Shown here piece by piece: positions 1 through 64,000 of a stretch of 64,000 bases of DNA (positions within the stretch are counted from its first letter, which is position 1; the number at the start of each line of letters is the position of its first letter). The DNA is taken from NCBI GenBank assembly GCA_026168455.1, contig CM047430.1, positions 23,206,735 through 23,270,734 on the forward strand. The letters run 5' to 3'. The notes beneath the pieces were generated by a model. That model was not told the DNA's origin, ran no database searches, and saw nothing but the letters and a program-made list of their open reading frames with translations. The translations under genes were made by a program, and so were the position numbers. This stretch comes from Theocolax elegans. Lineage: Eukaryota > Arthropoda > Insecta > Hymenoptera > Cerocephalidae.

Positions 1-40
1 GCGCTTCACACTGTACTCTGCTGTTCAGGCAAGAGTTAAA

Positions 41-1341
41 TTATGTATCGTTTGAAACCGTGTAACCAAAAGATAAACTTTTATTTAAACCAATAAATTT
101 TCTTTTTCCATAAAATGGTCTGCACATTTTTGTTTCAGGTTGCGAAATAACATGGTGAAATCTTGTACGACGTATCGATTGAGTATTTACGTTTATCCTC
201 TCTCTGTCACCCTCTATCATCTGTCGAATAGTTCTAAAATTGATCAACTGCTTTGCATTGTAATTCAGTCTAATACCTTTTACTTTGCATGTAAAATATT
301 CATCTTCGGCGGTTGTCTTATATTTGTACGCGTAAAATTTTGGGCCTCCCGATATAAAAGATGTAATGTATGTACCTGTACCGTATTCTGACATTTCATC
401 CGTTAGATCTCTGAGCATCGTGTTAGTTGGTAAATCATTTGCACCGGGTTTACTAACGTAAAAAACAGAGTCCGTGTTATAGTATAATACGGATGGTCCT
501 ATCTCCTGTAAATATCCAAATAATTTTAATCTGGCTTGAGCTGTTGTAAACGCCGCTACGACAATGTTGGTTGCAGTGACAGAATCAAAATTATCATTTT
601 TATAGCACGAGGATGTATAAACCGTTTCATTATTAACGGGTACGATACTGTTTACACTTATTTCCGGATCAACTAGTAAATTGACTAATTCTTTAGAATC
701 TTTAATAACTTCTGTTTTCGACATATTTTCTCGTTGTGCTAACTTACCCCAAAGGGAATTTAAACATAATTTGACTAGATACCTTAAAGCCGGATTAAAT
801 TTTATTTTGTTTTAATCTATACGTATACCCTCATACGATTCAAGATCTTTTAGGTAACTATTTTTGTCATCGTATGTTAAACATTTTGGAGGATTTACTG
901 ATGCTTCCGTTTTCCATTTAAAAAATTCATTTATATATTCAGTAAAAATGCCTCCTGTTTTGGTGGATGGGTCATACTGTGTCATTTCGTATTCCCAAAT
1001 TTCAGAGACGTGGATATATATAGCTTTCTTGACTTCTTCGGATACACATGTACCACTTAAGACCCTATCTTTTGTATCAACGTGTGGGTAATCATCTTGT
1101 ATCAATTGTTCGCAACACATTCGACACAACGGAGAAATTAATTTACCGTGCTTTCTTACTGGTAAGACAGGGTGGCATAGGTTACGAGGTGTGGTAGTAT
1201 ATCACACATTATAAGACCATCAACTTTGGAAATGTCAGTTTTACTGTTCATGAATTTGTAACATTCTTCTTCACCCACATATATCGTTGGATGATCCAAT
1301 GGGTATTTTTCTCTTTTACATACGTATTTAATTTTTTCCAT
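41..1341 (-). pseudogene. Family-B DNA polymerase relic (Polinton/adintovirus-like), C-terminal half
   Basis: Three consecutive minus-strand segments (1341-1156, 1129-812, 811-41) read as one family-B DNA polymerase of the protein-primed type found in Polinton/Maverick elements and related viruses. Visible landmarks are the KYP..HP.IYVGEE and DISKVDGLI stretch, a palm segment with FTEYIN, motif B (K...NSLWGK, about 755-735) and a motif-C-like YNTDS at about 468-481. The frame breaks between 1156 and 1129 (one-base shift), and a TAA at 812-814 interrupts it while the frame continues through motif B into the 227-codon segment. In motif C the first metal-binding Asp is Asn (codon 476-478), which should abolish catalysis. 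The N-terminal exonuclease half is missing. The ending near 41 looks like a natural C-terminus. This is a dead copy; no other genes of such an element are seen. Confidence 0.8.
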
Positions 1342-1454
1342 CGGATTGCAATCATATATTTTTACGTTATTATCTGTTATTCTCTGGTCCGAGGATCGCT
1401 ACTTTACATGCGAGGCTGAAAAAGTTTACGGCCGAGGCGCGAACATTACTTCTC
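1342..1454. other. Short unassigned spacer upstream of the polymerase relic
   Basis: No gene or recognisable element is visible here. The polymerase similarity stops at about 1345, probably where the copy was truncated. The spacer ends at the inverted-repeat element that starts at 1455. Confidence 0.4.
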
Positions 1455-1599
1455 GAGAGAGTATCCGTAAAGTTCTTAGCAATTTCAATACAATATTTTT
1501 TTTTGTACACTTGTCCGTAAAGACTGTACACGTGTTCGTAAAGTCGCACTTTACGTCCGCAAAACAGTACGTAAAGTCGTACTTTACGGATACTCTATC
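1455..1599. mobile_element. 145-bp terminal-inverted-repeat element (MITE-like)
   Basis: The ends are 19-bp inverted repeats with one mismatch: GAGAGAGTATCCGTAAAGT at 1455-1473 and its complement at 1581-1599. The interior holds further copies of CGTAAAG in both orientations (for example the CGTAAAGTCGCACTTTACG palindrome), so the whole element can fold into a hairpin. It carries no coding capacity. No convincing target-site duplication is visible, so its superfamily is unknown. Confidence 0.6.
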
Positions 1600-1611
1600 G
1601 AAAATTAATTT

Positions 1612-1680
1612 TTTTTGGAGGATTTGAACCATTGATCTTTTACTTTAGAGTATATCGCTCAACCACCCGTGTAGAAATGA
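1612..1680 (-). repeat. tRNA-like sequence (degenerate, Pol III box similarity)
   Basis: On the minus strand a B-box-like GGTTCAAATCC lies at 1630-1620, and an A-box-like GTGGTTGAGCG lies about 35 bases upstream of it. The segment ACTCTAAAGTA..AGAT between the boxes is shared with the tRNA-like sequence at 54493-54567, so both belong to one family. The minus-strand 3' end runs into an A-run rather than a T-run, so this copy has no obvious Pol III terminator. The cloverleaf is poor; this is a tRNA-derived repeat rather than a functional tRNA gene. Confidence 0.5.
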
Positions 1681-2074
1681 TTTCCAGGTAAAAAAGGCCC
1701 TGATCAGGTGCCTGTAAAGCGCCTTTAGAAATGTAATGGGGTGGAGACCAGGGCCTATTTTATGTAATACTATTTTGTGGGTATGATCAGGTAACATAAC
1801 GGCACTTAATTAGTAGTAAAAACTAGAAGCATTCATCACTACTTACATTTTTATTTTACCTGTAAATTACTTATTTGATCCTGATAATTTACTTCACTAT
1901 CAGATTTAATTTCTTGACACTGATATTGTATTTTCCTTTTTAATCGATACCTTCGAACTCTTAGTAATTTGAGATTCTGAGTATGATCAATTTTATTATT
2001 CATTTTATATTTATAAAAAACTCTTGATAAAATTCTAACCTGAAAATTGATATACAATACTATATCATTCGTAG
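1681..2074. other. AT-rich intergenic DNA, no gene seen
   Basis: The only structure noticed is a GGCCCTG...CAGGGCC inverted pair around 1698-1757. Short open frames here have no recognisable protein features. Confidence 0.4.
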
Positions 2075-2078
2075 ATAC
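2075..2078. other. Left 4-bp target-site duplication (ATAC) of the large LTR insertion
   Basis: ATAC directly precedes the outer end of the left LTR (TGTCACGTCC, from 2079). The same ATAC follows the outer end of the right LTR at 54235-54238. Four to five bases is the usual duplication size for Ty3/Gypsy integration. A 4-bp match can occur by chance, so this counts only together with the LTR ends. Confidence 0.6.
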
Positions 2079-2766
2079 TGTCACGTCCAGACTTGTACTA
2101 ACTGCTATAAAAATATTACAAGAAGGCAAATGGTTAATAAACCATTCGCGTTCCTTTCGTTCTTGTTTGAGTAGGACTAGCCTTACGTCTCCGGGAGTAG
2201 CGTGCCAAGTTATTTTAAGAGTAGAGATGTAGGATATAATGTGGGATAATAAAATAATATATTTTTTTATTCGTATTGATCATGCATTATTTATTTAAAT
2301 TTCTTAATATAATTGTATAATGTCTTCTTTTTAAATGAACATATGTAACTAAATTCTTCCAGCTTTTTAATGGACAAAAACACACATAAAATTACAATAC
2401 TTTATAAACAGTTGCATAGAATTATTTAAGTTCAATAATAATTTTAATTTTGATTATATAAACAATTGCACGGCGATCACTTTAACAAATTATAGAATAA
2501 AATATACGTAATGCTATTTTATTACAAACATTACTAATTAATAATCGAGATAAGAATTATTATAAATAAATCCAGTTTAAATTAAAAATTGTTGCAGTTG
2601 AAAATGTGAATTATTGTCAATAAATTGCAATTCAAACAATAAATATTGTAGATAAAAAGCAATGCAAAGAAGAATTGTTATAAATAAATTACAGTTCTAA
2701 AAAATAATTATTGTAAAAGAAAAAGCGGTTGGTTCAGTAATCTATATTATATTAAAATTCATCCGT
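2079..2766 (-). repeat. 3' LTR of the minus-strand Gypsy element, truncated at its U3 side
   Basis: The sequence from TGTCACGTCC at 2079 matches 52712-53320 almost throughout, including the ATTACAAGAAGGCAAATGG block and the AT-rich stretch with repeated AATAAA-like signals. It carries about 60 extra bases near 2412-2473, bounded by short direct repeats (ATAAACARTTGCA), that the right copy lacks. Similarity fades at about 2745-2766. The roughly 900 bases that complete the LTR at the right end (53320-54234) are absent here and replaced by the array side. Confidence 0.7.
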
Positions 2767-2769
2767 TCT

Positions 2770-2829
2770 CCGGTGTCCAGCGGTGGTGTCCGGTGTCCCG
2801 CGGCAGTATCCGGTCTCCTGTTGTAAGAA
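2770..2829. repeat. GC-rich 20-bp tandem repeat (about 2.5-3 copies) at the array edge
   Basis: CCGGTGTCC starts at 2770 and 2790 and a CCGGTCTCC variant at 2810, giving a 20-bp period in otherwise AT-rich DNA. It sits exactly between the truncated LTR and the large array. The period is close to the array monomer of about 19.5 bp, but the sequence is different. Confidence 0.6.
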
Positions 2830-3269
2830 TTAAGAGTATGTATGGCGTGGAAGGGTTAACGCTGATATTTCGGGATAACTTCACTAATTACGGGATTTCC
2901 TGGATATTTCGGGAATTTTTGAGTTATTTCGGGATAACTCCACCAATTACGTGATTTTATAAATATATCACTAATTTCTTAGGTATGCGGGGATAAATCC
3001 ACCAATTTCAAGCTTTCCAGGATAAATCGGGATTTTCTGGGGTATTTCGGGATAAATTCACTAACTGAGGGATTTCCTGGACATTTCGGGAATTCCTGGA
3101 TGTTGCGGGATTTTCTGGGGTATTCCAGGATATCTCCACGAATTTCGGGATTTCCTGGATGTTTCGGAATTTTCTGGGATATTTCGGGATAAATTCATTA
3201 ACTGAGGGATTTCCTAGACATTTCGGGAATTTTGAGGTAATCCGGGATATCTCCACCCATTTCAGGATT

Positions 3270-6200
3270 TCCTGGATGTTTAGGGATTTTCTAAGGTATT
3301 TCGTGAAAAATTCACTAACTGAGGGATTTCCTGGACAATTCGGAAATTTTGGGGTATTTCGGGATATCTCCACCAATTTCGGGATTTCCTGGATGTTTTC
3401 GGAATATCTCCACCAATTTCGGGATTTCGTGGATGTTTCCGGATTTTCTGGGGTATTTCGGGATAAATTCACGAACCGAGGGATTTCCTGGACATTTTGA
3501 GATTTTCAGGTACTCCGGGATATCTCCACCAATTTCGGGATTTCCTCGATGTTTCAGGATTTCTTGAGGTATTTCGGGATATCTCCACCAATTTCGGGAT
3601 TTCTTGGATGTTTCGTGATTTTCTGGGGTTTTTCGGGATATCTCCTTCAATTTCGGAATTTTCTGAGGAATTCCGGGATATCTTCACGAACTTCGGGATT
3701 TCCTGAATGTTTCAGGATTTTCTGATGTATTTCGCGGTAAATTCACGAACTGAGGGATTTCCTGCACATTTTGAATATTTTGAGGTATTCCGGGATATCT
3801 CCAACCATTTTGGGATTTCCTGGATGTTTCAGGATTACTTGAGGTATTTCGAGATATCTCCACCAATTTCGGGTTTCCTGGACATTTCGGGAATTTTCAG
3901 GGATTTTGGGATATCTCCACCAATTTCGGAATTTCTTGGATGTTTCGTGATTTTCTGGGGTTTTTCGGGATATCTCCTCCAATTTCGGGATTTTCTGAGG
4001 AATTCCGGGATATCTTCACCAACTTCGGGATTTCCTGAATGTTTCAGGATTTTTTGATGTATTTCGTGATCAATTCACGAACTAGGGATTTCCTGCACAT
4101 TTTGGGAATTTTGAGGTATTCCGGATATCTCCACCCATTTCGGGATTTCCTGCATGTTTCAGGATTTCTTGAGGTATTTCGGGATATCTCCACTAATTTC
4201 GGGATTTCCTGGACATTTCGGGAATCTTGAGGGATTTTGGGATGTCTCCACCAATTTCGGGATGTCCTGGTTGCTTCGGGATTATATGGGTATTTCGTGA
4301 TAAATTCACTAAATGAGGGATTTCCTGGACTTTTCGGGAATTTTTAGGTATTCCGGTATATCTCCACCATTTTCGGTATTTCCTGAATGTTTCGAGATTT
4401 TCTGAGGTATTTCGGGATTTCCTGGATGTTTCGGGATTTTCTGGGATATTTCGGGATAAATTCAGTAACTGAGGGATTTCCTGGACATTTCGGGAACTTT
4501 GAGGTAGTTCGGGATATCTCCACCAATTTCGGGATTTCCTGGACATTTCGGGAATTTTGAGGGATTTTGGGATGTCTCCACCAATTTCGGGATTTTCTGA
4601 GGTATTCCGAGATATCTTCACCAATTTCGGGATTTCCTGAATGTTTCAGGATTTTCTGATGTATTTCGTGATAAATTCACGAACTAGGGATTTCCTGCAC
4701 ATTTTGGGAATTTTGAGGTATTTCGGGATATCTCCACCAATTTCGGGATTTCCTGAATGTTTAGGGATTACTTGAGGTATTTCGGGATATCTCCACCAAT
4801 TTCGGGATTTCCTGGACATTTCGGGAATTTTAAGGGATTTTGGGATGTCTCCACAAATTTCGGGTTTTCCTGAGGTATTCCGGGATACCTTCACCAATTT
4901 CGGGATTTCCTGAATGTTTCAGGATTTACTGATGTATTTCGCGATAAATTCACGAACTGACGGATTTCGTGCACATTTTGGGAATTTTGAGGTATTCCGG
5001 ATATCTCCACCCATTTCGGGATTTGCTGGATGTTTCAGGATTTTTTGAGGTATTTCGGGATATCTCCACCAATTTCGGGATTTCCTGGACATTTCGGGAA
5101 TTTTGAGGGATTTTGGGATGTCTCCACCAATTTCGGGATTTCCTGGTTGTTTCGGGATTATCTGGGGTATTTCGTGATATATTCACTAAATGAAGGATTT
5201 CCTGGACATTTCGGGAGTTTTGAGGTATTCCGGATATCTTCACCCATTTCGGGATTTCGTGGATGTTGCGGGATTTTCTGGGGTATTTCGGGATATCTCC
5301 ACCAATTTCGGGATTTCCTGGATGTTTCGGGATTTTCTGGGGTATTTCGGAACAAATTCACTAACTGAGGGATCTCCTGGACATTTCGGGAATTTTGAGG
5401 TATTCCGGGATATTTCCACCAATTTCGGTATTTCCTGGATGTTTAAGGATTTTCTGAGGTATTTCGGGATAAATTCACGAACTGAGGGATTTTCTGGACA
5501 TTTTGGGAATTTTGAGGTATTCCGGGATATCTCCACGAATTTCGGGACATCCTGGAAGTTTCGGTATTTTCTGGGATATTTCGGATAAATTCAGTAACTG
5601 AAGGATTTCCTGGATCTTTCGGGAACTTTGAGGTATTCCGGGATATTCCCACCAATTTGGGTATTTCCTGGATGTTTCGGGATTTCTTGAGGTATTTCGA
5701 GATATCTCCACCAATTTCGGGATTTCCTGGATGTTTCGGGATTTTCTGGGATATTTCGGGATAAATTCAGTAACTGAGGGATTTCCTGGATCTTTCGGGA
5801 ACTTTGAGGTATTCCGGGATATTCCCACCAATTTGGGTATTTCCTGGATGTTTCGGGATTTCTTGAGGTATTTAGGGATATCTCCACCAATTTCGGGATT
5901 TCCTGGTTGCTTCGGGATTGTCTGGGTATTTCGTGATAATTCACTAAATGAGGGATTTCCTGGACTTTTCGGGAATTTTGAGGTATTCCGTTATATCTCC
6001 ACCAATTTCGGGATTTCCTGGACATTTCGGGAATTTTAAGGGATTTTGGGATGTCTCCACCAATTTCGGGATTCTCCACCAAGTCCTGGTTGTTTCGGGA
6101 TTATCTGGTATATTTCGGGATGAATTCACAAACTGAGGGATTTCCTGGACATTTTAGGAATTTTGAGGTATTCCGGGATATATCCGCCATTTTAGGATTT

Positions 6201-8300
6201 CCTGGATGTTTCGGTATTTCTTGAGGTATTTCGGGATATCTCCACCAATTTCGGGATTTCCTGGATGTTTCGGGATTTTCTGGGATATTTCGGGATAAAT
6301 TCAGTAACTGAGGAATTTCCTGGACCTTTCGGAAACTTTGAGGTATTCCGGGATATTTCCACCAATTTCGGTATTTCCTGGATGTTTCGGGATTTCTTGA
6401 GGTATTTCGGGATATCTGCACCAATTTTGGGATTTCCTGGATGTTTCGGGATTTCCTGGATGTTTCGGGATTTTCTGGGATATTTCGGGATAAATTCAGT
6501 AACTGAGGGATTTCCTGGACATTTCGGGAATTTTGAGGTATTCCGGGATATTTCCACCAATTTCGGTATTTCCTGGATGTTTAAGGATTTTCTGAGGTAT
6601 TTCGGGATAAATTCACGAACTGAGGGATTTCCTGGACATTTTGGGAATTTTGAGGTATTCCGGGATATCTCCACGAATTTCAGGACATCCTGGATGTTTC
6701 GGGATTTCTTGAGGTATTTCGGGATATCTGCACCAATTTTGGGATTTCCTGGATGTTTCGGGATTTCCTGGATGTTTCGGGATTTTCTGGGATATTTCGG
6801 AATAAATTCACTAACTGAGGGATTTCCTGGACATTTCGGGAACTTTGAGGTATTCCGGGATATTTCCACCAATTTCGGTATTTCCTCGATGTTTAAGGAT
6901 TTTCTGAGGTATTTCGGGATAAATTCACGAACTGAGGGATTTCCTGGACATTTCGGGAATTTAGAGGGATTTTGGGATGTGTCCACCAATTTCGGGATGT
7001 CCTGGTTGTTTCGGAATTATCTGGGGTATATTGGGATAAATTCACTAACTGAGGGATTTCCTGGACATTTCGAAAATTTTGAGGTATTCCGGGATATCTC
7101 CATCATTTTCGGTATTTCCTGGATGTTTCGGAATTTCTTGAGGTATTTCGGCATATCTCCACCCATTTCGGGATTTCCTGGCTGTTTCAGGATTTCTTGA
7201 GGTATTTCGGGATATCTCCATCAATTTCGGGATTTCTTGGATGTTTCGGGATTTTCTGGGGTATTTTGGGATATCTCCACCAATTTCGGGATTTTCTGAG
7301 GAATTCCGGGATATCTTCACCAATTTCGGGGATTCCTGAATGTTTCAGGATTTTCTGATGTATTTCGCGATAAATTCACGAACTGAGGGATTTCTTGGAC
7401 ATTTCGGGGATTTTCAGGTATTCCGGGATATCTCCACGAATTTCGGGACATCCTGGAAGTTTCGGGATTTTCTGGGATATTTCGGGATAAATTCATTAAC
7501 TGAGGGATTTCCTGCACATTTTGGGAATTTTGAGGTTTTGCGGGATATCTCCACCCATTTCGGGATTTCCTGGATGTTTCAGGATTTCTTGAGGTATTTC
7601 GGGATATCTCCACCAATTTCGGGATTTCCTGGACATTTCGGGAATTTTGAGGGATTTTGGGATATCTCCACGAATTTCGGGACATCGTGGAAGTTTCGGT
7701 ATTTTCTGGGATATTTCGGGATAAATTCAGTAACTGAGGGATTTCCTGGATCTTTCGGGAACTTTGAGGTATTCCGGGATATTCCCACCAATTTGGGTAT
7801 TTCCTGGATGTTTCGGGATTTCTTGAGGTATTTCGGGATATCTTCACCAATTTCGGGATTTCCTGGATGTTTCGGGATTTTCTGGGATATTTCGGGATAA
7901 ATTCAGTAACTGAGGGATTTCCTGGACCTTTCGGGAACTTTGAGGTATTCCGGGATATTTCCACCAATTTGGGTATTTCCTGGATGTTTCGGGAGTTCTT
8001 GTGGTAGTTCGGGATATCCCCCTAATTTTGGGGATTTCCTGGCTGTTTCAGAATTTCTTGAGGTATTTCGGGATATCTCCATCAATTTCGGGATTTCTTG
8101 GATGTTTCGGGATTTCTTGAGGTATTTCGGGATATCTCCACCAATTTCGGGATTTCCTGGAAGTTTCGGTATTTTCTGGGATATTTCGGGATAAATTCAG
8201 TAACAGAGGGATTTCCTGGATCTTTTCGGGAACTTTGAGGTATTCCGGGATATCTCCAACCATTTTGGGATTTCCTGGATGTTTCAGGATTTCTTGAGGT
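3270..8300. repeat. Array block duplicated at 10450-15500 (offset about 7.18-7.19 kb)
   Basis: Distinctive variants recur in the same order at both places. Examples are TTTTCGGAATATCTCCACC near 3400 and 10575, ATTCTCCACCAAGTCC near 6072 and 13265, and GGTAGTTCGGGATATCCCCC near 8000 and 15196. The offset drifts from about 7176 to 7192 through small indels. The duplication covers most of 5 kb and is younger than the 117-bp amplification. Confidence 0.8.
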
Positions 8301-8566
8301 ATTTCGGGATATCTCCACCAATTTCGGGTTTCCTGGACATTTCGGGAATTCCTGGATGTTGCGGGATTTTCTGGGGTATTTCGGGATAAATTCACTAACT
8401 GAGGGATTTCCTGGACATTTCGGGAATTTTGAGGTATTTCGGGATATCTCCACCAATTTCGGGATTTCCTGGACATTTCGGGAATTTTCAGGGATTTTGG
8501 GATATCTCCACCAATTTCGGGATTTTCTGGGGTATTTCGGGATATCTCCACCAATTTCGGGATTTC

Positions 8567-10000
8567 CTGGATGTTTCGGAATTTTCTGGGATATTTCGTG
8601 AAAAATTCACTAACTGAGGGATTTCCTGGACAATTCGGAAATTTTGGGGTATTTCGGGATATCTCCACCAATTTCGGGATTTCCTGGATGTTTTCGGAAT
8701 ATCTCCACCAATTTCGGGATTTCGTGGATGTTTCCGGATTTTCTGGGGTATTTCGGGATAAATTCACGAACCGAGGGATTTCCTGGACATTTTGAGATTT
8801 TCAGGTACTCCGGGATATCTCCACCAATTTCGGGATTTCCTCGATGTTTCAGGATTTCTTGAGGTATTTCGGGATATCTCCACCAATTTCGGGATTTCTT
8901 GGATGTTTCGTGATTTTCTGGGGTTTTTCGGGATATCTCCTTCAATTTCGGAATTTTCTGAGGAATTCCGGGATATCTTCACGAACTTCGGGATTTCCTG
9001 AATGTTTCAGGATTTTCTGATGTATTTCGCGGTAAATTCACGAACTGAGGGATTTCCTGCACATTTTGAATATTTTGAGGTATTCCGGGATATCTCCAAC
9101 CATTTTGGGATTTCCTGGATGTTTCAGGATTACTTGAGGTATTTCGAGATATCTCCACCAATTTCGGGTTTCCTGGACATTTCGGGAATTTTCAGGGATT
9201 TTGGGATATCTCCACCAATTTCGGAATTTCTTGGATGTTTCGTGATTTTCTGGGGTTTTTCGGGATATCTCCTCCAATTTCGGGATTTTCTGAGGAATTC
9301 CGGGATATCTTCACCAACTTCGGGATTTCCTGAATGTTTCAGGATTTTTGATGTATTTCGTGATCAATTCACGAACTAGGGATTTCCTGCACATTTTGGG
9401 AATTTTGAGGTATTCCGGATATCTCCACCCATTTCGGGATTTCCTGCATGTTTCAGGATTTCTTGAGGTATTTCGGGATATCTCCACTAATTTCGGGATT
9501 TCCTGGACATTTCGGGAATCTTGAGGGATTTTGGGATGTCTCCACCAATTTCGGGATGTCCTGGTTGCTTCGGGATTATATGGGTATTTCGTGATAAATT
9601 CACTAAATGAGGGATTTCCTGCACTTTTCGGGAATTTTTAGGTATTCCGGTATATCTCCACCATTTTCGGTATTTCCTGAATGTTTCGAGATTTTCTGAG
9701 GTATTTCGGGATTTCCTGGATGTTTCGGGATTTTCTGGGATATTTCGGGATAAATTCAGTAACTGAGGGATTTCCTGGACATTTCGGGAACTTTGAGGTA
9801 GTTCGGGATATCTCCACCAATATCGGGATTTCCTGGACATTTCGGGAATTTTGAGGGATTTTGGGATGTCTCCACCAATTTCGGGATTTTCTGAGGTATT
9901 CCGAGATATCTTCACCAATTTCGGGATTTCCTGAATGTTTCAGGATTTTCTGATGTATTTCGTGATAAATTCACGAACTAGGGATTTCCTGCACATTTTG
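8567..10000. repeat. Third copy of the 3270-4700 array segment (offset about 5,295 bp)
   Basis: The TTTCGTGAAAAATTCAC marker, the TTTTCGGAATATC variant and the following segments recur in identical order at 3300-4700, 8590-10000 and 10470-11880. The junction at about 8567 splices two different array contexts, a trace of unequal exchange. Confidence 0.75.
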
Positions 10001-13000
10001 GGAATTTTGAGGTATTCCGGGATATCTCCACCCATTTCGGGATTTCCTGGATGTTTCAGGATTTCTTGAGGTATTTCGGGATATCACCACCAATTTCGGG
10101 ATTTCCTGGACATTTCGGGAATTTTGAGGGATTTTGGGATGTCTCCACCAATTTCGGGATTTCCTGGTTCGTTTCGAGGATTATCTTGAGGTAGTTCGTG
10201 ATATATGCACTAAATTGAGGATTTCCTGATTTACTGATGTATTTCGCGATAAATTCACGAACTGACGGATTTCGTGCACATTTTGGGAATTTTGAGGTAT
10301 TCCGGATATCTTCACCCATTTCGGGATTTGCTGGATGTTTCAGGATTTTTTGAGGTATTTCGGGATATCTCCACCAATTTCGGGATTTCCTGGACATTTC
10401 GGGAATTTTGAGGGATTTTGGGATATCTCCACCCATTTCAGGATTTCCTGGATGTTTAGGGATTTTCTAAGGTATTTCGTGAAAAATTCACTAACTGAGG
10501 GATTTCCTGGACAATTCGGAAATTTTGGGGTATTTCGGGATATCTCCACCAATTTCGGGATTTCCTGGATGTTTTCGGAATATCTCCACCAATTTCGGGA
10601 TTTCGTGGATGTTTCCGGATTTTCTGGGGTATTTCGGGATAAATTCACGAACCGAGGGATTTCCTGGACATTTTGAGATTTTCAGGTACTCCGGGATATC
10701 TCCACCAATTTCGGGATTTCCTCGATGTTTCCGGATTTCTGAGGTTATTTCGGGATATCTCCACCAATTTCGGGATTTCTTGGATGTTTCGTGATTTTCT
10801 GGGGTTTTTTCGGGATATCTCCTTTCAATTTCGGAATTTTCTGAGGAATTCCGGGATATCTTCACGAACTTCGGGATTTCCTGAATGTTTCAGGATTTTC
10901 TGATGTATTTCGCGGTAAATCACGAACTGAGGGATTTCCTGCACATTTTGAATATTTTGAGGTATTCCGGGATATCTCAAACCATTTTGGGATTTCCTGG
11001 ATGTTTCAGGATTACTTGAGGTATTTCGAGATATCTCCACCAATTTCGGGTTTCCTGGACATTTCGGGAATTTTCAGGGATTTTGGGATAATCTCCACCA
11101 ATTCGGAATTTCTTGGATGTTTCGTGATTTCTGGGGTTTTTCGGGATATCTCCTCCAATTCGGGATTTTCTGAGGAATTCCGGGATATCTTCACCAACTT
11201 CGGGATTTCCTGAATGTTTCAGGATTTTTTGATGTATTTCGTGATCAATTCACGAACTAGGGATTTCCTGCACATTTTGGGAATTTTGAGGTATTCCGGA
11301 TATCTCCACCCATTTCGGGATTTCCTGCATGTTTCAGGATTTCTTGAGGTATTTCGGGATATCTCCACTAATTTCGGGATTTCCTGGACATTTCGGGAAT
11401 CTTGAGGGATTTTGGGATGTCTCCACCAATTTCGGGATGTCCTGGTTGCTTCGGGATTATATGGGTATTTCGTGATAAATTCACTAAATGAGGGATTTCC
11501 TGGACTTTTCGGGAATTTTTAGGTATTCCGGTTATATCTCCACCATTTTCGGTATTTCTGAATGTTTCGAGATTTTCTGAGGTATTTCGGGATATCTCCA
11601 CCAATTTCGGGATTTCCTGGATGTTTCGGGATTTTCTGGGATATTTCGGGATAAATTCAGTAACTGAGGGATTTCCTGGACATTTCGGGAACTTTGAGGT
11701 AGTTCGGGATATCTACACCAATTTCGGGATTTCCTGGACATTTCGGGAATTTTGAGGGATTTTGGGATGTCTCCACCAATTTCGGGATTTTCTGAGGTAT
11801 TCCGAGATATCTTCACCAATTTCGGGATTTCCTGAATGTTTCAGGATTTTCTGATGTATTTCGTGATAAATTCACGAACTAGGGATTTCCTGCACATTTT
11901 GGGAATTTTGAGGTATTTCGGGATATCTCCACCAATTTCGGGATTTCCTGAATGTTTAGGGATTACTTGAGGTATTTCGGGATATCTCCACCAATTTCGG
12001 GATTTCCTGGACATTTCGGGAATTTTGAGGGATTTTGGGATGTCTCCACAAATTTCGGGTTTTCCTGAGGTATTCCGGGATACCTTCACCAATTTCAGGA
12101 TTTCCTGAATGTTTCAGGATTTACTGATGTATTTCGCGATAAATTCACGAACTGACGGATTTCGTGCACATTTTGGGAATTTTGAGGTATTCCGGATATC
12201 TCCACCCATTTCGGGATTTGCTGGATGTTTCAGGATTTTTTGAGGTATTTCGGATATCTCCACCAATTTCGGGATTTCCTGGACATTTCGGGAATTTGAG
12301 GGATTTTGGGATGTCTCCACCAATTTCGGGATTTCCTGGTTGTTTCGGGATTATCTGGGGTATTTCGTGATATATTCACTAAATGAGGATTTCATGGACA
12401 TTTCGGGAGTTTTGAGGTATTCCGGATATCTTCACCCATTTCGGGATTTCGTGGATGTTGCGGGATTTTCTGGGGTATTTCGGGATATATCCACCAATTT
12501 CGGGATTTCCTGGATGTTTCGGGATTTTCTGGGGTATTTCGGAACAAATTCACTAACTGAGGGATCTCCTGGACATTTCGGGAATTTTGAGGTATTCCGG
12601 GATATTTCCACCAATTTCGGTATTTCCTGGATGTTTAAGGATTTTCTGAGGTATTTCGGGATAAATTCACGAACTGAGGGATTTTCTGGACATTTTGGGA
12701 ATTTTGAGGTATTCCGGGATATCTCCACGAATTTCGGGACATCCTGGAAGTTTCGGTATTTTCTGGGATATTTCGGATAAATTCAGTAACTGAAGGATTT
12801 CCTGGATCTTTCGGGAACTTTGAGGTATTCCGGGATATTCCCACCAATTTGGGTATTTCCTGGATGTTTCGGGATTTCTTGAGGTATTTCGAGATATCTC
12901 CACCAATTTCGGGATTTCCTGGATGTTTCGGGATTTTCTGGGATATTTCGGGATAAATTCAGTAACTGAGGGATTTCCTGGATCTTTCGGGAACTTTGAG

Positions 13001-15499
13001 GTATTCCGGGATATTCCCACCAATTTGGGTATTTCCTGGATGTTTCGGGATTTCTTGAGGTATTTAGGGATATCTCCACCAATTTCGGGATTTCCTGGTT
13101 GCTTCGGGATTGTCTGGGTATTTCGTGATAAATTCACTAAATGAGGGATTTCCTGGACTTTTCGGGAATTTTGAGGTATTCCGTTATATCTCCACCAATT
13201 TCGGGATTTCCTGGACATTTCGGGAATTTTAAGGGATTTTGGGATGTCTCCACCAATTTCGGGATTCTCCACCAAGTCCTGGTTGTTTCGGGATTATCTG
13301 GTATATTTCGGGATGAATTCACAAACTGAGGGATTTCCTGGACATTTTGGGAATTTTGAGGTATTCCGGGATATATCCGCCATTTCAGGATTTCCTGGAT
13401 GTTTCGGTATTTCTTGAGGTATTTCGGGATATCTCCACCAATTTCGGGATTTCCTGGATGTTTCGGGATTTTCTGGGATATTTCGGGATAAATTCAGTAA
13501 CTGAGGAATTTCCTGACCTTTCGGAAACTTTGAGGTATTCCGGGATATTTCCACCAATTTCGGTATTTCCTGGATGTTTCGGGATTTCTTGAGGTATTTC
13601 GGGATATCTGCACCAATTTTGGGATTTCCTGGATGTTTCGGGATTTCCTGGATGTTTCGGGATTTTCTGGGATATTTCGGGATAAATTCAGTAACTGAGG
13701 GATTTCCTGGACATTTCGGGAATTTTGAGGTATTCCGGGATATTTCCACCAATTTCGGTATTTCCTGGATGTTTAAGGATTTTCTGAGGTATTTCGGGAT
13801 AAATTCACGAACTGAGGGATTTCCTGGACATTTTGGGAATTTTGAGGTATTCCGGGATATCTCCACGAATTTCAGGACATCCTGGATGTTTCGGGATTTC
13901 TTGAGGTATTTCGGGATATCTGCACCAATTTTGGGATTTCCTGGATGTTTCGGGATTTCCTGGATGTTTCGGGATTTTCTGGGATATTTCGGAATAAATT
14001 CACTAACTGAGGGATTTCCTGGACATTTCGGGAACTTTGAGGTATTCCGGGATATTTCCACCAATTTCGGTATTTCCTCGATGTTTAAGGATTTTCTGAG
14101 GTATTTCGGGATAAATTCACGAACTGAGGGATTTCCTGGACATTTCGGGAATTTAGAGGGATTTTGGGATGTGTCCACCAATTTCGGGATGTCCTGGTTG
14201 TTTCGGAATTATCTGGGGTATATTGGGATAAATTCACTAACTGAGGGATTTCCTGGACATTTCGAAAATTTTGAGGTATTCCGGGATATCTCCATCATTT
14301 TCGGTATTTCCTGGATGTTTCGGAATTTCTTGAGGTATTTCGGCATATCTCCACCCATTTCGGGATTTCCTGGCTGTTTCAGGATTTCTTGAGGTATTTC
14401 GGGATATCTCCATCAATTTCGGGATTTCTTGGATGTTTCGGATTTTCTGGGTATTTTGGGATATCTCCACCAATTTCGGGATTTTCTGAGGAATTCCGGG
14501 ATATCTTCACCAATTTCGGGATTCCTGAATGTTTCAGGATTTTCTGATGTATTTCGCGATAAATTCACGAACTGAGGGATTTCTTGGACATTTTCGGGGA
14601 TTTTCAGGTATTCCGGGATATCTCCACGAATTTCGGGACATCCTGGAAGTTTCGGGATTTTCTGGGATATTTCGGGATAAATTCATTAACTGAGGGATTT
14701 CCTGCACATTTTGGGAATTTTGAGGTTTTTGCGGGATATCTCCACCCATTTCGGGATTTCCTGGATGTTTCAGGATTTCTTGAGGTATTTCGGGATATCT
14801 CCACCAATTTCGGGAATTTCCTGGACATTTCGGGAATTTTGAGGGATGTTGGGATATCTCCACGAATTTCGGGACATCGTGGAAGTTTCGGTATTTTCTG
14901 GGATATTTCGGGATAAATTCAGTAACTGAGGGATTTCTGGATCTTTCGGGAACTTTGAGGTATTCCGGGATATTCCCACCCAATTTGGGTATTTCCTGGA
15001 TGTTTCGGGATTTCTTGAGGTATTTCGGGATATCTTCACCAATTTCGGGATTTCCTGGATGTTTCGGGATTTTCTGGGATATTTCGGGATAAATTCAGTA
15101 ACTGAGGGATTTCCTGGACCTTTCGGGAACTTTGAGGTATTCCGGGATATTTCCACCAATTTGGGTATTTCCTGGATGTTTCGGGAGTTCTTGTGGTAGT
15201 TCGGGATATCCCCCTAATTTTGGGGATTTCCTGGCTGTTTCAGAATTTCTTGAGGTATTTCGGGATATCTCCATCAATTTCGGGATTTCTTGGATGTTTC
15301 GGGATTTCTTGAGGTATTTCGGGATATCTCCACCAATTTCGGGATTTCCTGGAAGTTTCGGTATTTTCTGGGATATTTCGGGATAAATTCAGTAACAGAG
15401 GGATTTCCTGGATCTTTCGGGAACTTTGAGGTATTCCGGGATATTCCCACCAATTTGGGTATTTCCTGGATGGTTCGGGATTTCTTGAGGTATTTCGGG

Positions 15500-18400
15500 A
15501 TATCTCCACCAATTTAGGGATTTCCTGGACATTTCGGGAATTTTAAGGGATTTTGGGGATGTCTCCCCAATTTCGGGATTCTCCACCAAGTCCTGGTTGT
15601 TTCGGGATTATCTGGTATTTCGGGATGATTCACAAACTGAGGGATTTCCTGGACATTTTGGGAATTTTGAGGTATTCCGGATATATCCGCCATTTCAGGA
15701 TTTCCTGGATGTTCGGTATTTCTTGAGGTATTTCGGGATATCTCCACCAATTTCGGGATTTCCTGGATGTTTCGAGATTTCTGGGATATTCGGGATAATT
15801 CAGTAACTGAGGAATTTCCTGGGACTTTCGGAAACTTTGAGTATTCGGGATATTTCCACCAATTTCGTATTTCCTGGAGTTTCGGGATTACTTGAGGTAT
15901 TTCGGGATATCTGCACCAATTTTGGGATTTCCTGGATGTTTCGGGATTTCCTGGTGTTTCAGGATTTCTGGATATTCGGGATAATTAAGTACCTGAGGGA
16001 TTTCCTGGACATTTCGGGAATCTTGAGGGATTTTGGGATGTCTCCACCAATTTCGGGATGTCCTGGTTGTTCTCGGGATTATATGGGTATTTCGTGATAA
16101 ATTCACTAAATGAGGGATTTCCTGCACTTTTCGGGAATTTTTAGGTATTCCGGTATATCTCCACCATTTCGGTATTTCCTGAATGTTTCGAGATTTTCTG
16201 AGGTATTTCGGGATTTCCTGGATGTTTCGGGATTTTCTGGGATATTCGGGATAATTCAGTAACTGAGGGATTTCCGGACATTTCGGGAATTTTGAGGGAT
16301 TTTGGGATGTCTCCACCAATTTCGGGATTTTCTGAGGTATTCCGAGATATCTTCACCATTTCGGGATTTCCTGAATTTTCAGGATTTTCTGATGTATTTC
16401 GTGATAAATTCACGACTAGGGATTTCCTGCCATTTTGGGAATTTTGAGGTATTCCGGGATATCTCCACCCATTTTCGGGATTCCTGGATGTTTCAGGATT
16501 TCTTGAGGTATTTCGGATCACCACCAATTTCGGGATTTCCTGGACATTTCGGGAATTTTGAGGGATTTTGGGATGTCCCACCATTTCGGGATTTCCTGGT
16601 TGTTCGAGATTATCTGGGTATTCGTGATATATTCACTAAATGAGGGATTTCCTGGACATTTCGGGAGTTTTGAGCTATTCCGGATATCTTCACCCATTTC
16701 GGGATTTCCTGGATGTTACGGGAATTTTAAGGGATTTTGGGATGTCTCCACCAATTTCGGGATTCTCCACCAAGTCCTGGTGTTTCGGGATTCTGTTTTT
16801 AGGGGTGAATTCAACAAACTGAGGGATTTCCTGGACATTTGGAATTTTGAGGTATTCCGGGATATATCCCCCATTTCAGGATTTCCTGAATGTTTAGGGA
16901 TTTCTTGAGGTATTTCGGGATATCTCCTCCAATTTCGGGATTTCCTGGATGTTGCGGGATTTTCTGGGATATTTCGGGATAAATTCACTAACTGAGGGAT
17001 TTCTTGGACATTCCGGGAACTCTGAGGTATTCCGGGATATTTCCGCCAATTTCGGTATTTTCTGAATGTTTCGTGATGTCTTGAGGTATTTCGGGATATC
17101 TCCACCAATTTCGGGATTTCCTGGACATTTCAGGAATTTTAAGGGATTTTGGGATGTCTCCACAAATTTCGGGTTTTCCTGAGGTATTCCGGGATATCTT
17201 CACACAATTCGGATTCCTGAATGTTTCAGGATTTTACTGATGTATTTCGCGATAAATTCACGAACTGACGGATTTCGTGCACATTTGGGAATTTGAGGTT
17301 ATTCCGGATATCTCCACCCATTTCGGGATTTCCTGGATGTTTCAGGATTTCTTGAGGTATTTCGGGATATCACCACCAATTTCGGGATTTCCTGGACATT
17401 TCGGGAATTTTGAGGGATTTTGGGATGTCTCCACCAATTTCGGGATTTCCTGGTTGTTTCGAGATTATCTGGGGTATTTCGTGATATATTCACTAAATGA
17501 GGGATTTCCTGGACATTTCGGGAGTTTTGAGCCATTGCGGATATCTTCACCCATTTCGGGATTTCCTGGATGTTACGGAAATTTTAAGGGATTTTGGGAT
17601 GTCTCCACCAATTTCGGGATTCTCCACCAAGTCCTGGTTGTTTCGGGATTATCTGGTATATTTAGGGGTGAATTCACAAACTGAGGGATTTCCTGGACAT
17701 TTTGGGAATTTTGAGGTATTCCGGGATATATCCCCCATTTCAGGATTTCCTGAATGTTTAGGGATTTCTTGAGGTATTTCGGGATATCTCCACCAATTTC
17801 GGGATTTCCTGGATGTTGCGGGATTTTCTGGGATATTTCGGGATAAATTCACTAACTGAGGGATTTCTTGGACATTTCGGGAACTCTGAGGTATTCCGGG
17901 ATATTTCCACCAATTTCGGTATTTTCTGAATGTTTCGTGATGTCTTGAGGTATTTCGGGATATCTCCACCAATTTCGGGATTTCCTGGCATTTTAGGAAT
18001 TTTTCAGGGATTTTGGGATGTCTCCACAAATTTCGGGTTTCCTGAGGTATTCCGGATATCTTCACCAAGTTTCGGGATTTCCTGAGTTTCAGGATTTCTG
18101 ATGTATTTCGCGATAAATTCACGAAACTGACGATATTCGTGCACATTTTGGGAATTTTGAGGTATTCCGTATATCCCACCCATTTCGGGATTTCCCGGAT
18201 GTTTCAAGGATTTCTTGAGGTATTTCGGGATATCTCCACCAATTTCGGGATTTTCCTGGACATTTCGGGAATTTTGAGGGATTTTGGGATGTCTCCACCA
18301 GTTCGGGATTTCCTGGTTGTTTCGAGATTATCTGGGGTATTTCGTGATATATTCCTAAATGAGGGATTTCCTGGACATTTCGGGAGTTTTGAGCCATTCG

Positions 18401-21400
18401 CGGATATCTTCACACCATTTCGGGATTTCCTGGATGTTACGGGAATTTTAAGGGATTTTGGATGTCTCCACCAATTTCGGGATTCTCCACCAAGTCCTGG
18501 TTGTTTCGGGATTATCTGTATATTTAGGGGTGAATTCACAAACTGAGGGATTTCCTGGACATTTTGGAATTTTGAGTATCCGGGATATATCCGCCATTCA
18601 GGATTTCCTGGATGTTTCGGTATTTCTTGGGTATTTCGGGATATCTCCACCAATTTCGGGATTTCTGGATGTTTCGGGATTTTCTGGATATTTCGGGATA
18701 ATTCAGTAACTGAGGAATTTCCTGGACCTTTCGGAAACTTTGAGGTATTCCGGGTATTTCCACCAATTTCGGTATTTCCTGGATGTTTCGGGATTTCTTG
18801 AGGTATTTCGGGATATCTGCACCAATTTTGGGATTTCCTGGAGTTTCGGGATTTTCTGTGATATTTCGGGATAATTCAGTAACTGAGGGATTCCTGGACC
18901 ATTTCGGGAATCTTGAGGATTTTGGGATGTCTCCACCAAATTTCGGGATCTGGTTGCTTCGGGATTATATGGTATTTCGTGATAATTCACTAAATGAGGG
19001 ATTCTGCCCTTTTCGGGAATTTTAGGTATTCCGGTATATCTCCCCATTTTCTCGTATTTCCTAAATGTTTCGAGATTTTCTGAGGGTATTTCGATATATT
19101 TCACAATTACGCGATTTCCTGGATGTTGTTCGGGATTTTCTGGGATATTTCGGGATAAATTCAGTAACTAGGGATTCCTGGACATTTCGGGAACTTTGAG
19201 TATTTCGGATATCTCCACCAATTTCGGGATTTCCTCGCGGACATTTCGGGAATTTTGAGGGATTTTGGGATGTCTCCACCAATTTCGGGATTTTCTGAGG
19301 TATTCCGAGATATCTTCACCAATTTCGGATTCCTGAATTTTCAGGATTTCTGATGTATTTCGTGATAAATCACGAACTAGGGATTCCTGCCATTTTGGGA
19401 ATTTTGAGGTATTCCGGGATATCTCCACCCATTTCGGGATTTCCTGGATGTTTCAGGATTTCTTGAGGTATTTCGGGATATCACCACCAATTCGGGATTT
19501 CCTGGACATTTCGGGATTTGAGGGATTTTGGATGTCTCCACCAATTTCGGGATGTCCTGGTTGTTTCGGGATTATCTGGTATATTTCGGGATTTTTCTGG
19601 GATATTTCGGGATAAATTCAGTAACTGAGGGATTCCTGGACATTTCGGGAATTTTGAGGTATTCCGGGATTTCCACCATTTCGGTATTTCCTGGATGTTT
19701 AAGGATTTTCTGAGGTATTTCGGGATAAATTCACGAACTGAGGGATTTCCTGACATTTTGGGATTTTGTGGTATTCCGGGATATATCCCCCATTTTCACT
19801 TCCTGAATGTTTAGGGATTTCTTGAGGTATTTCGGGATATCTCCACCATTTCGGGATTTCCTGGATGTTGCGGGATTTTCTGGGATATTTCGGATAAATT
19901 CCTAACTGAGGGATTTCTTGGACATTTCGGGAACTCTGAGGTATTCGGGTTATTTCCACCAATTTCGGTATTTCCTGGATGTTGGTGATTTTCTGGTATT
20001 TCGGATATCTCCGCCAATTTCGGGATTTTCTGGGATATTTCGGGATAAATTGACTAACTGAGGGATTTCCTGGACATTTCGGGAACTTTGAGGTATTCCG
20101 GGATATTTCCACCAATTTCGGTATTCCTGTTTAAGGATTTTCTGAGGTATTTCGGGATAAATTCACGAACTGAGGGATTTCCTGGACATTTTGGGAATTT
20201 TGAGGTATTCCGGGATATATCCCCCATTTCAGGATTTCCTGGATGTTTCGGGATTTCTTGAGGTATTTCGGGATATCTCCACCAATTTCGGGATTATCTG
20301 GGGCATTTCGGATTAAATTCACTAACTGAGGGATTTCCTGGACATTTCGGGAATTTTGAGGTATTCGGGATATCTCCACGAATTTCGGGATTTCCTAGAT
20401 GTTTCGGGATTATCTGGGGTATTTCGGGATACATTCACTATCTGAGGGACTTCCTGGACATTTCGGGAATTTAGAGGGATTTTGGGATGTGTCCACCAAT
20501 TTCGGGATGTCCTGGTTGTTTCGGAATTATCTGTGGTATATTGGGATAAATTCACTAACTGAGGGATTTCCTGGACATTTCGAAAATTTTGAGGTATTCC
20601 GGGATATCTCCATCATTTTCGGTATTTCCTGGATGTTTCGGAATTTCTTGAGGTATTTGGGCATATCTCCACCAATTTCGGGATTTCCTGGATGTTTCGG
20701 GATTATCTGGGGTATTTCGTGATAAATTCACTAACTGAGGGATTTCCTGGACATTTCGGGAATTTTGAGGGAATTTGGGATGTCTCCACCAATTTCGGGA
20801 TATCCTGGTTGTTTCGGGATTATCTGGGGTATTTCGTGATAAATTCACTAACTGAGGGATTTCCTGGACATTTCGGGAATTTTGAGGTATTCCGGGATAT
20901 CTCTACGAATTTCGGAATTTCCTGGATGTTTCGGGATTTTCTGGGATATTTCGGGATTTTCTGGGATGTTTCGGGATAAATTCACTAACTGAGGGATTTC
21001 TTGGACATTTAGAGAATTATCAGGTATTCCGGGATATGTCCACGCATTTCGGGACATCCTGGAAGTTTCGGGTTTTTCTGGGATATTTCGGAATAAATTC
21101 ACTAACTGAGGAATTTCTTGGACATTTCGGGAACTTTGAGGTATTCCGGGATATTTCCACCAATTTCGGTATTTCCTGGATGTTTAAGTATTTGCTCAGG
21201 TGTTTCGGGATAAATTCACGAACTGAGGGATTTCCTGGACACTTTGGGAATTTTGAGGTATTCCGGGATATATCCCCCATTTCAGGATTTCCTGGATGTT
21301 TCGGGATTTCTTGAGGTATTTCGGGATATCTCCACCAATATCGGGATTATCGGGGGTATTTCGGAATATTCACCAACTGAGGGATTACCTGGACATTTCG

Positions 21401-24400
21401 GGAACTTTGAGGTATTTCGGGATATCTCCACGAATTTCGGGATTTCCTGGATGTATCGGGATTTTCTGGGATATTTCGGAACAAATTCACTAACTGAGGG
21501 ATTTCCTGGACATTTTGGGAACTTTAAGGTATTCCGGGATATCTTCACCCATTTCGAGAATTCCTGGATGTTGCGGGATTTTCTGGGGTATTTCGGGATA
21601 TCTCCCCAATTTCAGGATTTCCTGGATGTTCGGGATTATCTGGGGTATTTCGGAACAATTCACTAACTGAGGGATTTCCTGGACATTTCGGGAATTTTGA
21701 GGTATTCCGGGATATCTCCACCAATTTCGAGATTTCTTGGATGTTTCGGAATTTTCTGATGTATTTCGCGATAAATTCACGAATTAGGGATATCCTGCAC
21801 ATTTCGGGATTTTCTGAGTAATTCCGGGATATCTTCACCAATTTCGGGATTTCCTGAATGTTTCAGGATTTTCTGATGTATTTCTCGATAAATTCACGAA
21901 CTGAAGGGATTTCTTGGACATTACGGGAATTTTCACGGTATTCCGGGATATCTCCACGAATTTCCGGACATCCTGGAAGTTTTGGGATTTTCTGGGATAT
22001 TTCTGGATAAATTCACTAACTGAGGGATTTCCTGGACATTTCGGGAAATTTGAGGGATTCCGGGATATCCCCACCCATTTCGCGATTTTCTGGATGATTC
22101 AAGATTTCTTGAGTTATTTCGGGATATCTCTACCAATTTCGGGATTTCCTGGACATTTCAGGAATTTTGAGAGATTTTGGGATGTCTCCACCAATTTCGG
22201 GATGTCCTGGTTGTTTCGGGATTATCTGGTATATTTCGGTATGAATTCACTAACTGAGGGATTTCTTGGACATTTTGGGAATTTTGAGGTATTCCGGGAT
22301 ATTTCCACCAATTTCGGTATTTCCTGGATGTGTCGGGATTTCTTGAAGTATTTCGGGAAGTCTCCACAAATATCGGGATTTCCGGGATATTTCGGGAATT
22401 TTGAGGGATTTTGGGATGTCTCCACCAATTTCGGGATGTCCTGGTTATTTCAGGATTTCTTGAGGTATTTCGGGATATCTCCACCAATTTCGGGATTTCC
22501 TGGATGTTTCGGGATTATCTGGGGTATTCGGAACAAATTCACTAACTGAGGGATTTCCTGGACATTTCAGGAATTTATGAGGTATTCCGGGGCTATCCCC
22601 ACGAATCAGTCGGGATTTCCTGGATGTTTCGGGATTTTCTGGAATATTAGGGGATAAATTCACTAACTGAGGGATTTCCTGGACATTTCGGGATTTTCTG
22701 AGTAATTCCGTGATATCTTGCACCAATTTCGGGATTTCCTGAATGTTTCAGGATTTTCTGATGTATTCTCGATAAATTCACGAACTGAGGGATTTCTTGG
22801 ACATTACGGGAATTTCACGTATTCCGGGATATCTCCGAATTTCCGGACATCCTGGAAGTTTTGGGATTTTCTGGGGTATTTCGGGATAAATTCACGAACT
22901 GAGGGATTTCCTGGACATTTCAGAATTTTGAGGTACTTCGGGATATTTCCACCAATTTAGGGATTTCCTGGATGTTGCGGGATTTTCTGGGATATTTCGG
23001 GATAAATTCACTAACTGAGGGATTTCTTGGACATTTCGGGAATTTTGAGGGAATTTGGGATGTCTCCACCAATTCGGGAGTTCCTGGATGTTTCGGGATT
23101 TTCTGGGATATTTCGGAATAACTCCACCTATTCGGGATTTCCTTAATGTTTCGGGATTTTCTGAGGTATTCCGGGATTTCTCCACTAATCGGTATTTCCT
23201 GGATGTTTCGGGAATTTTGAGGTATTCCGGGATATCTCCACCAATTTCGGGATTTCCTGGATGTTTCGGGATTATCTGGGGTATTTCGTGATAAATTCAC
23301 TAACTGAGAGATTTTCTGGACATTTCGGGAATTTTGAGGGAATTTGGGATATCTCCACGAATTTCGGGATTTCCTAGTTGTTTCGGGATTATCTGGGGTA
23401 TTCGGGTAACATTCACTATCTGAGGGACTTCCTGGACATTTCGGGAATTTAGAGGGATTTTGGGATGTGCCCACCAATTTCTGGATGGTTGTTTCAGGAT
23501 TTCTTGAGGTATTTCTGGATAAATTCACTACTAAGGGATTTCCTGGACGTTCGAAAATTTTGAGGTATTCCGGGATATCTCCATCATTTTCGGTATTCCT
23601 GGGTGTTTCGGGATTTCTTGAGGTCTTTCGGCATATCTCCACCATTTCGGGATTTCCTGGCTGTTTCAGGATTTCTTGAGGTATTTCGGGAAATCTCCAT
23701 CAATTTCGGGATTTTCTTGGATGCTTCGGGATTTTCTGGGGTATTTTGGGATATCTCCACCAATTTCGGGATTTCCTGGCTGTTTCAGGATTTCTTGAGG
23801 TATTTCGGGAAATCTCCATCAATTTCGGGATTTTCTTGGATGCTTCGGATTTTCTGGGGTATTTTGGATATCTCCACCAATTTCGGGATTTTCTGGATGT
23901 TCGGGATTTTCTGGAGTATTTCGATATCTCCACCAATTTCGGGATTTTCTGAGGATTTTCGGGATATCTTCACCAATTTCGGGATTTCCTGAATGTTACA
24001 GGATTTTCTGATGTATTTCGCAATAAATTCACGAACTGAGGGATTTCCTGCACATTTTGGGAATTATGAGGTATCCGGGATATCTCCACCCATTTCGGGA
24101 TTCCTGGATGTTTCAGGATTTCATGAGGTATTCGGGATATCTCCACCAATTTCGGGATTTCCTGGATGTTTCCGGATATCTACGGTATTTCGGGATAACT
24201 CCACCAATTTCGGGATTTCCTTAATGTTTCGGGATTTTCTGAGGTATTCCGGGATATCTCCACCAATATCGGTATTTCCTGGATGTTTCGGGAATTTTGA
24301 GGTATTTCGGGATATCTCCACCAATTTCGGGATTTCCTGAATGTTTCGGGATTTTCTGGGATATCTCGGGATAAATCCACCAATTTCGGGATTTCCTGGA

Positions 24401-27400
24401 CGTTTCCGGATTATCTACGGTATTTCGGGATGATTCCACCAATTTCGGGATTTCCTGGATGTTTCTGGATAAATTCACTAACTGAGGGATTTTTGGGCAT
24501 TTCCGCAATTTTAAAGTATTCCGGGATATCTCCACCAATTTCAGGATTTCCTGGATGTTTCGGGATTTTCTGACGTATTCCGGGATAAATTCACGAACTG
24601 AGCGATTTCCTGGACATTTCGGGAATTTTCAGGTATTCCGGGATATCTCTACCAATTTCAGGATTTCTTGGATGTTTCGGGATTTTCTGACGTATTCCGG
24701 GATAAATTCACAAACTGAGGGATTTCCTGGACATTTCGGGAATTTTGAGGGATTTTGGGATGCCTCCACCAATTTCGGGATGTCCTGGTTGTTTCGCGGG
24801 ATTATCTGGGGTATTTCGTGATAAATTCACTAAATGAGGTTCCTGGACATTTCGGGAATTTGAGGTATTCCGGATATCTCCACATTTTCGGTATTTCCAG
24901 GATGTTTCGAGATTTTCTGGGGTATTTCGGGATATCTCCACGAATTTCGGGACATCCTGAAGTTTCGGGATTTTCAGGGATATTTGGGGATAAATTCACT
25001 ACTGAGGGATTTCCTGGACATTTCAGGAACTTTGAGGTACTCCGGGATATTTCCACGAACTTCGGTATTTCCTGGATGTTTAAGGATTTTTTGAGGGATT
25101 TTGGGATAATTCACGAACTCAGGGATTTCCTGGACATTTTGGGAATTTTGAGGTATTCCGGGATATCTCCACCAAATCGGGATTTCCTGGATGTTTCGGA
25201 TTTTCTGGATATTTCGGGATAAATTCACCAATTTCGGGATTTCCTGGATGTTTCGGGATTTTCTGGGATATTTCGGGATAAATTCACTAACTGAGCGATT
25301 TCCTGGACATTTCGGGAATTTTGAGTATTCCGGGATATCTCCACCAATTTCGGGAGTTCCTGGATGTTTCGGGATTTTCTGGGATATTTCGGGATAACTC
25401 CACCTATTTCGGATTTCCTAATGTTTCGGGATTTTCTGAGGTATTCCGGGATTTCTCCACTAATATCGGTATTTCCTGGATGTTTCGGGAATTTGAGGTA
25501 TTCCGGGATATCTCCACCAATTTCGGGATTTCCTGGATGTTTCGGGATTTTCTGGGATATTTCGCGATAAATCCACCAATTTCGGGATTTCCTGGACGTT
25601 TCCGGATTATCTACGGTATTTCGGGATAACTCCACCAATTTCGGGATTTCCTGGATGTTTCTGGATAAATTCACTAACTGAGGGATTTTTGGACATTCCG
25701 CATTTTGAGGTATTCCGGGATATCTCCACCATTTTCGGTATTTCCTGGATGTTTCGGAATTTTCTGGGGTATTCGTGATAAATTCACTAACTGAGGGATT
25801 TCCTGGTCATTTCGGGAGTTTTGGAGGTATTCCAGGATAACTCCACCAATTTCGGGATTTCCTTGATGTTTAGGGATTTTCTGACATATTCCGGGATAAA
25901 TTCACTAATTGAGCGATTTCCTGGACATTTCGGGAATTTTGAGGTATTTCCGGGATACTCCACCAATTTCGGGATTTCCTGGACGTTCCGGATTATCTAC
26001 GGTATTTCGGGATAACTCCACCAATTTCGGGATTTCCTGGATTGTTTCTGGATAAATTCACTAACTGAGGATTTTTGGAGCATTTCCGCAATTTTAAATG
26101 TATTCCGGGATATCTCCACCATTGTCGGTATTTCCTGGATGTTTCGGAATTTTCTGGGGTATTTCCGTGATAAATTCACTAACTGAGGGATTTCCTGGAC
26201 ATTTCGGGAGTTTGAGGTATCCAGGATAACTCCACCAATTTCGGGATTTCCTGGATGTTTCGGGATTTTCTGGGATATTTCGCGATAAATCCACCAATTT
26301 CGGGATTCCTGGACGTTTCCGGATTATCTACGGTATTTCGGGATAACTCCACCAATTTCGGGAATTTCCTGGATGTTTCTGGATAAATTCACTAACTGAG
26401 GTATTTTTGGACATTTCCGCAATTTTGAGGTATTCGGGATATCTCCACCATTTTCGGTATTTCCTGGTTGTTTCGGAATTTTCTGGGGTATTTCGTGATA
26501 ATTCACTAACTGAGGGATTTCCTGGTCATTTCGGGAGTTTGAGGTATTCCAGGATAACTCCACCAATTTCGGGATTTCCTTGATGTTTAGGGATTTGTCT
26601 GACTATTCCGGGATAAATTCACTAATTGAGCGATTTCCTGGACATTCGGGAATTTTGAGGTATTCCGGGATAACTCCACAATTTCGGGATTTCCTGACGT
26701 TTCCGGTTATCTACGGTATTCGGGATAACTCCACCAATTTCGGGATTTCCTGGATGTTTCTGGATAATTCACTAACTGAGGATTTTTGGGCATTTCCGCA
26801 ATTTTAAAGTTATTCCTGGGATATCTCCACCATTTTCGGTATTCCTGGATGTTTCGGATTTTCTGGGGTATTTCGTGATAAATTCACTAACTGAGGGATT
26901 TCTGGACATTTCGGGAGTTTTGATGTATTCCAGATAAACTCACACCAATTTGGGTTCCTTTATGTTTAGGGATTTTCTGAAATATTCCGGGATAAAATCA
27001 CTAATTGAGCGATTGGCTGGACATTTCGGAATTTTGAGGTATTCCGGGATATCTCCCCAATTCAGATTCTGGATGTTTCGGATTTTCTGCGTATTCCGGA
27101 TAAATTCACGAACTGAGCGATTTCTGGACATTTCGGGAATTGAGGTATTCCGGGATATCTCTACCAATTTCAGGATTCTTGGATTTTTCGGGGATTTTCT
27201 GACGTATTCCGGGATAATTCACAAACTGAGGGATTTTGGACATTTCGGAATTTGAGGGATTTTGGGATGCCTCCACCAATTTCGGGATGTCCTGGTTGTT
27301 TCGCGATTATCTGGGGTATTTCGTGATAAATTCACTAAATGAGGGATCCCTGGACATTTCGGGAATTTGAGGTATTCCGGGATATCTCCACATTTTCGGT

Positions 27401-27600
27401 ATTTCCAGGATGTTTCGAGATTTTCTGGGGTTTTTCGGGATATCTCCACGAATTTCGGACATCCTGGAAGTTTCGGGATTTTCTGGATATTTTGGGGATA
27501 AATTCACTAACTGAGGGATTTCCGGACATTTTAGGAACTTTTGAGGTACTCCGGGATATTTCACGAACTTCGGTATTCCTGGATGTTTAAGGTTTTTTTG
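15500..27600. repeat. Indel-rich part of the array
   Basis: Units here resemble those to the left and right but carry many one-base deletions. GGGATTCCTGG stands for GGGATTTCCTGG, GGATAATTCAC for GGATAAATTCAC, and CACCATTTCGG for CACCAATTTCGG. Segments around 15.6-19.8 kb and 25.7-27.5 kb are worst. Open frames are correspondingly short. Either this is an old, decayed section or it is poorly polished long-read consensus; the loss of single bases in short homopolymers favours the latter at least in part. Confidence 0.65.
23185..24960. repeat. Array block repeated at about 35345-37110 (offset about 12,159 bp)
   Basis: Rare variants such as CAATTTCTGGATGGTTGTTTC (near 23475 and 35630), TGAATGTTACAGG and GGGATGATTCCACC occur in the same order in both places. 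The left copy has extra single-base losses compared with the right copy. Confidence 0.75.
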
Positions 27601-28199
27601 AGGGATTTTGGGATAAATTCACGAACTAAGGGATTTCCTGGACATTTCGGGAATTTTGAGGTATTCCGGGATATCTCTACCAATTTCAGGATTTCCTGGA
27701 TGTTTCGGGATTTTCTGACGTATTCCGGGATAAATTCACTAACTGAGCGATTTCCTGGACATTTCGGGAATTTTGAGGTATTCCGGGATATCTCTACCAA
27801 TTTCGAGATTTCCTGGATGTTTCGGGATTTTCTGGAATATTTCGGGATAAATTCACTATCTGAGGGATTTCGTGGACATTTTGGGAATTTTGAGGTATTC
27901 CGGGATATATCCCCATTTCAGATTTCCTGGATGTTCGGGATTTTCTGAGGTATTTCGGGATATCTCACCAATTTCGGGATTTCTTGATGTTTCGGGATTT
28001 TCTGGGGTATTTCGGGATATCTCCACCAATTTCGAGATTTTCTGAGAATCCGGGATATCTTCACTAATTTCGGGATTTCCTGAATGTTTCAGGATTTTCT
28101 GATGTATTTTGCGATAAATTCACGAACTGAGGGATTTCTTGGACATTTCGGGAATTTTGAGGAAATTGGGGTGTCTCCACTAATTTTGGGATGTCCTGG

Positions 28200-31100
28200 T
28201 TGTTTCGGGATTATCTGGGGTATTTCGTGATAAATTCACTAACTGAGGGATTTCCTGGACATTTCGGGAATTTTGAGGTATTCCGGGATATCTCTACGAA
28301 TTTCGGGATTTCCTGGATGTTTCGGGATTATCTGGGGTATTTCGGAATAAATTCACTAATTGAGGGATTTCCTGGACATTTCGGGAATTTTGAGGTATTC
28401 CGGGATATCTCCACATTTTCGGTATTTCCAGGATGTTCGAGATTTTCTGGGGTATTTCGGGATATCTCCACGAATTTCGGGACATCCTGGAAGTTTCGGG
28501 ATTTTCAGGGATATTGGGGATAAATTCACTAACTGAGGGATTTCCTGGACATTTCAGGAACTTTGAGGTACTCCGGGATATTTCCACGAACTTCGGTTTC
28601 CTGGATGTTTAAGGATTTTTTGAGGGATTTTGGGATAAATTCACGAACTCAGGGATTTCCTGGACATTTTGGGAATTTTGAGGTATTCCGGGATATCTCC
28701 ACCAAATTCGGGATTTCCTGGATGTTTCGGGATTTTCTAGGATATTTCGGGATAAATTCACCAATTTCGGGATTTCCTGGATGTTTCGGGATTTTCTGGG
28801 ATTTCGGGATAATTCACTAACTGAGCGATTTCCTGGACATTTCGGGAATTTTGAGGTATTCCGGGATATCTCCACCAATTTCGGGAGTTCCTGGATGTTT
28901 CGGGATTTTCTGGGATATTTCGGGATAACTCCACCTATTTCGGGATTTCCTTAATGTTTCGGGATTTTCTGAGGTATTCCGGGATTTCTCCACTAATATC
29001 GGTTTTCCTGGATGTTTCGGGAATTTTGAGGTATTCCGGGATATCTCCACCAATTCGGGATTTCCTGGATGTTTCGGGATTTTCTGGGATATTTCGCGAT
29101 AAATCCACCAATTTCGGGATTTCCTGGACGTTTCCGGATTATCTACGGTATTTCGGGATAACTCCACCAATTTCGGGATTCCTGGATGTTTCTGGATAAA
29201 TTCACTAACTGAGGGATTTTTGGACATTTCCGCAATTTTGAGGTATTCCGGGATATCTCCACCATTTTCGGTATTTCCTGGATGTTTCGGAATTTTCTGG
29301 GGTATTTCGTGATAAATTCACTAACTGAGGGATTTCCTGGTCATTTCGGGAGTTTGAGGTATTCCAGGATAACTCCACCAATTTCGGGATTTCCTTGATG
29401 TTTAGGGATTTTCTGACATATTCCGGGATAAATTCACTAATTGAGCGATTTCCTGGACATTTCGGGAATTTTGAGGTATTTCGCGATAAATCCACCAATT
29501 TCGGGATTTCCTGGACGTTTCCGGATTATCTACGGTATTTCGGGATAACTCCACCAATTTCGGGATTTCCTGGATGTTTCTAGATAAATTCACTAACTGA
29601 GGGATTTTTGGACATTTCCGCAATTCTGAGGTATTCCGGGATATCTCCACCATTTTCGGTATTTCCTGGATGTTTCGGAATTTTCTGGGGTATTCCGTGA
29701 TAAATTCACAAACTGAGGGATTTCCTGGACATTTCGGGAGTTTTGAGGTATTCCAGGATAACTCCACCAATTTCGGGATTTCCTTGATGTTTAGGGATTT
29801 TCTGACATATGCCGGGATAAATTCACTAAGTGAGCGATTTCCTGGACATTTCGGGAATTTTGAGGTATTCCGGGATATCTCTACCAATTTTAGGATTTCC
29901 TGTATGTTTCGGGATTTTCTGACGTATTCCGGGATAAATTCACTAACTGAGCGATTTCCTGGACATTTCGGGAATTTTGAGGTATTCCGGGATATCTCCA
30001 CCAAATTCGGGATTTCCTGGATGTTTCGGGATTTTCTAGGATATTTCGGGATAAATTCACCAATTTCGGGATTTCCTGGATGTTCGGGATTTTCTTGGAT
30101 ATTTCGGGATAAATTCACTAACTGAGCGATTTCCTGGACATTTCGGGAATTTTGAGGTATTCCGGGATATCTCTACCAATGTCGAGAGTTCCTGGATGTT
30201 TCGGGATTTTCTGGGATATTCGGGATAACTCCACATATTCGGGATTTCCTTAATGTTTCGGGATTTTCTGAGGTATTCCGGGATATCTCCACTAATATCG
30301 GTATTTCCTGGATGTTTCGGGAATTTTGAGGTATTCCGGGATATCTCCACCAATTTCGGGATTTCCTGGATGTTTCGGGATTTTCTGGGATATTTCGCGA
30401 TAAATCCACCAATTTCGGGATTTCCTGGACGTTTCCGGATTATCTACGGTATTTCGGGATAACTCCACCAATTTCGGGATTTCCTGGATGTTTCTGGATA
30501 AATTCACTAACTGAGGGATTTTTGGACATTTCCGCAATTTTGAGGTATTCCGGGATATCTCCACCATTTTCGGTATTTCCTGGTTGTTTCGGAATTTTCT
30601 GGGGTATTTCGTGATAAATTCACTAACTGAGGGATTTCCTGGTCATTTCGGGAGTTTTGAGGTATTCCAGGATAACTCCACCAATTTCGGGATATCCTTG
30701 ATGTTTAGGGATTTTCTGACATATTCCGGGATAAATTCACTAATTGAACGATTTCCTGGACATTTCGGGAATTTTGAGGTATTCCGGGATAACTCCACCA
30801 ATTTCGGGATTTCCTGGACGTTTCCGGATTATCTACGGTATTTCGGGATAACTCCACCAATTTCGGGATTTCCTGGATGTTTCTGGATAAATTCACTAAC
30901 TGAGGGATTTTTGGACATTTCCGCAATTTTGAGGTATTCCGGGATATCTCCACCATTTTCGGTATTTCCTGGTTGTTTCGGAATTTTCTGGGGTATTTCG
31001 TGATATATCACTAACTGAGGGATTTCCTGGTCATTTCGGGAGTTTTGAGGTATTCCAGGATAACTCCACCAATTTCGGGATATCCTTGATGTTTAAGGAT

Positions 31101-34100
31101 TTTCTGACATATGCCGGGATAAATTCACTAAGTGAGCGATTTCCTGGACATTTCGGGAATTTGAGGTATTCCGGGATATCTCTACCAATTTTAGGATTTC
31201 CTGTATGTTTCGGGATTTTCTGACGTATTCCGGGATAAATTCACTAACTGAGCGATTTCCTGGACCTTTCGGGAATTTTGAGGTATTCCGGGATATCTCC
31301 ACCAAATTCGGGATTTCCTGGATGTTTCGGGATTTTCTAGGATATTTCGGGATAAATTCACCAATTTCGGGATTTCCTGGATGTTTCGGGATTTTCTTGG
31401 ATATTTCGGGATAAATTCACTAACTGAGCGATTTCCTGGACATTTCGGGAATTTTGAGGTATTCCGGGATATCTCTACCAATGTCGAGAGTTCCTGGATG
31501 TTTCGGGATTTTCTGGGATATTTCGGGATAACTCCACCTATTTCGGGATTTTCTGAGGTATTCCGGGATATCTCCACTAATATCGGTATTTCCTGGATGT
31601 TTCGGGAATTTTGAGGTATTCCGGGATATCTCCACCAATTTCGGGATTTCCTGGATGTTTCGGGATTTTCTGGGATATTTCGCGATAAATCCACCAATTT
31701 CGGGATTTCCTGGACGTTTCCGGATTATCTACGGTATTTCGGGATAACTCCACCAATTTCGGGATTTCCTGGATGTTTCTGGATAAATTCACTAACTGAG
31801 GTATTTTTGGACATTTCCGCAATTTTGAGGTATTCCGGGATATCTCCACCATTTTCGGTATTTCCTGGTTGTTTCGGAATTTTCTGGGGTATTTCGTGAT
31901 AAATTCACTAACTGAGGGATTTCCTGGTCATTTCGGGAGTTTTGAGGTATTCCAGGATAACTCCACCAATTTCGGGATTTCCTTGATGTTTAGGGATTTT
32001 CTGACATATTCCGGGATAAATTCACTAATTGAGCGATTTCCTGGACATTTCGGGAATTTTGAGGTATTCCGGGATAACTCCACCAATTTCGGGATTTCCT
32101 GGACGTTTCCGGATTATCTACGGTATTTCGGGATAACTCCACCAATTTCGGGATTTCCTGGATGTTTCTGGATAAATTCACTAACTGAGGGATTTTTGGG
32201 CATTTCCGCAATTTTAAAGTATTCCGGGATATCTCCACCATTTTCGGTATTTCCTGGATGTTTCGGAATTTTCTGGGGTATTTCGTGATAAATTCACTAA
32301 CTGAGGGATTTCCTGGACATTTCGGGAGTTTTGATGTATTCCAGGATAACTCCACCAATTTCGGGATTTCCTTTATGTTTAGGGATTTTCTGACATATTC
32401 CGGGATAAATTCACTAATTGAGCGATTGGCTGGACATTTCGGGAATTTTGAGGTATTCCGGGATATCTCCACCAATTTCAGGATTTCCTGGATGTTTCGG
32501 GATTTTCTGACGTATTCCGGGATAAATTCACGAACTGAGCGATTTCCTGGACATTTCGGGAATTTTGAGGTATTCCGGGATATCTCTACCAATTTCAGGA
32601 TTTCTTGGATGTTTCGGGATTTTCTGACGTATTCCGGGATAAATTCACAAACTGAGGGATTTCCTGGACATTTCGGGAATTTTGAGGGATTTTGGGATGC
32701 CTCCACCAATTTCGGGATGTCCTGGTTGTTTCGCGATTATCTGGGGTATTTCGTGATAAATTCACTAAATGAGGGATTCCCTGGACATTTCGGGAATTTG
32801 AGGTATTCCGGGATATCTCCACATTTTCGGTATTTCCAGGATGTTTCGAGATTTTCTGGGGTATTTCGGGATATCTCCACGAATTTCGGGACATCCTGGA
32901 AGTTTCGGGATTTTCAGGGATATTTGGGGATAAATTCACTAACTGAGGGATTTCCTGGACATTTTAGGAACTTTGAGGTACTCCGGGATATTTCCACGAA
33001 CTTCGGTATTTCCTGGATGTTTAAGGATTTTTTGAGGGATTTTGGGATAAATTCACGAACTAAGGGATTTCCTGGACATTTCGGGAATTTTGAGGTATTC
33101 CGGGATATCTCTACCAATTTCAGGATTTCCTGGATGTTTCGGGATTTTCTAGGATATTTCGGGATAAATTCACCAATTTCGGGATTTCCTGGATGTTTCG
33201 GGATTTTCTGGGATATTTTGGGATAAATTCACTAACTGAGCGATTTCCTGGACATTTCGGGAATTTTGAGGTATTCCGGGATATCTCTACCAATTTCGGA
33301 GTTCCTGGATGTTTCGGGATTTTCTGGGATATTTCGGGATAACTCCACCTATTTCGGGATTTCCTTAATGTTTCGGGATTTTCTGAGGTATTCCGGGATT
33401 TCTCCACTAATATCGGTATTTCCTGGATGTTTCGGGAATTTTGAGGTATTCCGGGATATCTCCACCAATTCGGGATTTCCTGGATGTTTCGGGATTTTCT
33501 GGGATATTTCGCGATAAATCCACCAATTTCGGGATTTCCTGGACGTTTCCGGATTATCTACGGTATTTCGGGATAACTCCACCAATTTCGGGATTTCCTG
33601 GATGTTTCTGGATAAATTCACTAACTGAGGGATTTTGGACATTTCCGCAATTTTGAGGTATTCCGGGATATCTCCACCATTTTCGGTATTTCCTGGATGT
33701 TTCGGAATTTTCTGGGGTATTTCGTGATAAATTCACTAACTGAGGGATTTCCTGGACATTTCGGGAGTTTTGAGGTATTCCAGGATAACTCCACCAATTT
33801 CGGGATTTCCTTGATGTTTAGGGATTTTCTGACATATGCCGGGATAAATTCACTAATTGAGCGATTGGCTGGACATTTCGGGAATTTTGAGGTATTCCGG
33901 GATATCTCCACCAATTTCAGGATTTCTGGATTTTCGGGATTTTCTGACGTATTCCGGGATAAATTCACGAACTAAGCGATTTCCTGGACATTTCGGGAAT
34001 TTTGAGGTATTCCGGGATATCTCTACCAATTTCAGGATTTCTTGGATGTTTCGGGATTTTCTGACGTATTCCGGGATAAATTCACAAACTGAGGGATTTC

Positions 34101-35000
34101 CTGGACATTTCGGGAATTTTGAGGGATTTTGGGATGCCTCCACCAATTTCGGGATGTCCTGGTTGTTTCGGGATTATCTGGGGTATTTCGTGATAAATTC
34201 ACTAAATGAGGGATTCCCTGGACATTTCGGGAATTTTGAGGTATTCCGGGATATCTCCACATTTTCGGTATTTCCAGGATGTTTCGAGATTTTCTGGGGT
34301 ATTTCGGGATATCTCCACGAATTTCGGGACATCCTGGAAGTTTCGGGATTTTCAGGGATATTTGGGGTAAATTCACTAACTGAGGGATTTCCTGGACATT
34401 TCAGGAACTTTGAGGTACTCCGGGATATTTCCACGAACTTCGGTATTTCCTGGATGTTTAAGGATTTTTTGAGGGATTTTGGGATAAATTCACGAACTAA
34501 GGGATTTCCTGGACATTTTGGGAATTCTGAGGTATTTTGGGGATAAATTCACGAACTCAGGGATTTCTTGGACATTTCGGGAATTTTGAGGGAATTTGGG
34601 ATGTCTCCACCAATTTCGGGATGTCCTGGTTGTTTCGGGATTATCTGGGGTATTTCGTGATAGATTCACTAACTGAGAGATTTCCTGGACATTTCGAGAA
34701 TTTTGAGGTATTCCGGGATATCTCTACCAATTTCGAGATTTCCTGGATGTTTCGGGATTTTCTGGGATATTTCGGGATAAATTCACTAACTGAGGGATTT
34801 CGTGGACATTTTGGGAATTTTGAGGTATTCCGGGATATATCCCCCATTTCAGGATTTCCTGGATGTTTCGGGATTTCTTGAGGTAATTCGTGATATCTCC
34901 ACCAATTTCGGGATTTCTTGGATGTTTCGGGATTTTCTGGGGTATTTCGGGATATCTCCACCAATTTCGAGATTTTCTGAGGAATTCCGGGATATCTTCA
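28200..35000. repeat. Array block duplicated at 36850-43700 (offset about 8.64 kb)
   Basis: Long runs of units match one for one between the blocks. The GGATTATCTACGG and CCAGGATAACTCC variants and the TTTTAAAGTATTCC unit (32212 and 40859) all fall at an offset of 8,635-8,651 bases. The two copies look nearly identical, so this is among the youngest events in the array. Confidence 0.8.
30253..32288. repeat. 1,285-1,287-bp higher-order repeat (11 x 117 bp)
   Basis: Eleven-unit modules repeat here (for example 30584 and 31869, offset 1,285) and again in the duplicated block (39229 and 40516, offset 1,287). 1,287 equals 11 x 117, so the higher-order repeat keeps both the unit phase and the codon phase. 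Confidence 0.75.
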
Positions 35001-38000
35001 CTAACTTCGGGATTTCCTGAATGTTTCAGGATTTTCTGATGTATTTTGCGATAAAATCACTAACTGAGGGATTTCCTGGACATTTCGGGAATTGTGAGGT
35101 ATTCCGGGATATTTCCACCAACTTCGGTATTTCCTGGATGTTTAAGGATTTTCTGAGGTATTTTGGGATAAATTCACGAAATCAGGGATTTCTTGGACAT
35201 TTCGGGAATTTTGAGGGAATTTGGGATGTCTCCACCAATTTCGGGATGTCCTGGTTGTTTCGAGATTATCTGGGGTATTTCATGATAAATTCACTAACTG
35301 AGGGATTTCCTGGACATTTCGGGAACTTTGAGGTATTCCGGGATATTTCCACCAATTTCGGTATTTCCTGGATGTTTAAGGATTTCTTGAGGTGTTTCGG
35401 GATATCTCCACCAATTTCGGGATTATCTGGGGTATTTCGGAATAAATTCACTAACTGAGGGATTTCCTGGACATTTCGGGAATTTTGAGGTATTCCGGGA
35501 TATCTCCACGAATTTCGGGATTTCCTAGTTGTTTCGGGATTATCTGGGGTATTTCGGGTAACATTCACTATCTGAGGGACTTCCTGGACATTTCGGGAAT
35601 TTAGAGGGATTTTGGGATGTGCCCACCAATTTCTGGATGGTTGTTTCAGGATTTCTTGAGGTATTTCTGGATAAATTCACTAACTAAGGGATTTCCTGGA
35701 CGTTCGAAAATTTTGAGGTATTCCGGGATATCTCCATCATTTTCGGTATTTCCTGGGTGTTTCGGGATTTCTTGAGGTCTTTCGGCATATCTCCACCCAT
35801 TTCGGGATTTCCTGGCTGTTTCAGGATTTCTTGAGGTATTTCGGGAAATCTCCATCAATTTCGGGATTTCTTGGATGCTTCGGGATTTTCTGGGGTATTT
35901 TGGGATATCTCCACCAATTTCGGGATTTCCTGGCTGTTTCAGGATTTCTTGAGGTATTTCGGGAAATCTCCATCAATTTCGGGATTTCTTGGATGCTTCG
36001 GGATTTTCTGGGGTATTTTGGATATCTCCACCAATTTCGGGATTTCTTGGATGTTTCGGGATTTTCTGGAGTATTTCGATATCTCCACCAATTTCGGGAT
36101 TTTCTGAGGAATTTCGGGATATCTTCACCAATTTCGGGATTTCCTGAATGTTACAGGATTTTCTGATGTATTTCGCAATAAATTCACGAACTGAGGGATT
36201 TCCTGCACATTTTGGGAATTATGAGGTATTCCGGGATATCTCCACCCATTTCGGGATTTCCTGGATGTTTCAGGATTTCATGAGGTATTTCGGGATATCT
36301 CCACCAATTTCGGGATTTCCTGGATGTTTCCGGATTATCTACGGTATTTCGGGATAACTCCACCAATTTCGGGATTTCCTTAATGTTTCGGGATTTTCTG
36401 AGGTATTCCGGGATATCTCCACCAATATCGGTATTTCCTGGATGTTTCGGGAATTTTGAGGTATTTCGGGATATCTCCACCAATTTCGGGATTTCCTGAA
36501 TGTTTCGGGATTTTCTGGGATATCTCGGGATAAATCCACCAATTTCGGGATTTCCTGGACGTTTCCGGATTATCTACGGTATTTCGGGATGATTCCACCA
36601 ATTTCGGGATTTCCTGGATGTTTCTGGATAAATTCACTAACTGAGGGATTTTTGGGCATTTCCGCAATTTTAAAGTATTCCGGGATATCTCCACCAATTT
36701 CAGGATTTCCTGGATGTTTCGGGATTTTCTGACGTATTCCGGGATAAATTCACGAACTGAGCGATTTCCTGGACATTTCGGGAATTTTCAGGTATTCCGG
36801 GATATCTATACCAATTTCAAGATTTCTTGGATGTTTCGGGATTTTCTGACGTATTCCGGGATAAATTCACAAACTGAGGGATTTCCTGGACATTTCGGGA
36901 ATTTTGAGGGATTTTGGGATGCCTCCACCAATTTCGGGATGTCCTGGTTGTTTCGGGATTATCTGGGGTATTTCGTGATAAATTCACTAAATGAGGGATT
37001 CCCTGGACATTTCGGGAATTTTGAGGTATTCCGGGATATCTCCACATTTTCGGTATTTCCAGGATGTTTCGAGATTTTCTGGGGTATTTCGGGATATCTC
37101 CACGAATTTCGGGACATCCTGGAAGTTTCGGGATTTTCAGGGATATTTGGGGATAAATTCACTAACTGAGGGATTTCCTGGACATTTCAGGAACTTTGAG
37201 GTACTCCGGGATATTTCCACGAACTTCGGTATTTCCTGGATGTTTAAGGATTTTTTGAGGGATTTTGGGATAAATTCACGAACTCAGGGATTTCCTGGAC
37301 ATTTTGGGAATTTTGAGGTATTCCGGGATATCTCCACCAAATTCGGGATTTCCTGGATGTTTCGGGATTTTCTAGGATATTTCGGGATAAATTCACCAAT
37401 TTCGGGATTTCCTGGATGTTTCGGGATTTTCTGGGATATTTCGGGATAAATTCACTAACTGAGCGATTTCCTGGACATTTCGGGAATTTTGAGGTATTCC
37501 GGGATATCTCCACCAATTTCGGGAGTTCCTGGATGTTTCGGGATTTTCTGGGATATTTCGGGATAACTCCACCTATTTCGGGATTTCCTTAATGTTTCGG
37601 GATTTTCTGAGGTATTCCGGGATTTCTCCACTAATATCGGTATTTCCTGGATGTTTCGGGAATTTTGAGGTATTCCGGGATATCTCCACCAATTTCGGGA
37701 TTTCCTGGATGTTTCGGGATTTTCTGGGATATTTCGCGATAAATCCACCAATTTCGGGATTTCCTGGACGTTTCCGGATTATCTACGGTATTTCGGGATA
37801 ACTCCACCAATTTCGGGATTTCCTGGATGTTTCTGGATAAATTCACTAACTGAGGGATTTTTGGACATTTCCGCAATTTTGAGGTATTCCGGGATATCTC
37901 CACCATTTTCGGTATTTCCTGGATGTTTCGGAATTTTCTGGGGTATTTCGTGATAAATTCACTAACTGAGGGATTTCCTGGTCATTTCGGGAGTTTTGAG

Positions 38001-41000
38001 GTATTCCAGGATAACTCCACCAATTTCGGGATTTCCTTGATGTTTAGGGATTTTCTGACATATTCCGGGATAAATTCACTAATTGAGCGATTTCCTGGAC
38101 ATTTCGGGAATTTTGAGGTATTTCGCGATAAATCCACCAATTTCGGGATTTCCTGGACGTTTCCGGATTATCTACGGTATTTCGGGATAACTCCACCAAT
38201 TTCGGGATTTCCTGGATGTTTCTAGATAAATTCACTAACTGAGGGATTTTTGGACATTTCCGCAATTCTGAGGTATTCCGGGATATCTCCACCATTTTCG
38301 GTATTTCCTGGATGTTTCGGAATTTTCTGGGGTATTCCGTGATAAATTCACAAACTGAGGGATTTCCTGGACATTTCGGGAGTTTTGAGGTATTCCAGGA
38401 TAACTCCACCAATTTCGGGATTTCCTTGATGTTTAGGGATTTTCTGACATATGCCGGGATAAATTCACTAAGTGAGCGATTTCCTGGACATTTCGGGAAT
38501 TTTGAGGTATTCCGGGATATCTCTACCAATTTTAGGATTTCCTGTATGTTTCGGGATTTTCTGACGTATTCCGGGATAAATTCACTAACTGAGCGATTTC
38601 CTGGACATTTCGGGAATTTTGAGGTATTCCGGGATATCTCCACCAAATTCGGGATTTCCTGGATGTTTCGGGATTTTCTAGGATATTTCGGGATAAATTC
38701 ACCAATTTCGGGATTTCCTGGATGTTTCGGGATTTTCTTGGATATTTCGGGATAAATTCACTAACTGAGCGATTTCCTGGACATTTCGGGAATTTTGAGG
38801 TATTCCGGGATATCTCTACCAATGTCGAGAGTTCCTGGATGTTTCGGGATTTTCTGGGATATTTCGGGATAACTCCACATATTTCGGGATTTCCTTAATG
38901 TTTCGGGATTTTCTGAGGTATTCCGGGATATCTCCACTAATATCGGTATTTCCTGGATGTTTCGGGAATTTTGAGGTATTCCGGGATATCTCCACCAATT
39001 TCGGGATTTCCTGGATGTTTCGGGATTTTCTGGGATATTTCGCGATAAATCCACCAATTTCGGGATTTCCTGGACGTTTCCGGATTATCTACGGTATTTC
39101 GGGATAACTCCACCAATTTCGGGATTTCCTGGATGTTTCTGGATAAATTCACTAACTGAGGGATTTTTGGACATTTCCGCAATTTTGAGGTATTCCGGGA
39201 TATCTCCACCATTTTCGGTATTTCCTGGTTGTTTCGGAATTTTCTGGGGTATTTCGTGATAAATTCACTAACTGAGGGATTTCCTGGTCATTTCGGGAGT
39301 TTTGAGGTATTCCAGGATAACTCCACCAATTTCGGGATATCCTTGATGTTTAGGGATTTTCTGACATATTCCGGGATAAATTCACTAATTGAACGATTTC
39401 CTGGACATTTCGGGAATTTTGAGGTATTCCGGGATAACTCTACCAATTTCGGGATTTCCTGGACGTTTCCGGATTATCTACGGTATTTCGGGATAACTCC
39501 ACCAATTTCGGGATTTCCTGGATGTTTCTGGATAAATTCACTAACTGAGGGATTTTTGGACATTTCCGCAATTTTGAGGTATTCCGGGATATCTCCACCA
39601 TTTTCGGTATTTCCTGGTTGTTTCGGAATTTTCTGGGGTATTTCGTGATATATTCACTAACTGAGGGATTTCCTGGTCATTTCGGGAGTTTTGAGGTATT
39701 CCAGGATAACTCCACCAATTTCGGGATATCCTTGATGTTTAGGGATTTTCTGACATATGCCGGGATAAATTCACTAAGTGAGCGATTTCCTGGACATTTC
39801 GGGAATTTTGAGGTATTCCGGGATATCTCTACCAATTTTAGGATTTCCTGTATGTTTCGGGATTTTCTGACGTATTCCGGGATAAATTCACTAACTGAGC
39901 GATTTCCTGGACATTTCGGGAATTTTGAGGTATTCCGGGATATCTCCACCAAATTCGGGATTTCCTGGATGTTTCGGGATTTTCTAGGATATTTCGGGAT
40001 AAATTCACCAATTTCGGGATTTCCTGGATGTTTCGGGATTTTCTTGGATATTTCGGGATAAATTCACTAACTGAGCGATTTCCTGGACATTTCGGGAATT
40101 TTGAGGTATTCCGGGATATCTCTACCAATGTCGAGAGTTCCTGGATGTTTCGGGATTTTCTGGGATATTTCGGGATAACTCCACCTATTTCGGGATTTTC
40201 TGAGGTATTCCGGGATATCTCCACTAATATCGGTATTTCCTGGATGTTTCGGGAATTTTGAGGTATTCCGGGATATCTCCACCAATTTCGGGATTTCCTG
40301 GATGTTTCGGGATTTTCTGGGATATTTCGCGATAAATCCACCAATTTCGGGATTTCCTGGACGTTTCCGGATTATCTACGGTATTTCGGGATAACTCCAC
40401 CAATTTCGGGATTTCCTGGATGTTTCTGGATAAATTCACTAACTGAGGTATTTTTGGACATTTCCGCAATTTTGAGGTATTCCGGGATATCTCCACCATT
40501 TTCGGTATTTCCTGGTTGTTTCGGAATTTTCTGGGGTATTTCGTGATAAATTCACTAACTGAGGGATTTCCTGGTCATTTCGGGAGTTTTGAGGTATTCC
40601 AGGATAACTCCACCAATTTCGGGATTTCCTTGATGTTTAGGGATTTTCTGACATATTCCGGGATAAATTCACTAATTGAGCGATTTCCTGGACATTTCGG
40701 GAATTTTGAGGTATTCCGGGATAACTCCACCAATTTCGGGATTTCCTGGACGTTTCCGGATTATCTACGGTATTTCGGGATAACTCCACCAATTTCGGGA
40801 TTTCCTGGATGTTTCTGGATAAATTCACTAACTGAGGGATTTTTGGGCATTTCCGCAATTTTAAAGTATTCCGGGATATCTCCACCATTTTCGGTATTTC
40901 CTGGATGTTTCGGAATTTTCTGGGGTATTTCGTGATAAATTCACTAACTGAGGGATTTCCTGGACATTTCGGGAGTTTTGAGGTATTCCAGGATAACTCC

Positions 41001-44000
41001 ACCAATTTCGGGATTTCCTTTATGTTTAGGGATTTTCTGACATATTCCGGGATAAATTCACTAATTGAGCGATTGGCTGGACATTTCGGGAATTTTGAGG
41101 TATTCCGGGATATCTCCACCAATTTCAGGATTTCCTGGATGTTTCGGGATTTTCTGACGTATTCCGGGATAAATTCACGAACTGAGCGATTTCCTGGACA
41201 TTTCGGGAATTTTCAGGTATTCCGGGATATCTCTACCAATTTCAGGATTTCTTGGATGTTTCGGGATTTTCTGACGTATTCCGGGATAAATTCACAAACT
41301 GAGGGATTTCCTGGACATTTCGGGAATTTTGAGGGATTTTGGGATGCCTCCACCAATTTCGGGATGTCCTGGTTGTTTCGGGATTATCTGGGGTATTTCG
41401 TGATAAATTCACTAAATGAGGGATTCCCTGGACATTTCGGGAATTTTGAGGTATTCCGGGATATCTCCACATTTTCGGTATTTCCAGGATGTTTCGAGAT
41501 TTTCTGGGGTATTTCGGGATATCTCCACGAATTTCGGGACATCCTGGAAGTTTCGGGATTTTCAGGGATATTTGGGGATAAATTCACTAACTGAGGGATT
41601 TCCTGGACATTTCAGGAACTTTGAGGTACTCCGGGATATTTCCACGAACTTCGGTATTTCCTGGATGTTTAAGGATTTTTTGAGGGATTTTGGGATAAAT
41701 TCACGAACTCAGGGATTTCCTGGACATTTTGGGAATTTTGAGGTATTCCGGGATATCTCCACCAAATTCGGGATTTCCTGGATGTTTCGGGATTTTCTAG
41801 GATATTTCGGGATAAATTCACCAATTTCGGGATTTCCTGGATGTTTCGGGATTTTCTGGGATATTTTGGGATAAATTCACTAACTGAGCGATTTCCTGGA
41901 CATTTCGGGAATTTTGAGGTATTCCGGGATATCTCTACCAATTTCGGGAGTTCCTGGATGTTTCGGGATTTTCTGGGATATTTCGGGATAACTCCACCTA
42001 TTTCGGGATTTCCTTAATGTTTCGGGATTTTCTGAGGTATTCCGGGATTTCTCCACTAATATCGGTATTTCCTGGATGTTTCGGGAATTTTGAGGTATTC
42101 CGGGATATCTCCACCAATTTCGGGATTTCCTGGATGTTTCGGGATTTTCTGGGATATTTCGCGATAAATCCACCAATTTCGGGATTTCCTGGACGTTTCC
42201 GGATTATCTACGGTATTTCGGGATAACTCCACCAATTTCGGGATTTCCTGGATGTTTCTGGATAAATTCACTAACTGAGGGATTTTTGGACATTTCCGCA
42301 ATTTTGAGGTATTCCGGGATATCTCCACCATTTTCGGTATTTCCTGGATGTTTCGGAATTTTCTGGGGTATTTCGTGATAAATTCACTAACTGAGGGATT
42401 TCCTGGACATTTCGGGAGTTTTGAGGTATTCCAGGATAACTCCACCAATTTCGGGATTTCCTTGATGTTTAGGGATTTTCTGACATATGCCGGGATAAAT
42501 TCACTAATTGAGCGATTGGCTGGACATTTCGGGAATTTTGAGGTATTCCGGGATATCTCCACCAATTTCAGGATTTCCTGGATGTTTCGGGATTTTCTGA
42601 CGTATTCCGGGATAAATTCACGAACTAAGCGATTTCCTGGACATTTCGGGAATTTTGAGGTATTCCGGGATATCTCTACCAATTTCAGGATTTCTTGGAT
42701 GTTTCGGGATTTTCTGACGTATTCCGGGATAAATTCACAAACTGAGGGATTTCCTGGACATTTCGGGAATTTTGAGGGATTTTGGGATGCCTCCACCAAT
42801 TTCGGGATGTCCTGGTTGTTTCGGGATTATCTGGGGTATTTCGTGATAAATTCACTAAATGAGGGATTCCCTGGACATTTCGGGAATTTTGAGGTATTCC
42901 GGGATATCTCCACATTTTCGGTATTTCCAGGATGTTTCGAGATTTTCTGGGGTATTTCGGGATATCTCCACGAATTTCGGGACATCCTGGAAGTTTCGGG
43001 ATTTTCAGGGATATTTGGGGTTAAATTCACTAACTGAGGGATTTCCTGGACATTTCAGGAACTTTGAGGTACTCCGGGATATTTCCACGAACTTCGGTAT
43101 TTCCTGGATGTTTAAGGATTTTTTGAGGGATTTTGGGATAAATTCACGAACTCAGGGATTTCCTGGACATTTTGGGAATTCTGAGGTATTCCGGGATATC
43201 TCCACCAAATTCGGGATTTCCTGGATGTTTCGGGATTTTCTAGGATATTTCGGGATAAATTCACCAATTTCGGGATTTCCTGGATGTTTCGGGATTTTCT
43301 GGGATATTTCGGGATAAATTCACTAACTGAGCGATTTCCTGGACATTTCGGGAATTTTGAGGTATTCCGGGATATCTCTACCAATTTCGGGAGTTCCTGG
43401 ATGTTTCGGGATTTTCTGGGATATTTCGGGATAACTCCACCTATTTCGGGATTTCCTGGACGTTTCCGGATTATCTACGGTATTTCGGGATAACTCCACC
43501 AATTTCGGGATTTCCTGGATGTTTCGGGATTTTCTGGGATATTTCGCGATAAATCCACCAATTTCGGGATTTCCTGGACATTTCCGGATTATCTACGGCA
43601 TTTCGGGATAACTCCACCAATTTCGGGATTTCCTGGATGTTTCTGGATAAATTCACTAACTGAGGGATTTTTGGACATTTCCGCAATTTTGAGGTATTCC
43701 GGGATATCTCCACCATTTTCGGTATTTCCTGGTTGTTTCGGAATTTTCTGGGGTATTTCGTGATAAATTCACTAACTGAGGGATTTCCTGGTCATTTCGG
43801 GAGTTTTGAGGTATTCCAGGATAACTCCACCAATTTCGGGATTTCCTTGATGTTTAGGGATTTTCTGACATATTCCGGGATAAATTCACTAATTGAGCGA
43901 TTTCCTGGACATTTCGGGAATTTTGAGGTATTCCGGGATAACTCCACCAATTTCGGGATTTCCTGGACGTTTCCGGATTATCTACGGTATTTCGGGATAA

Positions 44001-45459
44001 CTCCACCAATTTCGGGATTTCCTGGATGTTTCTGGATAAATTCACTAACTGAGGGATTTTTGGACATTTCCGCAATTTCGAGGTATTCCGGGATATCTCC
44101 ACCATTTTCGGTATTTCCTGGATGTTTCGGAATTTTCTGGGGTATTCCGTGATAAATCCACCAATTTCGGGATTTCCTGGACGTTTCCGGATTATCTACG
44201 GTATTTCGGGATAACTCCACCAATTTCGGGATTTCCTGGATGTTTCTGGATAAATTCACTAACTGAGGGATTTTTGGACATTTCCGCAATTTTGAGGTAT
44301 TCCGGGATATCTCCACCAATTTCAGGATTTCCTGGATGTTTCGGGATTTTCTGACGTATTCCGGGATAAATTCACTAACTGGGCGATTTCCTGGACATTT
44401 CGGGAATTTTGAGGTATTCCGGGATATCTCTACCAATTTCGGGAGTTCCTGGATGTTTCGGGATTTTCTGGGATATTTCGGGATAAATACACCAATTTCG
44501 GGATTTCCTGGATGTTTCCGGATTATCTACGGTATTTCGGGATAACTCCACCAATTTCGGGATTTCCTGGATGTTTCGGGATTTTCTGGGATATTTCGCG
44601 ATAAATCCACCAATTTCGGGTTTTCCTGGACGTTTCCGGATTATCTACGGTATTTCGGGATAACTCCACCAATTTCGGGATTTCCTGGATGTTTCTGGAT
44701 AAATTCACTAACTGAGGGATTTTTGGACATTTCCGCAATTTTGAGGTATTCCGGGATATCTCCACCAATTTCAGGATTTCCTGGATGTTTCGGGATTTTC
44801 TGACGTATTCCGGGATAAATTCACTAACTGGGCGATTTCCTGGACATTTCGGGAAATTTGAGGTATTCCGGGATATCTCTACCAATTTCGGGAGTTCCTG
44901 CATGTTTCGGGATTTTCTGGGATATTTCGGGATAAATACACCAATTTCGGGATTTCCTGGATGTTTCCGGATTATCTACGGTATTTCGGGATAACTCCAT
45001 CATTTTCGGGATTTCCTGGATGTTTCGGGATAAATTCACTAACTGAGGGATTTTTGGACATTTCCGGAATTTTGAGGTATTCCGGGATAACTCCACCAAT
45101 TGCGGGATTTCCTTGATGTTTAGGGATTTACTGACATATTCCGGGATAAAATCACTAATTGAGCAATTTCCTGGACATTTCGGGAATTTTGAGGTATTCC
45201 GGGATATCTCCACCAATTTCAGGATTTCCTGGATGTTTCGGGCTTTTCTGACGTATTCCGGGATAAATTCACTAATTGAGCGATTTCCTGGACATTTCGG
45301 GAATTTTGAGGTATTCCGGGATATCTCTACCAATTTCAGGATTTCCTGGACATTTCGGGAATTTTGAGGTATTCCGGGATATCTCCACCAATTTCGGGAT
45401 TTCCTGGATGTTTTTGGGATTTTCTGGGGTATTTCGTGATAATTTCACTAACTGAGAGA

Positions 45460-46250
45460 TTTCCTGGATATTTCGGGTGTTTTGAGGTATGCCGGGATAT
45501 CTCCACCTATTTCGGGATTTCCTGGTTGTTTCGGAATTTTCTGGTCTATTTCGTGATAAATTCACTAAATATGGGATTCCCTGGACATTTTGGGAATTTT
45601 GAGGTTATTCCGGGATATCTCCACCAATTTCGGGATTTCCTGGATGTTTCGGGATTATCTGGGTATTTCGGGATAAATTCACTAATTGAGCGATTTCCTG
45701 GACATTTCGGGATGTTCTGACGTATTCCGGGATAAAATTCACTAATTGAGCGATTTCCTGGACATTTCGGGAATTTTAAGGTATTCCGGGATATCTCTAC
45801 CAATTTCAGGATTTCCTGGACATTTCGGGAATTTTGAGGTATTCCGGGAATCTCCACCAATCGGGTGTTTTGAGGTATGCCGGGATATCTCCACCTATTT
45901 CGGGATTTCCTGGTTGTTTCGGAATTTTCTGGTCTATTTCGTGATAAATTCACTAAATATGGGATTCCCTGGACATTTTGGGAATTTTGAGGTATTCCGG
46001 GATATCTCCACCAATTTCGGGATTTCCTGGATGTTTCGGGATTATCTGGGGTATTTCGGGATAAATTCACTAATTGAGCGATTTCCTGGACATTTCGGGA
46101 TGTTCTGACGTATTCCGGGATAAATTCACTAATTGAGCGATTTCCTGGACATTTCGGGAATTTTAAGGTATTCCGGGATATCTCTACCAATTTCAGGATT
46201 TCCTGGACATTTCGGGAATTTTGAGGTATTCCGGGATATCTCCACCAATA
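45460..46250. repeat. Local duplication of about 390-400 bp near the right edge of the array
   Basis: A segment with GGGTGTTTTGAGGTATGCC, TGGTCTATTTCGTG and AAATATGGGATTCCC occurs at about 45475-45770 and again at about 45863-46155. Small indels separate the copies. Confidence 0.7.
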
Positions 46251-46464
46251 TCGGTATTTCCTGGATGTTTCGGCATTATCTGTGGTATTTCGGGATATCT
46301 CCATCAATTTCGGGATTTTCTGGGTGTTTCGGGATTGTCTGAGATATTCCGGAATATTTCCACCAGTTTCGAGATATTCTGGGGTATTTCAGGATAAATC
46401 CACCAATTTCGGGATTTCCTGGATGTTTTGGGATGTTCTGACGTATTTCCGCAATAAATACTAA

Positions 46465-47556
46465 TTTGTATTTATTCCCTACTTTTAATAACCAGACATT
46501 ATCCCCTGCCTGAAATTCTTGATTATTTGCTTTCCTGTCGTAATAGAATTTCGACCTACGTTTAGAGGCTATCAATTTTTCTCGGGCGTTTCTCTGTATT
46601 TCATTTAAACGTTGTCGTAAATTTGTAATGGAATCATCATACGTTGGAACTCGTCCTCGTGGGTCTAAAGGTTCGTTTGATGGTAGTCGCGCTTTTCGTG
46701 CAAAAATAATTTCAAAGGGTATGTAAATATGACCCTTATGTACCGACGTATTATACGAAAACGCTTAACAGAGTTGGACTGAGGGTGATAAGCCGTGGTT
46801 TTAACTTGTTTAATCTTAAAAATTTTCGCTACTTCTCTTATCAGACTACTTAAAAACGAGGTACCTTGGTAAAGATAATTAACATGTATGGGTATCGCCA
46901 TACAATATTTTGAAAGGTTACATTGAACGGTCAATATATTACTGTTATTATTTCGAGATCTGGGGAATGGATTCCATAGCCGAGTACGGAGTATCTGTTA
47001 TTATCGTACGTTGTTTAGCTTTAATACGAACCAATTTCTTTAGTTGGCAAGTTAAACAATGTCTAATGTAGTTTTGCACGTCATTCTTAATATCAGGCCA
47101 ATAGAAACGTTGTTTTATACGTTTATAGGTTTTTGTTACCCCGTTATGCCCTGCACAAGCAGACTCGTGCATTTCGCGAATAATATTTTCCCTATTACTT
47201 TCTTCCACACATTTTATGAATCCTAAACAAATATTTATTTTTACACTAATATTTCGTAGAGTTATACTTATTTGTTTCAAAACTTCATTCCATGAAACGT
47301 TTTCAATAAAATCGCTCTTCGCGATACTTATTGAACGTAATTTTTCTTTTAATATAATATTTTTCAAATTTAATAGATTCGTTCTTAGATTATTAATCAT
47401 TTCTGAAGTACTCAGTCGCTCTTCGTCACGTAAAACCATAGCAAAATGCATTTTTCCGTTTTTGTTATAGATTCTTATTTCTCTTGTATTTAAATTGGAA
47501 AAATGAGGTAATAATAATTTTGAAGCCAAATTTCTGGATCCTTCGTCTAAAGGCAT
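46465..47556 (-). pseudogene. pol: Gypsy integrase (HHCC zinc finger, core remnant, C-terminal domain)
   Basis: The 202-codon open segment 47556-46948 holds the integrase zinc-binding motif, with H130, H137, C167 and C170 (MHESACAGHNG ... CLTCQ). The next segment (46934-46665) has core pieces, QGTSFLSSL and TTAYHPQSNS, but the first catalytic Asp region and part of the core are missing. A further stretch (about 46730-46465) carries a PFEIIFARKARLPS-like motif and the C-terminal YYDR...GDNVWLL signature. Frames shift between segments. Similarity ends at GNKYK (46465), and the frame then runs straight into the satellite array. The integrase is inactive; it would insert the element's cDNA into host DNA. 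Confidence 0.85.
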
Positions 47557-48000
47557 TCCGGTTGTAATTATGAAAGTTGTTCTTTAACTTCAATGAATTT
47601 CTTTGGTTCATCATTTGGTACTTCGAGAACATCTTTTTCTTCCCAGGACTCATCAAATTCGTTGTTATAATTACCTCCCTCTATGGGGTGTGATCTTTTG
47701 TCTGAGTTTACTATCGTTTCAATTTCTTCGGGGGCTTCTTGTATTATAGGAAGGTTTCTGACTGGTTCTTTTGGTATATTTAATTTGTTGGGTCGTTTTG
47801 CTCTCTTTTCATTGTAGTTTGACCGTGTTATTTTTCCTGCGCTACTGCGTGTTTCCATAGAATGATTTTTAATAACATAAACGGGTTCTTCTATTGGATT
47901 TTTTGATAAGGCGTCAACACAACGTTACTTTTACCGGCTTTGCATACGATGTCAAAGTCGTATGCATTCAGTTTTATTCTCCATCTACTAATGCTTCCCT
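47557..48000 (-). pseudogene. pol: RNase H end and polar linker between RNase H and integrase
   Basis: The minus strand just left of 48000 reads SRWRIKLNAYDFDIV and a KAGKSNVV-like connection toward a DALSKNP-type motif, the usual end of Gypsy RNase H. This is followed by a 96-codon polar, acidic segment (47858-47568, METRSS...). The sequence jumps directly from the early RNase H at 48001 to this tail, so the middle of the RNase H domain has been deleted. Frameshifts separate the tail from the linker. The linker has no recognisable fold. Confidence 0.65.
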
Positions 48001-48690
48001 TCAGTAAGTATCATATTTTTGCTCGGCTTTGTTTAATACTCGCGAAACATAAGCAACCGGTAGGTCGGTCCCCAACTCTCCTTGTGGTAAAATTGCTCCT
48101 ATTGCTGTACTGCTAGCGTCACAAGTCACTATAAATGGTTTATTAAAATCTGCGATTTGTAGTATTGGCTGTTTTGTAGTATTTAGCTGTGATGTATAAT
48201 TGGAATTTGACGGTTTAACTATGTCTCCTTTAATCATTTCTTTTAATTGATTATCAAATTCGCTTTTGAGAGCATGAGGAAATCTATATGGCTTAGCTGT
48301 GATTGGTATGTCGTCGACAGTCGGTATCTTATGTTCTATAGCATTTGTCACGCCTAATTTTTCTCCTTTTAGACAGAAACAATCCGGATATTTATCAATT
48401 AAATTTTCTATAGATTGCCTTTGTGCCTCGTCCATTTTATCAGAATGCAAGGCTTCTTTTAACCGTTCATTACGATTAAGTGTACTTGTATCCTCCGTTA
48501 TGTTAAGTATCCTTGCTTCAGATCGATTGTTAGAAATGTCGTGTATGTCGACTTCTTCACTTTCATAACTATAAAAATTATTAATAAAAGGTTTATTTGA
48601 ATAAACCAAATAACTGTTATTCATTTCGTTTTCGTGTATGGCTTCAACAAATTCACTTCGTAAATTTTCGTTTTTAACTCGTTCATTCAA
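48001..48690 (-). pseudogene. pol: Gypsy reverse transcriptase/RNase H with the RT core deleted
   Basis: The 229-codon frame shows the start of RT (HKIPTVDDIPITAKPYRFP, residues about 120-138, and IVKPSNSNYTSQL, about 157-169). It then goes directly into TTKQPILQ..DF and the RNase H start FIVTCDASSTAIGAIL (about 187-201). The whole palm with the catalytic YxDD box is absent, an in-frame loss at about 48183. The frame ends at 48001 (KAEQKYDTY) where another deletion lies. The product could not reverse-transcribe. Before residue 100 the sequence is a polar spacer of unknown role. Family assignment is firm; activity is excluded. Confidence 0.85.
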
Positions 48691-48903
48691 TAAAAAATCG
48701 CTAGGGTCCTCATCCTGTTCATTGTCTTCCTGTATGTTTATTAAATTCTCATTATTTACCTCATTTTACGTTTCTTCAGTTCCCTGTTTGTTTACCCATA
48801 ATATTTCAGTTCGGGATAATATCTAACTTTTCCCCCGACATAACCAATTCTTTGTTATTCAATTTATAATCATAACTAACAATTTTTATCACGAGGATCG
48901 CAT

Positions 48904-49395
48904 TTATTGACAATTCATTTTTTTGTCAACAAAATCTTCCTTATTTTCACGAGGTCCGCATTTATCGCCCTCCTCGATTTCATAATCCATTTGTACTTGA
49001 CAATTATTAACTGTCTTATTCAATAAATTTTCTTCATAAATTATTTCATTTTCAATATCACTCTTCAGGTCAACTTCATTTTCATAATTAGTACAAGATG
49101 GGCTCTCAGCCACCCTATCGAACACTGATGCTTCAATAATACCATAATTTTCAGGAATTTCATCAAATTTTTCTTTAATACATGGCTCAGTCACATCAGA
49201 TACCCGTGGCTGCGCTTTTTCATTAATTATTTGTAATTGTTCTTCCTTCATTAATCCATAACAATTTTCACTTGCTTTACTTGAACAATTCTTTAGATCC
49301 GACTCCTCGTCGATTTGATGTATAATCGTCATACTCTTGTTCTTTTTCACTCTGATTGTATAGGTCTTTGTCGTTGCCATTTTGATTTCTTTCAT
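48904..49395 (-). CDS. Acidic spacer ORF between protease and RT (function unknown)
   Basis: This is a 163-codon open frame, rich in Glu, Asn, Asp and Lys, with no motif I can name. It lies between the protease and the RT start in the polyprotein order, where some Gypsy elements carry a variable spacer. It is bounded by frameshifts or stops on both sides. It is probably a remnant of the same polyprotein, not an independent gene. Confidence 0.4.
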   Translation of the reverse strand: MKEIKMATTKTYTIRVKKNKSMTIIHQIDEESDLKNCSSKASENCYGLMKEEQLQIINEKAQPRVSDVTEPCIKEKFDEIPENYGIIEASVFDRVAESPSCTNYENEVDLKSDIENEIIYEENLLNKTVNNCQVQMDYEIEEGDKCGPRENKEDFVDKKMNCQ

Positions 49396-49599
49396 TTATT
49401 TGTTTTGCTCGTAGATTTTATACGATTTGTTTGTGTCAAATTTTATAAACGTTTCATCATTTTCATGCAATTGAAAGTTACTTGACGTTTCTGAGTTACT
49501 ATCGGTATATTTATAAAATCTTGAATTTTTCATGTTCGTATAATCATTGTTTTCCCTTGGTTTTGTCATATATCGTATTGATTTTCGATCATTATTTCG

Positions 49600-50000
49600 A
49601 TTTCCTCCATTATATAAATCGATTCATCCGTTTGCGTATTATTTACATTTTCAAAGGGAAGGATTAATCCATTAAATTCTAAATACTGTTCCAAATAATT
49701 GACTTTTGCATCGTTTCTACAAAAAAAAATCGGTGCCTAAGATTCCATCTTGTTGTATAGGGAACGAATCATGTACTAAATTGAGTTCCACGTGAGATCC
49801 TTCGAAATCTATTCTATTTTACCACAAGTAGTTGATGAATGGTCAGTTATGCCTTTTAACAATATAATATCATTTTCGTCAATTTTCACGCGGGAGTCTA
49901 CCTCTGACTCTTTAATTAGACTTACCGATGCTCCTGTATCAAGCAAGAATTTTAACGGACGTCTTAACTGACCGGTATCGAGGATTTCGACCAAGGCTGA
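49600..50000 (-). pseudogene. Retropepsin-type aspartic protease remnant of the minus-strand Gypsy element
   Basis: The frame 49994-49809 contains the active-site motif LLDTGASVSLIK (catalytic Asp codon about 49938-49940) and then stops. The next frame carries a DGILGTDFF-like motif around 49720-49750, which corresponds to the second hydrophobic block of retropepsins. A run of A residues (T9 or so on the plus strand near 49725) marks one of the shifts. The protease would have processed the polyprotein. The break between the two halves makes this copy non-functional. Confidence 0.75.
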
Positions 50001-50004
50001 ACTT

Positions 50005-51300
50005 TGTTGGCTTAAATTTATTTTCGCAATGCAGAGGAGACGTTTGAACGGGTTTCCGCACTCGAAGTAGAGGGAATTTGATTCGTAGCCTCTCTCTCGA
50101 CCCTCCCTGAAGAGAGAGTGTTGGTGTTTCCCTGATTATGATTTCTTTCTCTTATTTCTCTTTGTAACTTATAACAATCGCGCTTTATGTAGCCGGGTTT
50201 TCCGCAATGGAAACAAGTAACTGATGATCTTATATCATTATTCGATTCGTTATTAATATATCGTGATTCTTGCGAAGTTGAATTAACTAACTCGCACACA
50301 CCGCCAGTCCCGGAATTATTTCCCCGATCTTTGTTAAATTGCTGCGATGAAATTTATTATTATTATTACGAACGAAGGAATCATTTTATCTTTATCTCTA
50401 TTAGGTAAAATTCCGTCTGATTTTGATACTCGTTCCAACCACCAAATTGTAAATTTGGCCTATCATAATTACGACTGTTATCCGAGCGACTTTGTGAGCT
50501 ATAAGAACTGTTTATGGGATTGCGTCGGTTGTTATTATCGGAAAATCTTTCTGTAAAATTTCGTACTAATTTGAAACAATTTATGGCTCCATGACCAGTT
50601 TTAGAACAATATTGACATACAATCGGAGAGTTATTCAAAATATAGTTTACTTTACACGTTTCTCGAGTTGAAGGAGAACGAGCCTCTCGACTCGGCGTCT
50701 CCTCGTCTAAGACGCTACAAGCGAACTCGCGCTCCACTACGAGCGCTTGTTCACGAGCCTGTTTTATAGAAATTGGAGTCCCTAAACGCGCACGAATTTC
50801 CCAACGAAGCCCTTTTAAAAATAATTTTAAACAATCTCGCTTTAGTTCAATCATGAAATGATCCGCTATCGCAACTCGTCCCTCTCTGTCGGACGATTTG
50901 ACTATTTCATTTTTTATTTCATGTAACCGATCAAATAAGCAACGACTGTCTCATTGTTTTTCTGTTTTAATTTAGCAAGGTTTCCCGTCCACTCGTAATA
51001 TGTTTTTATTGATCCGAAAGTGTTTTCGAAAAAATCGGGTATCTCTTTGATAGAATAAAATTTTCTCCGCGCGCACAATTTAAAGCTACCCCATATAAAC
51101 GCATTCAAATAAGTTTTGTTAATTTCTTTCGTACTCGACGGTAAAATTTCTTTTGCTTCATTGCATCCGTCCAAAAATTGCGATAAATTTATGTTATGAC
51201 CGTTAAACCGCGGTATCAAATCTAAAGCGTCCTTTAGCGATAAACCTCGAATTTGCGTCATTGTTTGATTTTTTTTTTTTTTACTCTCTTTGCTCATCAC
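50005..51300 (-). pseudogene. gag: Gag core and nucleocapsid of the minus-strand Gypsy element
   Basis: From ATG at 51300 the frame shows a Gypsy Gag core (LKDALDLIPRFNGH..., compare the plus-strand element). It is broken by a shift near 50935 and continues through 50854-50381 with a CCHC knuckle, CQYCSKTGHGAINC, then after another shift through 50299-50018. The second knuckle, CFHCGKPGYIKRDC, has Tyr where His is expected. Ser/Asn/Arg-rich linkers surround the knuckles, as is usual in nucleocapsid. Gag would assemble the particle and bind element RNA. At least two frameshifts are present. Confidence 0.8.
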
Positions 51301-51884
51301 CCCGTATAATCATTAGACGGGTTTTTACAGGGACACCCCTACCACCTATGTGTGGGGGTGAAAACATTCCAACTTTCCCTTCCCGGTCCCCACCGTCTCG
51401 CATTCGCCCGGGGTTATGCCCGTGAGGAAGGGCGAACCTTGTAGGAAAACCTTCCCCGAGACGGACGGTGTATTGAAACATTCTGTTAAATGTTCAGGTC
51501 ACCTTTCGTAGGCCCAAACACTGAAACCGAATGTTCCACACCTTCCGCTCACGGTTTGAAGTGTGGAAAAACACCTAACCGATCCCGAAAACCGCACAAG
51601 AATGGTGTCACGCATCCAAGTGCCAACCGAACTCAGTGCTGCTTAACTTTCGTGATCGGCCGAGGTGCGTCTCCGCCACTCCGCCACCGTGTCATAGTTT
51701 TATTATTAATTTGTTTTTTAACTTCACTCCTATCTAATTTTTTTGGTTTTGTTCAGTGTTTGCTATTAATTCGTCTTAATTAATTTTATTAAATAATTCG
51801 TCTTTAATTCTTAGAAGAGTTTGCTTGTTCGGGTGATCTTATAATTCATTGATTATCGAAGGGAATTGTAAAATCTGTCGCGCC
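51301..51884. other. Unexplained GC-richer segment between Gag N-terminal and Gag core pieces
   Basis: This 584-bp stretch is GC-richer than its surroundings and interrupts the expected continuity between the N-terminal Gag piece (to 51885) and the Gag core start (51300). Overlapping open frames exist on both strands (51481-51281 minus, 51490-51783 plus), but neither shows a motif I know. It may be an inserted fragment or a leader; no flanking duplication was found. Confidence 0.4.
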
Positions 51885-52610
51885 TTATATTAGTTTTTCA
51901 TCGAATACTTCCGCCGTGTTGGTCACTAATGCCTTTGCTTCCTCAATATCTTTTTCGATCGGTGCGGAAAAAATATTAAATGCGCCTTTAATCTTATTTA
52001 TGATACCTTGAAAAAATGTCCCTTTTTTTTACACTTTTTTGTAAACTTTCTATAATTTTAGGTTCTTCGAGATAAGAATCTAACAACTCTTTTTTCACTT
52101 CAGTTGCGAGCCGCTTTCTTACCGAGCTTATAACGTTATCCGGTGTTAAAATCAATGGTTCATATGGACGATTAATTGGGGTTGGCGTACTAAAATTTAT
52201 AGAATTGTTCGCGATAAGTTCTTTTTGTTTCTCTTACTTCAAAACAGCGGGTTTTAAGCTAAAATGTTTTACGCGCGTGGGAGTAATTATCGTGTCTTCT
52301 TGCTCGTTTTCACTAACTTCAGAAATAGAAAGATCGGTTGGAAAAAAGGGTCTCTATATTCAAAATCGCGATGTATTTTTATAGATAATGAAATATTTTC
52401 TGCACTTTTTTCTAGTCTATCCTTTAAATAATTTATTTCTTTTGTCAAATTTTGCACTGTTTCCCTAGGCGTTTTAGTTAAATCGAGACTATTGAGAGTC
52501 TGAACTTTTTCTTTGTATAAATTTAATAACGTATCATTCACAGAAAATTCTAAACTCGTGTTTCTTTGTTTATTTACATAACAATCAGTATTTTTAGGTG
52601 AACCTGACAT
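51885..52610 (-). pseudogene. gag: N-terminal Gag segment of the minus-strand Gypsy element
   Basis: ATG at 52610 opens a 107-codon frame with a predicted coiled coil (LTKEINYLKDRLEKS). After frameshifts, coding-like sequence continues to a TAA at 51885. It includes a RPYEPL... and KKELLDSYLEEP pattern resembling RPFTPL... and KRDLLNEYLNAEA in the plus-strand element at 59160-59295. That shared pattern is why I call it Gag rather than an unrelated ORF. It starts about 100 bases inside the 5' LTR, which fits a short leader. Confidence 0.6.
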
Positions 52611-52711
52611 TTTTTTCTAAACACATTATTCCTTTAATCTCTTTATTTTTCTCTCAAAAATGTGAGTTTCCCGGTCGATGCATCAAATTTATTATAATAA
52701 TTAATACAATC

Positions 52712-54234
52712 TGTCACGTCCAGACTTGTACCAACTACTATAAAAATATTACAAGAAGGCAAATGGTTAATAAACCATTCGCGTTCCTTTCGCTCTTGTT
52801 TGACTAGGGCTAGCCTTACGTCTCCGGGAGTAGCGAGCGAAGTTATTTTGAGAGTTGAGATGTAGGATATAATGTGGGATAATAAAATAATATATTTTTT
52901 TATTCGTATTAATCATGCATTATTTATTTAAATTTCTTAATATAATTGTATAATGTCTTCTTTTTAAATGAACATATGTAACTAAATTCTTCCAGCTTTT
53001 TAATGGATAAAAACACATAAAATTACAATACTTTATAAACAATTGCACGGCGAACACGTTAACAAATTATAGAATAAAGTATACGTAATGTTATTTTATT
53101 ACAAATATTACTAATTAATAATCGAGATAAGAATTGTTATAAATAAATGCAGTTTTAATTGAAAATTATTGCAGTTGAAAATATGAATTATTGTCAATAA
53201 ATTGTAATTCAAACAATAAATATTGAAGATAAAATGCAATGCAAAGAAGAATTGTTATAAATAAATTGCAGTTCCAAATAATAATTATTGTAAAAGAAAA
53301 AACGTTTGGTTCAATAATTGAAATAATATAAAATATCAGGTTTGCCTTTACGAAAATTACAAAGCGTATAAATAGCCGAAAAGTATATACCTTAAGTACC
53401 TACATATATATATGGTAAGGAACGAAGGTCTGCCTCGAACGTAAATAGCGGTGTCAAGGGGCTTGGTGATGTCCCGCTAGACCTGCGGGCGCCGACGTTA
53501 GATGCATATGCGTTCGGAGTTCGATGATTGCCAGATGTCGAAGTCATAGTTTCTTGACTAAGGCTCGTAGATACCAACGATGCATCTCGATTCCCGAATA
53601 CAAGATCTCTCTTGACTTTGAATGCGTATTTTTTATAAGTCCGAGTAGCAGAGCTTCGCCCTCGGATAAAAATTAAAGGGTAGACTAGCAGAGCTTCGCC
53701 TTACGAAAGCTTTATACAAAAAACTAGAAGTGGCTGTGTCTGTTCTGAGTCATCTTTATATACCCTAAAAATCTGTGCATCTGTTCTTGTCTTACGCTTT
53801 GCTTTAGATGAAAATTGCGTAATTAGTTCTCGATTTTTCTGTGCTTGCACCCGATTGGACCGTTAGATGTGCGTGATCAAAAAATTATCGAATCCCCTGC
53901 ATTTTCTGTATCGCTTCGCATTGATTTTATAGTGCAGTATTCAAAAACTCTTGCGCAACCCTTCGTTTCGATCTCACTATCGGCAATCCCGCTTATATGT
54001 GTATTGGCTTTGAATAATATCTTCAACTCTACTTATCAGTCTCTTCTTCATTTGAAACGCTCGTCAATTAATCTGTCCCTTAGCTCTATAAATTAGGCTT
54101 TATATTACTGCATTTACTTAGAACCGCTCTTTATCAACCTTATTTCGTTTGTCTTTTATGCCGTAATTTTATTTTATACTGCGCAGTACTTATTTTACGA
54201 AAAATAATAATATAATTTTCGTCGGGACGCGACA
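52712..54234 (-). repeat. 5' LTR of the minus-strand Gypsy element (1,523 bp)
   Basis: In element orientation it begins TGTCGCGTCCCGACG (outer end 54234) and ends CTGGACGTGACA (inner end 52712), so the ends are inverted versions of TGTCRCGTCC. The inner 600 bases match the left LTR copy. The outer part (53320-54234) is unique to this copy and holds a repeated AGCAGAGCTTCGCC (53648 and 53687). A TATAAA-like box in element orientation lies near 54170-54180. No TGG-type primer-binding site is obvious next to 52711. Confidence 0.65.
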
Positions 54235-54238
54235 ATAC
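54235..54238. other. Right 4-bp target-site duplication (ATAC)
   Basis: It directly follows the LTR outer end (CGCGACA) and is identical to 2075-2078. Confidence 0.6.
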
Positions 54239-54377
54239 TATTACTAACCTCACATTCGAACTAACAAAACTAGATCCTGACTTAAATTCCATTACATTCG
54301 TATCCCGGCCCTTAACAGGCGGCCTTTTCAAACCCTGTTTTTTTATTCAGGCAGCCTGGTTAGAATTTTTACTCGGA

Positions 54378-54503
54378 CAACTGAGCTATTTTATTGTTGC
54401 TGTCATTATATTAAATTTTGGTTATAAAGAACAATTGAAACATGTATCACAATTTATAACCAAAATTGAACATAATGACAAAAATAACAAAATAGCTCAG
54501 TTG
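54378..54503. repeat. Foldback hairpin with 51-bp arms
   Basis: The arms 54378-54428 and 54453-54503 are inverted copies with about six mismatches in 51 positions, around a 24-base loop. The right arm ends inside TAGCTCAGTTGG, the A-box of the tRNA-like sequence that follows, so the left arm carries an inverted A-box copy. This could be a foldback repeat or a structured transcript; no gene is evident. Confidence 0.7.
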
Positions 54504-54567
54504 GTAGAGTGACAGACTCTAAAGTAGAAGATGAAAGGTTCAAATCCCACAAAAACTAATTTTTTTT
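54493..54567 (+). repeat. tRNA-like sequence with A box, B box and Pol III terminator
   Basis: TAGCTCAGTTGG (54493-54504) matches the Pol III A box exactly, and GGTTCAAATCC (54537-54547) is a good B box. A T8 run at 54560-54567 could end transcription. The anticodon arm would be GACTCTAAAGT, but the acceptor stem does not pair well (AAAATAG... against ...CCCACAAAA). It is more likely a tRNA-derived repeat than a decoding tRNA. A related, decayed copy lies at 1612-1680. Confidence 0.5.
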
Positions 54568-55735
54568 AATTTTGTAAAAATTTTTAGGTTTATATAAGGC
54601 TTTTTTAACTTATAAAAAACGATTATTAATTTTTATCTAAACTTTATATAAATTTTTAAACACGTTCAGCTCCGTGCCATTGGATGAACTCATATGAAGT
54701 TTAGCTAAACCTAAACTTTATATGAAGTTGATATAAAGTTAAATTTTTTTACGCGCTTACATGAATCGTAAGCTTTGTCCGTTGTCTCACATACGTTGGG
54801 GAAATCCCTGCGTTCGGGTTTTTCTTTATTATTCCACTACACTGTACGATTCAATTTTGGGTTCTACACGAATAACTCTATCAAAATTATTTTCCGTATT
54901 ATTTCTAGCTGTAATATACATATTTTCGAAGATACTATTTAATAAACTGATAAAATACGTCTAATTTTATAATTTAAGATTTTAAAACCCTACTGTTTAA
55001 AAATAAACTTTTTAATATATAAAAATCGCTAATAAGCGCGAACATAATTATTGTGTAACAAAATAAATTTTACTTCTCAACCTCCTCATAGAGTACAGTC
55101 TTAGTTTATTAATTTAATTATGATAGAATTTGGTTATTCGAGATTTATTAAGAAAAAACTCACATTACAACATAAATTCGCGCTGTTGGCAGTAATATCT
55201 TATAGTTAAAATAAAAATTATATTTTATGTAACATTTAAGAATGTTTTAAATGCATTTTTGAAGTTAATTTTTAGAATATTTTTTAAATATCTTTTAAGA
55301 GCCGTCCATAGTAAATTCAAATGGGTACCGGAAAATCTCCTCTCCCCCTGGCAATATTTAATACGATATAATTAACAATGCCATCATAGCAATTACTAAA
55401 GAAAATAAAACAATAATTTTAATAAAATATGTAGACAATAAGCAATACTTTCTCAAATCAATTATTTTAAATTAATTGAAATGTATATATGCAGTTCCGT
55501 TTCACCACAATTAGTTAGCCCGTCTTACCTTGACATTAGAAGGTCCTATTCTAAGGACACAATCTGACAGGCGGTGTTTCATTACGAATATACTTCAGTC
55601 TGCAAAAGTAATTTTTGGTGTCAAAGGAAGAACCATTTGATTTTGCTGCCACATCTCTCCCCATTCTATTCTAATAACATTTCCGAGGTTTCACACGCAC
55701 ACGGGGGGGGGGGGGGTCACGAAGGTAAAATAATT
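54568..55735. other. AT-rich intergenic DNA with a G13 homopolymer
   Basis: No gene is recognised. Small palindromes such as GTTTAGCTAAAC (about 54698) and repeated ACTTTATAT words occur around 54640-54740. A run of 13 G residues lies at 55704-55716, a likely length-unstable or misread site. Confidence 0.4.
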
Positions 55736-55741
55736 ACTTAC

Positions 55742-56130
55742 CGGTGATGCTTCTCGGGAATGGCCCAGCCGATCCTTGGCGAGTGGTCGACCTCCTGGAC
55801 AAGGAGACGACTGCTAGTTGAGGTGGTGAAGGCGGCCCTTGCCGCGGGGAGTGGATCACAATCCGCGGAATCACTCGCGCACGACCCCGTCCTTTAACAC
55901 ACACAGACACACAAATAACACACGGGCGTCCATCCGGATTTCCACACTTAGTACTGCTCCGGAACAACTGTTCTTAGAGGGGGGTGTAGCGTACTCTCGG
56001 CACACACACGCAGTACACGAAAAACAAGAAAAATACAATAATCCGTCCCGATCGCAAATCGTTACACACTGGCTAGGCGATCGCCTAATTTTCCGATAAA
56101 GGGATGAGAGTGGGGAACGCACACACACTC
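55742..56130 (-). other. Possible minus-strand first exon ending at a consensus splice donor
   Basis: On the minus strand, CACCG|GTAAGTAAT at 55742/55741 is a strong 5' splice site. Upstream (up to about 56130) is a GC-richer island with GT-rich tracts and GAGAGAG near its start, unlike the AT-rich flanks, as in many insect promoter/first-exon regions. Overlapping open frames show no known domain, so the exon may be non-coding. No matching acceptor was identified further left. A transposon leader is the main alternative. Confidence 0.3.
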
Positions 56131-56329
56131 TCTCGCGCTTTCATCCCCATGTATTGACGCGCGCGTAATTATACACTAGTAAATGAAAAGAAGCGTCGTC
56201 AGTTGGCCTTAACATACTAAAGGCTCCGACGACTTACAATTATTATGAGCTTAATTACTTCATTCGCCGCGAATAAATTGTGTGACGATTTCTGTCACAT
56301 TTAATTAGATTGGGTTGAAATTTAAAACT

Positions 56330-56470
56330 TAAGTAGCATTTAAAAACGTCTTAAGTCAATCTTAAAAAAAGATTAAAATAATTTTTCAAGAACAACTTAA
56401 GTTTAATTTAAGATTAACTAAAGTCAATCCCCACAGAATAAATATTTAAGACTTAAGTTCATCTTAAGTT
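56330..56470. repeat. CTTAAG-rich palindromic patch
   Basis: CTTAAG and its variants occur many times in about 140 bases, together with GATTAAA and AATCTTAA words. The patch is low-complexity and self-complementary, with no coding potential. Confidence 0.45.
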
Positions 56471-56579
56471 TCTCTCAAGATTCAGTTGCGGTACACTCTA
56501 AGTCTAAAAGTGTAAAATTTGGAAGTAAAAAGATTAAAACGTTCAATTTAACCTTTCCAAAAGAATAAAAACAAGATTT

Positions 56580-56910
56580 TACACTTTATAAAGATAAAAT
56601 TATCGAATTTACACTTTACAAAGATTAAATTATGGTATTTACAATTTTGCAAAAGATTAAATCGTACATTTTCAACTTTATAAAGTGTAAAAATGGTTAC
56701 GAGATTTTTAATAGATTAAAATATGAAATTTACACTTTACAAAGATTAAATTATGGTATTTACACTTTTGCAAAAGATTAAGTCGTACATTTTCAACTTT
56801 ATAAAGTGTAAAAATGGTTACGATATTTTTGAAAAGATTATATTATGGAATTTACACTTTTGCAAAAGATTAAACGATATATTTTCAACTGTGTAAAGTG
56901 TAAAAAAGTA
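56580..56910. repeat. 121-bp tandem repeat (about 2.5 copies)
   Basis: ACACTTTACAAAGATTAAAT starts at 56611 and again at 56732. Each is followed by GCAAAAGATTAA, CGTACATTTTCAAC and TTATAAAGTGTAAAAATGG in the same order; a third copy is partial and diverged to about 56910. ACACTTT and AAAGTGT also pair as inverted repeats within each unit. Confidence 0.7.
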
Positions 56911-57031
56911 AATTTTAATTGTAAATAATAATTTAATTAAATAATGTTTAATTACCCTATAATTCTAAGCTTCCCTCCAGGGGGCACGATCTAAATATCA
57001 GTTCCGATATAGGTATGAATATATGTCGCGA

Positions 57032-57111
57032 TAGCCGTGAGCGCTAAGGCATATGTATTTTGCAGTAACCATGGGGTCTCGGGTTCAAATCCTGCGATTC
57101 AAATTTTTTTT
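57032..57111 (+). repeat. tRNA-like sequence with class-II-type D arm, B box and T-run
   Basis: TAGCCGTGAGCGCTAAGGC resembles the D-arm of Leu/Ser-type tRNAs. GGTTCAAATCC at 57082-57092 is a B box, and T8 at 57104-57111 follows. A TTTTGCAGT stretch sits where the anticodon loop would be, but stems are imperfect and no long variable arm is clear. It is likely a tRNA-derived repeat or a pseudo-tRNA. Confidence 0.45.
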
Positions 57112-57487
57112 ATGTATCTAACACTTATTACGTAAATTCCATAAATAATAACTATTTTAATAATTAATTAAGTAAAATTTTTTGCACTATTTATTATTAA
57201 AATAATTATTATTTATTGAATTTATGTAATAGAAGTGTTAGATATTTTTGTGTTGAACAATTTTTTATTATATAATACAAAATATATAAAAACAAAAAAA
57301 ATGTTTATATTCAAAATATATAAATTTATAAAAATAATTAAATCTAAAAATAAGAATTAAAAATAACTTAAATGTTTAACACAAAAATATCTAACACTTC
57401 TATTACATAAATTCAATAAATAATAATTATTTTAATAATAAATAGTGCAAAAAATTTTACTTGATTATTTATTAAAATAGTTATTAT
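57112..57487. repeat. Nested long inverted repeat (palindromic MITE-like), cut by the LTR insertion
   Basis: The arm at about 57141-57258 is repeated inverted at 57374-57487, with near-perfect pairing over more than 100 bases. The left arm is itself largely palindromic (ATCTAACAC near 57115 against GTGTTAGAT near 57236-57244). The right arm stops abruptly at 57487, where the plus-strand LTR starts. It is non-coding and very AT-rich. Confidence 0.75.
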
Positions 57488-58227
57488 TGTAACGTACGAT
57501 CCAAGATCATGTTGGATCTTCGTATACCGCGCAATACTTCAATTATCGCAGCAAAACCATTCGCGATGGCGCAATAAATAACTGAGCGTCATATTGCATC
57601 CGGTCCGATCGACAACGAACATCGTTGACGTCGCGCTGACTCGCGCAGCCTTCGCGGCAAGCTACTCGGACGCGATTCGTCCAATAAGCTATAGATACTT
57701 GTTGCTAGGCCAATATTGCTGCCATAGCAATTTTGGCACTGCCCACGGAGTATCTACGGAAAAACCCCGAATCCACGCAGCAAGGAAACGATGACTCCAG
57801 GAGTTTCCCACCACAGACGGAACGCTCCTCGAGCAGCCGATCCGCCGAATTCGTGGCAGAACAAAGCCATCGCCCAGACCAGGCGGACGCAGATCAGACC
57901 CAGCGTCCAAACGAGGCGGTCACACAAGAGAAAAGAATCAGCGTCCAGACCAGACGGGACAGAACAGATTCAACGCACAAACGAAGCGATCGAACAGAGG
58001 AGATCCGTTGACGCACCAGGTTCGACGCACGAACAGCCATGCTCGTACACGCATACACACACACACACACGCACACAGAGGCCTTTCTCTTAAATTAGGA
58101 AGAATAAAGGACAGTAAAGGGACTTCATCTTTTTCATTCAAGCCGATCCTCCAATCGTGCCTACCAGCTTCGGTTGGTGGCAAACCGCAACCTGAATCCC
58201 ACACAATCTCAAGTTACGTACGTAACA
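57488..58227 (+). repeat. 5' LTR of the plus-strand Gypsy element (740 bp)
   Basis: It begins TGTAACGTACG and ends ACGTACGTAACA, good short inverted termini of the TG..CA class. An AATAAA polyadenylation signal occurs near 58105, and a CA microsatellite lies at about 58048-58076. A TGG-initial primer-binding site follows 11 bases inside, then gag. No 3' LTR lies in the window. The LTR is GC-richer than the inverted repeat it interrupts. Confidence 0.8.
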
Positions 58228-58238
58228 TAATATTAAAT

Positions 58239-58254
58239 TGGCATCCCTGGTGGG
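58239..58254 (+). promoter_or_regulatory. Primer-binding site of the plus-strand Gypsy element
   Basis: TGGCATCCCTGGTGGG fits 3 (CCA) + 1 (discriminator) + 7 (acceptor) + 5 (T stem) complementarity to a tRNA 3' end. I could not identify the primer tRNA from memory. Confidence 0.6.
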
Positions 58255-58470
58255 GAGTTGCGAGGAGGATCGTCGAGAGATACAAAAGCGCATCGAAACT
58301 TGAAAGGCCATTCAAGAACACAACGAACAACCGCCTGAGCAACGTAGAAGGTCCATTAGGTGACTAAGAAACAGGGATCAGTCCGTCAACGAACCGCCTA
58401 CGCACCAAAAAGCGAGCAATTATCGCTCAAATTTAAACAGAGGCCTATCAGCGTCGTCTGTACTATCATA

Positions 58471-58596
58471 AAGGGCATCTACCCTATCTTGAGCGCCTGC
58501 TGCTACGAGGGAAAGGGCATCTGCCCCATCGTGAGTGCCTGCTCCACCGAGGGAAAGGGCATCTGCTCCAACACGAACAACTGTTCCACCGTTTGA
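58471..58596 (+). repeat. 42-bp tandem repeat (three copies) in the leader, open as a 14-residue Cys-rich repeat
   Basis: AAGGGCATCT recurs at 58471, 58513 and 58555, giving a 42-bp period. The frame 58360-58596 is open and reads a KGICPIVSACSTEG-type 14-residue repeat, but it starts with GTG, not ATG. It lies in the leader between the primer-binding site and gag, so it may be a leader repeat or a short upstream ORF. Confidence 0.6.
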
Positions 58597-59754
58597 CGAA
58601 CTTCAACCCAATCCACCGATTCAGCGCCACCCACATCGTTACTCCCCTCACACCAAGTCATCCGTAATCGAGGGCTCCGTCAGATCAACGCCACCATCAT
58701 GATCCACTCTCACAGCATTCTCTTCGTGTTGTAAGTCCTTGTATTTTGAAACATTTTGAGAAAAATTCCTTGCCACAAATTTATTCGTATTTTTGATCGT
58801 CATATTTGCGTTTAGCTAAATTAAAGAGCGCTAGTAGTATTGCAATTTCACGTATTACACTGTATTTCACTGATCTATACGCTTATTAATATTACGGTAA
58901 ATCATACAATTATTACTTATTACACTTATCACAATAAATTATGTCGTTCACCGGATTTTTCGGTCGCTCTCGCAGCGAACGCAGCTTATCGGGAGATAAC
59001 AAAAGGTCCAGAAACCGCGGCAGTTCACTGTCCCCTGTACGCGCGAGCCCGAGTATAGATGATTTATTTCAACAATCTCAAATCAGACGAATTTCGTAAG
59101 ATTAATATAATTTTTGAACGATTAACGGGAGAGGAAAAGACTATATTTTTAGCCAAACACGTTACGGATAATTTACTGCGTCCATTTACACCCTTAGACG
59201 GACCATCACAAATTGAGCCCTTAGAAACTCCTTTAAAACAGTCATATATTACAGAGAAACGCGACTTATTGAACGAATACTTAAACGCAGAAGCTTCCGG
59301 TTTTTCTTTAAATCCTCCCGATACAAATTATAACCCCGTGATAAATATAAGCGCCGGTACGTGTCAGCCGGAGGCCCTAACGGAAGGAACGATATACAAT
59401 AACAAGTTAGCACATTCGACCGCCGCGACCGCACAGTCAACAGAACCCTTAAAGGCGCAAACGGAACCGGTTTCAACTCCCTGGCTAGATCACGCACTAC
59501 TGAATCAGTCATTGCAACATATTATAGCAGTACAGAAACAATTATCCGAAATGATGCAAAACTCAGAATCCATCTCACTTAAGGGGGTCTCATACTCAAT
59601 TTTTACCGACCGAGACAATAGAGTGATAGTATGGTTGAAAAATACTTCAATCTAGATAAATATAAAGAATTTCGACAAACTAGAAGATAGGTGCCCTTTC
59701 TTTTGTAGTTATGTATCACTGTGCAAAGTTTCTATTTATTACATTGAGGCATTG

Positions 59755-59827
59755 AAGAGAAAACCTTGTATAAATAACACTATCTACGGCGTCCACATAA
59801 TGAAATTTTCGTACAAGGTTTTCTCTT
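59755..59827. repeat. Inverted repeat inside the TTAA element (16-bp arms)
   Basis: AAGAGAAAACCTTGTA (59755-59770) and its exact complement (59812-59827) are separated by 41 bases. Confidence 0.7.
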
Positions 59828-60243
59828 ACACGTAACAATAAAATGACTTCAAACTTTGTATAGAAGTAAATAATTATTTAATAAAGGGCATCTAACTGTT
59901 TGTTTTGCATAGTTTTATAGAATTAAAAGTAGTTTTATTATCATTATTAAAAGAATATTTTACGCTAGATGGCAGTACGTACGGATCATGGCAAGCTAGA
60001 ATATACTTTCGCCGCCGCCACTATCGACATCACGCATGCGCATTTGTTTTGGACTCGAGACAAATATCCGAGCAAAATAATTTGATTTGACTCCTATAAA
60101 ATTTTTAAATATGTGCCATTCTGATACTCATATTATAACTAGTTGAATTTTCGACATGGCAAATTGAACCGTATTACGTATTTATCATAGATTCAATGTA
60201 AAAGGAAACGTACTGCTGCAAGAATCCGGCATATCTATCGATC

Positions 60244-60300
60244 AACCCAAGGGAGCGGATCATAAATCGACTTGCGAGCCGTGCTCCGCTCCCTTGGGTT
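60244..60300. repeat. Strong GC-rich hairpin inside the TTAA element (16-bp arms)
   Basis: AACCCAAGGGAGCGGA (60244-60259) pairs perfectly with 60285-60300 around a 25-base loop. It stands out in the AT-rich element. Confidence 0.75.
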
Positions 60301-62097
60301 CTGCTATCGTTGGTCTCCAGTGTAATGTCGTATTTTTTCAGTATGTAAAAAAAACAAAATACGCATAATTGAAATACGTACAAATTCCGTAAACCAAATA
60401 TATATGGATTATAATAGATAATAGAAAATGCGTATAAGTGAAATACGTTATTTTTTAATTTTTATATTGGAAAAAAATATTCACACTATTTTTATTACGA
60501 TGCTCTGGACATCAATGGCACCATCTACGATCACTTCTATTACGACTTGCCATAGATGGCGCTCTTGATGATAGTTATCATTTCTTATATATAACCAGCA
60601 TTACCGGCGGTCAGAACGGTAAAATCGCAGAATTGAGTATGAGACCCCCTTAATCAGCCCGCGACAAATCTAAACACTTTAATACATCCGAATCAGCCCG
60701 TTGCATCGACGCCATATCGTGAATTTCCTTTGACAAACGGAAAAACTACAGAGAACGCGTTTAGTAACGCCAATAATAATAACGATATCCGCAGTGATCA
60801 TGTTACTAATAATATAATTGCACCTTCAGCACGCATGAATCGACTAACTATATCGCAGGCGATAAACCTCATTCCAACTTTTAACGGTGAGCCGGATAAT
60901 CTAAATTTATTCTGTTCTTCAGCTAGACGAGCGTTGGAATTATTAGGGCCCGAACATGAGGGAGACATTTTACTCGCGCTCGCCGGCAAATTAACGGGCA
61001 GAGCAGCGGACGGTTACACCTCTCGATTGACTAGTTATAGAAATTTAGAAACCCTCCTATCAGACTTAACCACGCAGTACACAAGCGTAGGGCTGGCAGA
61101 TCAGGTTATGACCGAGATCAAATTAGTTAGCCAACTTCCAGGCGAGAGTGCAGTAGATTTTGGACTAAGGGTTCAAAAACTACATAATCGGTTACTCACT
61201 ATATGCGAATCGGCTCCGAATTTAGAGACGTGCGATCGCGAATGCAGGCGTAAGGAAGCAGATCGTCAAGCTTTACAACAATTCATGTTCGGCTTGCAAC
61301 ACCCATTAGACCATCAGGTACGCAGTGAGCGCCCCGAAACGCTTAGCGCAGCAATAAGAGCGGCCGCAGATTTCGAGTCTATTCAAGCGGCTCGCCGCGC
61401 CAACGCGCATCAACACCAATCGGGAAACGTATCGTACCAGTCAGCAAATCCGGGCCCAAAGATCCCAATGCCAGCTACCGAGTCTGCAACTATCTTAAAA
61501 ATGTTAGCAGAAGCACTACAAGGTAAAAAGTGTACTTATTGCGCCGCAACCACTCACGAGGAGCAGGATTGCACGAAAAAGAAAATAGAGACTCTCTTTT
61601 GCGATTACTGTAAAAGACCGGGCCATGTATATACCGAATGCATAAATCTTAAGAGAGACCTACGGAGTAATAGGGTTGGAGCTAACATCGCGAACAACGG
61701 CAACAATAACCGAGATCCAGGATATTTAAACCAACAAAACAGAGTTCGATTCAGTGACTACCGTAACCAGGAAAATTACCCGCAGTAGCAACGTTATAGG
61801 AGAGAAATTGACCGCGGCCCAACGAATTACCAACATCGAGACCAATATATTCGACGCGACGGAGATCGCAAAAACTACAATTACAACGAAAATTACAAAA
61901 AATTCAGTAACGATAATCGCCAATATGCACGCGGTAATCCAATAGCGCAACGAGACAGAGAATATTCGCGAGACACGTACACGGGTCCACGCCGTGGTGA
62001 CGAAGAATATTATTATAACCGCGGAACAACCCAAGGTCAGAGACATTCTACGAGCGGCGATTTAAACTCGCAGGACGCTCGGCGCTACCCTCAGGCA

Positions 62098-62789
62098 CCA
62101 AGCGCGTAAGCGTCGGTATAGCCACGCCTACGTCGCCCACAATAATAGCCATCATTCATTTTTTAAAAACGGGACGGCAACCTCCCATTGTGGTTCTAGA
62201 AAGTAAAAATACAACAATAAAAAATATAAGATTTTTCGCCGACACTGGCGCTGATATTTCCGTGATTAAACAAGGGCTTTTAAGACCCGAAACATTTATT
62301 GATAGGAGTCAGGTTATCGAAGTAAGAGGCGGAACGCCAGGTTCATCATATACGATAGGTAAAGCATTATTGAACGGTATCACATGCAATGTACATGTTG
62401 TATCAGACGATTTCCCCATAAGCACAAACGGATTGCTGGGATGGGATGTAATAAGTGAATTTTCCGGCGTGATAGACGCCGTCGCGATGAATTTAAAATT
62501 AGAGAACCTGGTAATACCCTTCGAAGTTAGCGAAACCATCGAGATTCCTCCGCGAATGCGAAGAGTAATAAGCGCACAAGTACTTAACACGGAAGTTAAA
62601 ATAGGTTGGGTACCACTGACCTTTGTAAAGGACGGAGTGTTATTTGGAAACTTCGTAGCAGAAAACCACAATGGCAGCGTATTTGCCGAGTGCATTAACC
62701 TAACGTCCGAATCTATACATATCCCCGTACCCATGCTCGGCCATTTGTCACGCCGCACTGGGGATCAGGGTGCGGGACTACTTAAATAA
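62098..62789 (+). CDS. Gypsy retropepsin (protease) frame, -1 relative to Gag; pol lost downstream
   Basis: The frame overlaps the end of the extended Gag frame in the -1 phase and stays open to TAA at 62787-62789. The active-site motif is FFADTGADISVIK (catalytic Asp at codon 18 counted from 62190), followed by GLLGWDV about 65 residues later, the second retropepsin block. There is no ATG in a good position, so expression would be as Gag-Pro by -1 frameshifting, as in many Gypsy elements. The C-terminal part (IPPRMRRVISAQ...) is of the type found before RT. RT, RNase H and integrase do not follow, so the element is truncated at about 62790. Confidence 0.75.
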
Positions 62790-63199
62790 ATACGCGGGGA
62801 GATTATAAAATTAACACTAGGATTTATTAACTGAAAAGACAAGAAAACAACAATTTATTTTCAATCGAAGTCGGGCACCAGTCGATTGTAATCTAGTAAA
62901 TTAATTAATCTAACGCGATCGCTCAGCGTAGCGCAGGGGAAAGAGGGGAAACGCGGGAGAGAGCCAATGTTAAGATGGCGGGGAATAATACGCGCACACA
63001 CACGTGGGCGGACCGGGAATTCGCGACCGATAAAAGAAAAGGGGAAAGTGCACCATACGCACTCACCTTTCTTAACTGCAGCCGATTGATAAAAGTCTCG
63101 AAATCGCTGCCACGCTATGCTCAGCTCACACACCAAAATCAAGCAATAAATTGATATAAATCGGTAAAAGGCTTAATCACACCGCGACCAAACACTCTC
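62790..63199 (-). other. Non-transposon-like segment with a plausible minus-strand intron (62831-63066)
   Basis: On the minus strand, AAAG|GTGAGT at 63067/63066 is a good donor. A pyrimidine-rich TTGTTTTCTTGTCTTTTCAG acceptor ends at 62831, giving a 236-base intron. The upstream exon (about 63180-63067) has no ATG frame of note, and the downstream exon would run antisense into the protease remnant. If real, this is a non-coding first exon of a minus-strand transcript. No known domain is visible. Confidence 0.3.
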
Positions 63200-63778
63200 G
63201 ACCGTAGTTCACGGAGCTCTGTTGTCCGTCGGCACTCGGCTCGTCTCGTTCGTGCGCGCATGCGCCTTGCACTGCTATCGGTACGAGACGAGAGTTCGTC
63301 CGTGCGATCGGCCGTACTCGTACGACTGCGTCTGTATTCCAGCTGTCAAGAAGACGATTCAACGGACTACTGCCGACGTAGTGGATCTTCTCCGACGCTG
63401 ACCTTCCGTGGGATTGACCTGGAGCTCCCGAGGAATTGTTACAGGTAAGTCGCTAAGCCGTAGGAGTTTATCGTTACTTGTTTAGTTAATTTATAGTGGG
63501 AGAGGTTAGTGCTCCCCTAACCTCTCAACACCTGTTGACATTATTTTCTTCCTATGTTGCTGTCCTATCCTCTCCTTCCTGGTTATCCTTTTCCCTAATA
63601 AAGTGCTTTGTCTCATTTACTATCACTTTCACAGGGATTCTGCACAAGGTTCCAGTGGGCGATGGACTTCAGAGGATACCTGCTGTCGCTCCTGAGGCTT
63701 TGCACCTGATGCAGATCATTCAACTTGCTACTTCTTCGTTGGATTGTCCTGGTGCTGGATTGCTGGGAACCGGGGAAG
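63200..63778 (+). other. Putative plus-strand first exons of an unidentified gene (exon about 63200-63444, intron 63445-63634, exon 63635-63778)
   Basis: TTACAG|GTAAGT at 63444/63445 is a consensus donor, a pyrimidine-rich tract ends in TTTCACAG at 63634, and GGGGAAG|GTACGT at 63778/63779 is a second donor. An ATG at 63260 opens a frame that remains open across the first junction and through the second exon to its donor, about 109 codons in all. The sequence upstream is GC-rich with many CpG, promoter-like. The predicted peptide has no motif I recognise; the N-terminal part is Ser/Arg-rich. A transposon leader is the alternative. Confidence 0.35.
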
Positions 63779-63915
63779 GTACGTGGAGTTTTACATGGTA
63801 GTTAGGGTACTGGGTAACTTATATTAGGTATACGTGTGTGTACGGGATCCGGGTAGGTAGGTTTGATAAGGGGGAAGGCTACGCTAATGCCTTTTTATTG
63901 TTTCTTATACTTTTT
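63779..63915. other. Unassigned DNA after the second putative donor
   Basis: It may be the start of an intron of the putative gene at 63200-63778. No other signal is seen. Confidence 0.3.
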
Positions 63916-63993
63916 TGTGACAGGTGTGAAATCACCTTGTCACAACTCCCCCCGCCAAACTGAAGTTACGCGGAGTCATAACTTCGGGGGGAA
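63916..63993. repeat. Two adjacent palindromes at the window end
   Basis: TGTGACAGGTG at 63916 pairs with CACCTTGTCACA ending at 63944. Immediately after, CCCCCC (63948-63953) plus GAAGTTA (63962-63968) pair with TAACTTCGGGGGG (63979-63991). Paired palindromes with a TGTGACA...TGTCACA outline recall an LTR end, but no coding region follows within the window to confirm it. Confidence 0.5.
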
Positions 63994-64000
63994 TTTGCAT

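Follow-up and report, generated by a model that had tools for sequence, protein, structure and literature searches.

A 43.6-kb satellite array framed by a Gypsy retrotransposon in Theocolax elegans: probable nested insertion of a satellite-bearing, Helitron-like transposon

A satellite array of about 43.6 kb on a chromosome of Theocolax elegans is framed by the remains of a Gypsy LTR retrotransposon, and three steps very probably explain the locus, namely insertion of the Gypsy element, nested insertion of a second transposon that carried the satellite, and a deletion. The window, i.e., the whole stretch of DNA analysed, comprises 64,000 nt (GCA_026168455.1, contig CM047430.1:23,206,735-23,270,734, forward strand). 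The first-pass annotation had placed an array of this size inside a Gypsy copy, which is borne out by its position (2867-46463) between the pol 3' end and the 3' LTR fragment. The further claim that the array was seeded by, or grew from, the retroelement does not hold: judged from its terminus and from copies elsewhere in the genome, the satellite forms the central part of a dispersed transposon, which starts within the LTR with its 5' terminus at 2741. This leaves a nested insertion that is well resolved, and a family of transposons whose internal satellites are very large. The features are as follows.

2075..2078, no strand: target duplication, left copy, ATAC (4 bp)
2079..2740, minus strand: Gypsy 3' LTR fragment, U5 side; U3 side broken by the second transposon
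2741..2866, plus strand: 5' end of the satellite-bearing, putatively Helitron-like transposon, with TCTATATTATATTAAAATTC terminus and GTCC-rich leader
2867..46463, plus strand: satellite array, internal repeats of the second transposon, ~43.6 kb; 3' side truncated
46461..46463, no strand: deletion-like array-pol junction, placed by eye; a few bases are compatible with either side
46461..52711, minus strand: internal region of the Gypsy element, degraded; Pfam identifies pieces of integrase and RNase H, RT for the most part not found
46948..47556, minus strand: ORF piece, integrase zinc-binding (PF17921, Pfam)
48001..48690, minus strand: ORF piece matching RNase H (PF17919); no RT palm in the expected place before it
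51291..51690, minus strand: SINE-like insertion with A-rich tail
52712..54234, minus strand: Gypsy 5' LTR, 1523 bp, with both termini
54235..54238, no strand: target duplication, right copy, ATAC (4 bp)

The outer LTR termini read TGTCACG at 2079 and CGACA at 54234 and each is flanked by ATAC, as described in the first-pass annotation. The host thus has the TG...CA ends and 4-bp target duplication of an LTR retrotransposon. A search for other copies of the LTR had been proposed in that annotation as a check; among 18 such loci the U5 terminus motif (at most 2 substitutions) is found in 16 and the U3 motif in 3. Both termini were found in two other copies. L017 is flanked by a 4-bp duplication (ATTG); L005 shows no duplication, and one of its sides may be internal. 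The two LTRs of the window are homologous, with 586 of 679 positions identical and 56 gapped when 2078-2756 is aligned to 52711-53333. Cut at 2740 they diverge at 5.1% of 606 sites, a figure given as a distance and not as an age.

It is conceivable that the frame was instead assembled from two separate Gypsy copies, one bearing the satellite transposon, that were joined by deletion. The deletion-like junction where pol meets the array would fit such an origin, as would a 54-bp segment that is present in the left LTR and missing in the right, as in 7 of 18 other rows. In our reading the 54-bp difference reflects repeated loss of a segment flanked by 13-bp direct repeats; because of these repeats, and because copies with and without the segment occur scattered, it was set aside as proof of two unrelated elements. 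Against two copies stand the matching ATAC flanks, with a chance frequency of 0.006 for a 4-bp match between non-array places in the window, and the tree of 33 LTR rows, where the two window LTRs are the best pair (support 94/88). The 13 rows added last weakened this pairing, from 5 private shared changes at 20 rows (98/94) to 2 at 33 rows. In the four shared-column comparisons made, the left LTR was always nearest to the right LTR. The right LTR is equally near to L043 and to the left LTR (4.5% of 507 shared sites), and differs from the partial copy L021 at 2.8% of 322 sites, compared to 3.4% from the left LTR on the same columns. The AU test did not reject trees that join the left LTR to L042 or the right LTR to L043 (p-AU 0.09 each), which leaves some room for two copies, and it rejected a tree joining the right LTR to L021 (p-AU 0.03). 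Pairing of the window LTRs is therefore favoured, not proven, and an origin from two copies is unlikely. Judged by the ATAC duplication and the paired LTRs, it is most likely that one Gypsy insertion frames the array.

The internal region has the domain order of Gypsy elements, RNase H (PF17919/PF17917) before integrase (PF17921) and both after gag and protease, the gag zinc knuckles and the protease being recognised by eye and not by Pfam. No Pfam match to the RT domain was obtained in the ORF piece preceding RNase H, and this region spans 0.86 kb in the window as against 7.6 kb in one relative. The SINE-like insertion is missing from the corresponding place in relatives L011, L016, and L019. 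Positions 51291-51690 also have a 5S-like look, by eye only, since scans of the window with Rfam (gathering threshold) and ARAGORN gave no matches.

The inner edge of the 3' LTR fragment is where the second transposon begins. The pol region on one side of the array and the 3' LTR fragment on the other, as first annotated, were confirmed as its neighbours; the fragment stops at 2740 rather than 2770, the stretch 2741-2866 belongs to the other transposon, and pol homology starts at 46461. LTR homology ends at 2740/2741 and TCTATATTATATTAAAATTC starts at 2741. The left-LTR search gave 42 rows other than the query itself, of which 18 end at 2741 and one at 2740; none extends beyond 2758. The LTR reads through the insertion site without the transposon at 17 of 20 other loci, and 16 of these 17 uninterrupted copies show AA/TTG, with the slash at the site. 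Genome-wide there are 251 exact TCTATATTATATTAAAATTC termini, preceded by A in 220, T in 29, and G in 2 cases. As in Helitrons, the terminus starts with 5'-TC and lies after A and before T. The leader adjoins the array in all four other array loci with fetched edges, while their outer flanks differ, and the transposon 5' part was found in all 39 other scored candidates (200-246 of 246 bases, 90-97% identity; 40 of 2472 candidates scored). Complete copies align over the initial 600 bp counted from the terminus, L057 for example at 87%. Since the terminus is followed by this satellite elsewhere in the genome, amid other flanks, and since most LTR copies are uninterrupted, a Helitron-like insertion into the Gypsy 3' LTR is the probable origin of this edge.

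The array has units of ~19.5, 39, 59, 117, and 176 bp and extends from 2866 to 46352 among the TRF matches listed, out of 230; its right edge at 46463 is a reading by eye. The array has one orientation; no opposite-strand copies were detected at E 1e-10. One open frame of the array had no protein match, and a search of viral contigs with one satellite 30-mer and the integrase returned nothing related. Many interior blocks are 99-100% alike and could reflect assembly errors. That the length or placement of the whole array is an assembly artefact is nevertheless very unlikely, as both array edges join specific, diverged sequence and a second array of comparable inferred size is present on C1 (see below).

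The position of the array between pol and the 3' LTR would also fit growth from short tandem repeats (TTCGGGAT) of the Gypsy family itself, a route described for plant Ogre elements (PMC7004042). The first-pass annotation had proposed to look for relatives with such repeats between integrase and the 3' LTR. Relative L024 keeps the pol end and has no such repeats past the pol stop, none of the 39 other integrase copies scored (40 of 1291 candidates scored) continues beyond the breakpoint into the array, and the array possesses its own transposon terminus. An origin of the satellite from the Gypsy 3' region was consequently rejected and is hardly credible.

On the far side, the second transposon is incomplete in the window. 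A tail of ~430 bp is found in L049, L051, L057, L059, L061, L062, and L067, and in pieces in L047, L056, and L060; it is absent from the window, and array locus L053 likewise has no tail beside its array. The transposon class is Helitron-like, an assignment that is not proven, and rolling-circle mobility is inferred from the architecture, chiefly the 5' terminus. A related array, L031, adjoins a PIF1-type helicase fragment (PF21530, E 3e-15). It is a real possibility, if not a probable one, that the unit carrying the satellite belongs to another non-autonomous type, ending in a TA microsatellite, rather than to the rolling-circle transposons. In several copies the ~430-bp tail runs into TCTATATATAT and then stops or continues into another leader, and when the window leader was compared with the right flank of L056, no 11-bp subterminal inverted match (at most 1 mismatch) was found. 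The predominance of A before the TC start speaks for a Helitron-like unit instead, as do the GTCC-rich (GTCY) leader, the central repeats and the hairpin located after the array, which resemble oyster HINE elements (PMC7492417). In tandem copies of L055 a hairpin-CTAG end stands directly before the leader, where the first 4 terminus bases are absent; the other fetched copies have a different, common tail.

On another large contig (C1:54167716-54207428) a copy of this transposon that has both leader and tail surrounds an array of an inferred ~39 kb. In the stretches fetched around it no piece of Gypsy was found, and large arrays therefore do not depend on a Gypsy host. From these two arrays, whose lengths were taken from copies picked by similarity, it is tempting to speculate that members of the family bear satellites of tens of kb as their core and may also move them, a proposal we would at present sooner doubt than accept.

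The nested insertion may be ordered as follows. First, a Gypsy element would have inserted and duplicated ATAC, as the termini, the duplication and the LTR pairing suggest. Second, a Helitron-like transposon with a central array of ~59-bp units inserted into the 3' LTR with its TC end between A2740 and T2741, as shown by the terminus seen in other surroundings and the LTR copies that have no insert. Third, a deletion would have brought the inner part of the array against pol at 46461, with loss of the transposon tail, the remaining LTR, the 3' UTR and the pol end; it is proposed because parts are missing on both sides of the junction. Array growth and turnover may have proceeded by segmental duplication and unequal exchange, given the 99-100% duplicates. 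An ordered history can here be given for a large satellite, since three things are readable: the insertion of the Gypsy element, the LTR site in its uninterrupted form, and the terminus of the transposon. This better-resolved history replaces that of a retroelement turning into a satellite, and what had been taken for a clear intermediate can be imitated by nested insertion and a single deletion. Together with the C1 copy, the window makes it testable whether arrays carried by transposons enlarge at their new site or arrive there at full length. If the family does move satellites of tens of kb, near-mature satellites would be delivered to new chromosomal sites in one step.

Central repeats of DINE-TR1 Helitrons give rise to satellites in Drosophila, and the present locus is similar, as that family is generally described, in that central repeats of an insect Helitron may be the satellite source; nesting in a Gypsy LTR is a feature of this locus. 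In Lathyrus, satellites derived from Ogre elements likewise occupy the interval from pol to the 3' LTR in a Ty3/Gypsy element; their short repeats are part of the retroelement family itself (PMC7004042), whereas the Gypsy copies examined here have none. The foldback element Tetris of Drosophila virilis is likewise a DNA transposon with internal tandem repeats expanded into satellite arrays (PMC4079207); its repeats sit inside its terminal inverted repeats, of which none were noticed in the present transposon. In oyster, dispersed Helitron/Helentron elements (Cg_HINE) contain satellite-like central arrays (PMC7492417), and the Cg170/HindIII satellite has intermediate arrays with Helitron parts on a single side (PMC12628747). 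Both resemble the transposon described here in the central array, the GTCC-type stretch before it and the palindrome after it, and transposon parts kept on one side of the array are also seen in the window. Unlike in HINE, the terminus here lies after A and not at TT, and the 11-bp comparison of leader and L056 right flank gave no subterminal inverted repeat. The arrays also differ from those of oyster in size, 43.6 kb in the window and an inferred ~39 kb in the copy with leader and tail.

On its sequence, the segment 2741-46463 represents one copy of a dispersed transposon with the satellite as its core, because its leader and terminus recur at other loci, the flanks there differ, and its first 600 bases align with complete copies. 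The layout is as follows:

G000:C6:23206735-23270734, the window, in a genome of 658 Mb
About 2867-46463, satellite array in one orientation, right edge set by eye
54234-52712, minus strand, Gypsy 5' LTR, right of the array
2740-2079, left LTR, U5 side, left of the array

A search with the left LTR and the next bases as query (40 of 2546 candidates scored) gave 42 non-self rows, of which 18 end at 2741; no other row matches beyond 2758. The stretch 2740-2985 is matched over 200-246 bases, at 90-97%, by all 39 other scored candidates (40 of 2472 scored). The array search (7 of 2986 candidates scored) gave six matches outside the window, four of them fetched with both edges; at all four, the 110 bases beside the window array (2757-2866) recur next to the array, equally oriented and 76-93% alike, and the flanks outside the terminus TCTATATTATATTAAAATTC are unlike one another. 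The first-pass annotation had suggested that the array grew within, or replaced, the 3' part of one retroelement copy; this recurrence of leader and array with differing flanks speaks against an origin from the retroelement. The exact terminus is found in the genome 220 times after A and 31 times after another base (29 T, 2 G), with no matches in backward controls, and the 26-mer CCACCAATTTCGGGATTTCCTGGATG has 1104 genomic occurrences, 53 of them in the window. Over the 600 bases that begin at the terminus, the window agrees at 81-87% with the complete copies L055, L057, L059, L060, and L061 (L-numbers are fetched loci). The place of insertion is uninterrupted in 17 of 20 LTR loci (L001-L003 and L005-L021, the element's own 5' LTR included), where it reads AA/TTG in 16 and AA/TCG in one; L007, L010 and L017 gave no match to the search pattern, and the window reads AA/TCTATATT at the same site.

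The TC start and the A before it are Helitron-type features, and the GTCY stretch, the central repeats and the hairpin after the array are Helitron/HINE-like; a possible point against this class is that no subterminal inverted repeat (11 bp, one mismatch allowed) was found linking the window leader to the right flank of L056. In L055 the hairpin-CTAG end abuts the following tandem copy at its leader, from which the first four terminus bases are absent. Tails fetched from other copies are unlike the L055 tail, several of them leading into a TA stretch, and this too may speak against a Helitron. L055 and C5:33205719-33216608 show five leaders head to tail about 2.6-2.9 kb apart, and each of the two leaders in the fetched L055 stretch is abutted by a hairpin-CTAG end. 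At L031:895-1741 a diverged 847-bp array of the window satellite abuts a PIF1-type helicase fragment, about 650 bp from another LTR copy; this proximity of helicase and array may be a coincidence.

In other copies the array is followed by a tail of a hairpin and about 430 bp (L049, L051, L057, L059, L061, L062, L067), present in pieces in L047, L056, and L060. No transposon tail was found in the window or beside the array of L053. The window array meets pol at 46461. It had been proposed that the array grew from the Gypsy element's own 3' repeats; against this, none of the 39 other scored integrase copies matches the query beyond that junction (40 of 1291 candidates scored), and in a relative on contig C2 pol runs on past the equivalent point to a stop (by eye), with no such satellite repeats after it. 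One deletion would account for the loss of transposon tail and pol end together.

Right of the array lies a degraded minus-strand LTR element, in which the 5' LTR is followed by gag and protease (by eye) and by RNase H and integrase (Pfam); Pfam gave no RT match in the piece preceding RNase H. Its leader/gag region carries a SINE-like insertion with an A-rich tail (51291-51690; related copies in L017, L033, and L060), without Rfam match. Elsewhere in the window are an open frame resembling the C-terminus of a family B DNA polymerase (41-724; Polinton-like by eye, without Pfam match), a second retroelement (60730-62789) whose frames look like gag (by eye) and protease (PF13975 below cut-off), and inverted-repeat stretches at 54378-54503 and 57115-57488, perhaps small foldback or MITE-like insertions.

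That a single Gypsy insertion frames the array, as the first-pass annotation suggested, is likelier than two, with residual doubt remaining: both outer termini are present, ATAC stands at each flank and the window LTRs pair in trees, although some other LTR pairings are not rejected. Of 18 other LTR loci, 16 have the U5 terminus motif and three the U3 motif. Two copies besides the window's keep both termini, L017 with a 4-bp duplication and L005 with none, and the chance frequency of a random 4-bp match, taken over non-array places of the window, is 0.006. Among 20 LTR rows the window pair had support of 98/94 and shared five changes absent from other rows; after addition of 13 rows (12 of those 42 non-self left-LTR rows and one partial L021 copy) these values were 94/88 and two. 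The two LTRs differ by 5.1% over 606 sites, and in shared columns the left LTR has the right one as its nearest neighbour in four of four comparisons (L021, L042, L043, L002). The right LTR, however, is nearer to L021 (2.8%) than to the left LTR (3.4%; 322 sites), and its distance to L043 equals that to the left LTR (4.5% of 507 sites). The tree joining right LTR and L021 was rejected (p-AU 0.03), but those joining left LTR and L042 or right LTR and L043 were not (p-AU 0.09 each). The left LTR carries 54 bp that the window 5' LTR lacks, a segment lying between 13-bp direct repeats ATAAACAATTGCA; among 18 other LTR rows, seven lack exactly this segment and three lack part of it.

Array lengths in copies fetched elsewhere are 0.33 (L056), 0.39 (L058), 0.56 (L059), 0.60 (L062), 0.74 (L061, twice), 1.07 (L060), 2.0 (L057), and 2.4 kb (L055), and array-query matches span 2.3-8.6 kb on C338 and at C6:13.46, C6:11.97, C5:12.08, and C4:38.85 Mb. 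At C1:35.24 Mb the array is at least about 12 kb if continuous (26-mer positions, with leader at one end and an all-array stretch at the other). A further array of this transposon, C1:54168120-54207304, has leader on one side and tail on the other and lies in different surroundings (whole locus C1:54167716-54207428, L063-L067). Sampling covered three stretches of 500 bases and the two edges, with 26-mer positions listed as far as 54195522, and from these we infer that it is continuous over about 39 kb. Its tail need not be the transposon's true end, because a further leader-like piece comes after it. No Gypsy piece was found within about 1.1 kb past this tail and 0.27 kb past the leader; a large array size does not require a Gypsy host.

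Satellites usually show interior turnover and older edges, and the window array resembles this pattern, the edge signal being weak. The unit of about 59 bp is built of subunits of about 19-20 bp (autocorrelation peaks at 117, 59, 58, 20, and 39). Of the interior 400-base blocks, many but not all find partners at 99-100%, at offsets such as 7192, 5295, 8647, 4425, and 12159. The best partners of the rightmost three blocks reach about 90%, those of the second block 95%, and those of the first 70%, but this block includes 107 bases of leader. The leftmost 118 bases are 86% identical to a monomer of the diverged L031 array on C6, against 82% to the window majority monomer; near the right end 46036-46153 gives 86% versus 81%, and in other right-edge blocks the L031 monomer fits equally or not better.

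Among the titles and abstract openings searched, none describes an array this large inside a Helitron-like copy that is itself nested within an LTR. Plant Retand elements and soybean Gmr9 commonly have tandem repeats between pol and the 3' LTR (PMC11963269, PMC3305785), and Lathyrus satellites derive from Ogre 3' repeats (PMC7004042). Satellite-like arrays carried by Helitron/Helentron elements are described in oysters (PMC7492417), and a review describes intermediate arrays in which a single side keeps Helitron parts (PMC12628747).
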